64,000 bases of DNA from Devosia riboflavina (GTDB taxonomy: Bacteria; Pseudomonadota; Alphaproteobacteria; Rhizobiales; Devosiaceae): assembly GCF_000743575.1 (NCBI RefSeq), contig NZ_JQGC01000007.1, positions 124,001 through 188,000 on the forward strand, given 5' to 3'. This document shows positions 1 to 64,000 of this stretch, in pieces. The notes below the pieces were generated by a model, which saw only the letters and a list, made by a program, of their open reading frames with translations, was not told the DNA's origin and searched no databases. Each line of letters starts with the position of its first letter. Position 1 is the stretch's first letter. Made by a program: the position numbers and the translations under genes.

Positions 1-1264
1 CGTCATTTCGGTGCGGAACGAACTTTATGTCGATGCTGCGCGGGTCTCGGGGCTGTCCGATGGCCGCATCATCAGCCGGCACATCCTGTCCGTTGTCCGG
101 GCGCCGATCATCATCATGGCAGCATCGGTCTGGGGCATCGCCATCGTGGTGCAGGCCGGGCTTGAATTCATCGGCCTTGGCGATCCGACGACGCCCACCT
201 GGGGCAGCATGCTGCTCGATGCCTATAACAATATCTATATCGGCAGGCATCTGCTGCTGCCGCCGGGATTGATGATCGGGCTGACGGTGGGGGCGCTTAT
301 CCTGATCGGCAATGGCCTGCGCGATGCGCTCAATGGCGAAGAGGCCATTATGGTCGCGCCGCGCCAGCGAGTGAAGGACACGGCGCGGGCCGCAGTTGCG
401 GTGCCTTCGGTTCCAGAAGCCCTCCTTGAGGTGCACGGCCTGTCGGTGGGGTATGCCGGTCGGGATGGCTCCACCAAGACCGTCGTCAGGTCCGTCGGCT
501 TTACTATCGCGCGGGGCGAGATACTTGGCCTTGTGGGGGAATCCGGTTCGGGGAAAACCCAAACGGCGCTCAGCGTGCTGCGCCTCCTGCCCGAGGGCGG
601 CATGGTCACCGGCGGCGGCATCTGGCTTGAGGGACAGAACTTGGCCGGGTTTAGCGACGCACAGATGCAGGCCATTCGCGGCAGGCGCATCGGCTATATT
701 CCGCAGGAGCCGATGAGCAATCTCGATCCTTTGTTCCGTGTCGGCAGCCAGCTCTGTGAGCCGCTGCAGGTCGTCGGCGGCCTCAGCCGGCAAGAGGCCA
801 GGGACAAGGCATTGGCTCTTCTTGAGCGCGTCGGCATTGCCGATCCACACCGCGTCTTCATGAGCTATCCGCACCAGATCAGCGGCGGCATGGCCCAGCG
901 CGTACTCATTGCCGGGGCATTGTCCTGTGATCCCGACCTGCTGATTGCCGATGAACCGACGACGGCGCTCGATGTGACGGTACAGGCCGAAATTCTCGAC
1001 CTGATCCGGGACCTCCAGGCCGAACGCAATCTCGGCGTGCTGATGGTGACGCATAATTTCGGTGTCGTCGCGGATCTTTGTGATCGCGTCGCCGTCATGC
1101 GCGGCGGCGAGATTGTCGAGTTGGGCCCGGTCAACGATATCTTTGCACGTCCCCAACACGACTATACGCGCACCCTCCTGGCCTCGACGCTTGAGGATGC
1201 GCCTGTGCGCCCGCCGCTCGTGCCGCGGCCACCCCGTCAGCAGAGCGCAGGAGCAGAGGCATGA
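1..1264 (+). CDS. peptide-type ABC transporter: permease (DppC-like) fused to ATPase (DppD-like), 5' truncated
   Basis: The frame is open to the left edge, so the gene starts outside the window; a GTG at 11 is internal. The first ~110 residues are the end of a DppC/OppC-type membrane subunit, with an EAA-type loop (YVDAARVSGLSDGRI) and hydrophobic segments. After a short linker an ABC ATPase domain follows: Walker A GESGSGKTQ, Q-loop YIPQEPMSNLDP, signature ISGGMAQR, Walker B LLIADEPTTALD and H-loop histidine in MVTHNFG. Permease and ATPase are normally separate polypeptides; here they are one in-frame protein. The stop overlaps the next start (ATGA), so the two ATPase genes are translationally coupled. 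Likely role is ATP-driven uptake of oligopeptides or glycoside-like solutes with subunits encoded upstream of the window. Family is certain; substrate unknown. Confidence 0.9.
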   Translation, partial: VISVRNELYVDAARVSGLSDGRIISRHILSVVRAPIIIMAASVWGIAIVVQAGLEFIGLGDPTTPTWGSMLLDAYNNIYIGRHLLLPPGLMIGLTVGALILIGNGLRDALNGEEAIMVAPRQRVKDTARAAVAVPSVPEALLEVHGLSVGYAGRDGSTKTVVRSVGFTIARGEILGLVGESGSGKTQTALSVLRLLPEGGMVTGGGIWLEGQNLAGFSDAQMQAIRGRRIGYIPQEPMSNLDPLFRVGSQLCEPLQVVGGLSRQEARDKALALLERVGIADPHRVFMSYPHQISGGMAQRVLIAGALSCDPDLLIADEPTTALDVTVQAEILDLIRDLQAERNLGVLMVTHNFGVVADLCDRVAVMRGGEIVELGPVNDIFARPQHDYTRTLLASTLEDAPVRPPLVPRPPRQQSAGAEA

Positions 1265-2088
1265 GCACCATCGCGACTACCAACCTGCTCGAAGTCGATG
1301 AGCTCACTGTCCACTATGGCAAGTTCCAGGCGCTGAAGGGCGTGTCAGTTACCCTGGCGCCGGGTGAAACCCTAGGGCTCGTCGGCGAATCCGGATCAGG
1401 CAAGAGCACCCTCGGGCGTGCTGTCCTTGGTCTAGCCGAGGTTTCATCGGGCAGTATCCGGTACCTCGGCCGGGAGATCAGCCGTCTCGACCGGGCCGGG
1501 CGGCGTGCGCTGTCGCGCGAAATCCAGGTGGTGTTTCAGGACCCCTATACCTCGCTCAATGCCATGCTCAGCGTTGGCGACATACTGGTCGAGCCCTTGC
1601 TGGTTCAGGGAACCAATGGCGCGAAGGCACGAGAACGCGTGCAGGAACTGCTGGATCAGGTGCGGTTGCCGTCCGATGCGGCGACGCGTCTCCCCCGCGA
1701 GTTTTCCGGCGGACAGCGCCAGCGTATCGCCATCGCGCGCGCTCTGGCGATCAATCCGCAGCTTATCGTCTGCGACGAACCGGTCAGTGCGCTCGATCTT
1801 TCAACCCAGGCGCGGGTCATCGATCTCTTTATCGAAATCCAGGAACGCACGGGCGTGGCCTATCTCTTCATCTCCCACGATCTGGCGGTGGTGCGTGCCA
1901 TCAGCCATCGTGTGGCGGTCATGAGCGGTGGAAAGATCGTCGAGCAGGGGCCGGCTGACCAGGTTACCAGCGCTCCCAAGGACGACTATACGAGGCGCCT
2001 GCTGATGGCGGCCCCGGTACCGGATCCCATCGCTCAGGCCGAGCGCAGGCGGGCCCGGCTGGCTCAGGCCGGCAAAGTGCCGGCCTGA
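1261..2088 (+). CDS. peptide-type ABC transporter ATP-binding protein (DppF/OppF-like)
   Basis: 275 aa. Complete ABC ATPase: Walker A GESGSGKST (about residues 44-52), Q-loop VVFQDPYTSLNAM, signature FSGGQRQR, Walker B LIVCDEPVSALD, and H-loop FISHDLAVV. The C-terminal extension after the ATPase core is typical of the OppF/DppF branch. The start overlaps the stop of the upstream permease-ATPase fusion by 4 bp, so it is the second nucleotide-binding subunit of the same importer. The aldo/keto reductase follows 24 bp later, probably in the same transcript. Substrate not deducible. Confidence 0.92.
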   Translation: MSTIATTNLLEVDELTVHYGKFQALKGVSVTLAPGETLGLVGESGSGKSTLGRAVLGLAEVSSGSIRYLGREISRLDRAGRRALSREIQVVFQDPYTSLNAMLSVGDILVEPLLVQGTNGAKARERVQELLDQVRLPSDAATRLPREFSGGQRQRIAIARALAINPQLIVCDEPVSALDLSTQARVIDLFIEIQERTGVAYLFISHDLAVVRAISHRVAVMSGGKIVEQGPADQVTSAPKDDYTRRLLMAAPVPDPIAQAERRRARLAQAGKVPA

Positions 2089-2112
2089 TATCTTCACGAA
2101 CTGGATCGAACC

Positions 2113-3108
2113 ATGACCTACCTTGCCGCCTCCGGGCGCTATCTCGACATGCCTTTTCGCCGCGTTGGCCGCAGTGGGCTAAAACTCCCCGCCGTTTCTC
2201 TCGGCCTCTGGCAGAATTTCGGCGATGATCGGGATTTCGGCACGCAGCGAGGCATCCTGCATCGCGCTTTCGATCTGGGTGTGACCCATTTCGATCTCGC
2301 TAACAATTATGGCACGCCCTATGGCTCGGCCGAGACCAATTTCGGCCGGCATCTGCGCGACAGCTTTGCTCGATACCGGGACGAGCTGATTATTTCCACC
2401 AAGGCGGGTTACGACATGTGGCCCGGCCCCTATGGAGATTTCGGCAGCCGCAAATATCTGCTCGCCAGCCTCGACCAGTCGCTCAAGCGCATGGGGCTCG
2501 ACTATGTGGACATTTTTTACAGCCACCGCCACGACCCCGAGACGCCGCTTGAAGAGACGATGGGTGCGCTTGACATTGCTGTACGGTCGGGCAGGGCACT
2601 CTATGCCGGGATCTCATCCTATTCGGCAGAGGATACTTTGCGGGCAGCCGCGATCCTGCGCGAAATGGGCACGCCTTTGCTGATCCACCAGCCGTCCTAT
2701 TCCATGCTCAACCGCTGGGTAGAGCAGGGCGCGCCGAACCTTCTGGATGCGCTCGACGATCTCGGCGTTGGCTCGATCGCCTTCTCGCCGCTCAATCAGG
2801 GGGTGCTGACGGATCGCTATGCCGGCGGCGTCCCCGCGCAATCGCGTGCGAGCCGCAATCCATCGCTGCTGGAGCGAGCAAAGGATGAGCGGGTGGTGGA
2901 GACGGTCGGCAAGTTGTCGAAGATCGCGGCGGGCCGTGAGCAGAGCCTTGCACAATTGGCCCTCGCCTGGGTGCTCCGAGGCGGAAGGGTGACCTCGGCG
3001 TTGGTCGGCGCGTCGAGCGTCGCCCAGCTCGAGACAAATATATCGGCTATCAACCGTCTCGATTTTTCCGAAGAGGAACTCACGTCGATCGAGACAGTGC
3101 TGGGCTAA
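2113..3108 (+). CDS. aldo/keto reductase, YghZ/L-glyceraldehyde-3-phosphate reductase-like
   Basis: 331 aa. NADPH-dependent (beta/alpha)8 aldo/keto reductase of the YghZ/KCNAB-like group. Visible are the N-terminal FRRVGRSGLKLPAVSLGLW strand, the catalytic Asp and Tyr in FDLANNYG, Lys in IISTKAGY and His in YSHRHDPE, and a cofactor-binding end motif ALVGASSVAQLE. The YghZ hallmark is the long TPYGSAE...GRHL stretch after the catalytic Tyr. It follows the ABC ATPase genes closely and probably reduces an aldehyde or sugar aldehyde from the imported substrate; this is inference. Its TAA overlaps the stop codon of the convergent IclR-SMP30 gene. Confidence 0.9.
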   Translation: MTYLAASGRYLDMPFRRVGRSGLKLPAVSLGLWQNFGDDRDFGTQRGILHRAFDLGVTHFDLANNYGTPYGSAETNFGRHLRDSFARYRDELIISTKAGYDMWPGPYGDFGSRKYLLASLDQSLKRMGLDYVDIFYSHRHDPETPLEETMGALDIAVRSGRALYAGISSYSAEDTLRAAAILREMGTPLLIHQPSYSMLNRWVEQGAPNLLDALDDLGVGSIAFSPLNQGVLTDRYAGGVPAQSRASRNPSLLERAKDERVVETVGKLSKIAAGREQSLAQLALAWVLRGGRVTSALVGASSVAQLETNISAINRLDFSEEELTSIETVLG

Positions 3109-4742
3109 GCATCGCCCGGCGCATAAGCCATGGCTGGCGGTATGATGCCTTTTACAGGCGTCTTGACCGTCAGCAGCCGCCCGGACAGAGGCGCGTTCTC
3201 AAGAACTTCGCGTGCCAGATCCATGCGTGCCGTTGTGACATGCAATGTGCCTTCAGTTGCGCTGGAGAAGGCAAGACCGGTCGGGCGGGGCACGGGCAGG
3301 GCGATGACGTGGTCGATCTCTCCTTCCGGCGTCAGCCGGGCAAGGCTCCAACCATCGTAGAGAGCGACCCAGAGGCGGTCTTCGGCATCGATGGCCAGTC
3401 CATGCGGTTCGCCTGAAGCCTTGGAGATGCGAGCCAATATCCGCGGAGCCCCGGACCCGCGGGACAGCGCATAAATGAGGCCGCGCTGAGGGACGGAAGC
3501 ATAGAGAACCTGGCCATCGGTCGACCAGGTCATATGCTCTACCTGAGCGGCAATGGTCCAGGTTTCCTCGATTTCGCCGGCCTTGGTAATCGAACCTATG
3601 CTGGTGCGCGCCTCATGCTCGCAAAAGGTAGCACCATAGGGCACGCCATCGGCTCGGACGGAAAGGCATGTCAGGTTCTGCAGCGCCTCGAAGTGACGCT
3701 CATGGCTGTCGCCTTCGGGGTCAACGAACAGCAATGTGCCCTTGGCGAAGGCGATGGCGTGACGGATGGTGTGGTTCACCGCATCGATGGCGACCTCCGA
3801 TGCAAAGCCATGGGCCCGGGTCGCGGTATGGCTGGTATGGAGACGCGGCGCGAACCGGTCAGCCCAATGCAAGGCCTGTCGGTGCTCGTCCCAGCTGGGT
3901 GAAACGCCATGGAGGGCAGGTTCACGATGTCCGCCATGAGGCACCGGCCAATCGGCGGGAGGTACGGGCGTTGCTACCTGGTTGCGCAGAAGTTGAGAGA
4001 TGTCCTGGGCGACCTGCGCCACTTCCGGCCCCAGTCTTTCGACCCGCTCGCTTGTGACGCGATAGGTGGGACCGGCAATGCTGATGGCTGCAACTGGCCG
4101 CCCCGAGGAGTCGAGTACTGGTGCGCCGACGCAGCGCGTGCCGATCGCAACCTCCTCATCATCAATGGCATAGCCGCGCTGGCGGATGATCCGTAGTTGC
4201 GAGCGCAGGAGATCGGGATCGGTAATGGTGTGCTCGGTACTGCGGCGAAAATTCATGCGGGCGATCAGCGCATCCACCTCGTTTTCCGGTAGGAAGGCGA
4301 GGATGGCCTTGCCCTGACTGGTTGAATGGAGCGGCTTCTGTGCCCCCAGCCGATCCGCTCCCTTGTGCGGATGCGGGCCTTCGAATTTGCCCAACGCCAG
4401 GACGTGATCGCCTTGCAAGGCGCCGAGATGGGTGGTTTCTCCCGTTATGTCGCGCAGGCGACGCAATTCCAGGGACGCTGTCGTTACCAGTTCGCCCGAA
4501 GACCAGACGTTTTGCGCTAGTTCGATGAAGCGGAAACCAAGCGTATAGCCATTGCTGCGGGGGTCGAGCCGCAGAAACCCATTGGCGGTTGCGGCGCTTA
4601 AAATTCGATAGATGGTCGGACGCGGCCAGCCGGTCTCGGCGGCGAGATCAGCAACGGTGACATTCCCGGGCCCCTGCCCAACAATATCGAGCAGGACAAA
4701 AAGCTTGCGCAACAGCGCCGTGCCTGGAACGAGCTTCTCCAC
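3105..4742 (-). CDS. IclR-family regulator fused to SMP-30/gluconolactonase-like domain
   Basis: 545 aa, GTG start with a GAAGGG ribosome site about 8 nt upstream. Residues ~1-70 are the winged HTH of IclR proteins (VTVADLAAETGWPRPTIYRI), and ~75-250 the IclR effector domain (VGAPVLDSSGRPVAAISIAGP near its end). An ordinary IclR protein ends near residue 255; this one continues for ~290 residues as a six-bladed SMP-30/gluconolactonase-like propeller, recognisable from GEPHGLAIDAEDRLWVALYDG and RPTGLAFSS. In SMP-30 enzymes the metal-binding Asp lies in a PDG motif; here it reads PHG, so the propeller may be a ligand sensor rather than an active lactonase (inference). It faces the peptide-type transporter and aldo/keto reductase and may control them. 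Confidence 0.88.
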   Translation of the reverse strand: MEKLVPGTALLRKLFVLLDIVGQGPGNVTVADLAAETGWPRPTIYRILSAATANGFLRLDPRSNGYTLGFRFIELAQNVWSSGELVTTASLELRRLRDITGETTHLGALQGDHVLALGKFEGPHPHKGADRLGAQKPLHSTSQGKAILAFLPENEVDALIARMNFRRSTEHTITDPDLLRSQLRIIRQRGYAIDDEEVAIGTRCVGAPVLDSSGRPVAAISIAGPTYRVTSERVERLGPEVAQVAQDISQLLRNQVATPVPPADWPVPHGGHREPALHGVSPSWDEHRQALHWADRFAPRLHTSHTATRAHGFASEVAIDAVNHTIRHAIAFAKGTLLFVDPEGDSHERHFEALQNLTCLSVRADGVPYGATFCEHEARTSIGSITKAGEIEETWTIAAQVEHMTWSTDGQVLYASVPQRGLIYALSRGSGAPRILARISKASGEPHGLAIDAEDRLWVALYDGWSLARLTPEGEIDHVIALPVPRPTGLAFSSATEGTLHVTTARMDLAREVLENAPLSGRLLTVKTPVKGIIPPAMAYAPGDA

Positions 4743-4913
4743 CGCAATACCCTTCGAGAGCCAACATACTCACGCTCCAGTGTGCCAGACACCAAAGAAG
4801 AAAGCTGCTTCCCATGTGGGGTATGGCGGGCGGATTCTCATAATGTGAACGCATCATAGATGAGCAACTAACGTCCCGCCAGTGCACAAAGTCGGCCAAT
4901 TCGGGCTAACCGG

Positions 4914-5672
4914 CTAGAGTCCAAGCGCCTTGATATGGTCGATCGAACGCCTGGCGAAGCGCTGCCAATCGCTGGGATTGTCGTGCTCGGTCACGATGTG
5001 ATCGGCTTTGGTTGCCCGGAATAGCGGCACCAGGTTCGCCCAGTCGATGATGCCGTCGCCGGTCGCGGTCCAGCCGTCATCGGTTTTGGTGCCAAGGGGC
5101 GCGGTGTCCTTGGTCTGGATGGCGATGATGCGGTTGGCATAGCGCTTCAGTTCCTGGGCCGGATCGGCACCAGCCCTCGTGATCCAGCCGCAGTCGATTT
5201 CGAATAGGACATCAGGCCCGCCGGCCTCGAATATATGGTCGATAGGCCGCGTCCCGTCGGGAAGCGGGACATATTCGAAATCGTGATTGTGCCAGGCCAC
5301 CTTGAGCCCGTGCGAGGCCGCCGCGACCGCGCCACGCGCCAGTTTGTGCCCCAACTCCCGCCAGTAGTCCGGCGTGTTCTGGCGCTCCTCTGCCGTGACG
5401 TAGGGCGGTATCATGACTGTGGCGCCCAGTGTCAGGGCAATGTCGATGAAGCGGTTTGGCTCCGATACGAGGCCTGCCAGGGGCATATGAAAGCCGTAGC
5501 AGGCGAGCCCCGCATCGTCCAGTTGACGCCGGAACAGCTTGGTGTCGGCTTCGTAGGCCGGAAGCCAGGGCTCGATGGCGTCGTAGCCCATGGATTTGAG
5601 AATGGGCAATTGATCCGCGAGCGGCGGAAAGTTCCGTGAGGAATAGAGCTGGTAGGCAATGGGATAGGGCAT
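4914..5672 (-). CDS. sugar phosphate isomerase/epimerase family protein (xylose isomerase-like TIM barrel)
   Basis: 252 aa from the ATG at 5672, which is preceded by GAGAAG; a longer reading frame to 5726 adds an unlikely N-terminus. The start MPYPIAYQLYSSR fits the AP endonuclease family 2 TIM-barrel fold. Metal-site-type residues are visible in VAWHNHDFEY, FEIDCGWI, IQTKDT and IVTEHDNP. Members isomerise or epimerise sugars or inositol derivatives, or act as dehydratases. It is the last gene of the minus-strand importer operon, downstream of the VOC gene, so it probably acts on the imported sugar. Substrate unknown. Confidence 0.85.
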   Translation of the reverse strand: MPYPIAYQLYSSRNFPPLADQLPILKSMGYDAIEPWLPAYEADTKLFRRQLDDAGLACYGFHMPLAGLVSEPNRFIDIALTLGATVMIPPYVTAEERQNTPDYWRELGHKLARGAVAAASHGLKVAWHNHDFEYVPLPDGTRPIDHIFEAGGPDVLFEIDCGWITRAGADPAQELKRYANRIIAIQTKDTAPLGTKTDDGWTATGDGIIDWANLVPLFRATKADHIVTEHDNPSDWQRFARRSIDHIKALGL

Positions 5673-5745
5673 GATCTTCTCGTAGGGCGTGCCGAAGGAC
5701 GAGGTCGCAGCAGGGCGGGACTCCACGTCCCCCGAGAGGCAAGAG

Positions 5746-6225
5746 CTACGGTTGGGCTTCCTTGTCCTTGTCGAATTCGAGCAGTTCCACCATCACGCCC
5801 AGGTCCTTGACCGTGTCGTAATAGGCGTATCGTCCGTGGCTGCCGTCGAATTCGCCGCGCTGCAACAACTTGTGGCCCTTTTCTTCGAGATAGGCATGGC
5901 GCTTGGTGAGGTTGCGGGTGCGGAAGGCGATGTGGTGGCAGCCGGGGCCCTTTTCTTCGAGAAGATCGCGCCAGGCGCTTTTCTCGGGGCCGGGCTCAAG
6001 AAACTCCACGTCGATATTGCCGAACTTGAACATGCGGATTTTGCAGCCAACCGCAGCCGGCATGCCATTATAGATGGCCTTGGCCTCCTCCGGCTCCGCG
6101 GCCTTGCCGAGTGACGGCATGGGTTTGCCGGTCAGGTCGGCGAACCATTGCGCGGATTTGTCCACATCGTCGGTGACGAAGCAGATCTGCATTACCTCGT
6201 CTTCATCAAGCAGGCGCTTATCCAT
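5746..6225 (-). CDS. VOC (glyoxalase/bleomycin resistance) superfamily protein
   Basis: 159 aa from the ATG at 6225; a TTG at 6243 would add six residues. Two beta-alpha-beta-beta-beta modules of the vicinal oxygen chelate fold are visible: MQICFVTDDVDKSAQWFADLTG opens the first, GCHHIAFRTRNL the second, and YYDTVKDLGVMVELLEF closes it. Metal-ligand-type His (CHHIAF) and Glu (VELLEF) are present. It lies between the solute-binding protein gene and the TIM-barrel isomerase in one minus-strand operon. VOC proteins include isomerases, epimerases and dioxygenases; which reaction applies here cannot be told. Confidence 0.82.
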   Translation of the reverse strand: MDKRLLDEDEVMQICFVTDDVDKSAQWFADLTGKPMPSLGKAAEPEEAKAIYNGMPAAVGCKIRMFKFGNIDVEFLEPGPEKSAWRDLLEEKGPGCHHIAFRTRNLTKRHAYLEEKGHKLLQRGEFDGSHGRYAYYDTVKDLGVMVELLEFDKDKEAQP

Positions 6226-6292
6226 TTCAATCGGTCCATTCAAAGGGAGGGAGGCCGGCGGCCCAAAGGTCGCCGACCCAGGGAGGAGGCGG

Positions 6293-7540
6293 TTAACCCA
6301 GGATGGTGTCGTAGTTCTCGTGCATCTGGGCGATGGCGTCTTCGACGGTCATGTTCGGATCGCTCCAGAAGTTGAAGACAACGTTCCAGATCGAATCCTG
6401 CCAGTCAGCGTCGGCGGTATTGTGCGGGTTCTGCACCTGCTGGGCCGGGTCTTCGAGAATGCGCAGCACTTCGGTCGAACAGGCGTCGAGGCTCTCGGCC
6501 GGTGCGTCGAGACGGACCGGGGTTGAGCCCTTTGCTGCTGCGAACTTGGCCTGTTCGGCGGGATCGAGTACCACCGAAGCAAAGTCGAGTTCGGCGGTCT
6601 TGACGTCCTCGGCGGTGCCGCCGAGCAGACCCCAGGCGTCAACCGTAACGACCACGGCCTGCGCGCCGGGGATTTCAATACAACCGAAATCCGTGCCGGC
6701 GACCTTGCCGGCGCCGAGCCACTCGCCCTTCATCCAGTCGCCATGGATCTGCATCAGCGCCTTGCCGGTGATGACCTCATTGGTGGTCTCGTTCCAGGGG
6801 CGGTTCTGAGCTTCGGGGCCAGCTTCATTGGCGAAAAGGCGCAGGGTCTCGAGAGCCTTGGCGAAGTTGGGATCGTCTAGCGCGGCTGGGTCGACCTCTT
6901 CGCCATAGATCTTCTTGTAGACGTCAGGCCCGGCAACGGCGGCCACCAGCGCATGAGTCAGATAGCCGACCTGGAACGGCTGGCTGCCGACGGCGAGCGG
7001 AGCGTAGCCGGCATCGCGGATTTTCTGGAAGTCGGCGAACATGGCGTCCATCGAGTCCCAGGCCGTGGGGTCGACACCCGCAGCTTTGGCGACTTCCATA
7101 TTGTAATAGAGCATGCCGTCGATATGCAGCGCCTGTGGCACCTTGACGATCTCGCCATCGACAGAGATCGAGGCGGCAACGGCGGCGGGGAGCTTTTCGA
7201 CGATCGCGTTATCGTTGAACCACTGGGTCAGCGGAAAGCCGAGGCCCATGCCGGCAATGTCGCGATAGACGCCAGGGTTGGATTCCATGAAGACATTGGG
7301 CGGCTGTCCGCCGGTGATCAGGCTCATCAGGTTCACGTTGGAGCCGGTATCGTGCGGAATGGCGATATCGGTCCAGGTATGGCCCTTGGCTTCTAGCCCC
7401 GCCTTGATGACGTTGAGGGCGGCGATTTCTGGTGGGGCGGACCAGCTATGATAGATGACCAGGTCGGTCGCCATGGCACCGAATGAGGTGGTGCTCAGCA
7501 TGAGGCCAGCGACAATGCCGGCAAGTCTCTTGGTAGACAT
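6293..7540 (-). CDS. CUT1 sugar ABC transporter substrate-binding protein
   Basis: 415 aa, MSTKRLAGIVAGL start with GGGAGAGAG upstream. Sec signal peptide, positively charged then hydrophobic, with a likely cleavage after SFGAMA (about residue 24). The mature part begins TDLVIYHSWSAPPE, typical of family 1 extracellular solute-binding proteins, and contains the QIHGDWMKGEWLG patch seen in sugar binders. It delivers a sugar or polyol in the periplasm to the two permeases upstream. Gene order on the minus strand is permease, permease, ATPase, binding protein, then two enzymes. The ligand is unknown. Confidence 0.92.
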   Translation of the reverse strand: MSTKRLAGIVAGLMLSTTSFGAMATDLVIYHSWSAPPEIAALNVIKAGLEAKGHTWTDIAIPHDTGSNVNLMSLITGGQPPNVFMESNPGVYRDIAGMGLGFPLTQWFNDNAIVEKLPAAVAASISVDGEIVKVPQALHIDGMLYYNMEVAKAAGVDPTAWDSMDAMFADFQKIRDAGYAPLAVGSQPFQVGYLTHALVAAVAGPDVYKKIYGEEVDPAALDDPNFAKALETLRLFANEAGPEAQNRPWNETTNEVITGKALMQIHGDWMKGEWLGAGKVAGTDFGCIEIPGAQAVVVTVDAWGLLGGTAEDVKTAELDFASVVLDPAEQAKFAAAKGSTPVRLDAPAESLDACSTEVLRILEDPAQQVQNPHNTADADWQDSIWNVVFNFWSDPNMTVEDAIAQMHENYDTILG

Positions 7541-7562
7541 CGTTCTCTCTCCCTATTTATGC

Positions 7563-8657
<1,095 letters not shown>

Positions 8658-8662
8658 TCAGG

Positions 8663-9595
8663 TCAACCTTTGATGGCGCCGGCGGTAATGCCCTGGACGA
8701 AGAGCTTGCCGACGAAGAAATAGATGACGAGAGGGGGAATGGCGGTGAGCAGGGCCGCGGCCATGTTGTCGTTGTAGCGAACGGTGCCGGTCGAGATGGT
8801 GATGAGGTTGGCCAGGTTCACCGTCATGGGCTGGGCGCCCAGGCCACCAAAGGTCACGCCGATCAGATAGTCGTTCCAGATGGAGGTGATCTGCAGGATC
8901 AGCACCACGATCAGGATATTGCCGGACATGGGCAGGATGATTTCGAAGAAGATCTTCCAGAACGAGCCGCTATCCATGATGGCCGCGCTCATGATCTCCT
9001 GCGGTATATCCTTGTAATAGTTTCGGAAAATCAGAGTGAGGACCGGCATGGCCAGCACGGCATGGATGATGGCAACGCCCCAGATGCTGCCATAGACCTT
9101 GAGCGTCGCCGTCATCGAGATCAGCGGGAACATGATGATCTGGAAGGGCACGAAGGCGCAGATGAACAGCACGAAAAGGAAGGGACCCGCCCATTTGACG
9201 TTCCACAGCGCCAGCGCATAGCCGGTGACGATGGAAAGGCCGATCGAGAGGGCCAGCGAGGGAATGAGGATGGAGACCGAGTTCCAGAACCCGACCTTTA
9301 GGCCTTCGCAGCGCGTGCCGGAGCATGCGGTGTTCCAGGCATGGTCCCAGGCCTCCAGCGTCCACACATTGGGCAGCGCGAACATGGCGCCCTCGCGGAT
9401 CTGGTCCATCGTCTTGAACGAGGTGGTGATCACCACATAGAGCGGAATGCAGAAGAACAGGGCACAGATGGCAAGGAAGGCGAGGACGGCGATCGAACGA
9501 CCGGTGATCGCTTTCTTCTTGCGCGGGAAATAGGGGGCGCTACGGACGGCAACTTCGGCGCCGAGGGCCTTTTGCGTGGCGGTGAGATCGGTCAT
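8663..9595 (-). CDS. CUT1 sugar ABC transporter permease (MalG-like)
   Basis: 310 aa inner-membrane protein with about six hydrophobic segments. The EAA loop typical of the family is visible as EIMSAAIMDSGSFWKIFFEI, and the C-terminus ends in the common FVQGITAGAIKG. A periplasmic stretch contains two cysteines close together (TACSGTRCEG), unusual for the family and possibly a disulfide. It overlaps the preceding permease gene by 4 bp and forms the translocation pore with it. Confidence 0.92.
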   Translation of the reverse strand: MTDLTATQKALGAEVAVRSAPYFPRKKKAITGRSIAVLAFLAICALFFCIPLYVVITTSFKTMDQIREGAMFALPNVWTLEAWDHAWNTACSGTRCEGLKVGFWNSVSILIPSLALSIGLSIVTGYALALWNVKWAGPFLFVLFICAFVPFQIIMFPLISMTATLKVYGSIWGVAIIHAVLAMPVLTLIFRNYYKDIPQEIMSAAIMDSGSFWKIFFEIILPMSGNILIVVLILQITSIWNDYLIGVTFGGLGAQPMTVNLANLITISTGTVRYNDNMAAALLTAIPPLVIYFFVGKLFVQGITAGAIKG

Positions 9596-10485
9596 CCACG
9601 TGCTCCCGAACGGCGTTGTTGCCAGGCGGTGAGCAGCACCAGCGGCAGGAAGATAACCGCGGTGATCAGCAGCATCACAACTGCAGCGGCCGAGGCAAAG
9701 CCGAGATTGCCCTTGGCCGAGAGCGCCTGGATGGTGAAATAGGCTGGCACATAGGTCGATTGGCCCGGGCCGCCATTGGTCATGGCGACGATGACGTCAT
9801 AGGCCTTGATAACGCCCAGCGAGAGCAGAATGGCGCAGGTGACGAAGGTAAACTTCATCATGGGAATGATGATCTCGGTATAGAGCTTGAATAGACCCAC
9901 GCCATCGAGGCGCGCGGCGCTCCAGATTTCCGAATTGATGGATTTGAGGCCCGCCAGCATCAGCGCCATGTAGAAACCAGCGCTCTGCCAGACCGAGGCG
10001 AGGATTACGCCGTACATGGCGGTTTCCGGGCGCGCCAGCCAACTGGCATTGACCCAGGTTAGGCCAATGGAATGGATGAAATGCTCGGCGCCCAGTTCGG
10101 GGTTGAAAATCCAGCGCCATGCCGCGCCGGTAACGATCAGCGAGATGGCGAGGGGATAGAGAAACACCGTCCGGAAGAGGCTTTCCCCGCGCTTTTCTCG
10201 ATCGATCATGGCGGCGAGGATGAAGCCGAAGACGATGGCGAGAGCGCTGCCGAAGCCCAGCACGATCAGGTTTTGCAACGAGATCATCCAGGCGTCGTCC
10301 TTGAACAGGCGCTCGTATTGCCGGCCCCAGTCGGACCAGTCGATCTCGTATTCCGGCAGGCGCCGGCTGCGCGTCAGGGATAGGTAGATCGTCCACAGGA
10401 TGGCGCCAATGAAGGCGACCAAGGTCACCAGGCCAGCCGGCATCAATGCCAGCTGGGGTGACCATCGGCTCCACCGAAAGGTCAT
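9592..10485 (-). CDS. CUT1 sugar ABC transporter permease (MalF-like)
   Basis: 297 aa from the ATG at 10485, chosen because GGGAGGA lies 5 nt upstream; the frame extends to 10503. Six predicted membrane segments; EAA-type loop EIWSAARLDGVGLFKLYTEI; NGGPGQST motif before a late segment, common in MalF-type subunits. First gene of the minus-strand operon running to 4914. The gap to the divergent aldo/keto reductase (10486-10677) must hold promoters for both directions; it contains the CG-centred short palindrome TTATCGTTAA at 10554-10563, a weak candidate LacI-type site. Confidence 0.92.
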   Translation of the reverse strand: MTFRWSRWSPQLALMPAGLVTLVAFIGAILWTIYLSLTRSRRLPEYEIDWSDWGRQYERLFKDDAWMISLQNLIVLGFGSALAIVFGFILAAMIDREKRGESLFRTVFLYPLAISLIVTGAAWRWIFNPELGAEHFIHSIGLTWVNASWLARPETAMYGVILASVWQSAGFYMALMLAGLKSINSEIWSAARLDGVGLFKLYTEIIIPMMKFTFVTCAILLSLGVIKAYDVIVAMTNGGPGQSTYVPAYFTIQALSAKGNLGFASAAAVVMLLITAVIFLPLVLLTAWQQRRSGARG

Positions 10486-10677
10486 GCTCGTCCTCCCTTG
10501 CACGTCGCGGCGGATTGTTCCGCTCTTCGTCGTGACAGCTCTTGCGGGCAGTATTATCGTTAAACTAGGGTCATGCCGGACGATCCGTCAATAGTCTTTT
10601 CGCTTGCCGGATGGGTGTTTTGATCGACTGATGGAGCGAGTTCGTCGTCAGGGATCTCGGCTGAAGGAGGTAAAAAT

Positions 10678-11490
10678 ATGAAAAATCAATATGATATACC
10701 GCAAATGGGCTTCGGTACCTTTGCGCGAAAAGGAGGCGATGGCATCGAGGCCATGCTGGTAGCGCTCGAGACGGGTTATCGACATCTTGATACCGCGCAG
10801 GATTATGGGACCGAGACAGAGGTTGGTCAGGCCGTGCAGCGATCGGGTCTCAATCGCGACGATGTCTTCATTACCACCAAGATTGCCACCGGAAACCTGG
10901 GAGCCGGCGCGTTGATTTCATCGCTGCGGCAGAGTCTTGATAATCTGCAAGTCGACCAGCTTGACCTGACGCTCATCCACTGGCCATCCCCGAACAACGC
11001 CGTACCGTTGGCGGTCTATATCGAGCAATTGGCCGAAGCGCATGAACTGGGACTGACCCGCCTGATCGGCGTTTCCAACTTCACCATTGCCATGCTCGAA
11101 GAGGCTCAGGCCATTCTGGGTGACCTCAAGATTGCCAACAACCAGTTCGAGCTGAATCCGCTGCTTCAGAACAAAAAACTTGCAAACTATTGTATTAAAA
11201 TGGGAATTTCTGTAACCTGTTATCTGCCGATTGCCCGCGGCATTCTTGGCGGCGTGCCGGAGATTGCGCAAATCGCCGCCCGCCATGGCGCGACGCCGGA
11301 GCAAGTGGCTTTGGCCTTCGAGTTTGCCAAAGGCTATATCGCCATCCCTACATCGAGCCGGGCAGACCGCATCCGCTCCAATTATCTCGCCACTAAACTC
11401 GTACTTTCCGCTGCTGAGATTGCGACGATCGAAACGGTGGATCGTGGGCAGCGCGTCATCGATCCGGCTTGGGGACCGGACTGGGATTGA
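10678..11490 (+). CDS. aldo/keto reductase (DkgA/B-like)
   Basis: 270 aa. A near-perfect ribosome site AAGGAGGT at 10664-10671 precedes the ATG by 6 nt. The AKR catalytic tetrad is visible: Asp and Tyr in HLDTAQDYGTE, Lys in FITTKIAT and His in LIHWPSP. GVSNFTIAMLEEAQ and the late IPTSSRADRIRSN cofactor loop are typical of 2,5-diketo-gluconate reductase-like enzymes. It reduces a keto sugar or aldehyde with NADPH. Divergent from the CUT1 importer operon and upstream of a VOC gene and a LacI gene, so it is probably part of the same sugar pathway. Confidence 0.9.
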   Translation: MKNQYDIPQMGFGTFARKGGDGIEAMLVALETGYRHLDTAQDYGTETEVGQAVQRSGLNRDDVFITTKIATGNLGAGALISSLRQSLDNLQVDQLDLTLIHWPSPNNAVPLAVYIEQLAEAHELGLTRLIGVSNFTIAMLEEAQAILGDLKIANNQFELNPLLQNKKLANYCIKMGISVTCYLPIARGILGGVPEIAQIAARHGATPEQVALAFEFAKGYIAIPTSSRADRIRSNYLATKLVLSAAEIATIETVDRGQRVIDPAWGPDWD

Positions 11491-11505
11491 GCGCATGGGT
11501 GGCTG

Positions 11506-11533
11506 TTGACAACGCCGCGACTTGGGATAATAG
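11506..11533 (+). promoter_or_regulatory. possible sigma70-type promoter before the VOC gene, with a nearby CG-centred palindrome
   Basis: TTGACA at 11506-11511 is followed 16 nt later by TAATAG (11528-11533), ahead of the VOC gene starting at 11647. Just downstream, TATTAACGTTCCTA (11541-11554) is a partly symmetric CG-centred sequence that could bind the LacI protein encoded next. This is pattern matching only; the -10 is not ideal. Confidence 0.3.
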
Positions 11534-11646
11534 CTTGTCGTATTAACGTTCCTACTAGGTCGCCCGTGCTGACATATCGGGCGGTCCGCTGGTCCTTTGC
11601 CGGCGGAAAGGATCAGCTATGGCCGCAATGTCGGCGTGGAGGAATT

Positions 11647-12090
11647 ATGAAGGGCATTACCAGCCTCGGGCACATCGCCATCAACGTGGTCGATCTCGAC
11701 AAGTCGCTCGATTACTATGTCAACAAGCTCGGCTTCCCCGAAATGCTGCGGCTCAAGCGTGATGATGGCGAGACCTGGCTCGTCTATCTGCGCATCACCG
11801 ACGAGCAATATCTGGAAATCTTCCCCGGCGCCGAAAACGATCGCGCTCCGGCGAGCTGGCACACCAATGGCATGACCCATATGTGCTGGACTATCGACGA
11901 CCTCGACGCCACCTGCGATCGCATCAAGGCTACGGGCATAAAGCTTCTGTCCGAACCCAAGGCCGGGCTCGATGGCAATCGCCAGGCCTGGCTCGAAGAT
12001 CCCGACGGCAATCGCATCGAACTGATGGAAATGCACCCGGACTGCTTGCAATATCAAGCCATCCGCCGTCTCCACGCAGAAGGCGTCTAG
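11647..12090 (+). CDS. VOC family protein
   Basis: 147 aa. The start at 11647 is set by the ribosome site GTGGAGGA and by the family N-terminus (MKGITSLGHIAINVVDLDKS); the longer upstream frame has no homology-like features. Single-domain-length VOC protein with two paired modules: HIAINVVDLDKSLDYYVNKLGF and THMCWTIDDLDATCDRI, ending RQAWLEDPDGNRIELMEM. Candidate metal ligands are His in GHIAIN, Glu in YLEIFPG, His in MTHMCW and Glu in IELMEM. Probably an isomerase, epimerase or lyase in the neighbouring sugar pathway; reaction unknown. Confidence 0.88.
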   Translation: MKGITSLGHIAINVVDLDKSLDYYVNKLGFPEMLRLKRDDGETWLVYLRITDEQYLEIFPGAENDRAPASWHTNGMTHMCWTIDDLDATCDRIKATGIKLLSEPKAGLDGNRQAWLEDPDGNRIELMEMHPDCLQYQAIRRLHAEGV

Positions 12091-12209
12091 TTTAGAGCCG
12101 CTTCCGGTGTGTATTGTCGCCCATGATTTTGATCGTCTCTCGTCGGCCTCGTATATCCGCGTATCGGTCAGTGTTCGCCGCTCACGCAGCATGTCGGTAG
12201 GTTGAGATC

Positions 12210-13232
12210 ATGGGCAAATCCACCGTTCGCCTGAAGGATATCGCGGATCGGACCGGTTTCTCGGTCAATACGGTTTCGCTGGCCCTGCGGCAGAGCCCGC
12301 GCATTCCCGAAGAAACCTCGATTCTCATTCGCGAGGCGGCCGCAGAGCTCAATTATCTGCCCAATCATGTCGCCAAGTCCTTGGTCAGCCGCGAGACCAA
12401 GACCATCGGGCTGGTGTTGACCGACATTACCAATCCAGCCCTTACGCAGGTTGCCCAGGCCGTTGAGACGCTCTTGTCGGAGCGCGGCTATTCCACGCTC
12501 TTTGCCACCTCCAACAATGACCTGGACGAGGAAAAGCGGGTCATCGAGATGTTCCGCTCTCGGCAGGTGGACGGCATGCTGATTTACCCGCGCAGTCACC
12601 GCGAACTCGATCATATCCGTCGGCTGCGCCAGGCCAATTATCCCGTGGTGCTGCTGGTTGGGGATCCCGATGCTGGTATAGACGCCGTCTGCATCGACGA
12701 GCGCCGCGGCGCCTATCGGGCCGTGCGCCACCTCATCGATATCGGCCACAGGCGCATTGCCATCATCGATACTTCGAATGCCAAGGGAAACCTCGAAAAG
12801 CGCGATGGCTATAACCAGGCGCACAAGGAGGCCGGGCTGCCGATCGACAGTGAATTGCTGGCTGACCCCTTGGGCAATTCGGTGATCCGCGGTTATTGGG
12901 CCATGGATCGCCTGATGAGCATGCAGGTGCGGCCGACGGCGGTCTTTGCGGCCAATGACTCGCTGGCCATCGGCGCGCTGCGCTGGACGCAGAAGAACAA
13001 TCTACGCGTGCCCAAGGATGTCGCCATCATGGGTTTTGATAATATCGAATTTGCCGAGCATGCGGCGACGCCGATTTCTTCGGTCAAATATGAAGTCGAT
13101 ATGGTGACCGAACTGGCAGTGGAGCGCCTGTTGCAACTGATCGCCGCCCCGGAAGGCCTGCCAGAGCCGCGGGTCACTATGATAGACCCTGAACTTATCG
13201 TTCGCGACAGCACGGCGGGCAGGGGAGACTAG
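12210..13232 (+). CDS. LacI family transcriptional regulator
   Basis: 340 aa. N-terminal HTH VRLKDIADRTGFSVNTVSLALR and hinge helix region LPNHVAKSLVSRETKTIGLV, followed by a periplasmic-binding-like effector domain (DVAIMGFDNIEFAEHAATPISSV near the end). It lies among the genes for the VOC protein, the zinc alcohol dehydrogenase, the isomerase and the epimerase, so it most likely responds to a sugar or its intermediate and controls this cluster and perhaps the divergent CUT1 importer at 4914-10485. No operator can be assigned with confidence. Confidence 0.93.
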   Translation: MGKSTVRLKDIADRTGFSVNTVSLALRQSPRIPEETSILIREAAAELNYLPNHVAKSLVSRETKTIGLVLTDITNPALTQVAQAVETLLSERGYSTLFATSNNDLDEEKRVIEMFRSRQVDGMLIYPRSHRELDHIRRLRQANYPVVLLVGDPDAGIDAVCIDERRGAYRAVRHLIDIGHRRIAIIDTSNAKGNLEKRDGYNQAHKEAGLPIDSELLADPLGNSVIRGYWAMDRLMSMQVRPTAVFAANDSLAIGALRWTQKNNLRVPKDVAIMGFDNIEFAEHAATPISSVKYEVDMVTELAVERLLQLIAAPEGLPEPRVTMIDPELIVRDSTAGRGD

Positions 13233-13274
13233 GCCATAATTGGGCAACTCTAGGTTTTCGAGGAGGAGACGAAA

Positions 13275-14300
13275 ATTCTAAGTGTAGAAATTACCGGTGT
13301 GCGCGAAGCCGTGGTTGCGGAACGTCCGGACCCGCAAGCGGCAGGCGATGTCGTCAAGGTCGAGATTCTCGTAGCGCCGATGTGCACCGAGTGGCAGTCC
13401 TGGCGCGCCGGCAAGCCTGGCCATGAACTCGGCCATGAAGCGGTCGGTGTGGTTGTTGATGCAGCCTCGTCCACGCGGCATAAGGTCGGTGATCGGGTGA
13501 TTGCCATGCCGCATTGGGGATGTGGCAAGTGCCCTGCCTGCCTCTCCGGGGAACATATCCACTGCACTGACCAACGCGATCTGCTGGCTGAAACCGGTTC
13601 CAGTTGCGGCCTTGGCGGCTATGCCCAATACCTCCTGAAGCCCGACTACCTGCTTTATCCCGTACCTGACGATATAGAGACCGATCACGCGGCCATGGCG
13701 CTTTGTGCGCTCGGCCCCAGCTTCACGGCGATGGAGCGCATGCAGGTCTCGCCCGCCGATACGCTGGTGGTGTCGGGTTGCGGCGCGGTTGGCCTCGGCG
13801 CCATCGTCAATGCGCGAACCATCGGGGCGCGCGTCATTGCGCTCGAATTGCATCCGTTCCGCGCTGATCTCGCCCGTGCGCTCGGTGCCGAACATGTGCT
13901 TGATCCGCGCGCGCCCGACCTCGTCGAGCAGGTCAGGGCACTAACCGGTGGTTACGGCGCCGATGCCGTCATCGAGACCAGCAATAATGAAGCTGCGCCT
14001 CCGATCGTGCTCGAACTGGTGCGCGCACGTGGTCGTCTCGCCTTCGTCACCTGGAGTGGCGCTTTGCCGGTTAATCGCATTACCGGCAAGGGCGTCGATA
14101 TCTTTGGCTGCTGGCACTGGAACCATGATCAGGCCGGGGAGCGCATGATGCAGCGTGTTCGCGAGGCCCGACCGCTGCTCGACAAGCTCGTGACGCATCG
14201 TTTCGTCCTGGCCGATGTCAGTGACGCTTTCGCGCTGCAGGAGACAGGGCAGTGCGGCAAGGTGCTGCTCTATCCAGGTGGTCGGGGAGCAGGGGCATGA
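13275..14300 (+). CDS. zinc-dependent alcohol dehydrogenase (MDR family) with a non-standard start
   Basis: About 341 aa if translation starts at ATT 13275, 333 aa from GTG 13299. Catalytic-zinc residues are in APMCTEW and GHELGHEAVG; the structural-zinc loop is PHWGCGKCPACLSGEHIHC; the Rossmann fold is VVSGCGAVGLGAIVNA. It oxidises or reduces a polyol or secondary alcohol with NAD(P). The family N-terminus (KILSVEITGVREAVV) is encoded upstream of the GTG, but no ATG, GTG or TTG exists between the in-frame TAG at 13251 and 13299. The ribosome site AGGAGGAG (13261-13268) sits 6 nt before ATT 13275 and next to ACG 13269. Its TGA overlaps the next start. Confidence 0.88.
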   Translation: MLSVEITGVREAVVAERPDPQAAGDVVKVEILVAPMCTEWQSWRAGKPGHELGHEAVGVVVDAASSTRHKVGDRVIAMPHWGCGKCPACLSGEHIHCTDQRDLLAETGSSCGLGGYAQYLLKPDYLLYPVPDDIETDHAAMALCALGPSFTAMERMQVSPADTLVVSGCGAVGLGAIVNARTIGARVIALELHPFRADLARALGAEHVLDPRAPDLVEQVRALTGGYGADAVIETSNNEAAPPIVLELVRARGRLAFVTWSGALPVNRITGKGVDIFGCWHWNHDQAGERMMQRVREARPLLDKLVTHRFVLADVSDAFALQETGQCGKVLLYPGGRGAGA

Positions 14301-15157
14301 CCATGAGACTCGGTGGCTATGGCATCGACTATAGGGGCGATCCCGAGGCCTATGCGCAAGCGCATGTCGCCTTCGGATACAATGCGGCTTACATGCCCAA
14401 TATCAGCCTCGAAAACCGCGACGAGATCGCCGCCATCGTTACGGCCATGGCCGACGCAGATGTGATCATTGCCGAGGCCGGGGCCTGGAAAAACCTGATT
14501 GCCCACGATGAGGGGCAGCGAAAAGCCAATCTCGACTATGCCGTCCACCAACTGGCATTGGCGGACGAGTTGGGGGCGCGGGCCTGCGTTGCCTTTCATG
14601 GCACGGTCGGCCATGCGGGCGATCCCTGGCAGCTCAGCGACAATTACGACTATGGCCCGCATCCGGACAATCAGAGCGAGGCCGGATTCCAGCGGGCGGT
14701 GGATACGGCCCGCTATATCATCGATGCGGTAAAGCCCAAGCGCACCAAGTTTTCCCTGGAAATGGTGCCTTGGCTCGTGACCGATACGGCGGAGAATTAT
14801 CTCAAGCTGCTCAAGGCGATCGACCGTCCGCAATTCGGTGCGCATATCGATGCGGCCAATATGGTGATCAGCCCGCGGCTTTACTTCAATACCGGGCGCA
14901 TGATCCGCGAGGCCTTCGAACTCCTCGGGCCCTGGGTGGTGTCATGCCACGCCAAGGATATTGTGATGCAGGGTGGGCCGGGGACGATCTCGTTCCATCT
15001 AGACGAAGTGCCGCCGGGCGAAGGCAATCTCGACTACGGCGCCTATGTCGCCGAAATCGGCAAATTGGGCCGGGACATTCCGCTGATGCTCGAGCACTTT
15101 GGGGTGCCTGAATACAAGCGCGGGCTCGCTTACATCAAGACCATTGCCGGCGCCTGA
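14297..15157 (+). CDS. sugar phosphate isomerase/epimerase family protein (TIM barrel)
   Basis: 286 aa from the ATG at 14297, which overlaps the stop of the alcohol dehydrogenase gene (ATGA); an ATG at 14303 is also possible. Xylose isomerase-like TIM barrel: CVAFHGTVGH, FSLEMVPW, GAHIDAANM, CHAKDI and PLMLEHFG supply the usual metal- and substrate-binding Glu, Asp and His positions. Translational coupling to the dehydrogenase suggests consecutive steps, for example oxidation of a polyol and then isomerisation or epimerisation. Substrate unknown. Confidence 0.87.
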   Translation: MTMRLGGYGIDYRGDPEAYAQAHVAFGYNAAYMPNISLENRDEIAAIVTAMADADVIIAEAGAWKNLIAHDEGQRKANLDYAVHQLALADELGARACVAFHGTVGHAGDPWQLSDNYDYGPHPDNQSEAGFQRAVDTARYIIDAVKPKRTKFSLEMVPWLVTDTAENYLKLLKAIDRPQFGAHIDAANMVISPRLYFNTGRMIREAFELLGPWVVSCHAKDIVMQGGPGTISFHLDEVPPGEGNLDYGAYVAEIGKLGRDIPLMLEHFGVPEYKRGLAYIKTIAGA

Positions 15158-15194
15158 CGCGCCAAAACTCCCCCTTCAGATTTCGAGGTTTTCC

Positions 15195-16175
15195 ATGGCT
15201 AAGACTGTTCTTTTCATCGGCGGCACCGGTCAGATTTCCTATCCGTGTGTCGCAGAGGCGGTGGCGCGGGGCCATAAAGTCAGTGTCTTTAATCGCGGCA
15301 AGCGCGGGGACGCCTTACCTCAAGGCGTAACGTCCATTGTTGGCGACCTGGCCGGGCCTGAATATGCCGAGCTCGCCAAGCACAACTTTGACGTCGTCTG
15401 CCAGTTCATCGCCTTCACGCCCGATCAAGTCGCTCGGGACATCGAGGTATTTGCCGGCCATTGCGGGCAATACATCTTTATCTCTTCGGCCTCGGTCTAC
15501 GAGAAGCCGGCGCGCCACTATGTGATCACCGAGAAAACCCCTGCCATCAATCCCTACTGGCCCTATAGCCAGGCCAAGATCGCCTGCGAACAATTGCTGG
15601 AGAAGTCAGAAGGCTTGCCTTGGACCATTGTGCGGCCCAGCCACACGGTGCGCACGGGCCTGCCGATCATGATGGGCGATAGCGACATCATGGCCCGTCG
15701 CATGCTCGAAGGTGAGCCCACCATCGTTGCTGGGGACGGCAACACGCCCTGGACGCTGACCCGCTCGGTCGATTTCGCCGTGCCCTTCGTCCGCCTCTTC
15801 GGCAAGGACGCTGCACTCAGCGAGATCTTTCACATCACCAATGACCGTGCCCATATCTGGGACGACATCCAGAAGGCCATCGGCCGTTTGCTCGGCGTCG
15901 AAGCCAAGATCGTGCATGTGCCCACTGATACGCTGGTCCGCTACAATCCCGAATGGGTGGGGCCGCTGACTGGCGACAAAGCCTGGACCGCGATCTTCGA
16001 TAATTCCAAGATCAAGAGTGTGGTCGGCGATTTTTCCTGCGCTGAAAGTCTCGATGAAATTCTGGCCGAGCCTATCGTGCATTTGAAAGATCGCCTTGCC
16101 GCGAAGCGCCCGCCCAAGGGCGATTTCGATGCCCTGGTTGACCGCATCTGCGCGGCTCAGGCGGCCCTGGGATAG
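15195..16175 (+). CDS. NAD-dependent epimerase/dehydratase family protein (extended SDR)
   Basis: 326 aa from the ATG at 15195. Rossmann motif FIGGTGQISYPCV near the N-terminus, then a typical extended-SDR layout: FISSASVYE, YWPYSQAKIACEQLL (YxxxK-like position) and TIVRPSHT. The catalytic Tyr-Lys pair appears as YSQAK. Such enzymes epimerise, reduce or dehydrate nucleotide sugars or free aldonates. It follows the isomerase by 37 bp in the plus-strand cluster and is the last clear sugar gene before the peptide-modification cassette. Confidence 0.88.
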   Translation: MAKTVLFIGGTGQISYPCVAEAVARGHKVSVFNRGKRGDALPQGVTSIVGDLAGPEYAELAKHNFDVVCQFIAFTPDQVARDIEVFAGHCGQYIFISSASVYEKPARHYVITEKTPAINPYWPYSQAKIACEQLLEKSEGLPWTIVRPSHTVRTGLPIMMGDSDIMARRMLEGEPTIVAGDGNTPWTLTRSVDFAVPFVRLFGKDAALSEIFHITNDRAHIWDDIQKAIGRLLGVEAKIVHVPTDTLVRYNPEWVGPLTGDKAWTAIFDNSKIKSVVGDFSCAESLDEILAEPIVHLKDRLAAKRPPKGDFDALVDRICAAQAALG

Positions 16176-16207
16176 ACCGCGGGCCGAACCGGCCGGAACT
16201 GGACGAG

Positions 16208-16232
16208 CATGGCGGGCGTTGAGCCCGCCATG
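16208..16232 (+). repeat. perfect 10-bp inverted repeat covering the start of the N-formylglutamate amidohydrolase gene
   Basis: CATGGCGGGC (16208-16217) and GCCCGCCATG (16223-16232) are separated by GTTGA. The repeat contains both candidate ATG codons (16209 and 16230) of the downstream gene. A hairpin here could hide the first start or end transcription of the upstream sugar operon, but there is no T run, so it is not a standard terminator. Confidence 0.6.
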
Positions 16233-17051
16233 GAAACCAGCGTCGATTTTTCCGAGAACCTCGATCAGGGCGAGTTGTGGGCGCTTCGCGTTGCCGCATC
16301 CCCCTTGGTCGGAACCGCCATTCACGATGGGCACGCCGTTTGGCCACGCTTGTCGCAGATCATGGCCCTTGATGAGGCGCAGCGCCTTCGTGAAGAGGAT
16401 CCATTCACCGCCGAATTCGTGAAAGATATCCCCACCAGCATCGTGGTGCGGCGATCGCGCTTCGAGGTGGATCTCAATCGGGCGCCGGAAGGCGCCATCT
16501 ATCTTCGCCCTGAACAGGCCTGGGGCCTCGACGTTTGGAAGCGTAAACCCGACGAGGAGCATGTCGCCCAACTTCTTCGCCAGCATGCGCGCTATTACGC
16601 CCTGCTGCGGCATGTGCTTGGCGAGATCGCAGCGCAGTTCGGCGCCTTCGTCGTACTTGACATGCATAGCTACAACCATCGCCGCAATGGTCCGGGTGGG
16701 CCAGCCACGCCGCAGGATGATGCACCCGATATCAATATTGGGACCTTCTCCATGGATCGGGCGCGCTGGGCCCATATCCTTGATCCATTCATGGCTTGCC
16801 TGCGCCAGGCCACCGTAAAAGGGCGCCCGCTGGACGTTCGCGAAAATATCGCCTTCGCCGGCAAGGGCGAACAGACACGGTTCATCCACGAGCACTTCCC
16901 ACAAGCCGGCTGCGCCATTGCCGTCGAGTTCAAGAAAATCTTCATGGATGAATGGACCGGCGTGCCGGATATGGAGGCCATCGCCGATCTCCGCCGTGCG
17001 GTCGCGATGAGCCTGCCAGTTTTGCAAGCCGCTCTGCTGGGTCGGCCATGA
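16209..17051 (+). CDS. N-formylglutamate amidohydrolase family protein
   Basis: 280 aa from ATG 16209; ATG 16230 is an alternative. Family hallmarks (FGase) are visible: IHDGHAVWP, RRSRFEVDLNRAPEGAIY, VVLDMHSYNHRR with metal-type His, and the late AIAVEFKKIFMDEWTG. Classical members hydrolyse N-formyl-L-glutamate in histidine breakdown. No hut gene is nearby; the gene is instead coupled by an ATGA overlap to a DUF1704 zinc peptidase and then to a GshB-like ATP-grasp ligase. That context suggests hydrolysis of an amide or isopeptide in a small peptide made or trimmed by the partners (inference). Confidence 0.88.
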   Translation: MAGVEPAMETSVDFSENLDQGELWALRVAASPLVGTAIHDGHAVWPRLSQIMALDEAQRLREEDPFTAEFVKDIPTSIVVRRSRFEVDLNRAPEGAIYLRPEQAWGLDVWKRKPDEEHVAQLLRQHARYYALLRHVLGEIAAQFGAFVVLDMHSYNHRRNGPGGPATPQDDAPDINIGTFSMDRARWAHILDPFMACLRQATVKGRPLDVRENIAFAGKGEQTRFIHEHFPQAGCAIAVEFKKIFMDEWTGVPDMEAIADLRRAVAMSLPVLQAALLGRP

Positions 17052-18898
17052 AGCAAGGACAGAGCGGTGTCGATATCGCAGCAGTTGAGGCCGCCCTGCG
17101 AGAGGACGGTCCCATACGGCTGGACTTGGCCGGGCGAGGGCGGCTGTTCATGGACCGGCCGATGCCCTTTCTTGTTGTGCATATCGGTAGGCGATCCGAA
17201 CCGGCCGCGCGGGATGTGGCCATGGCCAACTCCGCTTATTTGCTGGTGCCCAATCTGACCGATGCCGTGGCCGTGATCCGCCTCGTGGGTGCCGCCATGC
17301 TCGAACGCTTCGGAGCCTTTGTCGTCCTCGACATTGGAGAATTGACCAAGGACGGTCTCGCCAAGGACGCGCCCTATCTCGCTCCCTTCGAGGTGAGTGC
17401 TTCGGCTCCGGCAGGTCGGGCCGCACAGTTAGCGTTGTCGGCGTTGATCGGTGGCCTCGAAAAGGTTGACGCGCGGTACCGGGCGCCGAGAGTGACCCGC
17501 AAGGCCCTCGATGAAGACGGTCATGCGGGTCTTGCTCGGCGTCTTCCCGCATTTCCCGTGCTGACCCTGCGTTTTGCTCCGATCTACAAGGTGCCGCAGT
17601 CCCACGCGACCTATCCTGAACTTCGGGAGCGTCTTGTCGCGAATGTCTTCGATGCCGCCTTGCAGGCAATGGCCGAATTCGCCCGCCACGAAACCAGTCT
17701 GTCGCCGGCCAGCCATCGGGCGCTCGGCCGTCGGGTTTTCGTCGATGCGGTCATGCGCGCCGATAAGGCTATCGACGCGATTGCCAGTAACTTCGATTTT
17801 CTTCTCGCCGTTACGCCTATTAATGCGGAAGACGCCTGGTCAGAGTTCAAGGCCGGCAAATTCGAACGCGCGCCCCAGTTTCTCTATAGACCGCTGACCA
17901 TCGATATCGCGGCGAGCAAGAAGGCGCTTTTTTCCATTGGCCTCGATCATTTTGAGGATCCCGTGTTGAGCACGCTCTATCGGGAAAAGCAGCGTGAACT
18001 CGATCTACAGCTATCGATGCTTTCCATGCGCGAGGATCGTCAATTCCTTGAACTGGGCCGGGCGCTTTATCGCTCCATCGAACCGCGCCTCGAAAAAGCG
18101 GCGCACGAAATTCTGGAGGCGACGGCGAAAAGCCGATCCGGCAACGAGGTCGCCAATGTCGACTATCGGTTTGTGGAGCGCCGCGCGCAGGCGATGATCG
18201 ATCGCTATGCCGCCCAGTCAAACAGTTTTGCCGCGTCTATCGACCTGCGCGACGACTTGCCCGCTGGCATGATGGTAACCAATGGCCAATTGCTGATCTC
18301 GCGCAATACCACGATGGCCAGGGATCGCGTGGAAGCCCTGCTCAGCCATGAGGTGGGGGTGCATCTCCTGACCTATTTCAACGGCTCGGGTCACGGCCTG
18401 CAGATCTTCCGCAGCGGGCTTGCCGGCTATGAAGGGGCACAGGAAGGGCTTGCCGTGCTGGCCGAATATCTGGCAGGCGGCATGACGATCGCGCGCCTGC
18501 GTCTCCTTGCGGTACGAGTGCTAGCCGTGTCGGACATGCTGGGCGGTGCGGGCTTTGTCGAAACCTTTGCCATGCTGACCAAGGAGCACAAGTTCTCCGA
18601 GCGCAATGCCTTCAACATTGCCCTGCGCGTCCATCGCGGCGGGGGCCTTGCCAAGGACGCCATTTACCTGCGCGGGCTGTTCGAGCTTCTGGATCATCTG
18701 TCGAGCGGCGGTTCTCTCGATCCTTTCTGGCTGGGCAAGATTGCTTCAGCCCATTTCTCGGTCATTCAGGAATTGAGCACGCGTGGACTGCTCAAAGCGC
18801 CGCGCTTGCTGCCGCAATTTCTTGACATTCCGGGCGCCGACCAGCGCCTGGCCCGCCTCAAGGGCGGGCTTTCACCCCTCGATCTCATCGCTGCCTAG
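17048..18898 (+). CDS. DUF1704/MATCAP-family zinc metallopeptidase (QEGLA motif protein)
   Basis: 616 aa from the ATG at 17048, overlapping the previous stop by 4 bp. The zincin motif HEVGVH is at about residues 434-439 and the QEGLA motif at about 465-469; its Glu is the likely third zinc ligand. These define the DUF1704 family, often annotated as flavohemoglobin expression-modulating QEGLA motif protein, and related to the eukaryotic tubulin detyrosinase MATCAP, a carboxypeptidase. Residues ~1-250 show no motif I recognise; FGAFVVLDIGEL near residue 98 resembles a stretch of the upstream amidohydrolase (FGAFVVLDMHSY). Probably removes C-terminal or isopeptide-linked residues; the substrate is unknown. 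No signal peptide, so cytoplasmic. Confidence 0.88.
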   Translation: MKQGQSGVDIAAVEAALREDGPIRLDLAGRGRLFMDRPMPFLVVHIGRRSEPAARDVAMANSAYLLVPNLTDAVAVIRLVGAAMLERFGAFVVLDIGELTKDGLAKDAPYLAPFEVSASAPAGRAAQLALSALIGGLEKVDARYRAPRVTRKALDEDGHAGLARRLPAFPVLTLRFAPIYKVPQSHATYPELRERLVANVFDAALQAMAEFARHETSLSPASHRALGRRVFVDAVMRADKAIDAIASNFDFLLAVTPINAEDAWSEFKAGKFERAPQFLYRPLTIDIAASKKALFSIGLDHFEDPVLSTLYREKQRELDLQLSMLSMREDRQFLELGRALYRSIEPRLEKAAHEILEATAKSRSGNEVANVDYRFVERRAQAMIDRYAAQSNSFAASIDLRDDLPAGMMVTNGQLLISRNTTMARDRVEALLSHEVGVHLLTYFNGSGHGLQIFRSGLAGYEGAQEGLAVLAEYLAGGMTIARLRLLAVRVLAVSDMLGGAGFVETFAMLTKEHKFSERNAFNIALRVHRGGGLAKDAIYLRGLFELLDHLSSGGSLDPFWLGKIASAHFSVIQELSTRGLLKAPRLLPQFLDIPGADQRLARLKGGLSPLDLIAA

Positions 18899-18906
18899 GA
18901 GTGGCC

Positions 18907-19953
18907 ATGCGCATTGCATTTTTTGTCAACTCAATCGAAGGCGAGTCGCCCCACTACACAACCACAACCCTCGCCCTGGCGGCATTGGGGCGCGGTCACG
19001 ACGTCTGCTATGTCACGCCATCGGATTTTGTGCTGCGCGCCGACGATGGGCTGGCCATTCGCGGCCTCGAACTTCCGGCCTCCAACTACAAGAAGTCTGA
19101 AACGCTCCATAAAGACCTGCAGAGCAAAAGCGCCGAGATGCGCACATTCGATGTGGAGGAGATCGATGTGCTGTTTCTGCGCAACGATCCGTCTCTCGAT
19201 GCGGTGGATCGGCCCTGGGCCGCCAATATCGGCATCATTTTTGGTCGCATGGCTGCTCGGCGCGGCGTTCTGGTCGTCAATGATCCGGAGGGATTGGCTC
19301 AGGCGCAGAACAAGCTGTACTTCCAGGATTTTCCCGCTTCAGTACGGCCCACAACGCTCATTTCGAAGAATATCGAGGAAATTCGAGCCTTCCTCGACGG
19401 CCAGAAAAAGGGGGCGATCGTCAAACCCTTGCAAGGCTCGGGCGGAAAGAACGTCTTCAAGGTGGCTTCGCCTAAGGACCACAACCTCAACCAGATTTTC
19501 GAAGCCGTCAGCGGCGAGGGCTATCTGATTGCCCAAGCCTTCCTGCCGGAGGCCAGCGAGGGCGATGTGCGCTTCTTCATGATGAACGGGCGCCCCCTTA
19601 TGCGCGATGGCAAATATGCTGCCTTTCGAAGGGTGCCAGCCAAGGGTGAAATTCGCTCGAATATCCATGTCGGAGGTGGACCCGCGCCCGTCGAGGTGAC
19701 GGAGACCATGTTGGCAATAGCTGAAACGGTTCGGCCAAAGCTCATCCACGATGGCATGTTTCTCGTCGGTCTCGACATCGTCGGCGACAAGATTTTGGAG
19801 ATCAACGTTTTCACCCCCGGCGGGCTGAACAATCTCTCCGAACTCTACGAAACTAATTTTTCCGACAGCGTCATCGCGGCGCTCGAGGAGAAGAAGGCCA
19901 TCAGCGACGCCTATGGGAAACGGATCGCCAATCGCGAACTGGCGACCCTTTAG
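18907..19953 (+). CDS. ATP-grasp ligase, glutathione synthetase (GshB)-like
   Basis: 348 aa from ATG 18907 with AGGAG 6 nt upstream; a GTG at 18901 is possible. N-terminal MRIAFFVNSIEG strand, then an ATP-grasp domain: GAIVKPLQGSGGKNVFKV (ATP lysine and glycine-rich loop), YLIAQAFLPEASEGDVRFF, and the Mg-binding end LVGLDIVGDKILEINVFTPGGL (Glu, Asn). It closely follows the GshB pattern, including NPGG-like FTPGG. Glutathione synthetase itself is usually encoded beside gshA, which is absent here; only 8 bp separate it from the DUF1704 gene. A glutamate- or glutathione-like amino acid ligase is likely. Its TAG overlaps the stop of the convergent TetR gene. Confidence 0.87.
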   Translation: MRIAFFVNSIEGESPHYTTTTLALAALGRGHDVCYVTPSDFVLRADDGLAIRGLELPASNYKKSETLHKDLQSKSAEMRTFDVEEIDVLFLRNDPSLDAVDRPWAANIGIIFGRMAARRGVLVVNDPEGLAQAQNKLYFQDFPASVRPTTLISKNIEEIRAFLDGQKKGAIVKPLQGSGGKNVFKVASPKDHNLNQIFEAVSGEGYLIAQAFLPEASEGDVRFFMMNGRPLMRDGKYAAFRRVPAKGEIRSNIHVGGGPAPVEVTETMLAIAETVRPKLIHDGMFLVGLDIVGDKILEINVFTPGGLNNLSELYETNFSDSVIAALEEKKAISDAYGKRIANRELATL

Positions 19954-20558
19954 GCTGTGCCGCCATGGTCGGGCTTGCGCAAGCTTTCGAGCAATAGTCG
20001 AAACCCGGCAACCGCCCGCTTGGAGGTTGCCTCGGGATCGTCGGCGCTGGCAATCCAGGTTGCGGCGTGAGAACTCGCGCCGTTGATCAGGCGGGCAGCC
20101 ACCTCCGTGTCGACATCGATCAACTGCCCTTCGGTCTTTGCAGCGTCCAAATTAGTCTTGAGCGCCATAATACAGGCGTTTGCGCTGGGCCACTGTGAAG
20201 GGTCCCCGAGCACGGCCGGTGCATCGCGGAACATGATGCGCTGAATCTCTGGTTCGAGCGCCATTTCGATATAGGCGATCCATTCGTCGACCAGCCCCTG
20301 CCACCGGGAGGGCGCTTTCATCGAAATGGCAAGCAGACGCTCGGACATTTCGCTGTCGATCTCCTCGACCACAGCCCGAAGCAGCCCCTCCTTATCGCCA
20401 AAGTGGTGATAGAGCGCGCCCCGGGTAAGGCCGGCCTCTGCGGTGAAGTCGTCCATTGAGGATGCGGCATAGCCGATTGTACCGAAGGCCTTTCGTCCCG
20501 CCGCCAGCAGCTTTTGGCGGGTCTCAGCCATGGCTTCCTTTCGCGATTTTCCGACCAT
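19950..20558 (-). CDS. TetR/AcrR family transcriptional regulator
   Basis: 202 aa from ATG 20558. The longer start at 20597 is rejected because it would place the first palindromic operator inside the gene. N-terminal HTH: AFGTIGYAASSMDDFTAEAGLTRGALYHHFGDKEGLL, the classic TetR pattern (GALYHHFGDK). The C-terminal two-thirds is the helical ligand-binding and dimerisation domain. It is divergent from an MFS transporter gene with three palindromes between them, the standard arrangement for a repressor of an efflux pump that also represses itself. Confidence 0.93.
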   Translation of the reverse strand: MVGKSRKEAMAETRQKLLAAGRKAFGTIGYAASSMDDFTAEAGLTRGALYHHFGDKEGLLRAVVEEIDSEMSERLLAISMKAPSRWQGLVDEWIAYIEMALEPEIQRIMFRDAPAVLGDPSQWPSANACIMALKTNLDAAKTEGQLIDVDTEVAARLINGASSHAATWIASADDPEATSKRAVAGFRLLLESLRKPDHGGTA

Positions 20559-20572
20559 ATCACTCCGTTCGC

Positions 20573-20638
20573 ATACGTAACGTATTTGGATTGACATACG
20601 AGATGTATGCCAATATCCATTTCACATACGCAACGTAT
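20573..20638. promoter_or_regulatory. three palindromic operators between tetR-type gene and MFS gene
   Basis: Site 1, ATACGTAACGTAT (20573-20585), is a perfect palindrome around one base. Site 2, CATACGAGATGTATG (20595-20609), has 5-bp arms. Site 3, ATACGCAACGTAT (20626-20638), has ATACG/CGTAT arms. A TTGACA at 20591-20596 overlaps site 2 and an AT-rich TATATAA at 20636-20642 overlaps site 3, so binding would block transcription. The likely ligand is the TetR protein encoded at 19950-20558. Confidence 0.75.
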
Positions 20639-20673
20639 ATAAGCGTTGCGAGAGTTCATCAAGGATGGGTGAA

Positions 20674-21900
20674 ATGTCCAACCCCTATGCTCAAATTTTC
20701 CGCGCACCCGGTGCGAAAGGCTTTGCCGCCGCCGCCTTCGTTGCGCGCATGCCGATGGCCATGGCGCCGATCGGTATCGTCGCCATGCTGTCCCAGACCC
20801 ATGGCGAATACTGGCTTGCCGGCGCGGTCTCGGCGACTTTCGCCATTGCCAATGCGATTGTCTCGCCGCAGATTTCGCGCCTCGTTGATCGCTACGGCCA
20901 ATCGGCGGTCGTCGCGCCGGCCATGCTGGTTTCGGTCGTGGCGTTCGTCGCGCTAATTTTGGCTGCGAACCAAGGCTGGCCAATCTGGACGCTCTTCGTG
21001 TCGGCTCTTCTCGCGGCCACCATGCCCAGCATTTCGGCCATGGTTCGCGCCCGCTGGAGCGAGCTGTTCAGTGGCCGTCCTGAGCTCAATACCGCTTTTG
21101 CCTTCGAATCTTCTGCCGATGAACTCGTTTATATTGCTGGAGCTTCTGTCTCGGTGGCCCTGTCCGTATCGGTGTTTCCGGAAGCTGGCATGATTGCCGG
21201 CACCGCGTTTCTGGCTCTGGGCACAATTGCCTTTCTGTTGCAGCGCGGCAGCGAACCCAAGTTGCGGCTGCATGATCGCGTGACGGCACGCGGATCCGCC
21301 ATCAGGCTGCGCCCAGTTCAGATCATCACCTTGGCGCTGGTCTTTGTTGGTGCCATGTTTGCCACGGCCGAGGTCAGCGCGGTAGCGATCACCGAGGCGC
21401 TCGGCCAGGCGAGCGCTGCCAGCCTCGTCATCGGCGTCTATGCCATAGGGTCCTTCGTGCTCGGCCTCGTCCTGGGTGCCCTCAACCCAAAGATGGCTCT
21501 CCATCGACAGTTGATGATCGCCGTCGGTGTGCTGGCGGTAACCTCGATCCCCCTCCTGTTTTCCACCGGCTCCGTGGCAGCTCTGGCGGTTGCGGTGTTC
21601 ATCAGCGGTATCGCGATTTCGCCAACCTTCATCACGGCGTTTGGTCTCATTGAGCGACGCGTGCCGGAGTCCATGCTCACCGAAGGCGTTACCTGGGTGA
21701 TGACCGGTATTGGTATCGGCATGGCGTTGGGGTCATTCACCGCCGGCTGGGTCGTCGATGCCTATGGTCCGCAGCACGGCTTTTGGGTCTCGGTGGCGGC
21801 AGGTGCGGCCAGTGCCCTCATCGTAGCGCTGGGGCAGGGGGTATTGGGAGACGACAGGCCCAGAGATGCCGATCGCCTTCAGGCACAGCCGGCGGAATAA
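20674..21900 (+). CDS. MFS transporter
   Basis: 408 aa from ATG 20674, with AAGGA 8 nt upstream; ATG 20665 overlaps that ribosome site and is less likely. About 12 hydrophobic segments across the length; the MFS loop-2/3 type motif appears as SRLVDRYGQSAVVAPAM. Highly hydrophobic with few charges between segments. Paired with a divergent TetR repressor, it is most likely a proton-driven exporter of a toxic or signalling compound. The ligand is unknown. Confidence 0.9.
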   Translation: MSNPYAQIFRAPGAKGFAAAAFVARMPMAMAPIGIVAMLSQTHGEYWLAGAVSATFAIANAIVSPQISRLVDRYGQSAVVAPAMLVSVVAFVALILAANQGWPIWTLFVSALLAATMPSISAMVRARWSELFSGRPELNTAFAFESSADELVYIAGASVSVALSVSVFPEAGMIAGTAFLALGTIAFLLQRGSEPKLRLHDRVTARGSAIRLRPVQIITLALVFVGAMFATAEVSAVAITEALGQASAASLVIGVYAIGSFVLGLVLGALNPKMALHRQLMIAVGVLAVTSIPLLFSTGSVAALAVAVFISGIAISPTFITAFGLIERRVPESMLTEGVTWVMTGIGIGMALGSFTAGWVVDAYGPQHGFWVSVAAGAASALIVALGQGVLGDDRPRDADRLQAQPAE

Positions 21901-21915
21901 TAGATGGCATAAAGT

Positions 21916-21943
21916 GAGAGGGGCGCTTTCGGGCGCCCCTCTC
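21916..21943 (+). terminator. terminator-like hairpin after the MFS gene
   Basis: GAGAGGGGCGC (21916-21926) pairs with GCGCCCCTCTC (21933-21943) across a 6-base loop TTTCGG: an 11-bp perfect stem 15 bp after the stop codon. Only a short T stretch follows, so termination strength is uncertain. It separates the MFS gene from the convergent ThuA operon and could serve both directions. Confidence 0.6.
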
Positions 21944-21965
21944 TTCAAAGATATTGCTGCCGCTT

Positions 21966-22694
21966 CTAGCGGTGGATCGGCTCCTTGCGATGCCAATTAT
22001 CCAACTTGCGCGAAGGCTTGTGCGGTTGCATGGCCCATTCGATGCCATTGCCGATCACGTGCTGCACCATAGGATGGTGGTAGATAGGGAAAGTCTCGTG
22101 GCCCGGCGAGAAGTAGAAGATGCGCCCGAGGCCGCGATAAAAGGTCAGGCCCGAACGGAACACTTCGCCGCCCTTGTACCAGGAGAGGAAGACGATCTCG
22201 TCGGGCGCGGGAATGTCGAAGGGTTCGCCATACATTTCCGAGGCCGGAATCTCGAAGAATGGCGGCACGCCATCGGCGATCGGGTGGTTGGGCAGAATGG
22301 TCCAGACCCGCTCGAGGTCGCCTTCCGGCAGTTCGCGCCAGGAAAGATTGGCATTGGTGCCGACCATGCGGCGGAACATCTTCGAGTGGTGGCCCGAATG
22401 GAGAACGACCAGGCCCATGCCGGCGAGCACGCGCTGCTGCACGCGGTCGATATATTCGTCCTTCACCTCATCATGGGCGACATGGCCCCACCAGGTGAGC
22501 ACGTCCGTGCGGTCGAGCAGTTCCTGCGTCAGGCCCTGTTCTGGATCGTCAATGGTACGGCGCTCGATGGTGAAGTCACGATCCCCAAAGCCGGCGGCGA
22601 GCGCGCCATCCATGCCGTCAGGATAAATCTTGGCGACTGGCGGGTCGTTCTTTTCGTGGCGGCCTTCGTTCCACATGGTCAGGCGAATAGTCAC
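21966..22694 (-). CDS. ThuA-like protein (trehalose utilisation family)
   Basis: 242 aa. MTIRLTMWNEGRHEKN start, then the ThuA/class I glutamine amidotransferase-like fold with VLTWWGHVAHDEV, GLVVLHSGHHSKMF and IFYFSPGHETFPIYHHP. ThuA proteins of rhizobia take part in trehalose/sucrose-derived 3-keto-disaccharide use; the exact reaction is not settled. It is the last gene of the minus-strand CUT1 importer operon, and a Gfo/Idh/MocA dehydrogenase is divergent from that operon. A pairing of importer, ThuA and dehydrogenase is typical of ThuEFGK-AB-like systems, which supports a disaccharide or sugar derivative as substrate. Confidence 0.88.
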   Translation of the reverse strand: MTIRLTMWNEGRHEKNDPPVAKIYPDGMDGALAAGFGDRDFTIERRTIDDPEQGLTQELLDRTDVLTWWGHVAHDEVKDEYIDRVQQRVLAGMGLVVLHSGHHSKMFRRMVGTNANLSWRELPEGDLERVWTILPNHPIADGVPPFFEIPASEMYGEPFDIPAPDEIVFLSWYKGGEVFRSGLTFYRGLGRIFYFSPGHETFPIYHHPMVQHVIGNGIEWAMQPHKPSRKLDNWHRKEPIHR

Positions 22695-22714
22695 AGTAGT
22701 CTCCGTAGAATGAA

Positions 22715-23797
22715 TCAGCCGGTGATGACGCGTCCGGACTGATCGAAGAGGTGGAAGGCGCCATGGTTGAGCGCCAGCTTCACGGTTGAACCCGGCGCCA
22801 GCGCCAGGTCGCCCTGGGCGCGCACGAGCAGGGTGTCGTCGCCATTACGCGCATTGAGATAGGTTTCAGCGCCGAGGCGCTCGACAATGGCGATGGTGGC
22901 TTCGAGATCGACATTGTCCGTTGCCGGCTGAATGTGCTCGGGGCGCATGCCCAGCGTCACCAACTGACCGACGGCGCCGGCCAATGAGCGATTGTCGAGC
23001 CGCGTGGTCCAGCCGGCATTGGCCTTAAAACTCTGGCTGGCCGCATCGCCGATGATGGTGCCGGGCACGAGATTCATGCGCGGCGAGCCGATGAAGCCGG
23101 CAACGAAGGTGTTGATGGGGTTGTTGTAGAGCTCGATCGGGGTGTCCCACTGCTCGACCCGGCCCTTATTGAGCACGACGATCCGTGTCGCCATGGTCAT
23201 GGCCTCCACCTGATCATGCGTTACATAGACGATGGTGGGTCTGAGTTCCTGATGCAGCTTCTGCAATTCGGCGCGCATCTGCACGCGCAGCGCCGCATCG
23301 AGATTGCTGAGGGGCTCATCGAAGAGGATGACGCGCGGGCGCTTGATGATGGCGCGACCGATGGCCACGCGCTGGCGTTGCCCACCGGAGAGTTCCGCCG
23401 GTCGCCGATCGAGCAGTTCGGAGAGCTGTAGAAGCTCGGAAACCCGGCCCACCTCGCGAGCGATCTCGGCCTTAGGCACCTTCTTCAGGTCCAGTGAAAA
23501 GCCGATATTCTGCGCCACCGTCATGTGCGGATAGAGCGCATAGGACTGGAAGACCATGGCGATGCCGCGCTGGTCGGGCGGCACATCGTTGATGCGTTTG
23601 CCGTTCAGCACCAGGTCGCCGCTATCGATTGATTCAAGGCCGGCAATCATGCGCAACAGCGTGGATTTACCGCATCCCGAAGGTCCGACGAAGACGGTGA
23701 ACTCGCCGTCTTCCACGGCGATATCGACGCCCTGGATGATCTCGACCGAGCCAAAACTTTTGCGCACGCCGGAGAGTTGAATCATGGGAGTGGTCAT
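22715..23797 (-). CDS. CUT1 sugar ABC transporter ATP-binding protein (UgpC/MalK-like)
   Basis: 360 aa. Walker A GPSGCGKST, Q-loop VFQSYALYP, signature LSGGQRQR, Walker [15 protein letters not shown]-loop VTHDQVEA and a C-terminal TOBE/OB domain (LGMRPEHIQPA onward). Fourth gene of the minus-strand operon: binding protein, two permeases, ATPase, ThuA. It starts 3 bp after the permease gene ends. Confidence 0.94.
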   Translation of the reverse strand: MTTPMIQLSGVRKSFGSVEIIQGVDIAVEDGEFTVFVGPSGCGKSTLLRMIAGLESIDSGDLVLNGKRINDVPPDQRGIAMVFQSYALYPHMTVAQNIGFSLDLKKVPKAEIAREVGRVSELLQLSELLDRRPAELSGGQRQRVAIGRAIIKRPRVILFDEPLSNLDAALRVQMRAELQKLHQELRPTIVYVTHDQVEAMTMATRIVVLNKGRVEQWDTPIELYNNPINTFVAGFIGSPRMNLVPGTIIGDAASQSFKANAGWTTRLDNRSLAGAVGQLVTLGMRPEHIQPATDNVDLEATIAIVERLGAETYLNARNGDDTLLVRAQGDLALAPGSTVKLALNHGAFHLFDQSGRVITG

Positions 23798-23800
23798 CGC

Positions 23801-24703
23801 TTAGCCTTTGACGCCGCCGGAGAAAGTTTGAACGAGGAACCGACGCGCAAAGCTGAAGGCGATGACGGCGGGGATGAGGTAGATGGTGGCCAGCGCTGCG
23901 AGGAGCCCGTAGTCGATCTCGTTGACGCGCAGGAACGCGCGGAAAAGACCGATCGGCAGGGTCTGCAATTCGGGCGATGACAGGAGGATCAGCGGCAGAA
24001 GGAAATCGCCCCAGGCCGACATGAAGGCAAAGAGCCCGGCCGCCGCGAGACCCGGCAGCGCCAGCGGGATCAGCACCCGCCGAATGCGCTGCACCAGGGT
24101 AGCGCCGTCGAGAATTGCGGCTTCCTCATAATCCTTAGGCACGCCGTCGAAGAATACCTTCATGATCCACAGCGCCAGGGGCAGTTGCCCGGTTGCCAGC
24201 ACGATGATCAGGCCTAGATAGCCATCAATGAAGCCGAAGAGCTGCATGACCGAGCGATAGTGTTCGCCAACCAGCGGTCGCAACAGCGTGCCGATCCCGT
24301 TATTTGCTGTGAGCAGGATCTTGTAGAGCGGCACCAGCAGCGCCGTCGACGGCAGCACGCGAATGAGCAGGATGGCGTAGAGGAATGGCTGCTTCCACCA
24401 GGCTTTCGAGCGCGACAGCGCATAGCCGCCGAGACCCGCGACCACCATGACGATGAACGTGGCGCTAAGCACGGTGAACAGCGAATTGGCGAACCAGCGC
24501 ACGCCGTTCTCTTCGGCGAACACCTTGGTGTAGTGGTCGAACGTGACGCTATCAGGCCATTTCAGAAAGAGCTGTGCATTGCTGTCGATCGAGGCCAGAG
24601 CCATCCAGATGAAGGGCAGGATGCAGAAGATCGAAATGACGATCAGCGTAACATAGGCAAGGAAGGTATAAGCGCCCGAGCGCTTTTCGGAAATGCCGGC
24701 CAT
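23801..24703 (-). CDS. CUT1 sugar ABC transporter permease (MalG-like)
   Basis: 300 aa inner-membrane subunit with six hydrophobic segments and the EAA loop as DYEEAAILDGATLVQRIRRV. C-terminus FLVQTFSGGVKG is the usual MalG-type end. Its start overlaps the stop of the upstream MalF-like gene by one base (position 24703). Confidence 0.92.
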   Translation of the reverse strand: MAGISEKRSGAYTFLAYVTLIVISIFCILPFIWMALASIDSNAQLFLKWPDSVTFDHYTKVFAEENGVRWFANSLFTVLSATFIVMVVAGLGGYALSRSKAWWKQPFLYAILLIRVLPSTALLVPLYKILLTANNGIGTLLRPLVGEHYRSVMQLFGFIDGYLGLIIVLATGQLPLALWIMKVFFDGVPKDYEEAAILDGATLVQRIRRVLIPLALPGLAAAGLFAFMSAWGDFLLPLILLSSPELQTLPIGLFRAFLRVNEIDYGLLAALATIYLIPAVIAFSFARRFLVQTFSGGVKG

Positions 24704-25590
24704 CAGACTTCCACCTTGAGGGAGCGCACATAGGCAATGCCCAGCGCCAGCGAGACGACCAGCGCCACCACGGCACCGGCCGCGCCGTAGCCGATCTGGA
24801 AAGCGGTGAAGGACTGGTTGTAGATGTAGACCGAGATCACCTCGGTCTTGTTGCCGGGGCCGCCACGGGTCAGCGCGTAAACGAGGCCAAAGACCGAAAT
24901 GGTCGAGACGGTCGAAATCAGCATGTAGAGGAAGATGGTCGGCGCCATCAGCGGCAGGGTGATGCGCATGAACATCTGGCGCGGATTGGCGCCATCCATG
25001 CGCGCCGCCTCATATACTTCGGCAGGCACGGCGGCGAGGCCGGCGGTCAGCAGGATCATGGCGGTGCCGATGCCGCGCCAGGTATTGACCATGACCACCA
25101 TGAACAGCGGGAAGGTCTGCAGCCAGTCGACATAGGGCAGGCCGAAGAACACAAGGATCTTGCTCAGCGTCGCGTGGTCACCACCGGCGAGCATCGAAAT
25201 CCACATGAAGCCGGCGACCACTTCCGGCGCGGCATTGGGCAAGAGGATAGCAGCGCCGAAAACGGGCGCGCCGACGATCTTGCGCCGCAGCGCGATGGCG
25301 GAAATGAAGCCGAGCACGAACTGTCCGATAATGGCCGAGCCGACCACGAAGACGAAAGTGACGAACAGCGAGTTCCAGAAGCGACCGTCCGAGAAGAGGC
25401 GCAGATAGTTGGCGACGCCGACAAAGCGGGGCTTTGCCGCAGCAACGCCGGTCAGCGCCTCATTGGTCATACTCAGATAGACGGCATAGACCGCCGGATA
25501 AATGGTCAGGATCAGCAGCGGAACGAGCGCCGGCAAGAGCAGCCAGAGTAGCTGCCGCTCCTTGCGCTTCTGGAACGCGTCGAAGGCCAT
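24703..25590 (-). CDS. CUT1 sugar ABC transporter permease (MalF-like)
   Basis: 295 aa, six hydrophobic segments, EAA loop EVYEAARMDGANPRQMFMRI, and the TRGGPGNKTEV motif before a late segment. It is separated from the solute-binding protein gene by 121 bp that hold two strong GC-rich hairpins, a common means of setting a higher level of the binding protein than of the membrane subunits. Confidence 0.92.
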   Translation of the reverse strand: MAFDAFQKRKERQLLWLLLPALVPLLILTIYPAVYAVYLSMTNEALTGVAAAKPRFVGVANYLRLFSDGRFWNSLFVTFVFVVGSAIIGQFVLGFISAIALRRKIVGAPVFGAAILLPNAAPEVVAGFMWISMLAGGDHATLSKILVFFGLPYVDWLQTFPLFMVVMVNTWRGIGTAMILLTAGLAAVPAEVYEAARMDGANPRQMFMRITLPLMAPTIFLYMLISTVSTISVFGLVYALTRGGPGNKTEVISVYIYNQSFTAFQIGYGAAGAVVALVVSLALGIAYVRSLKVEV

Positions 25591-25619
25591 GGACGGGTGC
25601 CTCGATTGAGAGAATGGGA

Positions 25620-25682
25620 GACGCGGCCTTTGAAGGCCGCGTCTTGACCGGGAAAAGGGGACGCGGCCAAGGGGCCGCGTCC
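25620..25682. repeat. two tandem, related GC-rich hairpins between binding-protein and permease genes
   Basis: Hairpin 1 spans 25620-25643 with 11-base complementary arms GACGCGGCCTT/AAGGCCGCGTC around TG. Hairpin 2 spans 25659-25682: GGACGCGGCC, loop AAGG, GGCCGCGTCC. Both share the core GACGCGGCC, so they look like a duplicated element. No T run follows. Likely role is protection of the upstream binding-protein mRNA or partial termination (inference). Confidence 0.65.
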
Positions 25683-25711
25683 AGGGCGTCGGAGGAGGAG
25701 ACCGACGACGC

Positions 25712-27004
25712 TTATTTCACCGCTTCGTCGCCGAGCGTCTGGCGAACGTGATCGACCAGAATCTGCTGGGCGCCGGCCGCGTCGGTTTCCTTGCGCAGCA
25801 GGGCTTCGGTGGCGCGCGCGACGCCTTCCGACACGACGGACATGCCGGTGGCCTGCTTGAGGTAGGTACCGTGATTGGCGGCGGCCTGGATCGGCACCAG
25901 TTCGGTCAGTGCCTGGAAGCGCGGATCCTTTTGCACGGCGTTGCTGGCCGGGATATTGCCGATGCGGGCAGCGGTTTCGATCTGGTTTTCGACCGAGCCG
26001 GCTTCGAGGAGAGCCTTCTTGGCGAGTTCAAGATTGGCGGCCTTGGCATTGACGGCCCAGGGTGCGCCAAGATTGGCCAGCACGAATTCGCCGCCGTTCT
26101 GGCCCGGGTCAGCCCAGGTGCCAACGACATTGGTCACGTCGGGAATGGGGTTGCGGCTCTCGCGACCCCAGTCGAAAATGTAGCACCAGGAACCGCAAGT
26201 GGTCGCCGCCAACTCGCCACTGGGGAACATTTCATACTTCGGGATCACCCAGGGCTCAGGCCCGAGAAGCGGGTCGACCGGCATCAGGTCGGCGTCGATC
26301 AGGTCCTTGTAGAACTGGAAGACGTCGAGCACGCCCTGGCTGGTGAGGTCGAACTTGCCGTCTTCGGTCACGAGCTGCGGGGTCGAAGAGCCGATGATGA
26401 GGTGCGAGAAGCCTTCGTCGAAGGCGCCGCCGCCCCAGCTGACGCCGGCTGGAAACAGCAGGCCGAACGAACCGGTCTTTTCCTTGATTTCCTTGGCGCG
26501 CGCGAGGAGATCAGCCCAGTCCTCGGGCTGTTCGGTCGAGATGCCGGCCTTTTCGAGCACATCGCGGCGGAAGTAGATCTGCTGGATGCCCAGGATATAG
26601 GGGACGACATAAGTCTCGCCATCCGGGCTCACGGCGAGCTGCTTGGCGACATCGACGAAGTCGGCATATTCGGGCCAGGCGGCGAGTTCCGCGCCGACCG
26701 GAGCGAGATAGCCGGCTGCCACCATGTCGGCAACGTCGGCAGCGCTCGGGATCGAGAACAGGTCCGGACCATTGCCCGCAGCCAGCTCGGTCAGGAGCTT
26801 GGTCATGTAGTCCTTGTCGGGCGCCGGGTATTCAACGATTTCGACGTCGATCCCGAGATTTTTCTCGATGCGCTCGGCAGTGGGGGTGAAGGCGTCGATG
26901 CCGGCCTGACCGTGCAAAGCAACGCGAAGGGATTCTGCATTGGCCGTACCGGCGAGCAGGCTCAGAGCGATGGCCGCCAGGCCACCTGCAACAAGTTTGT
27001 TCAC
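25712..27004 (-). CDS. CUT1 sugar ABC transporter substrate-binding protein
   Basis: 430 aa from the GTG at 27004, chosen because AGGGAGG lies 6 nt upstream and a clean signal peptide follows (VNKLVAGGLAAIALSLLAGTANA, cleavage near residue 23); longer frames to 27175 run through the operator region. The mature protein begins ESLRVALHGQAGIDAF and has family 1 features such as a GYLAPVG patch. Two nearby cysteines (TTCGSWCYIF) may form a disulfide. First gene of the importer operon that ends with ThuA. Confidence 0.9.
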   Translation of the reverse strand: MNKLVAGGLAAIALSLLAGTANAESLRVALHGQAGIDAFTPTAERIEKNLGIDVEIVEYPAPDKDYMTKLLTELAAGNGPDLFSIPSAADVADMVAAGYLAPVGAELAAWPEYADFVDVAKQLAVSPDGETYVVPYILGIQQIYFRRDVLEKAGISTEQPEDWADLLARAKEIKEKTGSFGLLFPAGVSWGGGAFDEGFSHLIIGSSTPQLVTEDGKFDLTSQGVLDVFQFYKDLIDADLMPVDPLLGPEPWVIPKYEMFPSGELAATTCGSWCYIFDWGRESRNPIPDVTNVVGTWADPGQNGGEFVLANLGAPWAVNAKAANLELAKKALLEAGSVENQIETAARIGNIPASNAVQKDPRFQALTELVPIQAAANHGTYLKQATGMSVVSEGVARATEALLRKETDAAGAQQILVDHVRQTLGDEAVK

Positions 27005-27057
27005 AATTTCCTCCCTGACGGCGCGTCGGCGCCGCATGTCTCTTAACGTGACGACCC

Positions 27058-27077
27058 AAATGTACACGCTTACATTT
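27058..27077. promoter_or_regulatory. LacI-type operator between importer operon and dehydrogenase gene
   Basis: AAATGTA (27058-27064) and TACATTT (27071-27077) are perfect 7-bp inverted arms around a 6-bp centre with a central CG, the geometry of LacI-family operators. A half copy, ATGTACACG, recurs at 27168-27176, just before the plus-strand Gfo/Idh/MocA gene. The LacI gene at 28232 is the natural candidate to bind it. Confidence 0.6.
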
Positions 27078-27201
27078 TGCCGACAAGATAAAATCGAACA
27101 TTCTTTCCATTTTTCAGAATAGCGGAATTTTTCGTTCATTTGGGCGTTTACGGCCGGGCCGAAGCTCATGTACACGTCTCCAAAAGAGGAGAGTTGCGAA
27201 C

Positions 27202-28209
27202 ATGGTTTTGCGTTTGGGCGTCATTGGTGCGGGGCTGAAAGCGGCCGACTATGCCAAGGGCTGGGCAGCGATGGCGGATGTCAAAATCGTTGCCACGGCG
27301 GAAGTGAGCGAAGTCTCGCGCAAACGGTTTGCCGACACTTGTGAAGCCGCAGGCGCCCCGCGGCCGGCCGAATATGGCAATGCCGAAGAGATGCTCGCCG
27401 CCATGCAGGGCCAGATGGATGCGGTCTATGTGTCTACGCCGCATGTCTTCCATGGCGCCAACGCCCTGGCTGTTGTCGAGGCTGGTTTTGACCTGCTTCT
27501 CGAAAAGCCGATGGTGACGACGGTCGAAGAAGCGCTGGCGCTGGTGGAAGCTGAAAAGCGGACAGGGCGCACCGTGGTCATCGCCTTTCAGGGCGGCCTC
27601 TCGCCGCTCGTGCATGATACCAAGAACCGTGCCCGCCGCGGCGATTTCGGCGATCTCGTCAGCGTCAATGCGTCCATCTGGGAAGGCTGGGCCAAGAATT
27701 ATGCGGGGCAGTGGAAACAGAACCCGGCCATTTCGGGCGGCGGTTTCATGTTCGACACCGGCGCCCACATGATGAACACGGTCTGCGTGCTGGCCGATGC
27801 GGAATTCGAGCGCCTGTCGGCCTATGCCAATAATCGCGGTCTGGCAGTGGACCTTGCAACGGCCGTCGCCGCGCGCCTCAGCAATGGCGCGCTCGTCACT
27901 TTTAACGCCGCAGGCGAGGGCCCTCCGGGCTGCGCTTCAGCCATCACCTTCTTTTACACCAAGGCCATCGTTCGCATCGATGCCTGGGGCGGTTGGCGCG
28001 AGGTCACTATCGAAGGTGTCGCCGAGCCGCGTGAGGAAAACGAGATTCGCGATACGCCGATGCAGACCTTCCAGGCTGTCCGCGATGGTCGTCTGGAAAA
28101 TCCCTCGACGGTTGCCAATGGCCTGCGCTTTGCGCGCCTTTGGGACGCGATCAAGGCATCTGTAGCTGGCGACGGCACGCCAATTGCCATAGAGGTGTCA
28201 CAGACCTGA
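27202..28209 (+). CDS. Gfo/Idh/MocA family oxidoreductase
   Basis: 335 aa with AGAGGAGAG upstream. N-terminal Rossmann motif LGVIGAGLKAADYAKGW, then the family EKP motif (LLLEKPMVTTVEEA) and the catalytic region GGGFMFDTGAHMMN with Asp and His. NAD(P)-dependent oxidation of a sugar, inositol or disaccharide. Divergent from the importer operon that ends with ThuA; ThuB of rhizobia belongs to this same family, so the pair may make and process a 3-keto sugar (inference). Confidence 0.9.
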   Translation: MVLRLGVIGAGLKAADYAKGWAAMADVKIVATAEVSEVSRKRFADTCEAAGAPRPAEYGNAEEMLAAMQGQMDAVYVSTPHVFHGANALAVVEAGFDLLLEKPMVTTVEEALALVEAEKRTGRTVVIAFQGGLSPLVHDTKNRARRGDFGDLVSVNASIWEGWAKNYAGQWKQNPAISGGGFMFDTGAHMMNTVCVLADAEFERLSAYANNRGLAVDLATAVAARLSNGALVTFNAAGEGPPGCASAITFFYTKAIVRIDAWGGWREVTIEGVAEPREENEIRDTPMQTFQAVRDGRLENPSTVANGLRFARLWDAIKASVAGDGTPIAIEVSQT

Positions 28210-28231
28210 CACTCAACGGAACCCGGCCGGT

Positions 28232-29227
28232 ATGCGAAGTAAAGGGCTGACATCAGTACAATTGGCGAAACTCGCCGGCGTCTCCTCAGCCACCATTTCG
28301 CGTGCCTTCACAGCCGATTCCCTGATTAAACCCGAAACGCGAGCGCGCATTCTTGCGCTCGCCGACGAGCATGGATATCGGCCGAATGCGATGGCGCGCT
28401 CGCTCAATATGAGCCAGTCGCGCCTCGTTGCCTTAGTGGTCAACACAGTTGCCAATCCAGCTGAAGGCGAAGGCCTCGACCAGCTCGTGCACCGCCTGCA
28501 GGCCCGCGAGCGCATGCCGCTGCTGCTATGCTGCGCCAATCACGAAGACCGCAACCAGTTGATGCGCATCGCCTCGGCCTATCGCGTCGATCATGTCGTG
28601 CTTTATTCCGACGCCGTTTCCATCGACGACGCCACCGATATCTTCCGCTCCGCTACTCTTGTCGTCGCGTCGTCCGAGCCCCTAGAGGGCCGTGCCGTTT
28701 CCGACGTGCGGCTCGATGCATCTGCCGCGACCCGCCAGGTTGTCGATCGCCTCGTCGATATCGGCCGCCGCCATTTCGTCTATTTGTCAGGGCGCTCGTC
28801 GAGCCACATCGACAAGCAGCGCATGAGCTGGTTTTCCGAGGCCCTCGAAGCTCACAGCCTTGCCTTCGACATAGTCGAGCACGGCGACTATTCTTACGAT
28901 TCCGGCTACAAGGAAGCCGTCCTTCTCCTCCGCCGCAGCCGCCCCGATGTCATCGTCTGCGCCAACGACCTGATGGCGATCGGCGTCAAAGACGCGGCCT
29001 CGCTCCTCAATATTCGCGTGCCCGAAGACCTTGCTATCGTCGGTCACGACGGGGTGGCGCTCGCCAATTGGGAAGCGCATTCTATCACGACGATCATGCC
29101 GCTGGAGGGCATGGTCAGCGCCGCTCTTGCCGAGATCATAGACAGAGACCCATCGGCTCCCGCGGTGCAGCGGGTCGTCGACTGCGTTGTTCGTTGGGCG
29201 CGATCCACGCCGGAGCTGCCGCGGTAG
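28232..29227 (+). CDS. LacI family transcriptional regulator
   Basis: 331 aa. HTH LTSVQLAKLAGVSSATISRAFT, hinge YRPNAMARSLNMSQSRLVAL, effector domain ending DLAIVGHDGVALANWEAHSITTI. It starts 22 bp after the Gfo/Idh/MocA gene, probably in the same transcript. The CG-centred operator at 27058-27077 is its best candidate site, giving control of the divergent importer and of itself. Confidence 0.93.
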   Translation: MRSKGLTSVQLAKLAGVSSATISRAFTADSLIKPETRARILALADEHGYRPNAMARSLNMSQSRLVALVVNTVANPAEGEGLDQLVHRLQARERMPLLLCCANHEDRNQLMRIASAYRVDHVVLYSDAVSIDDATDIFRSATLVVASSEPLEGRAVSDVRLDASAATRQVVDRLVDIGRRHFVYLSGRSSSHIDKQRMSWFSEALEAHSLAFDIVEHGDYSYDSGYKEAVLLLRRSRPDVIVCANDLMAIGVKDAASLLNIRVPEDLAIVGHDGVALANWEAHSITTIMPLEGMVSAALAEIIDRDPSAPAVQRVVDCVVRWARSTPELPR

Positions 29228-29362
29228 TTACGGTGACGGCGCCGGGCTTTGGCAGCGGGCGCCAGCGCGTGGGAATTGCCCGATATTCATAGTGTTTGGC
29301 GGGTGAATCCAGTCCTGCGGCTTACCGCTTGCGGAAGCAGAAGCAATGTGGTTAGCTAGATA

Positions 29363-29401
29363 TTGCATACGAATGCAAAATAGTTGTGCATACGTATGCG
29401 T
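29363..29401. promoter_or_regulatory. paired operators of the TTGCATACGAATGCAA regulon before the importer-amidase operon
   Basis: Site 1, TTGCATACGAATGCAA (29363-29378), and site 2, GTGCATACGTATGCGT (29386-29401), whose inner 12 bp are a perfect palindrome. Centres are 23 bp apart. The same CG-centred sequence recurs at 35411, 38651, 44812 and 51783. It is the only promoter of the set with two sites. The rest of the gap 29228-29478 shows no gene. Confidence 0.8.
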
Positions 29402-29478
29402 TGGGAACGCGGTAGAGCTGGAAGCGGCCGCCGTATGATGCAGGGGTACGCGGGTGCCCAAAGCCAGGAGAACGAAAA

Positions 29479-30717
29479 ATGAAGCCCATCCTTATGCTTG
29501 CCGTCTCGACGATTGCCTTGGCCCTGGGGGCGGGCGCTGCCTATGCGGAATGCGGTATAGAAGCTGGTTCCGTGCGCATTCTGAGCAATGATTTCGAAGC
29601 TCTTCGCGCCATCAACGCGGCCGCGCAAGAATGTGCCTCCGGCACTGTGACGGTGACTGCCAATGCCACCACCGAACACAAGAACCTGCAGGTTCCGGCG
29701 CTGAGCATCAATCCTGCCGAATACACCGTTGCCGTTGTCGCCAACAATTCGATTGTCCCGCTGCTCAATGACGACCTGATCCGCCCGCTCGACGATCTGA
29801 TCGCTCAATATGGCCAGGCCCTGCAGCCGAGCCAGCTCGTCAAGATTGACGGCAACACTATGGCTATTGCCTTCATGGGCAATGGTCAGCACCTGTTCTA
29901 TCGCAAGGATATTTTGGAAGAGGCCGGTATTGAGCCGCCAAAGTCCTACGATGACATCCTGGCCGCCGCTCAGATCATTAGGGACAAGGGACTGCTCGAG
30001 CATCCGCTCGGCGCGTCGGTGAAGCCGGGCTGGGATCTCGCCGCAGAGTTCGTGAATGACTATCTCGGCACGGGTGCCGAATTCTTCGCGCCCGGTTCGG
30101 CGGAACTCGCCATCGACAATCCTGAAGGCCGCAAGGTTCTCGAAGTCATGCGTGCCATGACCGCCTTTATGGATCCGGACTACCTGACCTATAGTGCGGA
30201 CGAACTGATCAAGGAATATGAAGCCGGCAACATCGCCATCATGGTCGCCTGGGGATCCCTGGCCGGCGCCGTGCTCGACGATCAAGGCGCTGCCGAGGGT
30301 GTCGTCGAGAACACGGTGCTTACAGCGGCTCCAACCATCAATGGCGGTACCATTCCGGCCGCCGCATTGTGGTGGGATGGTTTTACCATCGCCAAGAACA
30401 TCACCGACGAAGACGCTGCAGCCTCCTTCCAGGCGATGGTGCATGGCATCAGCCCGGACATGATGAACGCCAACAAGGAAGCTGCGACCTGGTTGATCCA
30501 GGGCTATGAGCCTGGTCCCGCCGCCATCGGCGTCGTTGACAATGCCAATGGCGGCGCCCGTCCTTACCCGATGCAGCCCTATATGGGGCTCCTTCACACG
30601 GCGCTCTCGACCGAACTGGCCGAATTCATCGCTGGATCGGAAGACGCCGAGCAGGCGCTGGCCGACGTCAAGGCAGCCTACGATACCGCTGCGAAGGAAG
30701 CCGGCTTCCTCCAATAG
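29479..30717 (+). CDS. ABC transporter substrate-binding protein (family 1)
   Basis: 412 aa, start with AGGAGAACGAAAA upstream. Signal peptide MKPILMLAVSTIALALGAGAA, cleavage near YA-EC. The mature protein has family 1 features (FLYRKDI-like LFYRKDILEEAGIEPPKSYDD, IMVAWGSLAGAV). First gene of the operon 29479-35367 with two permeases, an ATPase and an amidase, led by two copies of the regulon operator. An amidase in the operon suggests an amide-containing or N-acylated carbohydrate-like ligand (inference). Confidence 0.92.
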   Translation: MKPILMLAVSTIALALGAGAAYAECGIEAGSVRILSNDFEALRAINAAAQECASGTVTVTANATTEHKNLQVPALSINPAEYTVAVVANNSIVPLLNDDLIRPLDDLIAQYGQALQPSQLVKIDGNTMAIAFMGNGQHLFYRKDILEEAGIEPPKSYDDILAAAQIIRDKGLLEHPLGASVKPGWDLAAEFVNDYLGTGAEFFAPGSAELAIDNPEGRKVLEVMRAMTAFMDPDYLTYSADELIKEYEAGNIAIMVAWGSLAGAVLDDQGAAEGVVENTVLTAAPTINGGTIPAAALWWDGFTIAKNITDEDAAASFQAMVHGISPDMMNANKEAATWLIQGYEPGPAAIGVVDNANGGARPYPMQPYMGLLHTALSTELAEFIAGSEDAEQALADVKAAYDTAAKEAGFLQ

Positions 30718-30738
30718 GTCCTCTTCGGACGATATCAG

Positions 30739-30763
30739 GCTTCTCCCTTTCGCAGGGAGAAGC
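30739..30763 (+). repeat. hairpin between binding-protein and permease genes
   Basis: GCTTCTCCC (30739-30747) pairs with GGGAGAAGC (30755-30763) around a 7-base loop, 22 bp after the binding-protein stop. No T run. It probably stabilises the binding-protein message or lowers expression of the downstream permeases. Confidence 0.5.
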
Positions 30764-30876
30764 ATTCGGACCGGTTGCGGCTTCGGCGCCGGTCTTGTCC
30801 GCAATACGGGGCTTTGCATTGGCATCGATCTGCCGAATGCTAGCACCCGTCGCGCGGCGCATCAGAGGTGGCAGGC

Positions 30877-31908
30877 ATGCCGAACAAGACCTTCTTTGCT
30901 TTCATCCTGCCATCGCTTATCGCCATGGTGTTGTTTATCGCCCTGCCGATCGTGTCTGTGGTCGTGCAATCTTTGTATGTCGCGCACGAGCGCGTCATGG
31001 TGCAGGTGGAAAATTGCCAGCCCTTCGGCGGATGCTCCACCGAGCTGCGCGTCGACGCCGCAGCAACTGCCGAACTGCAGCGCGAGCAACCCCTTGGGCG
31101 CTTCAATGGCCTTGGCACCTATTTCAATCGTGCGCACCTGGCGACGGACGAACTCGGCGCTATCCTTTCGAGCGATCGCAGCTTTGACCAGAAGGTCGCA
31201 CAGATATTCAATCTGCCCTTCTACAAGGCGCTGATTTTCACGCTGGTCTACTGCTTCGTGGTGACGCCGCTCGCCATGGCGCTGGGTTTCGCCATTGCGC
31301 TCGCTGTCAATGCTCTGCCCAAGGTCACCAAGGGGCCGATCATATTCTTCTCGCTGCTACCCATGATCATCACGCCGCTGATCGGTTCGCTGATCCTTTA
31401 CTGGATGTTGAGCCCCAATGGCATTCTGGGCGCCACGATCCAGCACATCTTCAACGATCCAACGCTCTCATTGCGCGCCTCGCCGGTGCTTACCTGGACC
31501 GCGCTGCTGGTCTATGGCGTCTGGACCAATGGCCCGTTTTCTTTTGTCGTCTTCTATGCCGGCCTGCAGACGGTGCCGGCCGATACGCTGGAATCGGCCA
31601 TGATCGACGGCGCCTCGCGCTGGGAGCGCATTCGCTACGTCATCATCCCGCATCTGGCGCCGCTCGCGACCTTTGTGGCGCTTGTCCAGTTGATGGATAA
31701 TTTCCGCGTCTTCGAACCCATTGTCGGCTTCTCCGCCGAGGCCAATGCCACCTCGCTCAGCTACCTGATCTACAATGATCTTTCCGGCGATGCGCAGCAG
31801 TTCGGATCGGCCGGTGCCACTTCGGTGATCACCATTATCGGTGTCGTAATCCTCCTCATGCCGGTGCTGATCCGCACCTGGCGCGAATTCAAACTCAAGG
31901 CGGTGTGA
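30877..31908 (+). CDS. sugar ABC transporter permease (MalF-like, with periplasmic insert)
   Basis: 343 aa from ATG 30877; a GTG at 30868 is possible. The first membrane segment (FFAFILPSLIAMVLFIALPIV) is followed by a hydrophilic insert of about 70 residues (two cysteines in NCQPFGGCST) before the next segment, as in MalF-type subunits with a periplasmic domain. EAA loop TLESAMIDGASRWERIRYVI. It pairs with the next permease to form the membrane pore. Confidence 0.9.
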   Translation: MPNKTFFAFILPSLIAMVLFIALPIVSVVVQSLYVAHERVMVQVENCQPFGGCSTELRVDAAATAELQREQPLGRFNGLGTYFNRAHLATDELGAILSSDRSFDQKVAQIFNLPFYKALIFTLVYCFVVTPLAMALGFAIALAVNALPKVTKGPIIFFSLLPMIITPLIGSLILYWMLSPNGILGATIQHIFNDPTLSLRASPVLTWTALLVYGVWTNGPFSFVVFYAGLQTVPADTLESAMIDGASRWERIRYVIIPHLAPLATFVALVQLMDNFRVFEPIVGFSAEANATSLSYLIYNDLSGDAQQFGSAGATSVITIIGVVILLMPVLIRTWREFKLKAV

Positions 31909-31910
31909 TC

Positions 31911-32795
31911 ATGTCGGATGCTGTTGCACAAAAGCGCCCACTTGCCCTCAATGCCATCATCTATGGCTTCATCGTTTTGTGGGTAATCCTCGCTGCGGTT
32001 CCCTTCTTTTGGACGGTGTGGGGCTCATTCAAAGTCGAAGCGGACTTTTTCTCTCGCGAAAGCTGGTGGAACGCCATTTTTGGTACCAGTACCACCCGTC
32101 AGACTGGCAACGCCTTTACCGGCGCGGGCTACTATGGCGCTTGGGTTTTGCGCGATTTCTGGCGAGCTGCCGGCAATACCATCATCGTCACCGTCTGCGT
32201 CACCGTCATCTCGCTGACCCTCGGCACGCTCGGCGGCTATGCTCTGGCACGTTCGGGGCGCAACTACGCCTTCTGGATTTTGATCGCGGCCTTGGTCTTC
32301 CGGGCCATGCCGCACATCACGCTGGTTTCTGGCTATCTACTGCCGTTCTTCCAGCTCAATATCTGGGGGGTGTTGCCGACCTCGATCATCGTTCTCGTAG
32401 CGATCAACCAGCCCTTCACCCTGTGGATGCTGCACTCTTTCTTTCTCTCGATCCCCAAGGATCTCGATGAAAGCGCCATGGTTGATGGCTGTACCCGTTT
32501 CCAGGCTTTCCGCCTTGTCATCATGCCGGTGATGTGGCCCGGCGTCGTGACCACCGGGCTCTTCAGTTTCCTCCTCGGCTACAATGACTTTGCGGTGACC
32601 GCGATGCTTCTCAGTGCGGAGAACCAGACCATGGTGCCGAAAATCTCGAGCTTTCTCGGCTCGATCCAGGAAACCGGCAATGTCATGTATGCCGTGGCTG
32701 CCGTGGTTTCGGCCACAGTGCCGCTCTTCATCCTTGTTCTCTTCTTCCAACGCCAGATCGTCAGCGGCCTGACCGCCGGCGCAGTGAAAGGCTGA
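31911..32795 (+). CDS. sugar ABC transporter permease (MalG-like)
   Basis: 294 aa from ATG 31911, just after the upstream TGA. Six hydrophobic segments, EAA loop DLDESAMVDGCTRFQAFRLV and the usual C-terminal QIVSGLTAGAVKG. ATP-driven import subunit; the ATPase gene follows 5 bp later. Confidence 0.92.
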   Translation: MSDAVAQKRPLALNAIIYGFIVLWVILAAVPFFWTVWGSFKVEADFFSRESWWNAIFGTSTTRQTGNAFTGAGYYGAWVLRDFWRAAGNTIIVTVCVTVISLTLGTLGGYALARSGRNYAFWILIAALVFRAMPHITLVSGYLLPFFQLNIWGVLPTSIIVLVAINQPFTLWMLHSFFLSIPKDLDESAMVDGCTRFQAFRLVIMPVMWPGVVTTGLFSFLLGYNDFAVTAMLLSAENQTMVPKISSFLGSIQETGNVMYAVAAVVSATVPLFILVLFFQRQIVSGLTAGAVKG

Positions 32796-32800
32796 TCCCG

Positions 32801-33850
32801 ATGGCCCAGATCCGTCTCAAGAACGTCTCCAAGCGCTGGAACAATTTTGTCGGCGTCGACAATTTCAACCTCGACATCGCAGACCAGGAATTTTTGGTCC
32901 TGCTCGGCCCGTCAGGCTGTGGCAAGACCACGACCATGCGCATGATCGCTGGACTCGAAGAAATCACCGAGGGTGAAATCTGGATCGGCGATCGGCTGGT
33001 CAACAAGCTCGAGCCCAAGGACCGGGACATCTCCATGGTGTTCCAGAGCTATGGGCTTTATCCGAACATGACGGTCTACGAGAACATCCGCTTTCCCTTG
33101 AAAGTGCGAAAAGTGCCGCAGGAGCAGCACCATGAGCGTGTCATGGCAGCCAGCAAGATGGTCGAACTCGACGATTTCCTGCAGCGTCGTCCTGCCGCCC
33201 TGTCGGGTGGTCAGCGTCAGCGCGTCGCCCTTGCCCGCGCCATTGTACGCGAACCCAATGCTTTCCTCATGGACGAGCCGCTGTCGAACCTCGACGCGAA
33301 ACTGCGCGTTTCGACGCGCGCCCAGATCAAGAACCTGCATCACACACTCAAGCGCACCACCATCTATGTGACGCATGACCAGATCGAAGCCATGACGCTG
33401 GCCGATCGTGTCGTCGTCATGAGCAAGGGGCTGGTGCAGCAGGTCGGCACGCCGATGGAAATCTACGACCGGCCGGCCAATACGTTTGTTGCGAGCTTCA
33501 TCGGCTCACCGGCGATGAATCTGATCAAGGGTTCGATCGAGGGTGGAGTCTTCACCAGCGAAGGCATTCGCATCGAGGGGCTGACCTTGGCGGCGAAGGG
33601 CCCGGTGACGCTTGGTTTCCGGGCCGAAGATGCCAGCCTTGCGCAAGCGAGTGGGCAGATCGAAGCGCCGATCTATACGGTGGAGCTGCTGGGTGACGCG
33701 ACCATGCTGTCCATGCGTGTGGCAGGAGAACTCGTCTCGATCAAGGTCAACAAGGATTATCGCGCCGAGATTGGGGAATTGGCGCGCGTCGCCATTCCTG
33801 CCTCTGCCTGCCATCTCTTTGATCATTCGACCGGTGCACGGATCGCCTGA
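32801..33850 (+). CDS. sugar ABC transporter ATP-binding protein (UgpC/MalK-like)
   Basis: 349 aa. Walker [11 protein letters not shown]-loop VFQSYGLYPNMTV, signature LSGGQRQR, Walker [15 protein letters not shown]-loop VTHDQIEA, then a TOBE/OB C-terminal domain (LGFRAEDASLA onward). Fourth gene of the importer operon; the amidase gene begins 2 bp after it. Confidence 0.94.
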   Translation: MAQIRLKNVSKRWNNFVGVDNFNLDIADQEFLVLLGPSGCGKTTTMRMIAGLEEITEGEIWIGDRLVNKLEPKDRDISMVFQSYGLYPNMTVYENIRFPLKVRKVPQEQHHERVMAASKMVELDDFLQRRPAALSGGQRQRVALARAIVREPNAFLMDEPLSNLDAKLRVSTRAQIKNLHHTLKRTTIYVTHDQIEAMTLADRVVVMSKGLVQQVGTPMEIYDRPANTFVASFIGSPAMNLIKGSIEGGVFTSEGIRIEGLTLAAKGPVTLGFRAEDASLAQASGQIEAPIYTVELLGDATMLSMRVAGELVSIKVNKDYRAEIGELARVAIPASACHLFDHSTGARIA

Positions 33851-33852
33851 CC

Positions 33853-35367
33853 ATGTCCAGCAACGACACGTCCGAGCGGCTTGCCTATTTCCAGGATCGG
33901 GTCGTCGCAGCCGGGCTCAAGCTTTACGAAAGCGAGGTCGAGGGACTGTTTGGCCTCGCCGCCTGGATGAGCGATGGTCTGACGGAGATGGCCGGCGCCG
34001 GGTCGGATGAGGACATCCTCGATCTCGACATCGCCGAGCTCGGCCGCCGCCTGCGCGACGGACGTCTATCCTCTTTGGGGCTGGTAGAGAGGACTTTGCG
34101 GCGGATAGCCGAGTGCGATCCTGCCTATCTGGCATTTTATGCCGTGGCCACCGATCAGGCTCTTGCGAACGCGACCAAGGCGGATGCCGAACTGGGCGCA
34201 GGGCATGACCGCGGGCCGTTGCATGGTATTCCTGTCGGCATCAAGGACATGATCGATGTTGCGGGTCTCGCGACCACAGCCAATGCACCTGGGCGCCGCG
34301 ATGCGCTGGCGGTCGAAGACGCTGAGGTGGTCAAGCGTCTCCGCGAAGGCGGCGCTGTGATCATTGGCAAGCTCGCGACCTATGAATGGGGCACGGTCGG
34401 CCCAGACAAGCGCGGCCTGTTTCCACCGGCGCGTAATCCCTGGAGCCTGGAACACATCACTGGTGGCTCGTCCTCAGGCTGTGCCGTGGCGGTTGCGGGA
34501 GGGCTTTTGCGCACCAGTATTGGCTCGGATACGGGCGGCTCCGTACGCGGACCGGCTTTCTACTGCGGCGTTGTCGGATTCAAGCCGACTACTGGCTCTG
34601 TCTCCAAGCACGGCGCCCTGACCATGTCCCCGAGCATGGACCATATAGGCCCGATGAGCCGCACCGTTGCCGAGGCGGCGGTAACGTTTGATGTGATTGC
34701 CGGCAGGAGCGGGGAGGAGGCGGCAACTCGGCTCCTTGGCCGGCCTGTTGCAGGTTTGAAGATTGGCTATGCGCGGAACTGGTTCGCTTGTGATCATCAG
34801 GTCATGCCGGCGGTGGTTGTTGCGGTGGACGCAGCTGTCTCGCTTCTGAGCCAGCTCGGTGCAGAGGTCACCGAGATCGAGCTGCCGGACTATCCGTCGC
34901 TGGAAGTCGCGGCGGCAGCGATCCTCCATAAGGAAAGCTTTGATTTCCACGCGGACGCTTTGCGCAATCATCCCGAGGCCTATGGTCGTCGCGCCTTTCT
35001 CAGCCTTGCTGCCGGCTTTGCCGTCACCGATGCGGAACTGGCAACGGCGCGGCAGATCGGCAGCGATTTCACCCGGGCGGTCAACCGTCTATTGACGGGA
35101 TCTGATGTCATAGTCACGGTCGGCGCCTTGACCACAGCCCTCGAAGTCGCGCGGTTTGAAAAGGAAGCCGTGTGGACGCCGATGCGCACCATCGGATTCA
35201 ACATCTCCGGCCATCCGGTTCTAGCCATGCCAGTGGGTTTTCACGAAGGCCTGCCGATCGGTATGCAGATCGTCGGGCGGCACGATGATGAGGCCCGGGT
35301 TGTTCAGGTCGGTCATGCCTTTGAACAGGCGAGTGATTTCAGCCTGCAGCGTCCGCCGAAACCCTAG
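33853..35367 (+). CDS. amidase (amidase signature family)
   Basis: 504 aa. The Ser-cisSer-Lys machinery is visible: Lys in GIPVGIKDMIDVAG, Ser in TGGSSSGCAVAV and the nucleophile Ser in DTGGSVRGPA. The family core starts near residue 55; an extra N-terminal ~50 residues have no motif I know. No signal peptide, so cytoplasmic hydrolysis of an amide. Its position directly behind the importer ATPase implies that the imported compound, or an early intermediate, carries an amide bond. Confidence 0.9.
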   Translation: MSSNDTSERLAYFQDRVVAAGLKLYESEVEGLFGLAAWMSDGLTEMAGAGSDEDILDLDIAELGRRLRDGRLSSLGLVERTLRRIAECDPAYLAFYAVATDQALANATKADAELGAGHDRGPLHGIPVGIKDMIDVAGLATTANAPGRRDALAVEDAEVVKRLREGGAVIIGKLATYEWGTVGPDKRGLFPPARNPWSLEHITGGSSSGCAVAVAGGLLRTSIGSDTGGSVRGPAFYCGVVGFKPTTGSVSKHGALTMSPSMDHIGPMSRTVAEAAVTFDVIAGRSGEEAATRLLGRPVAGLKIGYARNWFACDHQVMPAVVVAVDAAVSLLSQLGAEVTEIELPDYPSLEVAAAAILHKESFDFHADALRNHPEAYGRRAFLSLAAGFAVTDAELATARQIGSDFTRAVNRLLTGSDVIVTVGALTTALEVARFEKEAVWTPMRTIGFNISGHPVLAMPVGFHEGLPIGMQIVGRHDDEARVVQVGHAFEQASDFSLQRPPKP

Positions 35368-35410
35368 TCCACCAAGAAATGTGATGATTGGCATCACATT
35401 TGTTGCAATC

Positions 35411-35426
35411 ATGCATTCGTATGCAT
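35411..35426. promoter_or_regulatory. operator of the TTGCATACGAATGCAA regulon before the HisD-SDR-LacI operon
   Basis: ATGCATTCGTATGCAT; its reverse complement ATGCATACGAATGCAT differs from the 29363 and 38651 sites only at the two ends. It lies 30 bp before the start of the first HisD-family gene, in the 89-bp gap after the amidase gene. Confidence 0.8.
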
Positions 35427-35456
35427 AAAGTCTGATTGAACCATAAGGAGCTTCCG

Positions 35457-36788
35457 ATGCCGATCTGGCTGAAGCGAGGTAAGGCGGTTGATGAGCGGGC
35501 GGAGGCTGATCGTCAGGTTCGCTCGACGGTCGAGGGGATTCTGGCCGATATCGAAAAGCGCGGTGACGCAGCGGTGCGGGACCTGTCGCAGAAGTTCGAC
35601 AAGTGGGAGCGGCCGGATTTCCGGCTGAGCCAGCAGGAGATCGACGATTGCATCGCGCAATTGACCGATCAGGATCTCGATGACATCGCCTTTGCCCAGA
35701 CCCAGGTGCGCAACTTCGCCCAGAAGCAGAAGGACACGATGCTCGAACTCAGCGTCGAGACCCTGCCGGGGGTCACGCTGGGCCACAAGCATGTGCCGAT
35801 CAATGCGGTGGGCTGCTATGTGCCGGGCGGCAAGTATCCGCTGCTGGCCTCGGCCCATATGTCGGTTCTTACGGCCAAGGTGGCCGGTTGCCCGCGCGTC
35901 ATCACCTGCGCGCCGCCCTTCCATGGCAAGCCGGCCCCGGCGATTGTCGCGGCCCAGGCCATGGCCGGTGCCGATGAGATCTATGTGCTCGGCGGCATCC
36001 AGGCGATCGGCGCCATGGCCATCGGCACGGAAAGCATTTCGCCGGTGGACATGCTGGTTGGCCCGGGCAATGCCTTTGTGGCCGAAGCCAAGCGCCAGCT
36101 TTATGGTCGCGTCGGCATCGACCTCTTTGCCGGCCCGACCGAGACGCTGGTGATCGCCGACGAGACGGTCGACGGGGAACTCTGCGCCACCGATCTTCTC
36201 GGCCAGGCCGAGCATGGTCCCACGAGCCCGGCGATCCTGCTCACCAATTCGGAGAAGCTGGCACGCGACACCATGGCGGAGATCGAACGCATTCTCGCCA
36301 TTCTGCCGACGGCCGACATGGCACGCAAATCCTGGGAGGACTTTGGTGAAGTCATCGTCTGCGAGAGCTATGAAGAGATGCTGGCCGAAGCCGACCGCAT
36401 CGCTTCGGAACATGTGCAGGTGATGACCGATCGCGATCTGTGGTTCCGGGACAATATGACCAATTTTGGTGCCCTGTTCCTGGGGCCGCGGACCAATGTG
36501 GCCTATGGCGACAAGGTGATCGGCACCAATCACACCCTGCCCACCATGAAGGCGGCGCGCTATACCGGCGGCCTCTGGGTCGGAAAGTTCCTCAAGACCT
36601 GCACCTGGCAAACGGTGACGACCGATGAGGCCTCGGCCCGGATCGGCGCCTATGGCTCGCGCCTCTCGATGCTGGAAGGCTTTGTCGGCCATGCCGAACA
36701 GGCCAATATCCGCGTGCGCCGCTATGGCGGCCGCAATGTGCCCTATGGTACCGCTGCCGCACCGACAGCAGAGGCCGCCAAGGAATGA
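35457..36788 (+). CDS. histidinol dehydrogenase-family oxidoreductase (HpsN-like)
   Basis: 443 aa from ATG 35457, with AAGGAG 6 nt upstream. Full HisD fold: [34 protein letters not shown], zinc-type residues in LLGQAEHGP, catalytic Glu-His in [15 protein letters not shown] and a C-terminal VGHAEQAN. No histidine biosynthesis gene is nearby. The sequence style is that of HpsN, the NAD-dependent sulfopropanediol dehydrogenase branch, so it probably oxidises a primary alcohol to a carboxylate on a polyol-like substrate (inference). First gene of a three-gene operon with an SDR and a LacI regulator. Confidence 0.9.
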
Positions 36789-37549
36789 CGCTTCCCCGCA
36801 CGCCCAGTTTTCGTCTCGATGGCAAGCGCGCCCTGGTGACCGGTGGCACGCGGGGCATCGGGCTGGGCGCGTCGGTGGCTCTGGCCGAAGCGGGGGCGCA
36901 TGTGACCGTGGCGGCCCGCACCGCCGGTGATGTCGAAAAGGTCGTCAATGCCATGGCCGATATTGGCCTCATGGCTGAGGGCGTCGCCATCGACATCACC
37001 GACTTTGCCGCCATCCGCGCCTTTATCGAAGAGAGCGAGCCCTTCCATGTGCTGGTCAACTCGGCCGGCACGGCCCGGCACAGTGCCATTGCCGGGATCA
37101 CCGAGCCCGACTATCAGGCGGTGATGCAGCTCAATCTCGCCGCGACGGTTTTCGTATCCCAGGCGGTTGTCGGAAAGCTGCAGCAGGCGGGGCAGGGCGG
37201 CTCGATCATCAATGTCTCCTCGCAGATGGGTCATGTCGGTGGTCCCAACCGCGCCATTTATGCGGCGAGCAAACATGCTGTTGAAGGTCTCAGCAAGGCC
37301 ATGGCCATCGAGCTGGGGGCCAGCAATATTCGGGTCAACACGGTGTGCCCGACCTTTATCGAGACCGAGCTGACGGCCGGCAATCTCAGCGATCCCGACT
37401 TCCGATCCTGGGTTCTGTCCAAGATCAAGCTGGGGCGCCTGGGCCGGGTGGAGGACATTATGGGGCCGGTGGTTTTCCTGGCCTCGGACGCGGCGGCGCT
37501 GATCACCGGCACGGCGCTCTTGGTGGATGGCGGATGGACAGCGGAGTAA
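36785..37549 (+). CDS. short-chain dehydrogenase/reductase (SDR)
   Basis: 254 aa, start overlapping the HisD-family stop by 4 bp. Classical SDR: cofactor motif [22 protein letters not shown] with catalytic Ser, YAASKHA with catalytic Tyr and Lys, and C-terminal [15 protein letters not shown]. It interconverts a hydroxyl and a ketone with NAD(P). Translational coupling with the HisD-family gene suggests that the two act on the same polyol at different carbons, as SDRs do alongside HpsN in dihydroxypropanesulfonate breakdown (analogy only). Confidence 0.92.
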
Positions 37550-38604
37550 AAAAGCCGGGGGTGACCTCATCGGAAGTGGCGCGCCGCGCCGGCGTGTCGC
37601 AATCGGCTGTCTCCCGCACTTTTACCCCCGGTGCCTCCATTGCCCCAAAGACCCGGGCCAAGGTCCTGGCTGCGGCCAAGGAACTGGGCTATCGGCCCAA
37701 TGCCATTGCCCGCTCGCTGATCACCAATCGCTCGCGCATCATTGCCGTGGTGATGGCGTATCTGGAAAACCTCTTCTATCCCGATGTGCTCGAAGAGCTG
37801 GGCCGGCTTCTTGCCAAGGAAGACTATCGCCTCTTGCTGTTCACCGGTTTTATGGATCGGGACAGCGACCCGGTCTTTGACCAGCTCATGCAATATCGTG
37901 TCGATGGCATTGTGCTGGCGTCGACCTCGCTGTCCTCGGAACTCTCCGAGGAATGTGCCGCCGCCGGCATTCCGGTGGTGCTGTTCAACCGCACCACCGA
38001 GCGCGATGCGGTCTCGAGCGTGACGACGCGCAATCGCGAGGGTGGGCGCCGCGTTGCCGAGTTCCTGATTGCCGGTGGGCACAAGCGGTTCGGCTATATC
38101 TCGGGTCTTGAAAGCTCCTCGACCAATCGCGATCGTTTTGGCGGCTACCAGGAGGCTCTCGCTGCGGCCGGGCATACCGATATCATCATCGAGGTCGGCA
38201 ATTACGATCGCGCCGAAGCCGAAACGGCGGCGCGCAAAATGCTGAAGCGTCCCGATCGTCCCGATGCCATCTTCGTGGCCAATGACCATATGGCCGTTGC
38301 GGTGATGGACATCGCGCGGCACGAACTGGGCCTCTCCATTCCCGAGGACCTTTCCATTGTCGGCTATGACGATGTGGGTCCCGCCCGCTGGACCTCCTAT
38401 GGCATCACCTCGATGAGCCAGCCGCTCAAGCGCATGGTGGAGGCCACCGTCGCCATCCTAATGGATCAGATCGCCAGCGGCGAGATCGAAGCCGAGCACC
38501 GCATCCTCAATGGCGAACTCGTCGTCAGGACCTCCGCAAGAATGCCCAAGGCCGGTGTGGTCGAGGTCGACGGACGACGTATCTACAAACCCGCAAAGAG
38601 CTGA
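37534..38604 (+). CDS. LacI family transcriptional regulator, probable regulator of the TTGCATACGAATGCAA regulon
   Basis: 356 aa from ATG 37534, inside the end of the SDR gene (16-bp overlap). HTH VTSSEVARRAGVSQSAVSRTFT, hinge YRPNAIARSLITNRSRIIAV, effector domain ending DLSIVGYDDVGPARWTSYGITSM. The gene sits in an operon whose promoter carries the regulon operator, and that 16-bp site is CG-centred and palindromic as LacI-family operators are. It is the only LacI gene inside the set of operons carrying the site, so it is the best candidate for both regulation of the set and autoregulation. Confidence 0.92.
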   Translation: MDSGVKKPGVTSSEVARRAGVSQSAVSRTFTPGASIAPKTRAKVLAAAKELGYRPNAIARSLITNRSRIIAVVMAYLENLFYPDVLEELGRLLAKEDYRLLLFTGFMDRDSDPVFDQLMQYRVDGIVLASTSLSSELSEECAAAGIPVVLFNRTTERDAVSSVTTRNREGGRRVAEFLIAGGHKRFGYISGLESSSTNRDRFGGYQEALAAAGHTDIIIEVGNYDRAEAETAARKMLKRPDRPDAIFVANDHMAVAVMDIARHELGLSIPEDLSIVGYDDVGPARWTSYGITSMSQPLKRMVEATVAILMDQIASGEIEAEHRILNGELVVRTSARMPKAGVVEVDGRRIYKPAKS

Positions 38605-38650
38605 TCCGCATGTCCCTCAAGACACGCTTCCGCCCTCTTTGCGATCCATA

Positions 38651-38666
38651 TTGCATACGAATGCAA
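38651..38666. promoter_or_regulatory. operator of the TTGCATACGAATGCAA regulon before the bicupin operon
   Basis: TTGCATACGAATGCAA, identical over 16 bp to the site at 29363; the identity extends outwards to ATA before and AA after. It lies 35 bp before the bicupin start at 38702. Two identical 20-base copies 9.3 kb apart in non-coding DNA are not expected by chance. Confidence 0.85.
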
Positions 38667-38701
38667 AAATGCTATGCTGCCACTGGAAAGAGGATGTCAT
38701 C

Positions 38702-39748
38702 ATGACCCAGAGCAAGACTTGGACTCAGTCCGAAATGGAAAAGCGCATGGTGCGCTATGCCGATCTGAAGGGGTTGCGCAACGCGTTCATCGACGCGCGG
38801 ACGCCGGGCTCGGACCGCAAGGAAAACTTCACCATTATCGGGCCGGGTGTGAGTGAGAATCCGGCCCAGGTCGTGCACATTCCGGAAGCCCATGGTTTCA
38901 ATTTTGGCGCTGCCCGCCAGCCCTTTGGTTGCACCAATTCCCAGCACTCGCACCTGACCGCGGAAACCTTCCTCGTACACTCGGGCAAATGGCGCTTCGT
39001 CTTTGGGGCCAACAAGGACGAGGGCTATCTCGACGTTGAACCGGGCGATGTGGCGACCGTACCGACCCACATGTTCCGCGGCTTTGAAAAGCGCGATGAA
39101 GGCACGGGATTCCTCGCCGTCGTGCTCGGTCATGACGATCCGGGCAAGGTGGTATGGGCGCCGAGCGTCTTCAAAATGGCCGAGGATTTTGGCCTGAAAC
39201 TGCTCAAGGGCGGCAAGCTGATCGATACGACGCTGGGCGAAAAGGTGCCGGAAGGCGCTGAACTCGAGCAGCCGCCGAACGCTGAAAAGCTCAAGGAATT
39301 GGCAACCCCGCCGATGTCCGAATTGGCGAAATATGCCATCAAGGCCGCGGATATCAAGGGCGACCCGAATTCGCCGCTTGCCGGTGAAGGCGTTGAAGAA
39401 GCTGGCGTTATCGGCGATGTCGACGGCCAGGACGGCATTAAGGCCGGGCCGATCGTCGGCCACTGGAAACACGATTTTACGCTGCGCCGCTTCAAGCTCG
39501 AAACCGGTGCTGTCATTCCCGTTCATGCCCGTTCCGAGCAAGAAGTGCTCTTCGTGCAGTCTGGTACACTGGAATTCAACTGGGATGGCGGCTCGCTCAT
39601 CCTTGGCGCTGGCGACACGCTGACCGTGCCGGTTGGCCTGATGCATGGCTTCCGTAATCCGGCTTCGGCCGATGCGATCGTCTTCGTTATCCGTGGTGCC
39701 GCCTCGCCGGCCGCCCCGCAGTTCGCAACGGCTCAGGCTGCGGAGTAA
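38702..39748 (+). CDS. bicupin family protein
   Basis: 348 aa from ATG 38702 with AGAGGA upstream. Two cupin modules: the first around residues 75-140 (HSHLTAETFLVHSGKWRFVFG, with two His and a Glu as metal ligands, then GDVATVPTHMFRGFE), the second around 265-335 (IPVHARSEQEVLFVQSGTLEF, GDTLTVPVGLMHGFRN). This layout occurs in metal dioxygenases of the gentisate/quercetinase type and in sugar isomerases; it is not enough to choose. First gene of an operon with the MetE-C-like and RraA-like genes and under the regulon operator. Confidence 0.85.
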   Translation: MTQSKTWTQSEMEKRMVRYADLKGLRNAFIDARTPGSDRKENFTIIGPGVSENPAQVVHIPEAHGFNFGAARQPFGCTNSQHSHLTAETFLVHSGKWRFVFGANKDEGYLDVEPGDVATVPTHMFRGFEKRDEGTGFLAVVLGHDDPGKVVWAPSVFKMAEDFGLKLLKGGKLIDTTLGEKVPEGAELEQPPNAEKLKELATPPMSELAKYAIKAADIKGDPNSPLAGEGVEEAGVIGDVDGQDGIKAGPIVGHWKHDFTLRRFKLETGAVIPVHARSEQEVLFVQSGTLEFNWDGGSLILGAGDTLTVPVGLMHGFRNPASADAIVFVIRGAASPAAPQFATAQAAE

Positions 39749-39752
39749 ACCA

Positions 39753-40883
39753 ATGGCACACAAGATACTCACCACTCACGTTGGCTCGCTGCCGCGCAGC
39801 AAACAGGTGACCGATCTTGTGTTCGCCAAGGAGGCCGGCGTCCCGATTGAGGAGGCCGGCTTCAAGGAGATCATTTCGGCGGCGGTGAACGACATCGTCG
39901 CCAAACAGAAGGCGGCGGGCATCGACCTGCCGTCCGATGGCGAAATGAGCAAGATCTCCTACGCCACCTATATCAAGGATCGGCTGACGGGCTTTGACGG
40001 CGACTCCTCCCGCCGCCCGCCGGCCGATCTTGAACTCTTTCCGAATTTCCTGAAGCGCCAGGCTTCCTCGGGCGGGACGCCGACCTATCGGCGGCCCAAA
40101 TGTGTCAGCGAGATCAAGGTAAAGAGCCTTGAGCCGCTGCAGGATGATGTCGATACCTTCCAGGCGGCCTTGAGCGCAAATGGTTATACCAAGGGGTTCA
40201 TGAATTCGGCGACGCCGGGGGTTATCGCACTCTTTCAGCCCAATGAATTCTATAGGACCCAGGACGACTATCTCGAGGCCGTCGCCGAGGGCATGCGCGT
40301 CGAATATGAAGGCATTGTCGAAGCCGGATTCATCCTGCAGCTCGACGCCCCCGACCTCGGGCTTGGTCGGCACATGATGTACAAGGACCTCGACGATGCC
40401 GGCTTCGTCACTGCCGCTGAAAAGCATATCGAGGTAATGAACCACGCCCTGCGCAATGTACCAGGCGATAAGGTGCGCATGCATGTGTGTTGGGGCAACT
40501 ATGAAGGGCCGCATATCTGCGATATTGCGCTCAAGAAAATCCTGCCGAGCCTGCTCAAGGCCAAGCCGCGATCGCTTCTCTTTGAAGGCGCGAACCCGCG
40601 CCACGCGCATGAATGGGTCGATTGGAAAAATATCGATCTGCCAGATGACTACGTGCTGATCCCCGGCGTCATCGACTCCACATCCAACTTCGTGGAGCAC
40701 CCCGAGTTGATCGCGCAGCGGCTCAAGAATTTCACTGATATCGTCGGCGTCGATCGCGTCATCGCCGGCACTGATTGCGGCTTTTCCACATTTGCCGGAT
40801 TTGGTGCCGTAGACCCCGATATCGTCTGGGCAAAATTGAAGGCGCTCAGCGATGGCGCCGAGATCGCCAGCAAGGCGGCTTGA
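39753..40883 (+). CDS. cobalamin-independent methionine synthase C-domain-like methyltransferase
   Basis: 376 aa from ATG 39753, preceded by GGAG. It covers only the C-terminal catalytic barrel of MetE, with none of the N-terminal domain: TTHVGSLPRS start, LQLDAPDLGLGRHM, zinc-type ligands in MHVCWGNYEG (His, Cys) and TDCGFSTFAG (Cys). The MetE-C family includes archaeal methionine synthases and epoxyalkane:coenzyme M transferases, so it moves an alkyl group to or from a thiol. Placed between a bicupin and an RraA-like gene, it is more likely catabolic than a methionine synthase. Confidence 0.88.
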   Translation: MAHKILTTHVGSLPRSKQVTDLVFAKEAGVPIEEAGFKEIISAAVNDIVAKQKAAGIDLPSDGEMSKISYATYIKDRLTGFDGDSSRRPPADLELFPNFLKRQASSGGTPTYRRPKCVSEIKVKSLEPLQDDVDTFQAALSANGYTKGFMNSATPGVIALFQPNEFYRTQDDYLEAVAEGMRVEYEGIVEAGFILQLDAPDLGLGRHMMYKDLDDAGFVTAAEKHIEVMNHALRNVPGDKVRMHVCWGNYEGPHICDIALKKILPSLLKAKPRSLLFEGANPRHAHEWVDWKNIDLPDDYVLIPGVIDSTSNFVEHPELIAQRLKNFTDIVGVDRVIAGTDCGFSTFAGFGAVDPDIVWAKLKALSDGAEIASKAA

Positions 40884-40894
40884 GGAGTTTTCAA

Positions 40895-41596
40895 ATGGCA
40901 AAGATATCGTCCGACGCCCTTTCGGCCCTGCGCAAAGCCGACACACCGACCGTATGCAACGCGCTGGAGCATGTCATGGGCGGACGCACCGCCGAGGGCT
41001 TTACCAAGCATCCGGTAGTCTGTGCTGATCCCAGCCTACCCCCGGTGGTAGGCTTTGCGCGTACGGCCAAAATCCGCGCCTCTTCGCCGGCCCAGAAGCC
41101 GGCGGTCGAGGTGCGGGCCCTCCGCATGCAGTATTATGAATATGTCTCGGCGGGCGAGGGGCCGACCGTTGCGGTCATCGAAGACGCTGATTGGCCCCAT
41201 GTCATCGGTGGCTTCTGGGGGGAAATGCAGGTGGCTCAGCACAAGGGGCTGGGCGTTGCTGGCACCGTCACCAATGGCGTGCTGCGCGATCTCGGTATGC
41301 TCGATGAGGGCTATCAGGTGATCGCCGGCGCCGTCGGACCAAGCCACGCTTTCGTGCATGTGACGGAGCTTGATTGCCCCGTCACTATCTTCGGCATGAC
41401 CGTACGGCCAGATGATCTGATCCATGCCGATCGTCATGGCGCTGTGGTCGTTCCTGCCGAGCACATCGAGCGCATGCCCTGGGCAATCGATGTCGTAATG
41501 CGCAAGGAAGTGCCGATCCTTTCGGCGGCGCGGGCTCCAGGTTTCAATATCGAAAAGCTACGCGCCGCTTGGCTCGAGGCCGACAAGATCAGCTAA
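40895..41596 (+). CDS. RraA/HMG-CHA aldolase family protein
   Basis: 233 aa from ATG 40895, with GAGGAG 7 nt upstream. RraA-like fold: DTPTVCNALE near the N-terminus, GGFWGEMQVAQHKGLGVAGT and the active-site segment TNGVLRDLGML, which keeps the Arg-Asp pair. Family members are 4-hydroxy-4-methyl-2-oxoglutarate/oxaloacetate-type lyases or RNase E inhibitors; in a catabolic operon an aldolase or decarboxylase is more likely. It overlaps the end of the convergent SDR gene by 8 bp. Confidence 0.87.
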   Translation: MAKISSDALSALRKADTPTVCNALEHVMGGRTAEGFTKHPVVCADPSLPPVVGFARTAKIRASSPAQKPAVEVRALRMQYYEYVSAGEGPTVAVIEDADWPHVIGGFWGEMQVAQHKGLGVAGTVTNGVLRDLGMLDEGYQVIAGAVGPSHAFVHVTELDCPVTIFGMTVRPDDLIHADRHGAVVVPAEHIERMPWAIDVVMRKEVPILSAARAPGFNIEKLRAAWLEADKIS

Positions 41597-42494
41597 TGCC
41601 GCCTCGCCCGGCATCGAAATAGGTGCCGGTTTCGAGGTCATCGAGCAGGCTCGGGCCTTTTGGCTGCCAATCCAGCGTCGCCCGGGTCAAGGCGCTATCG
41701 GCCGGGATATCGAGTTGGGCGAAATTGCCGATCCAGCCGAAATGCTCGCTGGCTTCTTCGCGCGTTACAGAGACGACAGGCACACCGAGCTTGTGGCCGA
41801 TCATGCCTGCAATGTCCTTGAAGGCAATGCCTTGCTCCGCAACGGGGTGATACCGGGTCTGATCGGCTTCAGTTTCCAGGATTTTCCGGTAAACCCTTGC
41901 AGCATCGGCGACGTGTACCGCGGGCCAGCGGTTCTGACCTGACGCGACATAACCTGCCGAGCCCTTGGCTCGCGCTATATCGATCAGCGTCGGCACAAAA
42001 CCGTGATCGCCATGACCATGGACGGTCGGCGGCAGGCGGACAAGACCGACAGCGACGCCGCGATCGGCAAAAGCCATGGCACTGGCTTCGGAAAGACGGC
42101 CATGGCCTGAGATATTGGGCAGGTCGTTTTCGTCGAGCACTTTGCCCGGCGTCAGGAGACCAATGCCCGAGGTGACGATCAGCTTTTTGCCTGTGCCGAC
42201 AAGCGCTTCGCCCAGGGTAGCGATGGCCATTGCGTCGGTTTGAGCAGCAGTGCTGAAATTGGAAAAATCGTGGATGAAAGCCAGGTGCATGACGGCATCG
42301 GCGTTCCTTGCACCAGCGACAAGGCTCTCGAGGTCCGTGAGCGAGCCAACATGGGGCGTGGCGCCTTTCTGACTTAGCGATGCCTGAGCCTCGGGTGAAC
42401 GGGCGAGGCCGATGATCTCGTGGCCATGGGCTCTCAGCTCGGAAACCACAGCGGAGCCAACAAATCCGGTGGCGCCGGTTACAAATACGCGCAT
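41589..42494 (-). CDS. NAD(P)-binding extended SDR (NAD-dependent epimerase/dehydratase family)
   Basis: 301 aa. MRVFVTGATGFVGSAVVSEL is the classical Rossmann start of this family. VMHLAFIHDF and GLVRLPPTVHGHGDHGF follow the usual positions, but the catalytic YxxxK is not obvious, so it may bind rather than convert its ligand. Divergent from an XRE-family regulator gene, which may control it. Confidence 0.88.
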   Translation of the reverse strand: MRVFVTGATGFVGSAVVSELRAHGHEIIGLARSPEAQASLSQKGATPHVGSLTDLESLVAGARNADAVMHLAFIHDFSNFSTAAQTDAMAIATLGEALVGTGKKLIVTSGIGLLTPGKVLDENDLPNISGHGRLSEASAMAFADRGVAVGLVRLPPTVHGHGDHGFVPTLIDIARAKGSAGYVASGQNRWPAVHVADAARVYRKILETEADQTRYHPVAEQGIAFKDIAGMIGHKLGVPVVSVTREEASEHFGWIGNFAQLDIPADSALTRATLDWQPKGPSLLDDLETGTYFDAGRGGIS

Positions 42495-42594
42495 GGTGTA
42501 TCCCTATCTTTGCGTGATAGCAGCAGACCTATTGCGCAGCGGTCCGGCGAAAAAGCCGGGACGTTATAATGGTATGGCGACTAACAGGCTCGGC

Positions 42595-43404
42595 ATGGAT
42601 AACCCTCTCGGCATTTTTCTGCGCGAAAGACGAGCCCGGCTTGATCCGGCGGCTTTCGGTCTGCCGCTCGAGCGGCGCCGCACGCCGGGGTTGCGGCGCG
42701 AGGAAGTTGCACAGCTCGCTCATGTGAGCGCCACCTGGTACACTTGGCTCGAACAGGGCAGGGGCGGCGCGCCATCGGCCGATGTGCTCGATCGTCTCGC
42801 GCGCGCACTGGCGCTCAATGACGAGGAGCGCGAACATCTCTATCTCCTCGCCCAGCAGCGGCCTCCCAAGATAGAGCGGACGGATCAGTCTGGCGTGACA
42901 CCGCAGTTGCAACGCGTGCTTGATGCCTTTGGCGAGAGTCCGGCGATCGTCAAGACGCCGGAATGGACGGTGCTGGCCTGGAACCACGCCGCCAGTGTCG
43001 TGCTGACGGATTACAGTCAGGTGCCGCCGGAAGGCCGCAACCTCCTGCGCAATCTTTTCAAATATGGACGACGCGGTCACCTGATCGACTGGGAGCTGGT
43101 GGCCCGTTCGGTTGTGGGCACTGTGCGCCGCGACCTCTTGCGGGCCGGTATGTCGCCGGAAACAGAAGCGCTGATCGAGGAACTGAACCGCGACAGCGCG
43201 GAATTTCGCGAGATGTGGGCGGCCGGCGATGTGCTGGCGCATGGCGAAGGCATCAAGCGGCTGCGCACGGTTGCGGCAGGCGATCTGTCGCTGGAATTTT
43301 CCACCTTTGCTGTGGATGGGCATCCGGATCTTGGGCTCGTCGTGTTCAATCCCGCCAGTGAGGAAGACCGGACCAAGGTGCGAGCGCTAATGGCGACGAA
43401 ATGA
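42595..43404 (+). CDS. XRE-family regulator with MmyB-like ligand-binding domain
   Basis: 269 aa from ATG 42595; ATG 42574 would add seven residues. N-terminal HTH: RRTPGLRREEVAQLAHVSATWYTWLEQGR is the hallmark of this group. The C-terminal half (IVKTPEWTVLAWNHAASVVL, then NLLRNLFKYG) is the MmyB-like PAS-type ligand-binding domain. TATAAT stands at 42565-42570, close upstream, but a matching -35 is not clear. These proteins often repress an adjacent divergent SDR gene, which is the arrangement here. Confidence 0.9.
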   Translation: MDNPLGIFLRERRARLDPAAFGLPLERRRTPGLRREEVAQLAHVSATWYTWLEQGRGGAPSADVLDRLARALALNDEEREHLYLLAQQRPPKIERTDQSGVTPQLQRVLDAFGESPAIVKTPEWTVLAWNHAASVVLTDYSQVPPEGRNLLRNLFKYGRRGHLIDWELVARSVVGTVRRDLLRAGMSPETEALIEELNRDSAEFREMWAAGDVLAHGEGIKRLRTVAAGDLSLEFSTFAVDGHPDLGLVVFNPASEEDRTKVRALMATK

Positions 43405-43432
43405 AAAGGCCGGCGTTTCCGCCGGCCTTTTT
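43404..43432. terminator. strong bidirectional rho-independent terminator
   Basis: AAAAGGCCGGCG (43404-43415), loop TTTC, CGCCGGCCTTTT (43420-43431) plus another T. The GC core is flanked by an A run on one side and a T run on the other, so it can stop transcription from both the XRE gene and the convergent second HisD-family gene, whose stop lies 3 bp further on. Confidence 0.92.
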
Positions 43433-43434
43433 GC

Positions 43435-44724
43435 CTAGTTTGCCTTAGCCTGCATGCGATCGAGGCGCAGTTGGGCGGCGCGGCGGTGGCCTTCGAGGCC
43501 TTCGCTGGCGGATTGGCGGGCGGCAGGTGGGGCGACCTGCTTGACGCCTTCTTCGTCGAGCCACTGGTGAGTGGCGATTTTCACATAGGCACCCACCCAG
43601 AGGCCGCCGGTATAGGCGCCTGCGCCCATGGTGGGGAGGGTGTGGTTGGTGCCCGAGCACTTGTCGGAATAGACGACGCTGGCGAGTTCGCCAATGAACA
43701 AGCTGCCGTAATTCCTCAGCTTTTTGGCGAAGGCCTGGGCGTCCGCGGTATGGACCTGCAGGTGTTCTGCGGCGATCAGGTCGGAATAGGCGATCATTGC
43801 GGCTTCGTCCTCGCAGACGGTGATTTCGCCATAGTTGATCCAGGCTTCGCGGGCGGTATTGGCCGTGGAGAGCGTCTGGAGCTGGGCTTCGACTTCCTTG
43901 AGCACGGCTTCGGCCAAGGCCTTGTCGGTGGTGATGAGGCCGACGCGGGTGCGGATGTCGTGTTCGGCCTGGGCGAGGAGGTCCGTCGCGATCATTTCAG
44001 CATCGCCGGTCTTGTCGGCGACGACGAAAATCTCTGATGGGCCAGCGAGTTGGTCGATGCCGACGGGGCCGAAGACCTGACGCTTGGCTTCGTTGACGAA
44101 AGCATTGCCGGGGCCGACGATCTTGTTGACGGCCGGAACGGTCTCGGTGCCATAGGCCATGGCGGCGATAGCCTGGGCGCCACCGATACGGAAAATCCTA
44201 TCCGCGCCAGAAAGATGGCAGCCGGCGATCATGGCCTTGTGGGCATTGGGCGGAAGGCAGGCGATGACTTCGTCGACGCCGGCAACCTTGGCCGGCACGA
44301 TTGTCATGATCGGGGCGGAGAGCAGCGGATAGCGGCCGCCGGGAACATAGCAGCCGACGCGGTGGATGGGGATGACGCGGTGGCCCATGTGGACACCCGG
44401 CAAGGTTTCCACCTCGAGCGGCAGGATGGTAGCGAGCTGCGCCTGGGCAAATTTGCGAACATTTTCAATAGCAAATTCGGTATCTCGGCGCGTTTGCGGA
44501 TCGAGTTCGGCAAGTGCGGCTTCTCGTTCGGCCGGGGTGACCTCGAAGACGTCGATGTCGGACTTGTCGAACTTGGCCGAATATTCCCGTACCGCCTTGT
44601 CGCCATTGGCGCGGACATTGGCGATGATCTCGGCGACCAGGGTTTCGACCGGCGCATTGTCGCTGATCGAGGAGCGCTCGGGCGCCTTCACATAGGTGAC
44701 GCCGGGGAAGGGGGAATTGGTCAT
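43435..44724 (-). CDS. histidinol dehydrogenase-family oxidoreductase, second copy
   Basis: 429 aa from ATG 44724, with GGAG 9 nt upstream; a TTG at 44760 is less likely. HisD signature stretches: GCYVPGGRYPLLSAPIM, GPGNAFVNEAKRQVFG, zinc-type LLAQAEHDI, catalytic Glu-His in [16 protein letters not shown]. The C-terminus reads EGHRRAAQL, where the other copy (35457-36788) has VGHAEQAN. The two copies have clearly diverged and probably oxidise different alcohols of one pathway. Divergent from the hydrolase-NTF2 fusion gene, with a regulon operator and a second palindrome between. Confidence 0.9.
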   Translation of the reverse strand: MTNSPFPGVTYVKAPERSSISDNAPVETLVAEIIANVRANGDKAVREYSAKFDKSDIDVFEVTPAEREAALAELDPQTRRDTEFAIENVRKFAQAQLATILPLEVETLPGVHMGHRVIPIHRVGCYVPGGRYPLLSAPIMTIVPAKVAGVDEVIACLPPNAHKAMIAGCHLSGADRIFRIGGAQAIAAMAYGTETVPAVNKIVGPGNAFVNEAKRQVFGPVGIDQLAGPSEIFVVADKTGDAEMIATDLLAQAEHDIRTRVGLITTDKALAEAVLKEVEAQLQTLSTANTAREAWINYGEITVCEDEAAMIAYSDLIAAEHLQVHTADAQAFAKKLRNYGSLFIGELASVVYSDKCSGTNHTLPTMGAGAYTGGLWVGAYVKIATHQWLDEEGVKQVAPPAARQSASEGLEGHRRAAQLRLDRMQAKAN

Positions 44725-44763
44725 TGCATCGGTCTCCGAAACGATAGCGGGGGACGGCAATGC

Positions 44764-44780
44764 GTTAGCAGACTGCTAAC
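44764..44780. promoter_or_regulatory. perfect 17-bp palindrome before the second HisD-family gene
   Basis: GTTAGCAG (44764-44771), A, CTGCTAAC (44773-44780). It lies 40 bp upstream of the minus-strand start at 44724 and is distinct from the regulon operator at 44812. Probably a binding site for another regulator; which one is unknown. Confidence 0.55.
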
Positions 44781-44811
44781 ATCTGGCGTCTCCTTTGGGC
44801 TGAGAATGTTC

Positions 44812-44827
44812 TTGCATACGTATTCAA
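44812..44827. promoter_or_regulatory. operator of the TTGCATACGAATGCAA regulon in the divergent region
   Basis: TTGCATACGTATTCAA, palindromic except for one G-to-T change in the right arm relative to the consensus. It is roughly midway between the divergent starts of the second HisD-family gene (44724) and the hydrolase-NTF2 fusion (44933), so one site may control both. Confidence 0.75.
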
Positions 44828-44932
44828 AATTTGCCAGAGTTTTTTGGTGAGGAGCGCTTCGATCTTTCGTCGAAGCCCAGCCCGTGACCGATAGCGATGA
44901 ATAGTCAGGCCCATTCCGATCCGGAGCGAAAA

Positions 44933-46831
44933 ATGGCGGGTGCGCGTGCCGTGCCGCTGCTCCTCTTGCCGGGCACGGTGTGTGACGAGCGGCTGTTTGC
45001 GCCTCTGCTGGCCGAACTTGATCACCACGATATCCGCGTGCTGCCGATGACCGGCGCGACGACGACACCGGAGCTTGCGGCAAGGCTTTTGGAGATGGCG
45101 CCGGAGCGGTTCGCGCTGCTCGGTTTTTCGCTTGGCGGTATCGTGGCGCTCGAAATGGCGGCACAGGCGCCGGAGCGGATCGAGCGTCTGGCGCTGCTCG
45201 ACACGACGGCCGCACCTGATCCCGAGGCCAACGCCGGAACGCGTCGCGCCGCTGCCGAAAAGGCGCGGGGCGAGGGGATGGATGGATATATTCTCGATAG
45301 CTGGCATAAGCTCGTTTCGCCTGCCAACGCGGGGGACGAAAAGCTACTCGAAGCCATTCTCGCCATGGCGCGTGATGCCGGCGCGGAGGTTTTGGCCGCG
45401 CAGTCGGAAGTCGCCATTCACCGTAAGGACAGCAGAAGACGGCTCGGCACTATGGGGATGCCAGTGCTGATCCTTGCGGGTGAAGATGAAAAGATCTGCC
45501 GCCTCGAAGGCCATGAAGAGCTCGCCGCCGGCATCGCCGGCGCGCGCTACTTCACCATTCCGAAATCCGGGCATTTCAGCCCGCTTGAAAATCCGGCCGC
45601 GGTGGCGCGTCATGTGCGCGACTGGTTGAGCTGGCCTCCCGAAAAATTCTCGAACGAGCCGTCACAGACCCAAGGAGCGGAAATGAGCGACGCAACGAGC
45701 AATCCCAAGACCAAGGGCGCTTCGCCCGTCGCCGTGGAAAACGTGCTGCAGGTCGAGCGCCACGACTATCCCGACCTGGCACCGACCAATCGTCCGCGGT
45801 CGCAGTCCCTGGCTGGGTTCGATGAGATCTATACCGACATCGTCGACTACATCATTCGCTGCACCCATAAGATCTGGGACGAACGCGATATCGGCCTGAT
45901 CTACACGCACTACACGCATAACTGCGTGCTCTATGGCACCACCGGCACGATCTATAATCGCGAAGACGTGGTGCGCGACACCATTCAGCGCCTGGTTTCC
46001 TTCCCCGAGCGCCGCGGCATGGGCACCCAAGTGATCTGGAACGGCAATGACAAGGATGGTTTTTATACCAGCCATCTCGTGACTGGCTCGGGCCGCCACA
46101 CTCAATATGGTCATCTCGGCCAGCCGACGGGGCGCCCCTTCGTCAGCCGCACGATTGCCGACTGCATGATTTTTGAGAACAAGATCTATCGCGAATGGGT
46201 CGTGGCCGACACCATGGCCATCATTCAGCAGCTTGGTCTCGACCCGCACCACTTTGCCATGAAGACGGCCAAGTCCAAGTTCGATGCGGGACTGATCTCG
46301 CTCGACATCGGCGAAAACCGCCGCTTCCTCGGCCAGACGCCGCCGGCGGAAAAGGCCGATACGTCGCTCGCGCATAACGACGTGGAAGCGCAGACGATCG
46401 AAATGCTGCACGAGGTCTTCACCAAACGCATGTTCGGCCGTATCGCCCAGGATTATGCGCCGAACGCGCAGTATCATGGGCCGCTGATGAAGGAACTCTA
46501 TGGCCACGCCGCCATCATCCATCAGCATCTGGGCCTAATTGGCTCCCTGCCGGACGCGAGTTTCGAAGTCCAGCATGTTGCCTCCAATCCCTGCGACGAA
46601 GGCGGCACCAAGGTTGCCGTCCGCTGGATCATGGAAGGTCATCACCTGGGCTATGGTATTCTCGGCACGCTGGGCGACCCGACCGGCAAGCGCGTGCAGG
46701 TAATGGGCATGAGCCATTATCACTGGAAGAACGGCAAGATTGTCGACGAGTGGAATGTCTATGACGAGTTGAGCCTGCTGGTGCAGGTGAAGCTCGGCCA
46801 GTTGGCAGCTGAAGTAGGCTTGGCGCAATAG
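44933..46831 (+). CDS. alpha/beta-hydrolase fused to a double NTF2/SnoaL-like protein
   Basis: 632 aa from ATG 44933 (GGAG 6 nt upstream); ATG 44897 adds 12 residues. Residues ~1-235 form an alpha/beta-hydrolase: LLLLPGTVCDERLF, nucleophile elbow LLGFSLGGIVAL, late acid in LILAGEDEKI and His in PKSGHFSPLENP. After a linker, residues ~280-632 carry two NTF2/SnoaL-like domains (DIVDYIIRCTHKIWDERDIG; EMLHEVFTKRMFGRIAQDYA). A paralogue of this second half is a separate protein at 51810-53096. An in-frame ATG at 45683 has its own AAGGAG, so a free 382-residue NTF2 protein may also be made. Confidence 0.85.
   Translation: MAGARAVPLLLLPGTVCDERLFAPLLAELDHHDIRVLPMTGATTTPELAARLLEMAPERFALLGFSLGGIVALEMAAQAPERIERLALLDTTAAPDPEANAGTRRAAAEKARGEGMDGYILDSWHKLVSPANAGDEKLLEAILAMARDAGAEVLAAQSEVAIHRKDSRRRLGTMGMPVLILAGEDEKICRLEGHEELAAGIAGARYFTIPKSGHFSPLENPAAVARHVRDWLSWPPEKFSNEPSQTQGAEMSDATSNPKTKGASPVAVENVLQVERHDYPDLAPTNRPRSQSLAGFDEIYTDIVDYIIRCTHKIWDERDIGLIYTHYTHNCVLYGTTGTIYNREDVVRDTIQRLVSFPERRGMGTQVIWNGNDKDGFYTSHLVTGSGRHTQYGHLGQPTGRPFVSRTIADCMIFENKIYREWVVADTMAIIQQLGLDPHHFAMKTAKSKFDAGLISLDIGENRRFLGQTPPAEKADTSLAHNDVEAQTIEMLHEVFTKRMFGRIAQDYAPNAQYHGPLMKELYGHAAIIHQHLGLIGSLPDASFEVQHVASNPCDEGGTKVAVRWIMEGHHLGYGILGTLGDPTGKRVQVMGMSHYHWKNGKIVDEWNVYDELSLLVQVKLGQLAAEVGLAQ
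45672..45685 (+). promoter_or_regulatory. internal ribosome binding site and start codon within the fusion gene
   Basis: AAGGAG (45672-45677) stands 5 nt before an in-frame ATG (45683-45685) at the junction between the hydrolase and NTF2/SnoaL parts. The spacing is ideal and better than that of the gene's own start. It probably marks the start of a once separate gene that became fused by loss of a stop, and may still be used. Confidence 0.65.
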
Positions 46832-46852
46832 GCGCTGGTTGCTGAATTGACA

Positions 46853-46880
46853 GGGGCCGGTGCGTTGCGCCGGCCCTTTT
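46853..46880 (+). terminator. rho-independent terminator after the hydrolase-NTF2 fusion gene
   Basis: GGGCCGG (46854-46860) pairs with CCGGCCC (46870-46876), followed directly by TTTT (46877-46880). It stands about 20 bp after the stop codon at 46831 and before the convergent kinase gene. Confidence 0.85.
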
Positions 46881-46916
46881 ACTTGCGCGGAAGGAATGGT
46901 CCCGGATCGGGCCTAT

Positions 46917-48314
46917 TCAAGACGCCCGCCACCCTTTGCTCTTGCTGACGGCGGCCGCAAACCGGGCCCTGTTCTGGGACCAATCGCCTTCCGGCGTGAT
47001 TTCCGTTCTCTGGCCCAGGTCGACATCGAGCGCGCCACCCGCTGCCAATTGCGCGAGGCCGACGCAGGTGAGTTCGGTAACGGTGTGGGTCACGATAGTG
47101 CGCCCGGTGGCATTGGCCAGCACCTGGCGGAAATAGCGGCTCTGGGACAGGCCCCCATCGACGGAGAATTTTGGGCCAAGAGGCGTTTCCGCATCGAGCG
47201 CGGCGACCACATCGGCGGTGAGAAAGGCAATACCTTCCAAGAGTGCCTGGCAGAGGTCGCGTTTGTCCGTATCCGCTGTCATGCCAATGAAGAGACTACC
47301 GGCGTGTCGGTCCCAATGGGGTGCGGCGAGACCCGATAGGGCGGGTACACAGGCCAAGTTGCGAGAGATTGCGGCTGGACGATCGAATGCCTCTAGTTCG
47401 GCGAAATCGGAAAAGAGTCCAAGGCGCTTGGCCCATTCCACCGCAGAGCCTGCATCATAGACGCCGCCATCGACGGCGCGGGTGACCCCATCGGGACCGG
47501 ACCAGCCTATGGTCGGCAGAATGCCGCGTTCGGGGGCGCGGACGAGATGGTCCGACACGGCCAGAACGAATGCGCCCGTGCCGAAAGTGACCTTTGCATC
47601 GCCGGGCAAGCGGCAGCCGTGTCCATAAAGTGCGGCCTGCTGATCCACCATGCTGGCGCGAACAGGGATGCCGTTGATCGAGCCGAAATCGCCCATGGAA
47701 GGAACGATGGGGGGCAACGTTTCCAATGGGACGCCGAACACCGCACAAAGCTCGGCGTCCCAGTCCAAGGTTTCAATGTTCATCAGCCCGGTACGCGAGG
47801 CGGTGGTGATGTCGGTGACGCAGTGTCCGGCGAGGTTGTGCAGGAAGAAGGCGTCGGTGGTGCCGAGGCGTAGGCGACCGGCATGATGCGCGGCCGCGAC
47901 CGGCAGACAGTTCTTCAAAAGCCAGGCGAGCTTGGATGCCGAAAAATAGGCGTCGGCGGGAAGCCCCGAAGATGCGAGGACTTTTGCACGTTGCATCTCG
48001 CCCCATTCCGCAAGGGCCGGGGCCGTGCGCATGTCCTGCCAGACGATGACGGGGGATAGGGGCTCGCCGGTCAGAGCGTCCCAGGCGAGGCAGCTTTCGC
48101 CCTGATTGGCGATGGCTATGGCGTCGACCGTTCCGGCTTCGATGAGGCAGGCCCGGATATGGGCCAGGAGTTCGTTGGGGTTGTGCTCGACCCAGCCTGC
48201 CTGCGGATAGAACTGCTGCTGGCGGTGGCGGGCGACGACTTCAGGCATCTTGCCCTCAGCGATCACGAGGGCTCGGGTGGAAGTCGTTCCCTGGTCGATC
48301 GCCGCCACTTTCAT
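46917..48314 (-). CDS. FGGY-family carbohydrate kinase, glycerol kinase-like
   Basis: 465 aa. N-terminal phosphate loop AIDQGTTSTRALVI is the GlpK signature; QAGWVEHNPNELLAHI, ANQGESCLAWD and GVYDAGSAVEWAKRLGLF follow the glycerol kinase pattern, as does the late VDGGLSQSRYFRQVLAN. It is shorter than typical GlpK (about 500 aa). ATP-dependent phosphorylation of glycerol or a related polyol. The neighbours are a DeoR regulator and a GlpA-like dehydrogenase, which would oxidise the resulting phosphate ester. Direct-repeat boxes lie just upstream of its start. Confidence 0.88.
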   Translation of the reverse strand: MKVAAIDQGTTSTRALVIAEGKMPEVVARHRQQQFYPQAGWVEHNPNELLAHIRACLIEAGTVDAIAIANQGESCLAWDALTGEPLSPVIVWQDMRTAPALAEWGEMQRAKVLASSGLPADAYFSASKLAWLLKNCLPVAAAHHAGRLRLGTTDAFFLHNLAGHCVTDITTASRTGLMNIETLDWDAELCAVFGVPLETLPPIVPSMGDFGSINGIPVRASMVDQQAALYGHGCRLPGDAKVTFGTGAFVLAVSDHLVRAPERGILPTIGWSGPDGVTRAVDGGVYDAGSAVEWAKRLGLFSDFAELEAFDRPAAISRNLACVPALSGLAAPHWDRHAGSLFIGMTADTDKRDLCQALLEGIAFLTADVVAALDAETPLGPKFSVDGGLSQSRYFRQVLANATGRTIVTHTVTELTCVGLAQLAAGGALDVDLGQRTEITPEGDWSQNRARFAAAVSKSKGWRAS

Positions 48315-48333
48315 GCTTGCACCCTCGTTAGCC

Positions 48334-48363
48334 GTTCAGTCACAATAATTGACTGTTCAGTCA
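48334..48363. promoter_or_regulatory. direct repeats GTTCAGTCA before the kinase gene, probable DeoR boxes
   Basis: GTTCAGTCA occurs at 48334-48342 and 48355-48363, 21 bp apart, two helical turns. A variant, GTTCGGTCA, is at 49139-49147, and the word AGTCATTC is at both 48359-48366 and 49164-49171, upstream of the DeoR and GlpA-like genes. Shared words on both sides of the DeoR gene suggest that the DeoR protein binds both promoters. Confidence 0.55.
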
Positions 48364-49121
48364 TTCGCAAGAATGACCTCGACTGCGGCGTCATCGAGCG
48401 CCAGCGCGAGATCAGCATTGGGGGCGGCATTGGTGACGAGACGATGGACCTGGCGCAGCGGGGCGACCGGGAATAGCGCCTGACGGCCCAATTTGCTGTC
48501 GTCGGCGAGTACGGTAACGCGGCGGGCCTGGCGGATCATTGCCAGCGCGATCCGGGACTCTTCGACATTGTAGTCGAGCAAGCCCGCAGCGCTGATGGCG
48601 CCAACGGTGAGTACGGCGTGCTCGGCGTGAAAGCTGCCGATCTGCTCGACAGCCAGCGGGCCGAGGGTTTCGGAAGCATCATCGCTGAAGGCGCCACCGA
48701 TGAGATAGATCGAATGGCCATTGCCAGAGCGGCCGAGAATCTGGGCAATCGCCAAGGAATTGGTGATGACAGTCAGGCCATGGCGGCGAGAGATTTCTTC
48801 GGCGAAGGCGATCGTCGTCGTGCCGGTGTCGACAAAGAGCGTGTCCCCAGGCTGAAACAATTCCCCGGCCCGGCGGGCGATGGCGCGCTTTTCGGCGGCG
48901 CGTTCGGTGAGGCGGGCGGCAAAAGCACCTTCGCCTTGCGGATCGGGCAGAATGGCGCCGCCATGGATTTTTCTGACCAGTCCCCGGTCAGCCAATTCGT
49001 TAAGGTCGCGGCGAATGGTTTCGCGCGAGATGTCGAGCGTGTCGGCCAGTTCGTCGACGCTGACCTTTTGGTTGAGGCGCACGGCATCCAGAATTTTCTC
49101 GCGTCTTTCGTCCGGCCGCAT
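48357..49121 (-). CDS. DeoR family transcriptional regulator (GlpR-like)
   Basis: 254 aa from ATG 49121, with GGAG 5 nt upstream. HTH MRPDERREKILDAVRLNQKVSVDELADTL and RETIRRDLNELADRGLVRKIHGGAI are textbook DeoR. The sensor domain follows: LFVDTGTTTIAFAE (phosphate/sugar site), TNSLAIAQIL and IGGAFSDDASETLGPLA. Such proteins respond to phosphorylated sugars or glycerol 3-phosphate. It is between the kinase gene and the divergent dehydrogenase genes, so it is the local repressor of this module. Confidence 0.93.
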   Translation of the reverse strand: MRPDERREKILDAVRLNQKVSVDELADTLDISRETIRRDLNELADRGLVRKIHGGAILPDPQGEGAFAARLTERAAEKRAIARRAGELFQPGDTLFVDTGTTTIAFAEEISRRHGLTVITNSLAIAQILGRSGNGHSIYLIGGAFSDDASETLGPLAVEQIGSFHAEHAVLTVGAISAAGLLDYNVEESRIALAMIRQARRVTVLADDSKLGRQALFPVAPLRQVHRLVTNAAPNADLALALDDAAVEVILAND

Positions 49122-49138
49122 ATCAACTCCAATTGACA

Positions 49139-49171
49139 GTTCGGTCAAAAGAAACTACCGAATAGTCATTC
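49139..49171. promoter_or_regulatory. probable DeoR boxes between the DeoR and GlpA-like genes
   Basis: GTTCGGTCA (49139-49147) and AGTCATTC (49164-49171) match words upstream of the kinase gene at 48334-48366. The region is only about 65 bp and serves both divergent genes. Confidence 0.45.
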
Positions 49172-49187
49172 AAATGTGGAATTGAAC

Positions 49188-50579
49188 GTGCCAGAGCTCG
49201 CTGTGAAAAGCAATTGCTACGATGTCGCCATTGTTGGCGGCGGCGTGGTCGGCTGCGCGGTGGCGCGGCGGCTGACGCTTGATGGTGCCCGCGTGGTGCT
49301 GATCGAAAAGGGCGCTGATATTCTTTCTGGCGCGAGCAAGGCCAATAGTGCGCTGCTGCATACTGGCTTTGATGCGCCGGCGGGTTCGCTTGAACTCCAG
49401 TGCATGCAGGCGGGCTATGCCGAATATCTAGCCATACGGGCGGAGCTGAATCTGCCGTTGCTCGAAACCGGCGGTATGGTGATCGCCTGGAATGAAGAGC
49501 AGCTCAGCAAGCTCGACGGCATTCTGGCCCAGGCGCACGGCAATGGCGTGGGCGATGCGGTCCTTGTCGATGGGGCGGCCGTGGCGGCGCGCGAGCCCCA
49601 TCTGGCGCCGTCATTGGGCGCTGTGCTGGTGCCGGGCGAGCATGTCATCGACCCCTGGAGTGCGCCTCTGGCCTACCTGACGCAGGCGGTGGTAAATGGC
49701 GCGGAATTTCTGCGCAGCACCGAGGTGATCGGCGGTCGTTTTGCCGATGATGAATGGGCGCTCGATACCAGTTCAGGTCCGTTGCGCGCTCGTTTCGTTG
49801 TCAATTGCGCGGGCTTGTTTGGTGATCGGCTTGAAGCGAGCCTGCTCGGTGACGCGCATTTCTCCATAAAGCCGCGAAAAGGGCAGTTTCTAGTTTTCGA
49901 CAAGATGGCCGCCAAGCTGATGCGGACCATTATATTGCCGGTGCCGACCGAGCGGACCAAGGGCGTGGTTCTGGCTCGCACGGCTTTCGGCAATGTGCTG
50001 GTGGGCCCCACGGCGGAGGAGCAGGACGATCGCGTGCATGCGCGAACCGATGAAGCGACGCTCGAAATTTTGCACGATGCTGCCGTGGCCATGATCCCCG
50101 AACTGGCCGATGTGCCGGTCAATGCCATCTATGCCGGGCTGCGGCCGGCCAGCGAGCAGAAGCACTATCGTATTCGGCGCGAGGATGGGCGGCAGTTCCT
50201 GACCTTGGGCGGCATTCGCTCGACGGGGCTGACGGCGGCGCTGGGCTTGGCGCAGTTTGCGGCGGGCGAACTGCGGGCGATGGGGTTGGAGATCAGCGCA
50301 CTGGCCGAGCCAGTAGTGAAGCCAATGCCCAACATTTCGGAAATGGCGCCGCGCGATTGGCAGGCGGAAAATCACGGCACAATAATCTGCCATTGTGAAC
50401 TGGTGACGGAGCGGGAGATCGCGGCGACGTTCGACACCGCCGTGCCGCCGGGTGATCTCGGCGGACTGAAGCGGCGGACGAGGGCCTGTATGGGGCGCTG
50501 CCAGGGGTTTTATTGCTCGGCCAATGTGGCGCGCCTGAGCGAAGGGCGGCTCGATCCGCCCATGGCGGCAGCGTCATGA
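49188..50579 (+). CDS. FAD-dependent dehydrogenase, GlpA-like, with C-terminal BFD-type [2Fe-2S] domain
   Basis: 463 aa from GTG 49188 (GGA 7 nt upstream); GTG 49176 or 49203 are alternatives and there is no ATG near. FAD motif DVAIVGGGVVGCAVARRL, then the DAO/glycerol-3-phosphate dehydrogenase fold (IEKGADILSGASKANSALLH, PAGSLELQCMQAG). Residues ~400-463 form a BFD-like iron-sulfur module with four Cys: two in ICHCELV and two in ACMGRCQGF. GlpA-type enzymes oxidise glycerol 3-phosphate or a 2-hydroxy acid. It is coupled to the next flavoprotein by an ATGA overlap. Confidence 0.9.
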   Translation: MPELAVKSNCYDVAIVGGGVVGCAVARRLTLDGARVVLIEKGADILSGASKANSALLHTGFDAPAGSLELQCMQAGYAEYLAIRAELNLPLLETGGMVIAWNEEQLSKLDGILAQAHGNGVGDAVLVDGAAVAAREPHLAPSLGAVLVPGEHVIDPWSAPLAYLTQAVVNGAEFLRSTEVIGGRFADDEWALDTSSGPLRARFVVNCAGLFGDRLEASLLGDAHFSIKPRKGQFLVFDKMAAKLMRTIILPVPTERTKGVVLARTAFGNVLVGPTAEEQDDRVHARTDEATLEILHDAAVAMIPELADVPVNAIYAGLRPASEQKHYRIRREDGRQFLTLGGIRSTGLTAALGLAQFAAGELRAMGLEISALAEPVVKPMPNISEMAPRDWQAENHGTIICHCELVTEREIAATFDTAVPPGDLGGLKRRTRACMGRCQGFYCSANVARLSEGRLDPPMAAAS

Positions 50580-51778
50580 AGGTCGATGTAGCGATTGTGG
50601 GCGGCGGGCCGGCCGGGCTCGGTGCCGCCATGGCACTGCGAAAGGCTGGTATCGAACGCGTCGTGGTGATCGAGCGCGAGCCCGAGGCGGGTGGTGTGCC
50701 GCGCCATTGCGGGCATCCCGCCTTTGGCATGCGTGAATTCGGCAGGCTGATGAGTGGTCCTTCCTATGCACGGGCGCTGGTGCGGCGGGCCGTTCAGGCT
50801 GGTGTCGAGATTTTGACGCGACATTCGGTGGTGGCGTTGCAGCCTGAGGGGCGGTTGATGGTTGCCAATCCCGCCGGTAGCCTGGAGATCGTTGCGCGGC
50901 GCGTGGTTCTCGCGACCGGCGCGCGCGAAATGAGCCGGGCGGCGCGGCTGGTGGGCGGCGATCGGCCGCTCGGTGTCATGAATACCGGCGCGTTGCAGGC
51001 TTATATCTATCTGCAGGGGCTGGCGCCGTTTCGACGTCCGGTGATCGTCGGCACGGAACTGGTGAGCCTGTCGTCCATCTGGACCTGCATGGCGCACGGC
51101 ATTCGGCCGCAAGCCATCGTCACTGGCGGCGACCAGGCGGTCGCGCGATGGCCGCTGGGATTTTTTCCGCACCTGCTGGGCATTCCCGTGCACTATCGGG
51201 CGCAGGTACAAGCCATTGGCGGTGTTGGGCGGGTCGAGAGCGTTGCGGTAGTGCGCGAGGGCCGCGGGGCGGTCGAGATTGCCTGTGATGGCGTCTTGCT
51301 GACCGGGCAGTTCATTCCGGAATCGAGTCTGGCGCGGTTAAGTCATATCGTCGTGGACAGAGCCAGCGGCGGGCCGGCAGTCGATCAGGTTCATCGCTGC
51401 TCCGATCCCGTCTATTTCGCCACCGGCAATCTGCTACGTGGCATCGAGACCGCCGGCTGGTGCCATCGTGAAGGCCTGGCCCTGGGCAAACGCGTAGCCG
51501 AAGATTTGGCGCGCGACAGGCCTAAGGGGGCGCAGGTGTCCGTCTCGGTCAGCGCGCCATTCAAGTTCTCCGTGCCGCAGCGCCTGGCTGCTGACGTCGC
51601 CAGCGCGCCCGATTTGCAACTTCGCCTGACGGAACCGGTGTCGGGCACGCTGGTCGTCGAAAGTGGGGGCAGGGCGCTCTATCGCCGCCCCTTGCGCAGC
51701 AGGCCGGAGCGACGCATTCTCGTGCCGATCCAGCATTTGGCCGGCGCGCGCGAGCCCATAACCATCCGCATCGAGTAG
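50576..51778 (+). CDS. FAD/NAD(P)-dependent oxidoreductase (GlpB/opine-oxidase-alpha-like flavoprotein)
   Basis: 400 aa from ATG 50576. N-terminal VDVAIVGGGPAGLGAAMALRK; second nucleotide-binding region RPVIVGTELVSLSSIWTCMA; YFATGNLLRGIETAGWCHREG near the end. Such proteins act as the second subunit beside a DAO-type dehydrogenase and pass electrons onward. The 4-bp overlap with the GlpA-like gene suggests a heteromeric dehydrogenase with one FAD in each subunit plus the iron-sulfur centre. Confidence 0.88.
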   Translation: MKVDVAIVGGGPAGLGAAMALRKAGIERVVVIEREPEAGGVPRHCGHPAFGMREFGRLMSGPSYARALVRRAVQAGVEILTRHSVVALQPEGRLMVANPAGSLEIVARRVVLATGAREMSRAARLVGGDRPLGVMNTGALQAYIYLQGLAPFRRPVIVGTELVSLSSIWTCMAHGIRPQAIVTGGDQAVARWPLGFFPHLLGIPVHYRAQVQAIGGVGRVESVAVVREGRGAVEIACDGVLLTGQFIPESSLARLSHIVVDRASGGPAVDQVHRCSDPVYFATGNLLRGIETAGWCHREGLALGKRVAEDLARDRPKGAQVSVSVSAPFKFSVPQRLAADVASAPDLQLRLTEPVSGTLVVESGGRALYRRPLRSRPERRILVPIQHLAGAREPITIRIE

Positions 51779-51782
51779 TAAG

Positions 51783-51798
51783 ATGCATACGAATGCTG
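51783..51798. promoter_or_regulatory. operator of the TTGCATACGAATGCAA regulon before the second NTF2/SnoaL gene
   Basis: ATGCATACGAATGCTG in the 31-bp gap between the flavoprotein stop (51778) and the NTF2/SnoaL start (51810). The right arm is slightly degenerate. Because the gap is so short, a promoter would have to lie inside the flavoprotein gene, or the site acts as a roadblock within an operon. Confidence 0.7.
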
Positions 51799-51809
51799 AA
51801 GAGGGAAAT

Positions 51810-53096
51810 ATGGCAAACGAACCCCGCAAACCCAATGAATCCGCTGAGACAGCAGCGACGATGACGCCCATTGCCAAGAGTGAAAAGGCTCCGAAGAAAG
51901 GCGCGCGCGGCCGCATCGAAAATTGGGGTAATCAGCCAATCGAAGCCTGGATTCCGCCGTCGGATCGCGCGCGGGCCGAAATCAGGGATCTCGTGCCCAA
52001 TCCGCACAAGCGCAGGAATCCGACGGATTACTCGATCTCGCTGCGCGGGCGCATGAGCACCGATCAGCAATTGCTGTTCCCTGGCGAGCGCCGCCAGTCG
52101 ATGCGGGGTTTTGAGGACCACTATACCGACATTGTCGATTTCACCATTCGCGGCACGCACCGCGCCTGGGAGGAAAAGGACATCGGCTATGTCTACGATT
52201 TTTATAAGCACAACATCCTGATTCAGGACGAATTTTCCACGCGCTCGGGCCGCGACGGGGTGATTGCCGGGTCTTTGGGGCTGATGAATGCCTTTCCGGA
52301 CATGCGCTGGATTCCGGCTGAAGTGATCTGGGCGGGCGATGACGAGAACGGCTTTCATACCTCCCATCGCAGCTTCTTCGTCGGTACCAATACCGGCTGG
52401 AGCGAGTTCGGTCCGCCGACGGGCCGCCGCTGCACCTGGTGGGTCGTCGCCAACTGCGTGGTGATCGGCAACGAATATTACCAGGAATGGGTGATCGAAA
52501 ACTCGGCAAGCCTGGTGCAGCAGCTTGGCCTCGATGTGCGCGAGGCGGCGCGGGAGAAGGCAAACCAGACTGATACAGACAATTTCGCGCTGATCGGGCT
52601 GGGTGAGCCGGACCGCTTGCGCGGCCAGTCAAAGCCCTTCCATATGCCGCCGCCGGCCGAGGGGCCGTTCGATCCGGAAGATTTCGTCCGACGCATGCTG
52701 CATTATGTGTGGAACTGGCGCCTGATCGGTACCAGTCGCGAATATGTTGCCCAGAACGTTAGGAGTTTCGGGCCTTCTGGCCGCCAGAGCTATGGCATTG
52801 GCGATTATATGCAAAACATCGTGGCGCGCCTCGCCATGTTCCCCGATCTCGTGCATCAGGTCGACGACGTCTACTGGATGGGTAACGAGGCCGAAGGCTA
52901 CCAGGTGGCGGTGCGCTGGTCGCTGATCGGCACCCATACCGGCTATGGCATCTATGGCAAGCCGACCGGCCGCCGCGTTCGCATGTGGGGTATCAGCCAC
53001 TTTGCCATCGACGGCGGCAAGATCGTCGAGGACTGGACCATGTTCAATGAGTTCTTCGTGCTGCAGCAAATTTTCCGCGATCAGCCGTTCAGCTAA
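51810..53096 (+). CDS. double NTF2/SnoaL-like domain protein
   Basis: 428 aa from ATG 51810, with GAGGG upstream; a reading frame from ATG 51783 would start inside the operator. The first ~75 residues are charged and low in structure. Two NTF2/SnoaL-like domains follow, around residues 95-235 (DHYTDIVDFTIRGTHRAWEE, then NGFHTSHRSFFVG) and 290-425 (WGISHFAIDGGKIVEDWTMF at the end). It is a clear paralogue of residues ~280-632 of the fusion protein at 44933. SnoaL-type proteins bind or convert small ligands; no enzyme can be named. Confidence 0.85.
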   Translation: MANEPRKPNESAETAATMTPIAKSEKAPKKGARGRIENWGNQPIEAWIPPSDRARAEIRDLVPNPHKRRNPTDYSISLRGRMSTDQQLLFPGERRQSMRGFEDHYTDIVDFTIRGTHRAWEEKDIGYVYDFYKHNILIQDEFSTRSGRDGVIAGSLGLMNAFPDMRWIPAEVIWAGDDENGFHTSHRSFFVGTNTGWSEFGPPTGRRCTWWVVANCVVIGNEYYQEWVIENSASLVQQLGLDVREAAREKANQTDTDNFALIGLGEPDRLRGQSKPFHMPPPAEGPFDPEDFVRRMLHYVWNWRLIGTSREYVAQNVRSFGPSGRQSYGIGDYMQNIVARLAMFPDLVHQVDDVYWMGNEAEGYQVAVRWSLIGTHTGYGIYGKPTGRRVRMWGISHFAIDGGKIVEDWTMFNEFFVLQQIFRDQPFS

Positions 53097-53121
53097 GGCG
53101 AAGATGCCCCTCGTCGCTCAT

Positions 53122-53147
53122 GGAACCGGGCAGCATCGTCCGGTTCC
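53122..53147. terminator. hairpin between convergent genes
   Basis: GGAACCGG (53122-53129) pairs with CCGGTTCC (53140-53147) over a 10-base loop, in the gap between the NTF2/SnoaL gene and the convergent phosphodiesterase gene. No T run, so its strength is uncertain. Confidence 0.45.
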
Positions 53148-53174
53148 GGCCTTGGTGCCCGGTAACGGCGCCCG

Positions 53175-53966
53175 TCATGCCTCGACAAGAAATATCTCGG
53201 TATTGCCGTCGATATAGTCGTCGAAAAGCACGGTGGTGCTGTCTTCGGTGCCGATTACATAGGCCATCTGCCCGGGGCCGGTGAGGCGACGCATGGGGAC
53301 GTGCGGCTGGTCGACCGTGCATTGATAATGCCCGCCCGAAAGCGTGGTGAAGGCAATGCCGCGCCACACAGCTGTTGAGGTCAGGTGGACGTGGCCGGCG
53401 ATGACCTGACGGATATCGGGATGGGTTTTGAGTGCGTCGATAAAGGCGTGGGGTTCAAGGATGCGGATGTCGTCGGATTCGATATGCAGCGCATTGGCGT
53501 TGTGATGGAGAATGACGATGACCGGACGATCCATGGCTTCGCCGAGGCGCGCCTTCAGCCACTCGATCTGTGATGCGGTCAGCGCGCCATCGACGCGCCC
53601 GGGTTCGGACGAGTCGAGCAGAATGATGCGGTAACCCTTGATATCAAAGGCTTTGTCCACCTTGCCGGTCTCCGCAATGTGGCTGGGGCCGAAGACCGAA
53701 AGGAAGCTGTCGCGATCGTCGTGATTGCCGAGCGTGATGTGCACGGGGATCGGAATACGGTCGATGATGGCCTTGAGCCGCTCATAGGCCGCTGGTTGAC
53801 CGAGGTCGGCAAGATCCCCCGCCAGCACGCAGAAATCGGCATTGCCATAGCGCGCCGTGATCGCCTCGACCGCTTGTTCGAAGCGGGCGCCGGTGTCCAG
53901 TGTGACCGACAATTCCCCTTCGGGCATGACATGCAGGTCACTCAGCACGAGGAATTTCAAGGTCAC
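53175..53966 (-). CDS. metallophosphoesterase, GpdQ/cyclic nucleotide phosphodiesterase-like
   Basis: 263 aa. All calcineurin-like metal motifs are present in order: DLHVMPEG (Asp, His), AGDLADLG (GDxxD), LGNHDDRDSF (GNHD), ILHHNAN, and AGHVHLTSTAVWRG (GHxH). This length and motif spacing match GpdQ, which splits glycerophosphodiesters to glycerol 3-phosphate, and its cyclic-nucleotide relatives. Close to a glycerol kinase-like and a GlpA-like gene, a role in releasing glycerol phosphate from a diester is plausible but not proven. Confidence 0.88.
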   Translation of the reverse strand: MTLKFLVLSDLHVMPEGELSVTLDTGARFEQAVEAITARYGNADFCVLAGDLADLGQPAAYERLKAIIDRIPIPVHITLGNHDDRDSFLSVFGPSHIAETGKVDKAFDIKGYRIILLDSSEPGRVDGALTASQIEWLKARLGEAMDRPVIVILHHNANALHIESDDIRILEPHAFIDALKTHPDIRQVIAGHVHLTSTAVWRGIAFTTLSGGHYQCTVDQPHVPMRRLTGPGQMAYVIGTEDSTTVLFDDYIDGNTEIFLVEA

Positions 53967-53990
53967 GGCGAATCGCTCCGAAAATGGCTG

Positions 53991-55241
53991 TCATGCCGCT
54001 GGTTTAATCGGGTTCATGTGACATCTTGCCATTTGCCGTTCGATTTCTTCAAGAAGCGTGGGGAGTTCGCCGGGGGTCCGGATCGTGTAGCGCGGGACTT
54101 CATCCTCGTTCGCCGGAATGTGGCTGCGCTTCTTGGACCAGCTTTGCCAGATACTGACGATCCCCAGCCGGTTGGCGCCGCCGATATCGCGTTCGAGGTG
54201 ATTGCCGACCATAACGATGTCTTTGGCGTCGCTTTCGGCTAGGCCCAGCGACGACATCGCCTTTTGGAACATGCGCGCGTCGGGCTTTTCGCAGCCCTCG
54301 GCTTCGGAAATGACCTGGGCGTGGAAATGCGGTTCGATACCGTGGCCGCCCAGGATGGTGGCAAAACTGCGGACGCGGCCGTCGGCGACAAGGGCGAGGC
54401 GATAGCCTTCCCCGGTGAGGGCGCTGATCATTTCGAGGGCCCCGGGGATAAGTCCGGCCTCAATGACATAGCCCTCGGCGTCGAAGACTTCAGTAGCTTC
54501 GTTGACCAGTGTGTCACCGCTGTCGAGAAACACAGCTTTGAGAAGAGGTTGCTGCTGCCGCACCTCGGCCAGAACTGTCCGGACTCGGCCCGGAATCCAG
54601 GCCACGAGATCCGCCCAGGACGAAAATTCGACCGAGGATAGATCGAAACGCTGGTTGAAATGAACCGAAGGCAGGAAGGCGCGGGCCTGCAGGTAGCGTT
54701 TTACCGCACGATGGTCCTCCGCGGTGAGGCCATCGAGGGCGGTGCGGAACATGTCGTTGACAAGGATGGTGTCGCGGCCGGCCAGCTCCTGGCAGCAGAG
54801 AGCGGTCAGCTTGGCGGCCGGCAACTGGCCTTCCGGCGTGGCCGAGAAGGCGTGCTTGCCGGGGGCGGAGGCCAGTGTCACGCGGCCGGCCTCCCGGGGG
54901 AGCGAGCCATTTTCCAAGACCATGGGGAAGATGCCGCCATGGGCGCTGGCCTCGACGGCGACGACCTGATCGTCGGCATCGAGCTTGAGCCAGATGTGCT
55001 CGAGCTCATAGAGGTGCTGGATGTCCCAGTCCCACCAGATGGCATATTCGACGACCTTGGCGATGCCTGGGCCGAAGGTGATGTCGAGCGCCGCAGAGGG
55101 CGAGCGGCAGGGTTCGGTCAACACCGAAATGCCGACGCGGCCGGGCAGAAATGGCTCGTTGTCGCAAAAGCGGATGACGGGGGCCAGACGGCGAGCGAGT
55201 TCGATTTCCGCTGTGGTGGCGGCCCGGATTGGCGAGGACAT
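53991..55241 (-). CDS. HAD-family hydrolase with unrecognised N-terminal domain
   Basis: 416 aa from ATG 55241, preceded by AAGGGAAG. Residues ~235-400 form a HAD phosphatase: motif I AVFLDSGDTLV, cap region after it, motif III Lys in EKPDARMF, motif IV MVGNHLERDIGGANRLG. Residues ~1-230 match no family I know; features are VIRFCDNEPFLPGRVG, a tryptophan-rich EYAIWWDWDIQHLYELEHIW and HGGIFPMVLENG...SAPGKHAFS, vaguely like Vps62-type domains. A CG-centred LacI-type operator lies about 40 bp upstream, matching one near 56973, so it is probably co-regulated with the peptide-type importer. Confidence 0.85.
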   Translation of the reverse strand: MSSPIRAATTAEIELARRLAPVIRFCDNEPFLPGRVGISVLTEPCRSPSAALDITFGPGIAKVVEYAIWWDWDIQHLYELEHIWLKLDADDQVVAVEASAHGGIFPMVLENGSLPREAGRVTLASAPGKHAFSATPEGQLPAAKLTALCCQELAGRDTILVNDMFRTALDGLTAEDHRAVKRYLQARAFLPSVHFNQRFDLSSVEFSSWADLVAWIPGRVRTVLAEVRQQQPLLKAVFLDSGDTLVNEATEVFDAEGYVIEAGLIPGALEMISALTGEGYRLALVADGRVRSFATILGGHGIEPHFHAQVISEAEGCEKPDARMFQKAMSSLGLAESDAKDIVMVGNHLERDIGGANRLGIVSIWQSWSKKRSHIPANEDEVPRYTIRTPGELPTLLEEIERQMARCHMNPIKPAA

Positions 55242-55279
55242 GAGACTTCCCTTTGACGATCGGCTGTCGCTGCAAACCT

Positions 55280-55293
55280 TGTAATCGTTTTCA
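55280..55293. promoter_or_regulatory. LacI-type operator before the HAD gene
   Basis: TGTAATCGTTTTCA fits the general LacI-family operator form TGNAANCGNTTNCA exactly and parallels TGAAAACGTTTACA at 56973. The following stretch 55294-55844 contains no gene I can support; it holds two repeat structures (55518-55582 and 55684-55757). Confidence 0.65.
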
Positions 55294-55517
55294 AGATTAT
55301 GCCGCAAGAGGCGTTGGCTGCTAAATTTGTAAAAGATGCTGTTGCTGGTCTGACCACGTTTTTTCGAGAGGCTGCATTCTCGTCGTGCCCAGTATAACGG
55401 AGGTGTGTGGGGCGGGGATAAGGCGGTGGTTTGGCCGCGCGCTGGTGTGCCGGCCGGACGAGAGGCGCCGGGGACTTGGAGGGCAGGCCTGGGCAAGGCC
55501 TTCGCGCTCCCGTCGGG

Positions 55518-55582
55518 GTCATTCTCGCGAAGGCGGGCGTCCCGGCGTAGAAGCAGAGATGCCCGCTTCCGGGATAATGCTG
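55518..55582. repeat. intergenic palindromic repeat, GTCATTCYCGCGA family
   Basis: Begins with GTCATTCTCGCGAAGGCGGG (55518-55537), which matches 17 of 20 bases with the sequence at 59255-59274. An imperfect inverted copy closes the element (CCCGCTTCCGGGATAATG, 55562-55579). Elements of this style are common between genes in Hyphomicrobiales. No coding potential. Confidence 0.6.
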
Positions 55583-55683
55583 CCGTGGTTGAGAGGATTT
55601 CGAAATCTTGAGCGAGCGGCTTCGCGTGTGCCGGGAAAGTGCTTGTCTTGGGCGCTCCGCGAGCTACCCGTCGCGCTTCCCTT

Positions 55684-55757
55684 CGGGCCTGACCCGAGAG
55701 TCTGGCATCACAAGCGCAAGTGCCGTGGCTTCTGCACTGGCTCTCGGGTCAGGCCCG
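55684..55757. repeat. long inverted repeat in non-coding DNA
   Basis: CGGGCCTGACCCGAGAG (55684-55700) and its perfect 17-bp complement CTCTCGGGTCAGGCCCG (55741-55757) enclose 40 bp. A transcript would form a long stem-loop. It is in the 600-bp gap between the HAD and LacI genes and is not followed by a T run. Confidence 0.65.
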
Positions 55758-55844
55758 AGGGCGGCATCGTGGAGATGAAACTGCACGGATGAACCGAGCG
55801 ATCGACCTGAATAATCGCCTGGGCCCGGGCGGGCGATGGGGTCC

Positions 55845-56876
55845 CTAGGTCTCCAGGGGAATGGTCGAGGCGCGCTGGACGAGGGTGTTCTCCAGAACGA
55901 CCTGGCGCGGCGATTTGCTGGCTTCGCGCATGTGGTCGATCAGCGTCATGGCGGCGATCTGGCCCATTTCGTGGATCGGCTGGGCGATGGTGGAAAGCGT
56001 GGGGAAGGTAACGGCGGATTCGAGGACGCCGTCATAGCCCAGAATCGACAGGTCGCGCGGCAGGTCGAGGCCGAGGGCATGGGCGGCGTGCATGACGCCG
56101 ATGGCGAGCATGTCGGTGGTGCCGAAAATGGCCGTGATATCGGGATTGCCTGTGATCATGGCCTGGCCCGCTTCGCGGCCCACTTCAAAACTGGCGGTGT
56201 CGAAAGGATGCGAGAAGACGATCTCGACATCGTCGGCAAGGTCGTGTGCCGCCTGACGGATGCCGCGAACGCGCTCGCTGCCGACATCCTGGCTGCCGCC
56301 GCGCTGGGCGATGCCGCCGGCGACAACGCCGATCTTGCGGTGACCTAGCTCGATAAGGTGGCGCATGCCCTGATAGCCGCCCGAAAAATTGTCGCAAACC
56401 ACGGAACTGATCGAGGCGATCTTGGGCTTCATATCGACGAAGGCTACGGAAACGCCGCGCTCGCGCAGGGTTGCGACCTGCTTGACGGTGCGCGCAGTGG
56501 TGGCGGAGGGGCGGATGATTATGCCCTGTACCCGCATGTCGAGCATGGTTTCGAGATAGGCCTGCTCGCGGTCGGCATCGCCATTGGTTGAGCAGAGCAG
56601 CACGCGGTAGCCCTGGTCGAACATGGTGGTTTCGATGGCATAGGCGAGAGCGCTGGAGAAGGGGGTGCGCTGCTGGCGCAGCAAAACGCCCACGATATTA
56701 GACTGTTGCGTGCGGAAGGAACTGGCGAGGCCATTGCGGCGATAGCCGAGGCTATCGATGGCCTTGTTGACCGCATCGCGGACTTCCGGGCGCACATGGG
56801 CGTAGCCGTTGATCACGCGCGACACGGTGGCGATCGACACATCGGCCAGCTTCGCGACGTCCTTGATGGTTACCAC
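55845..56876 (-). CDS. LacI family transcriptional regulator
   Basis: 343 aa from GTG 56876, chosen because VTIKDVAKLADVSIATVSRVING is the usual LacI N-terminus; the frame extends to ATG 56951 and no clear ribosome site decides between them. Hinge YRRNGLASSFRTQQSNIVGV, effector domain ending DLSILGYDGVLESAVTFPTLS. Divergent from the family 5 binding-protein gene with a perfect LacI-type operator between, so it probably represses that importer, itself and the HAD gene. Confidence 0.92.
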   Translation of the reverse strand: MVTIKDVAKLADVSIATVSRVINGYAHVRPEVRDAVNKAIDSLGYRRNGLASSFRTQQSNIVGVLLRQQRTPFSSALAYAIETTMFDQGYRVLLCSTNGDADREQAYLETMLDMRVQGIIIRPSATTARTVKQVATLRERGVSVAFVDMKPKIASISSVVCDNFSGGYQGMRHLIELGHRKIGVVAGGIAQRGGSQDVGSERVRGIRQAAHDLADDVEIVFSHPFDTASFEVGREAGQAMITGNPDITAIFGTTDMLAIGVMHAAHALGLDLPRDLSILGYDGVLESAVTFPTLSTIAQPIHEMGQIAAMTLIDHMREASKSPRQVVLENTLVQRASTIPLET

Positions 56877-56972
56877 TTGGTTAGCACACTGTTCACATCG
56901 AGAGTGACCGGGAAGGCCTTTGCGATAGCACTTTGCTGATCTCGCGACCATGTCGATTTTCGTATCTTGTTT

Positions 56973-56986
56973 TGAAAACGTTTACA
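56973..56986. promoter_or_regulatory. LacI-type operator between the LacI gene and the peptide-type importer
   Basis: TGAAAACGTTTACA, fully consistent with TGNAANCGNTTNCA, and nested inside a wider inverted repeat ATCTTGT (56964-56970) ... ACAAGAT (56984-56990). It is about 145 bp before the binding-protein start at 57131 and 97 bp before the LacI GTG. Confidence 0.75.
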
Positions 56987-57130
56987 AGATAGCGTCACCA
57001 AACCGATAGAAGTGGGGACTAGTTACGAGGGGCATCACGCACCCTCAACAAGGTGAGGTTCTCGGCTCCAAATCCCCACCGGCCGAACCTCGGAGGAATG
57101 CGACTTGTTCATTTTGTGGGAGGGAAGCAA

Positions 57131-59122
57131 ATGCAGAAGGTACGTTTTGGCGTAACGCGGCTGGTGGCGGCATCGCTGCTGTTGAGCGCGTCGGCCTTGC
57201 CTGGCGCGGTGGTGTTGCCGGTGCAGGCGCAGGATAATGCCGCGGTTTGCGCGAGTGGTTTCACCGAGGCGCCGCAGCTCAAGGCGCAGGTCGATGCGGG
57301 TGCGCTGCCGCCGGTGGCCGAGCGCCTGCCGCTTGAGCCGCTGGTGATCCAGCCGGCCAAGGAAATCGGCACCTATGGTGGCCAGTTCATCGATAGCTGG
57401 GGCGGCGGCAATATCGCCGATATCCGCCAGTTCGGTTACGAGCCGCTGGTGCGCTGGAGTGTCGATGGCTCGGAAGTCGTGCCCGGCGTCGCCAAGGGTT
57501 GGGATGTGAGCGAAGACGCGCGCACCTACACCATCTATCTGCGCGAAGGCATGAAGTGGTCGGACGGCCAGCCTTTTACCGCCGATGACATCCTTTTCTG
57601 GTGGGATCGGGTCGAGAACAATCCTAAGGTCATGACCGGCGGGCCGCGTGGCGAGCTCAAGAACAATGGCAAGGCGCCGACCGTGACCAAGGTCGACGAC
57701 TATACCGTCGCCTTCGCCTATGAAGACCCCAATGGTCTCTTCCTGCAGAACATGGCCGGCCCCTATGGCCAGCGCGCCGTGCAGTTTGCCAAGCATTATC
57801 TCGAGCAGTTCGATATCGACGCCAATCCCGAGGGCGTAGCCAAGCTAATGGCCGACGCCGGCCAGACCGATTATGCGGCCTGGTGGAAGGCAAATGTCGG
57901 CACCTATAACGACGCCGCTCAGTTCAATGATCCGAAGCGCCCCTCCGTGCATGCCTGGATCGGCACCGATACGCTGCTTGGCAAGGAACGCGTGACCTAT
58001 GTCCGCAATCCCTACTATTTCGCGGTCGATCCCGAATGCCAGCAGCTTCCCTATATCGACGAACGCGTCTGGGCGCTGGCGGCCGATCCGGAAGTGACGT
58101 TGCTGCAGGCGATCCAGGGCAATATCACCATGTCGCCGCGCAATGTGTCGACCCCACAGAACCGTGCCGTGTTCTTCGACAACCAGGAGGCGGGCGGCTA
58201 CCATCTCGTGCCGTCGCGTAGCTGCGACTATAACACAGCCGTCTTGACCTTCTCGGTCAACAGCCCCGATCCGCGCAAGGCGGCGGTTTTCTCCAATCCC
58301 GATTTCCGCAAGGGCGTGTCCCTGGCCATCAATCGCCAGGAGATCATCGACACGGTCTATCTGGGCCAGGGCGAGCCCTTCCAGCCGGCACCGCTGCGTG
58401 ACTCGCCGTTCTTCAACGAAGCCATGGCCAAGAACTTCACCGAGTTCGATCTCGCCAAGGCAGCCGAATATCTCGATAAGGTTTTGCCCATGGGGGCAGA
58501 TGGCAAGCGCGTCGGTCTCGACGGCCAGCCCTTCGCGTTCTCCATCGATATCAATGCCGACTTCCGTCCCGATACGGTGGATACGTTCCAGCTGATCGAA
58601 CGCACCTGGAAGCAGGCCGGCCTCGATGTCACCATCAATGTCCGCGCCGATAACGTGTTCCAGAACTCGTTGGCGGCTCCAGAATCGGATGGTGGCGTCT
58701 GGGTGGGTGAGAATGGTTGTGGGCAATTGCCGCTGCTCAATCTCAACCGCTTCCTCAATGACTATGGCAGCTGGCAGCCGGGCAACTGGAAGGGCTGGAC
58801 CGCCTGGAACGCTCTGCGCCTAGATCCCAATGCGACCGTACCGGAAGGCGTGACCCCGGTGGAACCGCCCGCCAATGTCGCCCGCATGTATGAGCTGCGT
58901 TCGCTCATTCCGACCAAGATCGGCGACGAACAGGCTGCACTGATGAAAGAGTTCACCGACCTTGCGGCCGAAGAACTCCTCGCCATCGGCGTCGCCACCC
59001 CGGCGGGCTTCTACCGGTCGGTCAAGAATGACGTGCACAACGTGCCCGACGAACTGATCGAAGGCTGGCTCTATCCGGGCCCGGCGCCGTCGAACCTGTC
59101 GACCTATTTCATCAAGCAATAG
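57131..59122 (+). CDS. ABC transporter substrate-binding protein, family 5 (peptide/oligosaccharide type)
   Basis: 663 aa from ATG 57131, with GGAGGGAAG 4 nt upstream. Signal peptide (RLVAASLLLSASALPGAVVL, cleavage near VQAQ). Mature protein has family 5 features: LEPLVIQPAKEIGTYGG, YEPLVRWSVDGSEVVPGVAK, FTADDILFWWDRV. Members carry peptides, oligosaccharides, or glycosides; this large-size group with a W-rich ADDILFWW segment is often linked with sugars in this order of bacteria (inference). First gene of the importer operon ending at 63550. Confidence 0.92.
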   Translation: MQKVRFGVTRLVAASLLLSASALPGAVVLPVQAQDNAAVCASGFTEAPQLKAQVDAGALPPVAERLPLEPLVIQPAKEIGTYGGQFIDSWGGGNIADIRQFGYEPLVRWSVDGSEVVPGVAKGWDVSEDARTYTIYLREGMKWSDGQPFTADDILFWWDRVENNPKVMTGGPRGELKNNGKAPTVTKVDDYTVAFAYEDPNGLFLQNMAGPYGQRAVQFAKHYLEQFDIDANPEGVAKLMADAGQTDYAAWWKANVGTYNDAAQFNDPKRPSVHAWIGTDTLLGKERVTYVRNPYYFAVDPECQQLPYIDERVWALAADPEVTLLQAIQGNITMSPRNVSTPQNRAVFFDNQEAGGYHLVPSRSCDYNTAVLTFSVNSPDPRKAAVFSNPDFRKGVSLAINRQEIIDTVYLGQGEPFQPAPLRDSPFFNEAMAKNFTEFDLAKAAEYLDKVLPMGADGKRVGLDGQPFAFSIDINADFRPDTVDTFQLIERTWKQAGLDVTINVRADNVFQNSLAAPESDGGVWVGENGCGQLPLLNLNRFLNDYGSWQPGNWKGWTAWNALRLDPNATVPEGVTPVEPPANVARMYELRSLIPTKIGDEQAALMKEFTDLAAEELLAIGVATPAGFYRSVKNDVHNVPDELIEGWLYPGPAPSNLSTYFIKQ

Positions 59123-59254
59123 GTCTCCGCTACGGATGGTCACGCCAGGGGCCATCCGGCATCGGCCGGTCTCTCTTCACTCCCTGCAGGGGCCGGCCGT
59201 CTCATTGATTGCCACGCATTGCCGTGACTTCGCTGGGTTCATTCGATCCACGAC

Positions 59255-59277
59255 GTCATTCCCGCGACAGCGGGAGC
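59255..59277. repeat. short intergenic hairpin repeat
   Basis: GTCATTCCCGCGACAGCGGG (59255-59274) contains TCCCGC, GACA, GCGGGA and resembles the element at 55518. It sits in the 207-bp gap between the binding-protein and permease genes, where it may reduce readthrough. Confidence 0.55.
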
Positions 59278-59329
59278 TTCCGTTTCGGTGGAGGGGCTGG
59301 GTCCGTGGCGTGAAATACAGGAGACCGGT

Positions 59330-60322
59330 ATGGGCTCATTCATTCTGCGCCGCATCATCTATGTGATCCCGGCGCTCATTGCGGTTTCGCTCATATCGTT
59401 TCTTGTCATTGCCGTACCGCCCGGCGATTTCGTCGACCGGCTCGCCGAGGAAGCGGCCAAGAAGGGCGATATCATGCCCCTGGCCGAAATCGAGGCCATG
59501 CGCCGGGCCTATGGGCTCGATCAGCCGCTTCTGGTGCAATATTGGAGCTGGATTACCGGCGTCGTGCTGCGCGGGGATTTTGGCTATTCCTTCGGCTGGA
59601 ACCTGCCGGTCAAGGAAGTCATATGGCCGCGCCTCGGGCTGACCGTGGTGCTGTCGCTCGCGAGCCTCCTCTTCGTCTGGGTCGTCGCCATTCCCATCGG
59701 CATTTATTCGGCAGTGCGCCGCTATTCGGCCGGGGACTATTTTTTCACTTTTCTTGGGTTTCTCGGGCTGGCCGTGCCCAATTTCCTTCTGGCGCTGGCG
59801 CTGATGTATGTCGCCTTCGCCTGGTTCGGGCAGGATGTGGGCGGACTCTTTTCGCCCGAATATATCGAAGCGCCCTGGAGCTGGGGCAAGTTCACTGATC
59901 TCATGGCCCATCTCTGGTTGCCCATGGTGGTGCTGGGCACATCGGGCACGGCCAGCGTCATCCGCGTGATCCGGGCCAATCTGATCGACGAATTGCACAA
60001 GCCCTATGTCACGGCGGCCCGCGCCAAGGGCAAGGGCGAGTTTGCCCTCCTCATGAAATATCCGGTGCGCCACGCGATGAACCCCTTCGTTTCCGGGCAG
60101 AACGACATTTTCGTCGACATCGTTTCGGGCGGCACCATCGTGGCAATCGTGATGGGCCTGCAGACCACGGGGCCGTTGCTGATCAAGGCGCTGCTGGAGC
60201 AGGACATGTATATGGCGGCCAGCTTCATCCTCATGCTGAGCGTGCTGGTGGTGGTGGGGACGCTCCTGAGCGACCTGCTGCTGGCCTGGCTCGATCCGCG
60301 CATTCGTTATCAGCAGGGGTGA
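59330..60322 (+). CDS. peptide-type ABC transporter permease (DppB-like)
   Basis: 330 aa from ATG 59330, with AGGAGA 6 nt upstream; the frame is open to 59288. First segment FILRRIIYVIPALIAVSLISFL, typical of DppB. The EAA-type loop is visible as YVTAARAKGKGEFALLMKYP. Six hydrophobic segments; periplasmic loop between the first and second carries MPLAEIEAMRRAYGLDQPLLVQY, also family-typical. Pore subunit of the importer. Confidence 0.92.
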   Translation: MGSFILRRIIYVIPALIAVSLISFLVIAVPPGDFVDRLAEEAAKKGDIMPLAEIEAMRRAYGLDQPLLVQYWSWITGVVLRGDFGYSFGWNLPVKEVIWPRLGLTVVLSLASLLFVWVVAIPIGIYSAVRRYSAGDYFFTFLGFLGLAVPNFLLALALMYVAFAWFGQDVGGLFSPEYIEAPWSWGKFTDLMAHLWLPMVVLGTSGTASVIRVIRANLIDELHKPYVTAARAKGKGEFALLMKYPVRHAMNPFVSGQNDIFVDIVSGGTIVAIVMGLQTTGPLLIKALLEQDMYMAASFILMLSVLVVVGTLLSDLLLAWLDPRIRYQQG

Positions 60323-60333
60323 GGGCTGGCATC

Positions 60334-61479
60334 ATGACCACATTTGACGAAACCAGCGGCATGGTGTCACCGGCGCCGGAAAAGCGCCGGGGGCAGGGTT
60401 TTGAGGGGCATTGGGCCCTGGTCTGGCGCAAGTTTCTGCGTCACAGGCTGGGCGTGCTTGGCGGCATGATCGTGCTACTCGCCTATGTCGTTGCCGCCAT
60501 TCCCGACTTTCTCGCGCCAGTGACGCTCGAAGCCTATAATCCGGCCTATGCCTACGCGCCGCCGCAACAAGTGCATTTGGGCGTTTCAACCGAGGACGGC
60601 TGGCAGTTCCGCCCGCATGTCAACGCGTACAAAACCGTCATCGATTACAATTCCGGCCGCCGCATTTTTACGGCCGATCCCGACTCCATCGTCGATATTG
60701 GCTTTTTCGTCGTCGGCGAGCCCTACAGGCTGCTTGGTTTCATTCCTGCCGACCGGCACCTTTTCGGGCCGGTCGAGGTGGGGCAGCCTTTTTACATCTT
60801 CGGCGCCGATCGGTTGGGGCGCGATATTCTGAGTCGCACTATCTATGGTGCGCGCATTTCCATGACCATTGGTTTGCTGGGCGTTGCCGCGAGCCTGGTG
60901 CTTGGCATTCTAGTCGGCGGGGTTTCGGGGCTGTTCGGTGGCGTGGTCGACAATGTCATCCAGCGGCTTATCGAATTCGTGCAGTCGGTGCCGGCCATTC
61001 CGCTCTGGATCGGACTCGCGGCGGCTATTCCGCGCGATATTCCGCCTTTGCAGGTCTATTTCTTCATTACCATCATCCTCTCGATACTGGGCTGGACGAG
61101 CCTGGCGCGCGTGGTGCGCGGGCGGTTTCTCGCCATGCGCAACGAGGATTTCGTGAAGGCTGCGCGGCTCGATGGCTGCGGACCGGTGCGGATCATTTTC
61201 CGGCATATGCTGCCGAGTTTCCTGAGCCACATCATTGCGACGGTATCGCTGGCCATTCCCGGCATGATCCTGGCGGAGACGGCGCTGAGCTATCTCGGCA
61301 TCGGGCTCAGGACACCGATCGTGAGCTGGGGTGTGCTGCTGCAGGAGGCGCAGAATGTGCGCACCATCGCCTCGGCGCCCTGGCTGCTGCTGCCCGGCGT
61401 GGCGGTGGTGATCGCGGTGCTGGCCCTCAATTTCCTCGGCGATGGGCTTCGTGACGCCGCCGACCCCTATGCGGATTAA
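60334..61479 (+). CDS. peptide-type ABC transporter permease (DppC-like), with long periplasmic insert
   Basis: 381 aa from ATG 60334 (GTG 60319 is an alternative, overlapping the previous stop). The cytoplasmic head and first segment (RHRLGVLGGMIVLLAYVVAA) are followed by an insert of about 90 residues before the second segment, longer than in standard DppC (about 300 aa). Then FGADRLGRDILSRTIYGARIS, EAA loop FVKAARLDGCGPVRIIFRHM, and C-terminal LGDGLRDAADP. It completes the pore with the DppB-like subunit. Confidence 0.9.
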   Translation: MTTFDETSGMVSPAPEKRRGQGFEGHWALVWRKFLRHRLGVLGGMIVLLAYVVAAIPDFLAPVTLEAYNPAYAYAPPQQVHLGVSTEDGWQFRPHVNAYKTVIDYNSGRRIFTADPDSIVDIGFFVVGEPYRLLGFIPADRHLFGPVEVGQPFYIFGADRLGRDILSRTIYGARISMTIGLLGVAASLVLGILVGGVSGLFGGVVDNVIQRLIEFVQSVPAIPLWIGLAAAIPRDIPPLQVYFFITIILSILGWTSLARVVRGRFLAMRNEDFVKAARLDGCGPVRIIFRHMLPSFLSHIIATVSLAIPGMILAETALSYLGIGLRTPIVSWGVLLQEAQNVRTIASAPWLLLPGVAVVIAVLALNFLGDGLRDAADPYAD

Positions 61480-61483
61480 GACC

Positions 61484-63550
61484 ATGGAAAATCTCGTTGA
61501 AATCCGCGGGCTGCGCATCACCTTTGCCGGGGCCGTCGATGTGGTGCAGGGGCTCGATCTCGATATTCCGGCGGGCAAGACGCTCTGTCTCGTGGGCGAA
61601 AGCGGCTGCGGCAAGTCGGTGACGGCCAAATCCATCCTGCAGGTGATCGATCATCCTGGCAGGGTATCGGGCGGCTCGATCAATCTCAGGCAAACCGATG
61701 GTTCAGTGCTCGATATTGCCAAGACCAAGCCGACGAGCCCCCTCATGCGGCAGGTTCGTGGCGGCGATATCGCCATGATCCATCAGGAGCCGATGAGCTT
61801 CCTGTCGCCGCTCTACACCATCGGCAACCAGATCAGCGAAGCGCTGATGCTGCATCGCAAGATCGGTAAGAAGGAAGCGCGGACCGAGGGCATAAAAATG
61901 CTCGAAGAGGTCGGCATGCCCGACCCGGCGCGGCGCTATGACAGTTTTACGTTCCAGCTTTCCGGCGGGCAGCGGCAGCGCGCCATGATCGCCATGGCGC
62001 TCATCAACAAACCAAGGCTGCTCATCGCCGACGAGCCGACGACGGCGCTCGATGTGACGACGCAGGCCAATATCCTGGATCTTCTCGGCGAGTTGCAGCG
62101 CGAGACGGGCATGGGGGTGCTTTTCATCACCCATGATCTCGGGGTCGTTGCCGAAATCGCCGACGAAGTGGCGGTGATGTATCTGGGCAAGATTGTCGAG
62201 CGGGCGCCGGTCAGGGAGCTGCTGGAGAACCCCAAGCATCCCTATACCAAGGGGCTGCTCGCCTCGATGCCGCGGCTCGATGGAGACTTCAAGGCACCGC
62301 TGAAAGCCATTCCCGGCATGGTCCCGCCGCCAGCCTTGCGGCCGGCCGGTTGCTCGTTCCATCCGCGTTGTGAATGGGCGCGGAAAGACATGTGCGGGCA
62401 TGTTGCCGTGCTCGAAACCGATCTGGGGCAGAACCATATGGTTGCCTGCCATGCCTATGGACCGCAGGCGCACAAGTTTTCGCGCGCCACCAGGACGGCC
62501 GACCTTGCGGCTCCGGTGGCCGCGTCCAAGAAGGCGGCGGGAAAACCGCTGTTGAGTGTTCGCAACTTGCATAAGCACTTTGCCATTCGTGCGGGGTTCT
62601 TTCAGCGCCAGGTGGGGGCAGTGCGGGCGGTCAACGACATTTCGCTCGACGTGTTTCCGGGCGAAACGCTGGGGCTCGTCGGCGAGAGCGGTTGTGGCAA
62701 GTCGACCCTGGGGCAGACTCTCGTGGGGCTGCATCGGGCCGATAGTGGCGATGTTCAGTTCGCAGACATCGACGTGCGGGCGGCCAAGGGCGCCGAGGCA
62801 AAGCAATTGCGGACCGATATCCGCATGGTGTTTCAGGACCCGACCGGGTCGCTCAATCCGCGTATGCGGGTGCGCGACATCATCGGGGAAGTGTTGCAGG
62901 TCAATGGCAACCACAGTGCTGCCGAGATCGAGGAGAAGGTGCAAGGCCTGCTCTCGCGCGTCGGCCTCAGCCCCGACTATGCCGAGCGCTACCCGCATGC
63001 CTTTTCCGGCGGGCAGCGGCAGCGCATTGCCATAGCGCGGGCGCTGGCGTCCGACCCGAAGCTGGTGATCGCCGATGAGGCGGTGTCGGCGCTCGATGTT
63101 TCGGTGCAGACCCAGATCATCAACATGATGAAGGAGCTGCAGGCCGAACTAGGGCTGACCTATGTCTTTGTCAGCCACGACCTCGGCGTCATTGCCAATA
63201 TCAGCGACCGGGTGGCGGTGATGTATGCCGGGCGGATCGTGGAACTGGGCGAGACCGACCAGATTTTTCGCAATCCGCGGCACCCCTATACCGAGGCCTT
63301 GCTGGCGGCCATTCCTGGCCGCGGGGCGCGCAAGACGGGGGCGCGTATCCGGCTGACGGGGCATGTGCCGGATGCTGCAAAGCCGCTCGAGGGCTGTGCC
63401 TTTGCCGATCGCTGCCGTTATGTCACCGACGCCTGCCGGGTGAATGTGCCAGCATTGCGCGGAGAGGCGAACCACCTCGATGCGTGCCTGCGCTCGGAGG
63501 AACTGAAACTGCGGTCCGTATCCCAGACGGGGGCGCTGGTATCAGCGTGA
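61484..63550 (+). CDS. peptide-type ABC transporter ATPase, DppD-DppF fusion (two ABC domains)
   Basis: 688 aa from ATG 61484. First ATPase (residues ~1-330): Walker A GESGCGKSV, Q-loop IHQEPMSFLSPL, signature LSGGQRQR, Walker B LLIADEPTTALD, plus the oligopeptide C-terminal motif with Cys residues (RPAGCSFHPRCEWA). Second ATPase (~355-688): Walker A GESGCGKST, Q-loop VFQDPTGSLNPR, signature FSGGQRQR, Walker B LVIADEAVSALD, where the usual DEP reads DEA, then its own Cys-rich tail (EGCAFADRCRYVTDAC). Both sites look competent. It energises the importer alone, so no separate DppF gene is needed. Confidence 0.93.
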   Translation: MENLVEIRGLRITFAGAVDVVQGLDLDIPAGKTLCLVGESGCGKSVTAKSILQVIDHPGRVSGGSINLRQTDGSVLDIAKTKPTSPLMRQVRGGDIAMIHQEPMSFLSPLYTIGNQISEALMLHRKIGKKEARTEGIKMLEEVGMPDPARRYDSFTFQLSGGQRQRAMIAMALINKPRLLIADEPTTALDVTTQANILDLLGELQRETGMGVLFITHDLGVVAEIADEVAVMYLGKIVERAPVRELLENPKHPYTKGLLASMPRLDGDFKAPLKAIPGMVPPPALRPAGCSFHPRCEWARKDMCGHVAVLETDLGQNHMVACHAYGPQAHKFSRATRTADLAAPVAASKKAAGKPLLSVRNLHKHFAIRAGFFQRQVGAVRAVNDISLDVFPGETLGLVGESGCGKSTLGQTLVGLHRADSGDVQFADIDVRAAKGAEAKQLRTDIRMVFQDPTGSLNPRMRVRDIIGEVLQVNGNHSAAEIEEKVQGLLSRVGLSPDYAERYPHAFSGGQRQRIAIARALASDPKLVIADEAVSALDVSVQTQIINMMKELQAELGLTYVFVSHDLGVIANISDRVAVMYAGRIVELGETDQIFRNPRHPYTEALLAAIPGRGARKTGARIRLTGHVPDAAKPLEGCAFADRCRYVTDACRVNVPALRGEANHLDACLRSEELKLRSVSQTGALVSA

Positions 63551-63636
63551 CTTGAGGCGCGCTTCTCACAGAAATTCGCGATAATCGCTTTTCGCGGATC
63601 GCAAGATTACGCTTTTGGCCTTACCAACAGACGATC

Positions 63637-64000
63637 ATGTCGATCTGGCCCAGCGGTTTTCTGATGGCATTCAATCACCAAGAGCAGCGCGGGAGCGGCA
63701 CTTACGACTTGGACATTCCGGCCATGGCGGCGTCGATGCGGACCCGCCAGACCTTGGTGCTCGGCCTTGCCCTTTTCTTGCTTCTTGTGGCTTTTGTCGC
63801 CGCGATTTGCCTGGGGTCGACGGCGATACCACTGCAATCGGTAATCGGCGCTTTGAGCGGCCAGCTCGCCAACGGCAATCCGGATTTTGACATTGTATTG
63901 TCCATTCGTCTGCCGCGCGCCATCACGGCATGTCTCGCCGGGGCGGCGCTCAGCGTTGCGGGCCTGCAGATGCAGACGTTGATGCGCAATCCGCTGGCGG
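63637..64000 (+). CDS. FecCD-family metal-siderophore ABC transporter permease, 3' truncated
   Basis: At least 121 codons, open to the right edge, so the gene continues beyond the window. Start uncertain: ATG at 63637, 63664, 63724 or 63736; the last gives MRTRQTLVLGLALFLLL. One hydrophobic segment, then the FecCD hallmark SIRLPRAITACLAGAALSVA and GLQMQTLMRNPLA, the conserved stretch of BtuC/FecC proteins. Imports iron-siderophore, heme or cobalamin with partners outside the window. Independent of the peptide-type importer; no promoter can be assigned. Confidence 0.85.
   Translation, partial: MSIWPSGFLMAFNHQEQRGSGTYDLDIPAMAASMRTRQTLVLGLALFLLLVAFVAAICLGSTAIPLQSVIGALSGQLANGNPDFDIVLSIRLPRAITACLAGAALSVAGLQMQTLMRNPLA

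Follow-up and report, generated by a model that had tools for sequence, protein, structure and literature searches.

A comparative survey of 1173 LacI-family regulators (Ravcheev et al. 2014; PMC4052901) established in its main text an even palindrome with a CG centre as the usual operator form, and assigned 96% of effector classes to carbohydrates; that main text contains none of the words histidinol, hisD and SnoaL. The locus considered here lies in a window of 64 kb (the whole stretch of DNA analysed), and resembles the local regulons described in the text of that survey in having an even 16-bp CG-centred palindrome, implied autoregulation, neighbouring catabolic operons and tandem sites about two helix turns apart, but differs from them in that its predicted targets are HisD-like, SnoaL, cupin and aldolase genes rather than plain sugar genes. 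On the enzymatic side the closest described system is HpsN, a DHPS 3-dehydrogenase (PDB 8v35, 8wwe), in which His126, part of the motif G-R-Y-A/S-H, binds the sulfonate, a group also contacted by Lys353, as reported in the text of PMC11382572.

All six palindromes proposed in the initial annotation were recovered at their given positions (29363, 29386, 35411, 38651, 44812 and 51783), and each was located between genes and ahead of a start, as had been claimed, at distances of 11–100 bp that depend on start codons chosen by the analyst. A search of the window with TTGCATACGAATGCAA, allowing up to three mismatches, returned eight strand matches at five places against 0.45 expected, and none of 100 shuffles reached eight; the sixth place, 29386, reads GTGCATACGTATGCGT. 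The near-identity noted earlier between the copies at 29363 and 38651 extended over 21 identical bases, ATATTGCATACGAATGCAAAA. A scoring matrix was built from 124 sites at 31 loci (L028–L055, L085, L087 and L090) of relatives of LacI2, the regulator encoded at 37534..38604, with the window sites excluded; since the relatives' sites were picked by consensus with at most two mismatches, the matrix is sharp by construction. Scored with this relatives-only matrix, the six claimed sites occupied ranks one to six in the window, the seventh candidate scoring 3.21, and simulated first-order sequence was found to reach 14.67, the lowest of the six scores, about 0.09 times per 64 kb.

The predicted operators carry no strand assignment, and the genes that follow them lie on the forward strand except where stated. 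O1 (TTGCATACGAATGCAA; 29363..29378; score 30.05) and, 23 bp after it, O2 (29386..29401; score 16.1) stand before the importer operon, respectively 100 and 77 bp from sbp (29479..30717), which encodes the solute-binding protein of an ABC importer (Pfam SBP_bac_1) with weak PDB similarity to SmoF (5.6e-7). Two permeases and an ATP-binding protein follow (30868..33850) with UgpA-, MalG- and UgpC-like NCBIfam matches, the model cut-off being passed by the ATP-binding protein only, and thereafter an amidase-family protein (33853..35367; Pfam Amidase, 1.2e-86). O3 (35411..35426; score 25.2) lies 30 bp ahead of hisD1 (35457..36788), a HisD/HpsN-like dehydrogenase gene followed by the short-chain dehydrogenase gene sdr (36785..37549) and lacI2 (37534..38604); the LacI gene previously placed beneath the 35411 site is thus the third gene of hisD1-sdr-lacI2, and the location of O3 before the operon that contains lacI2 implies autoregulation. 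O4 (38651..38666; score 30.05) precedes by 35 bp a gene (38702..39748) whose product reads as a bicupin of two cupin halves, with Pfam Cupin_2 on the second half and weak PDB similarity to quercetin dioxygenase, followed by genes for a MetE C-terminal-like protein (39753..40883; Pfam Meth_synt_2, 7.1e-9) and an RraA-like aldolase-family protein (40895..41596; Pfam RraA-like, 1e-17). O5 (44812..44827; score 29.24) separates the divergent hisD2 (43435..44724, reverse strand), a second HisD/HpsN-like dehydrogenase gene whose start (44724) is 87 bp away, from a gene (44897..46831) for an alpha/beta hydrolase fused to a double SnoaL/NTF2 protein, as assigned by Pfam, with its start 69 bp away. The operator-like O6 (ATGCATACGAATGCTG; 51783..51798; score 14.67), the weakest of the six, is found 11 bp before sno2 (51810..53096), which encodes a second double SnoaL protein (Pfam SnoaL) of uncertain membership. 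A sigma-70 consensus scan of 29200–45000 placed none of its three promoter-like sites (4.4 expected from shuffles) at the operators, so that the geometry of repression is judged from distance only.

Frequent occurrence of the motif elsewhere would have weakened the case for a regulon, and the 5.05-Mb genome (113 contigs) was therefore scanned: zero or one mismatch to TTGCATACGNATNCAA was recorded at four places only, namely 29363, 38651, 44812 and one on contig 6. With up to three mismatches the genome gave 49 and 48 matches and the reversed control 25 and 29, so that many of the matches are due to chance and sequence by itself does not establish the two weak sites, for which context is needed; at 14.67 about seven matches are expected per genome, and neither 29386 nor 51783 is significant genome-wide by sequence. 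When 77 of the 81 places in the consensus scan were scored with the matrix (the remaining four duplicate 16-mers already in the list), the contig 6 site and the six claimed ones filled the first seven ranks, the eighth place scoring 12.9. A second copy of hisD1-sdr-lacI2 starts 17 bp beyond the contig 6 site; it is 96.7% identical to the first over 3127 bp in an alignment that begins 4 bp before hisD1 and leaves the operator outside. Within the 300 bp upstream of both hisD1 copies the sole clear alignment is the operator stretch itself, 29 bp at 86%: the operator is retained in otherwise unlike DNA upstream of the two cassettes.

LacI2 has the architecture of its family, a helix-turn-helix (HTH) domain (PF00356, over cut-off) followed by a periplasmic-binding-protein-like effector domain, with NCBIfam LacI-type matches, PDB relatives that include CcpA, PurR and LacI, and a near full-length alignment to CcpA chains. 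Its recognition helix, VSQSAVSR, is present in all 79 LacI2 relatives for which the N-terminus is covered (L087 is cut), and in only two of the 34 LacI HTHs of the genome, LacI2 and its copy; two more LacI proteins of the genome, L154 and L162, have the near helix VSRSAVSR. A Klebsiella LacI with 44% identity and the same helix is accompanied by two sites (26.1 and 18.1) before its hisD1 homologue, and the hisD1 homologues of Novosphingobium and Rhizobium (L174 and L176), with no LacI annotated in the stretch, had no site above 7.6.

LacI2 relatives occur in Devosia, Enterobacterales, Rhodobacteraceae, Falsiroseomonas and Burkholderiales, and the best 80 of 169, picked by similarity to LacI2 and many of them from one genus, were used to define a set of loci. 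The palindrome WTGCATNCGNATGCAW was present with at most one mismatch in 77 of these 80 loci (187 sites) and with at most two in 78, the exceptions being L095 and L103, neither of which has a site within two mismatches. Twelve composition-matched control palindromes gave 0–2 sites at one mismatch over the same loci, and 0–34 sites in 0–26 loci at two; of the earlier controls, a GC-centred one was uninformative, true sites matching it at two mismatches, and the remaining two matched 5 and 9 times. Most Devosia-like loci carry sites before sbp, hisD1 and the bicupin gene and between hisD2 and the hydrolase-SnoaL gene, with a second site 22–25 bp from the first in many relatives, as in the O1/O2 tandem; L028, L038 and L047 contain just hisD1-sdr-lacI2. 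In Enterobacterales two sites lie between a divergent transporter-hisD1-sdr-hydrolase-aldolase-bicupin set and lacI2-SnoaL-SnoaL-hisD2-amidase (the order being that of L073), and yet other gene orders were recorded in Rhodobacteraceae, Falsiroseomonas and Polynucleobacter.

The linkage of regulator and operator was also apparent across 136 genomes of the family, with LacI2 called at E values up to 1e-100 (43 genomes) and the site as an exact WTGCATWCGWATKCAA (47 genomes): 40 genomes had both, 3 the regulator only, 7 the site only and 86 neither (Fisher 1.4e-23, relatedness ignored). The regulator-only genomes were G327, G347 and G351, the last two coinciding in position with L028 and L038, where hisD1 is preceded by degenerate sites. 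Among those with the site only, G342 has it inside a long open frame, in G301 the gene that follows it is not part of the regulon, and G416 and G418 each encode a LacI adjoining pckA, 42–43% identical to LacI2, with two such sites (L122 and L123). The remaining three (G348, G359 and G369) are 55–78% complete. In G330, a single contig, a distance of some 60–70 kb separates lacI2 from hisD2, the hydrolase-SnoaL gene and the bicupin gene, which keep their sites; the hisD2 and hydrolase-SnoaL pair (L116), with the O5-type site between its members, is about 65 kb distant. G357 was considered as a further split-regulon genome and rejected, the pieces of its hisD2 running to the ends of two contigs, as at a contig break. 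In Jannaschia aquimarina the motif occurs at 14 places, some of them before genes with no evident link.

Gene order, the recognition helix, the operator before the second cassette and the co-occurrence data all single out the 37534 LacI as the leading candidate for the binder, a supported assignment. That some other LacI of the genome might bind the sites, LacI2 being a bystander, is highly improbable: the genome does contain 34 LacI HTHs, and the LacI1 gene (28232-29227) stops 135 bp short of the first site, the aligned parts of LacI1 and LacI2 being 37% identical, but the helix of LacI1, VSSATISR, differs, and no gene at the 80 loci (which were picked by LacI2) had LacI1 as its best label, while for the near-helix L154 one listed match lies nearby (C3:249252), outside the 16 highest matrix scores. 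A 40-row tree grouped the LacI2 relatives, the pckA-adjacent pair, L154 and L162 with support of 100/99, several long branches elsewhere being unsure; it leaves out LacI1 (L158) together with two further LacI of the genome (L149 and L163) and the HTH-only L165–L168. Descent offers another account of the similar sites, as remnants of recent common ancestry with no regulatory function, and the derivation of many loci from one genus is in its favour; it is nevertheless hardly credible, given that divergence of the flanking columns has left the operators in place (at O1, in 24 sequences, mean column identity is 0.77 within the site and 0.49 elsewhere in the upstream region; at O3, in 30, 0.89 and 0.53; at O4, in 26, 0.95 and 0.56; O2 is weak at 0.53) and that the same palindrome accompanies differing gene arrangements in Enterobacterales, Rhodobacteraceae and Burkholderiales. 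The pckA-adjacent LacI bears on the mode of action. It shares the SQSAVSR core (VSQSAVSR in L123, GSQSAVSR in L122) and the same tandem palindrome, on account of which the motif is not exclusive to LacI2, and is placed beside the LacI2 clade (support 90/71), but differs in its limited identity and in adjoining the phosphoenolpyruvate carboxykinase gene. The text of PMC4052901 predicts dual action for PckR, and the helix core and operator held in common could point to LacI2 as an activator or dual regulator rather than a simple repressor. This is unlikely, although it keeps a minor share of our expectation: sites 11–100 bp before starts, and a TGCTAT-like element after the 38651 site in most of the 12 rows shown, fit promoter blocking. 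LacI2 itself does not correspond to PckR, pckA lying at C3:95235 and the nearest listed C3 LacI HTH at 163444, and no operator within three mismatches was found just before pckA of the genome among the matches listed.

A further alternative concerns the substrate, namely that the pathway degrades sulfopropanediol (DHPS). The best PDB matches of HisD1 and HisD2 are DHPS dehydrogenases (2.7e-114 and 2e-103), histidinol dehydrogenases scoring lower than HpsN, and TIGR00069 being over its cut-off; both enzymes belong to the HpsN family, with the catalytic Glu, His and Asp (HpsN 318, 319 and 352) and, in the alignments, Lys353 kept, and SDR and importer genes adjoin the HisD genes. However, in the place of the HpsN motif HisD1 has G-K-Y-P-L and HisD2 G-R-Y-P-L, so that both window enzymes have Leu at the position of the sulfonate-binding His126, and the scanned proteins included none recognisable as a desulfonating enzyme. 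The histidinol dehydrogenase motif, G-S-A-P-L, also differs from both, the final Leu being common to them. Because of the His126 replacement in both enzymes, and despite the kept Lys353, DHPS degradation is set back and must be judged improbable.

The reading preferred here is that LacI2 (37534-38604) is, with high likelihood, the local and autoregulated regulator of a catabolic regulon, one protein very probably controlling the gene set for the breakdown of a compound. At the level of sequence, the predicted sites, their conservation and their linkage to LacI2 and its helix are evident, and a LacI-family autoregulated regulon, as the CG-centred form of the palindrome had suggested, is well supported, that form being the usual one according to the main text of PMC4052901. 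LacI2 would be expected to bind these operators, to repress rather than activate, and to have an inducer. A LacI2 dimer would bind the 16-bp palindrome WTGCATNCGNATGCAW and, when the inducer is absent, would repress the importer operon via the tandem sites 23 bp apart, and likewise hisD1-sdr-lacI2, bicupin-metE-rraA and the divergent hisD2 and hydrolase-SnoaL genes, with sno2 as a possible further target; the imported compound, or an intermediate formed from it, would then bind the periplasmic-binding-protein-like domain and release the repressor.

The chemistry of such a pathway can be suggested from the protein families. Import would be followed by NAD-dependent oxidation of alcohol groups to carboxylates by the two HisD-type enzymes and the SDR, an ester, lactone or ring would be opened by the hydrolase, cupin and SnoaL proteins, and the pathway might end in aldol cleavage, the aldolase being RraA-like in the window and HpcH/HpaI in Enterobacter. 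In Enterobacter (L073) the hydrolase and SnoaL proteins are encoded by separate genes. The predicted model of the SnoaL part of the 44897 protein (pLDDT 84.4) has the cone-shaped alpha+beta barrel of the SnoaL/NTF2-like fold in two repeated sets of elements, and Foldseek gave matches of about 140 residues, which may involve one or both units, to single SnoaL-like proteins such as IdmH, AclR and SnoaL2. The earlier proposal that all of these enzymes serve one pathway finds support in the clustering seen across many genomes and in the displaced genes of G330 that keep their sites, but the amidase is poorly conserved outside Devosia-like loci and the sno2 site is weak; several Devosia loci retain bicupin and rraA but have no metE. 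In the one close relative of sno2 examined (L171) no site above 8 was found upstream, and both there and in the window sno2 follows glpA-like and fad2 genes, so that sno2 may be part of their operon. Of 297 genomes sampled from the order, no other one had an sno2 match above 36% identity.

The gene combination of the pathway was not found in the open-licence papers searched, and no substrate was apparent from the records of Novosphingobium, Klebsiella and Rhizobium that contain hisD1 homologues. As a regulator LacI2 is ordinary, and the interest lies in the pathway that it marks out. Quite possibly, though we stop short of calling it probable, the regulon represents a widespread and undescribed proteobacterial catabolic pathway, in which a non-sulfonate third branch of the HpsN/HisD enzymes would oxidise the hydroxymethyl groups of a common plant- or plankton-derived compound, the double SnoaL, bicupin and MetE-like proteins would carry out new chemistry, and the LacI would be of the rare non-sugar type. 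The proposed regulon joins what was a list of enzymes into a single co-regulated unit, found again and again in Alpha-, Beta- and Gammaproteobacteria, and the operator can be used to find missing members of the regulon in other genomes. The comparison also suggests that some HpsN-like enzymes, including one annotated as hpsN in the Klebsiella record, are not DHPS dehydrogenases, a single residue telling them apart. The repressor, finally, offers a substrate screen: a compound that releases LacI2 from DNA would probably be the substrate of the pathway or one of its intermediates.

A second copy of the hisD1-sdr-lacI2 operon, which codes for a HisD/HpsN-like dehydrogenase, a short-chain dehydrogenase and the LacI-family regulator LacI2, was located with its own operator on contig 6 of the D. 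riboflavina genome (L025 8256-11436; G000:C6:174255 on; 96.7% identity), adjoined by galactonate-dehydratase-like, aldo/keto-reductase, GntR-like and sugar-importer genes. The same three-gene unit plus its site was present in Burkholderiales (L100 and L107), with other genes alongside. A record titled Chryseobacterium (L059), which may be mislabelled, carried the enterobacterial form of the cluster (LacI2 identity 59%). In Jannaschia aquimarina (G423, L124-L134), the palindrome occurred at 14 places, some upstream of SnoaL, importer and hydrolase genes distant from lacI2, and others close to genes with no evident link.

Placed within the regulon region, the group of glycerol-kinase-like, GlpR-like, glycerol-3-phosphate-oxidase-like and FAD-protein genes (46917-51778) was devoid of operators of its own. 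In L171, glpA-like and fad2 genes also preceded a close relative of the double-SnoaL gene sno2, the arrangement lying directly 5' of the importer operon.

Ahead of another LacI gene in the window (55845-56951), TTGAAAACGTTTACAA at 56972 is possibly the operator of that regulator itself.

Tandem copies of TTGCATACGTATGCAA, spaced 46 bp apart, were flanked by pckA on one side and a LacI gene on the other in G416 (L122 6130-6191) and G418 (L123 5977-6038). The helix core of the adjoining LacI was the same as that of LacI2; the pckA-side protein is a related regulator, possibly having its operator in common with LacI2.
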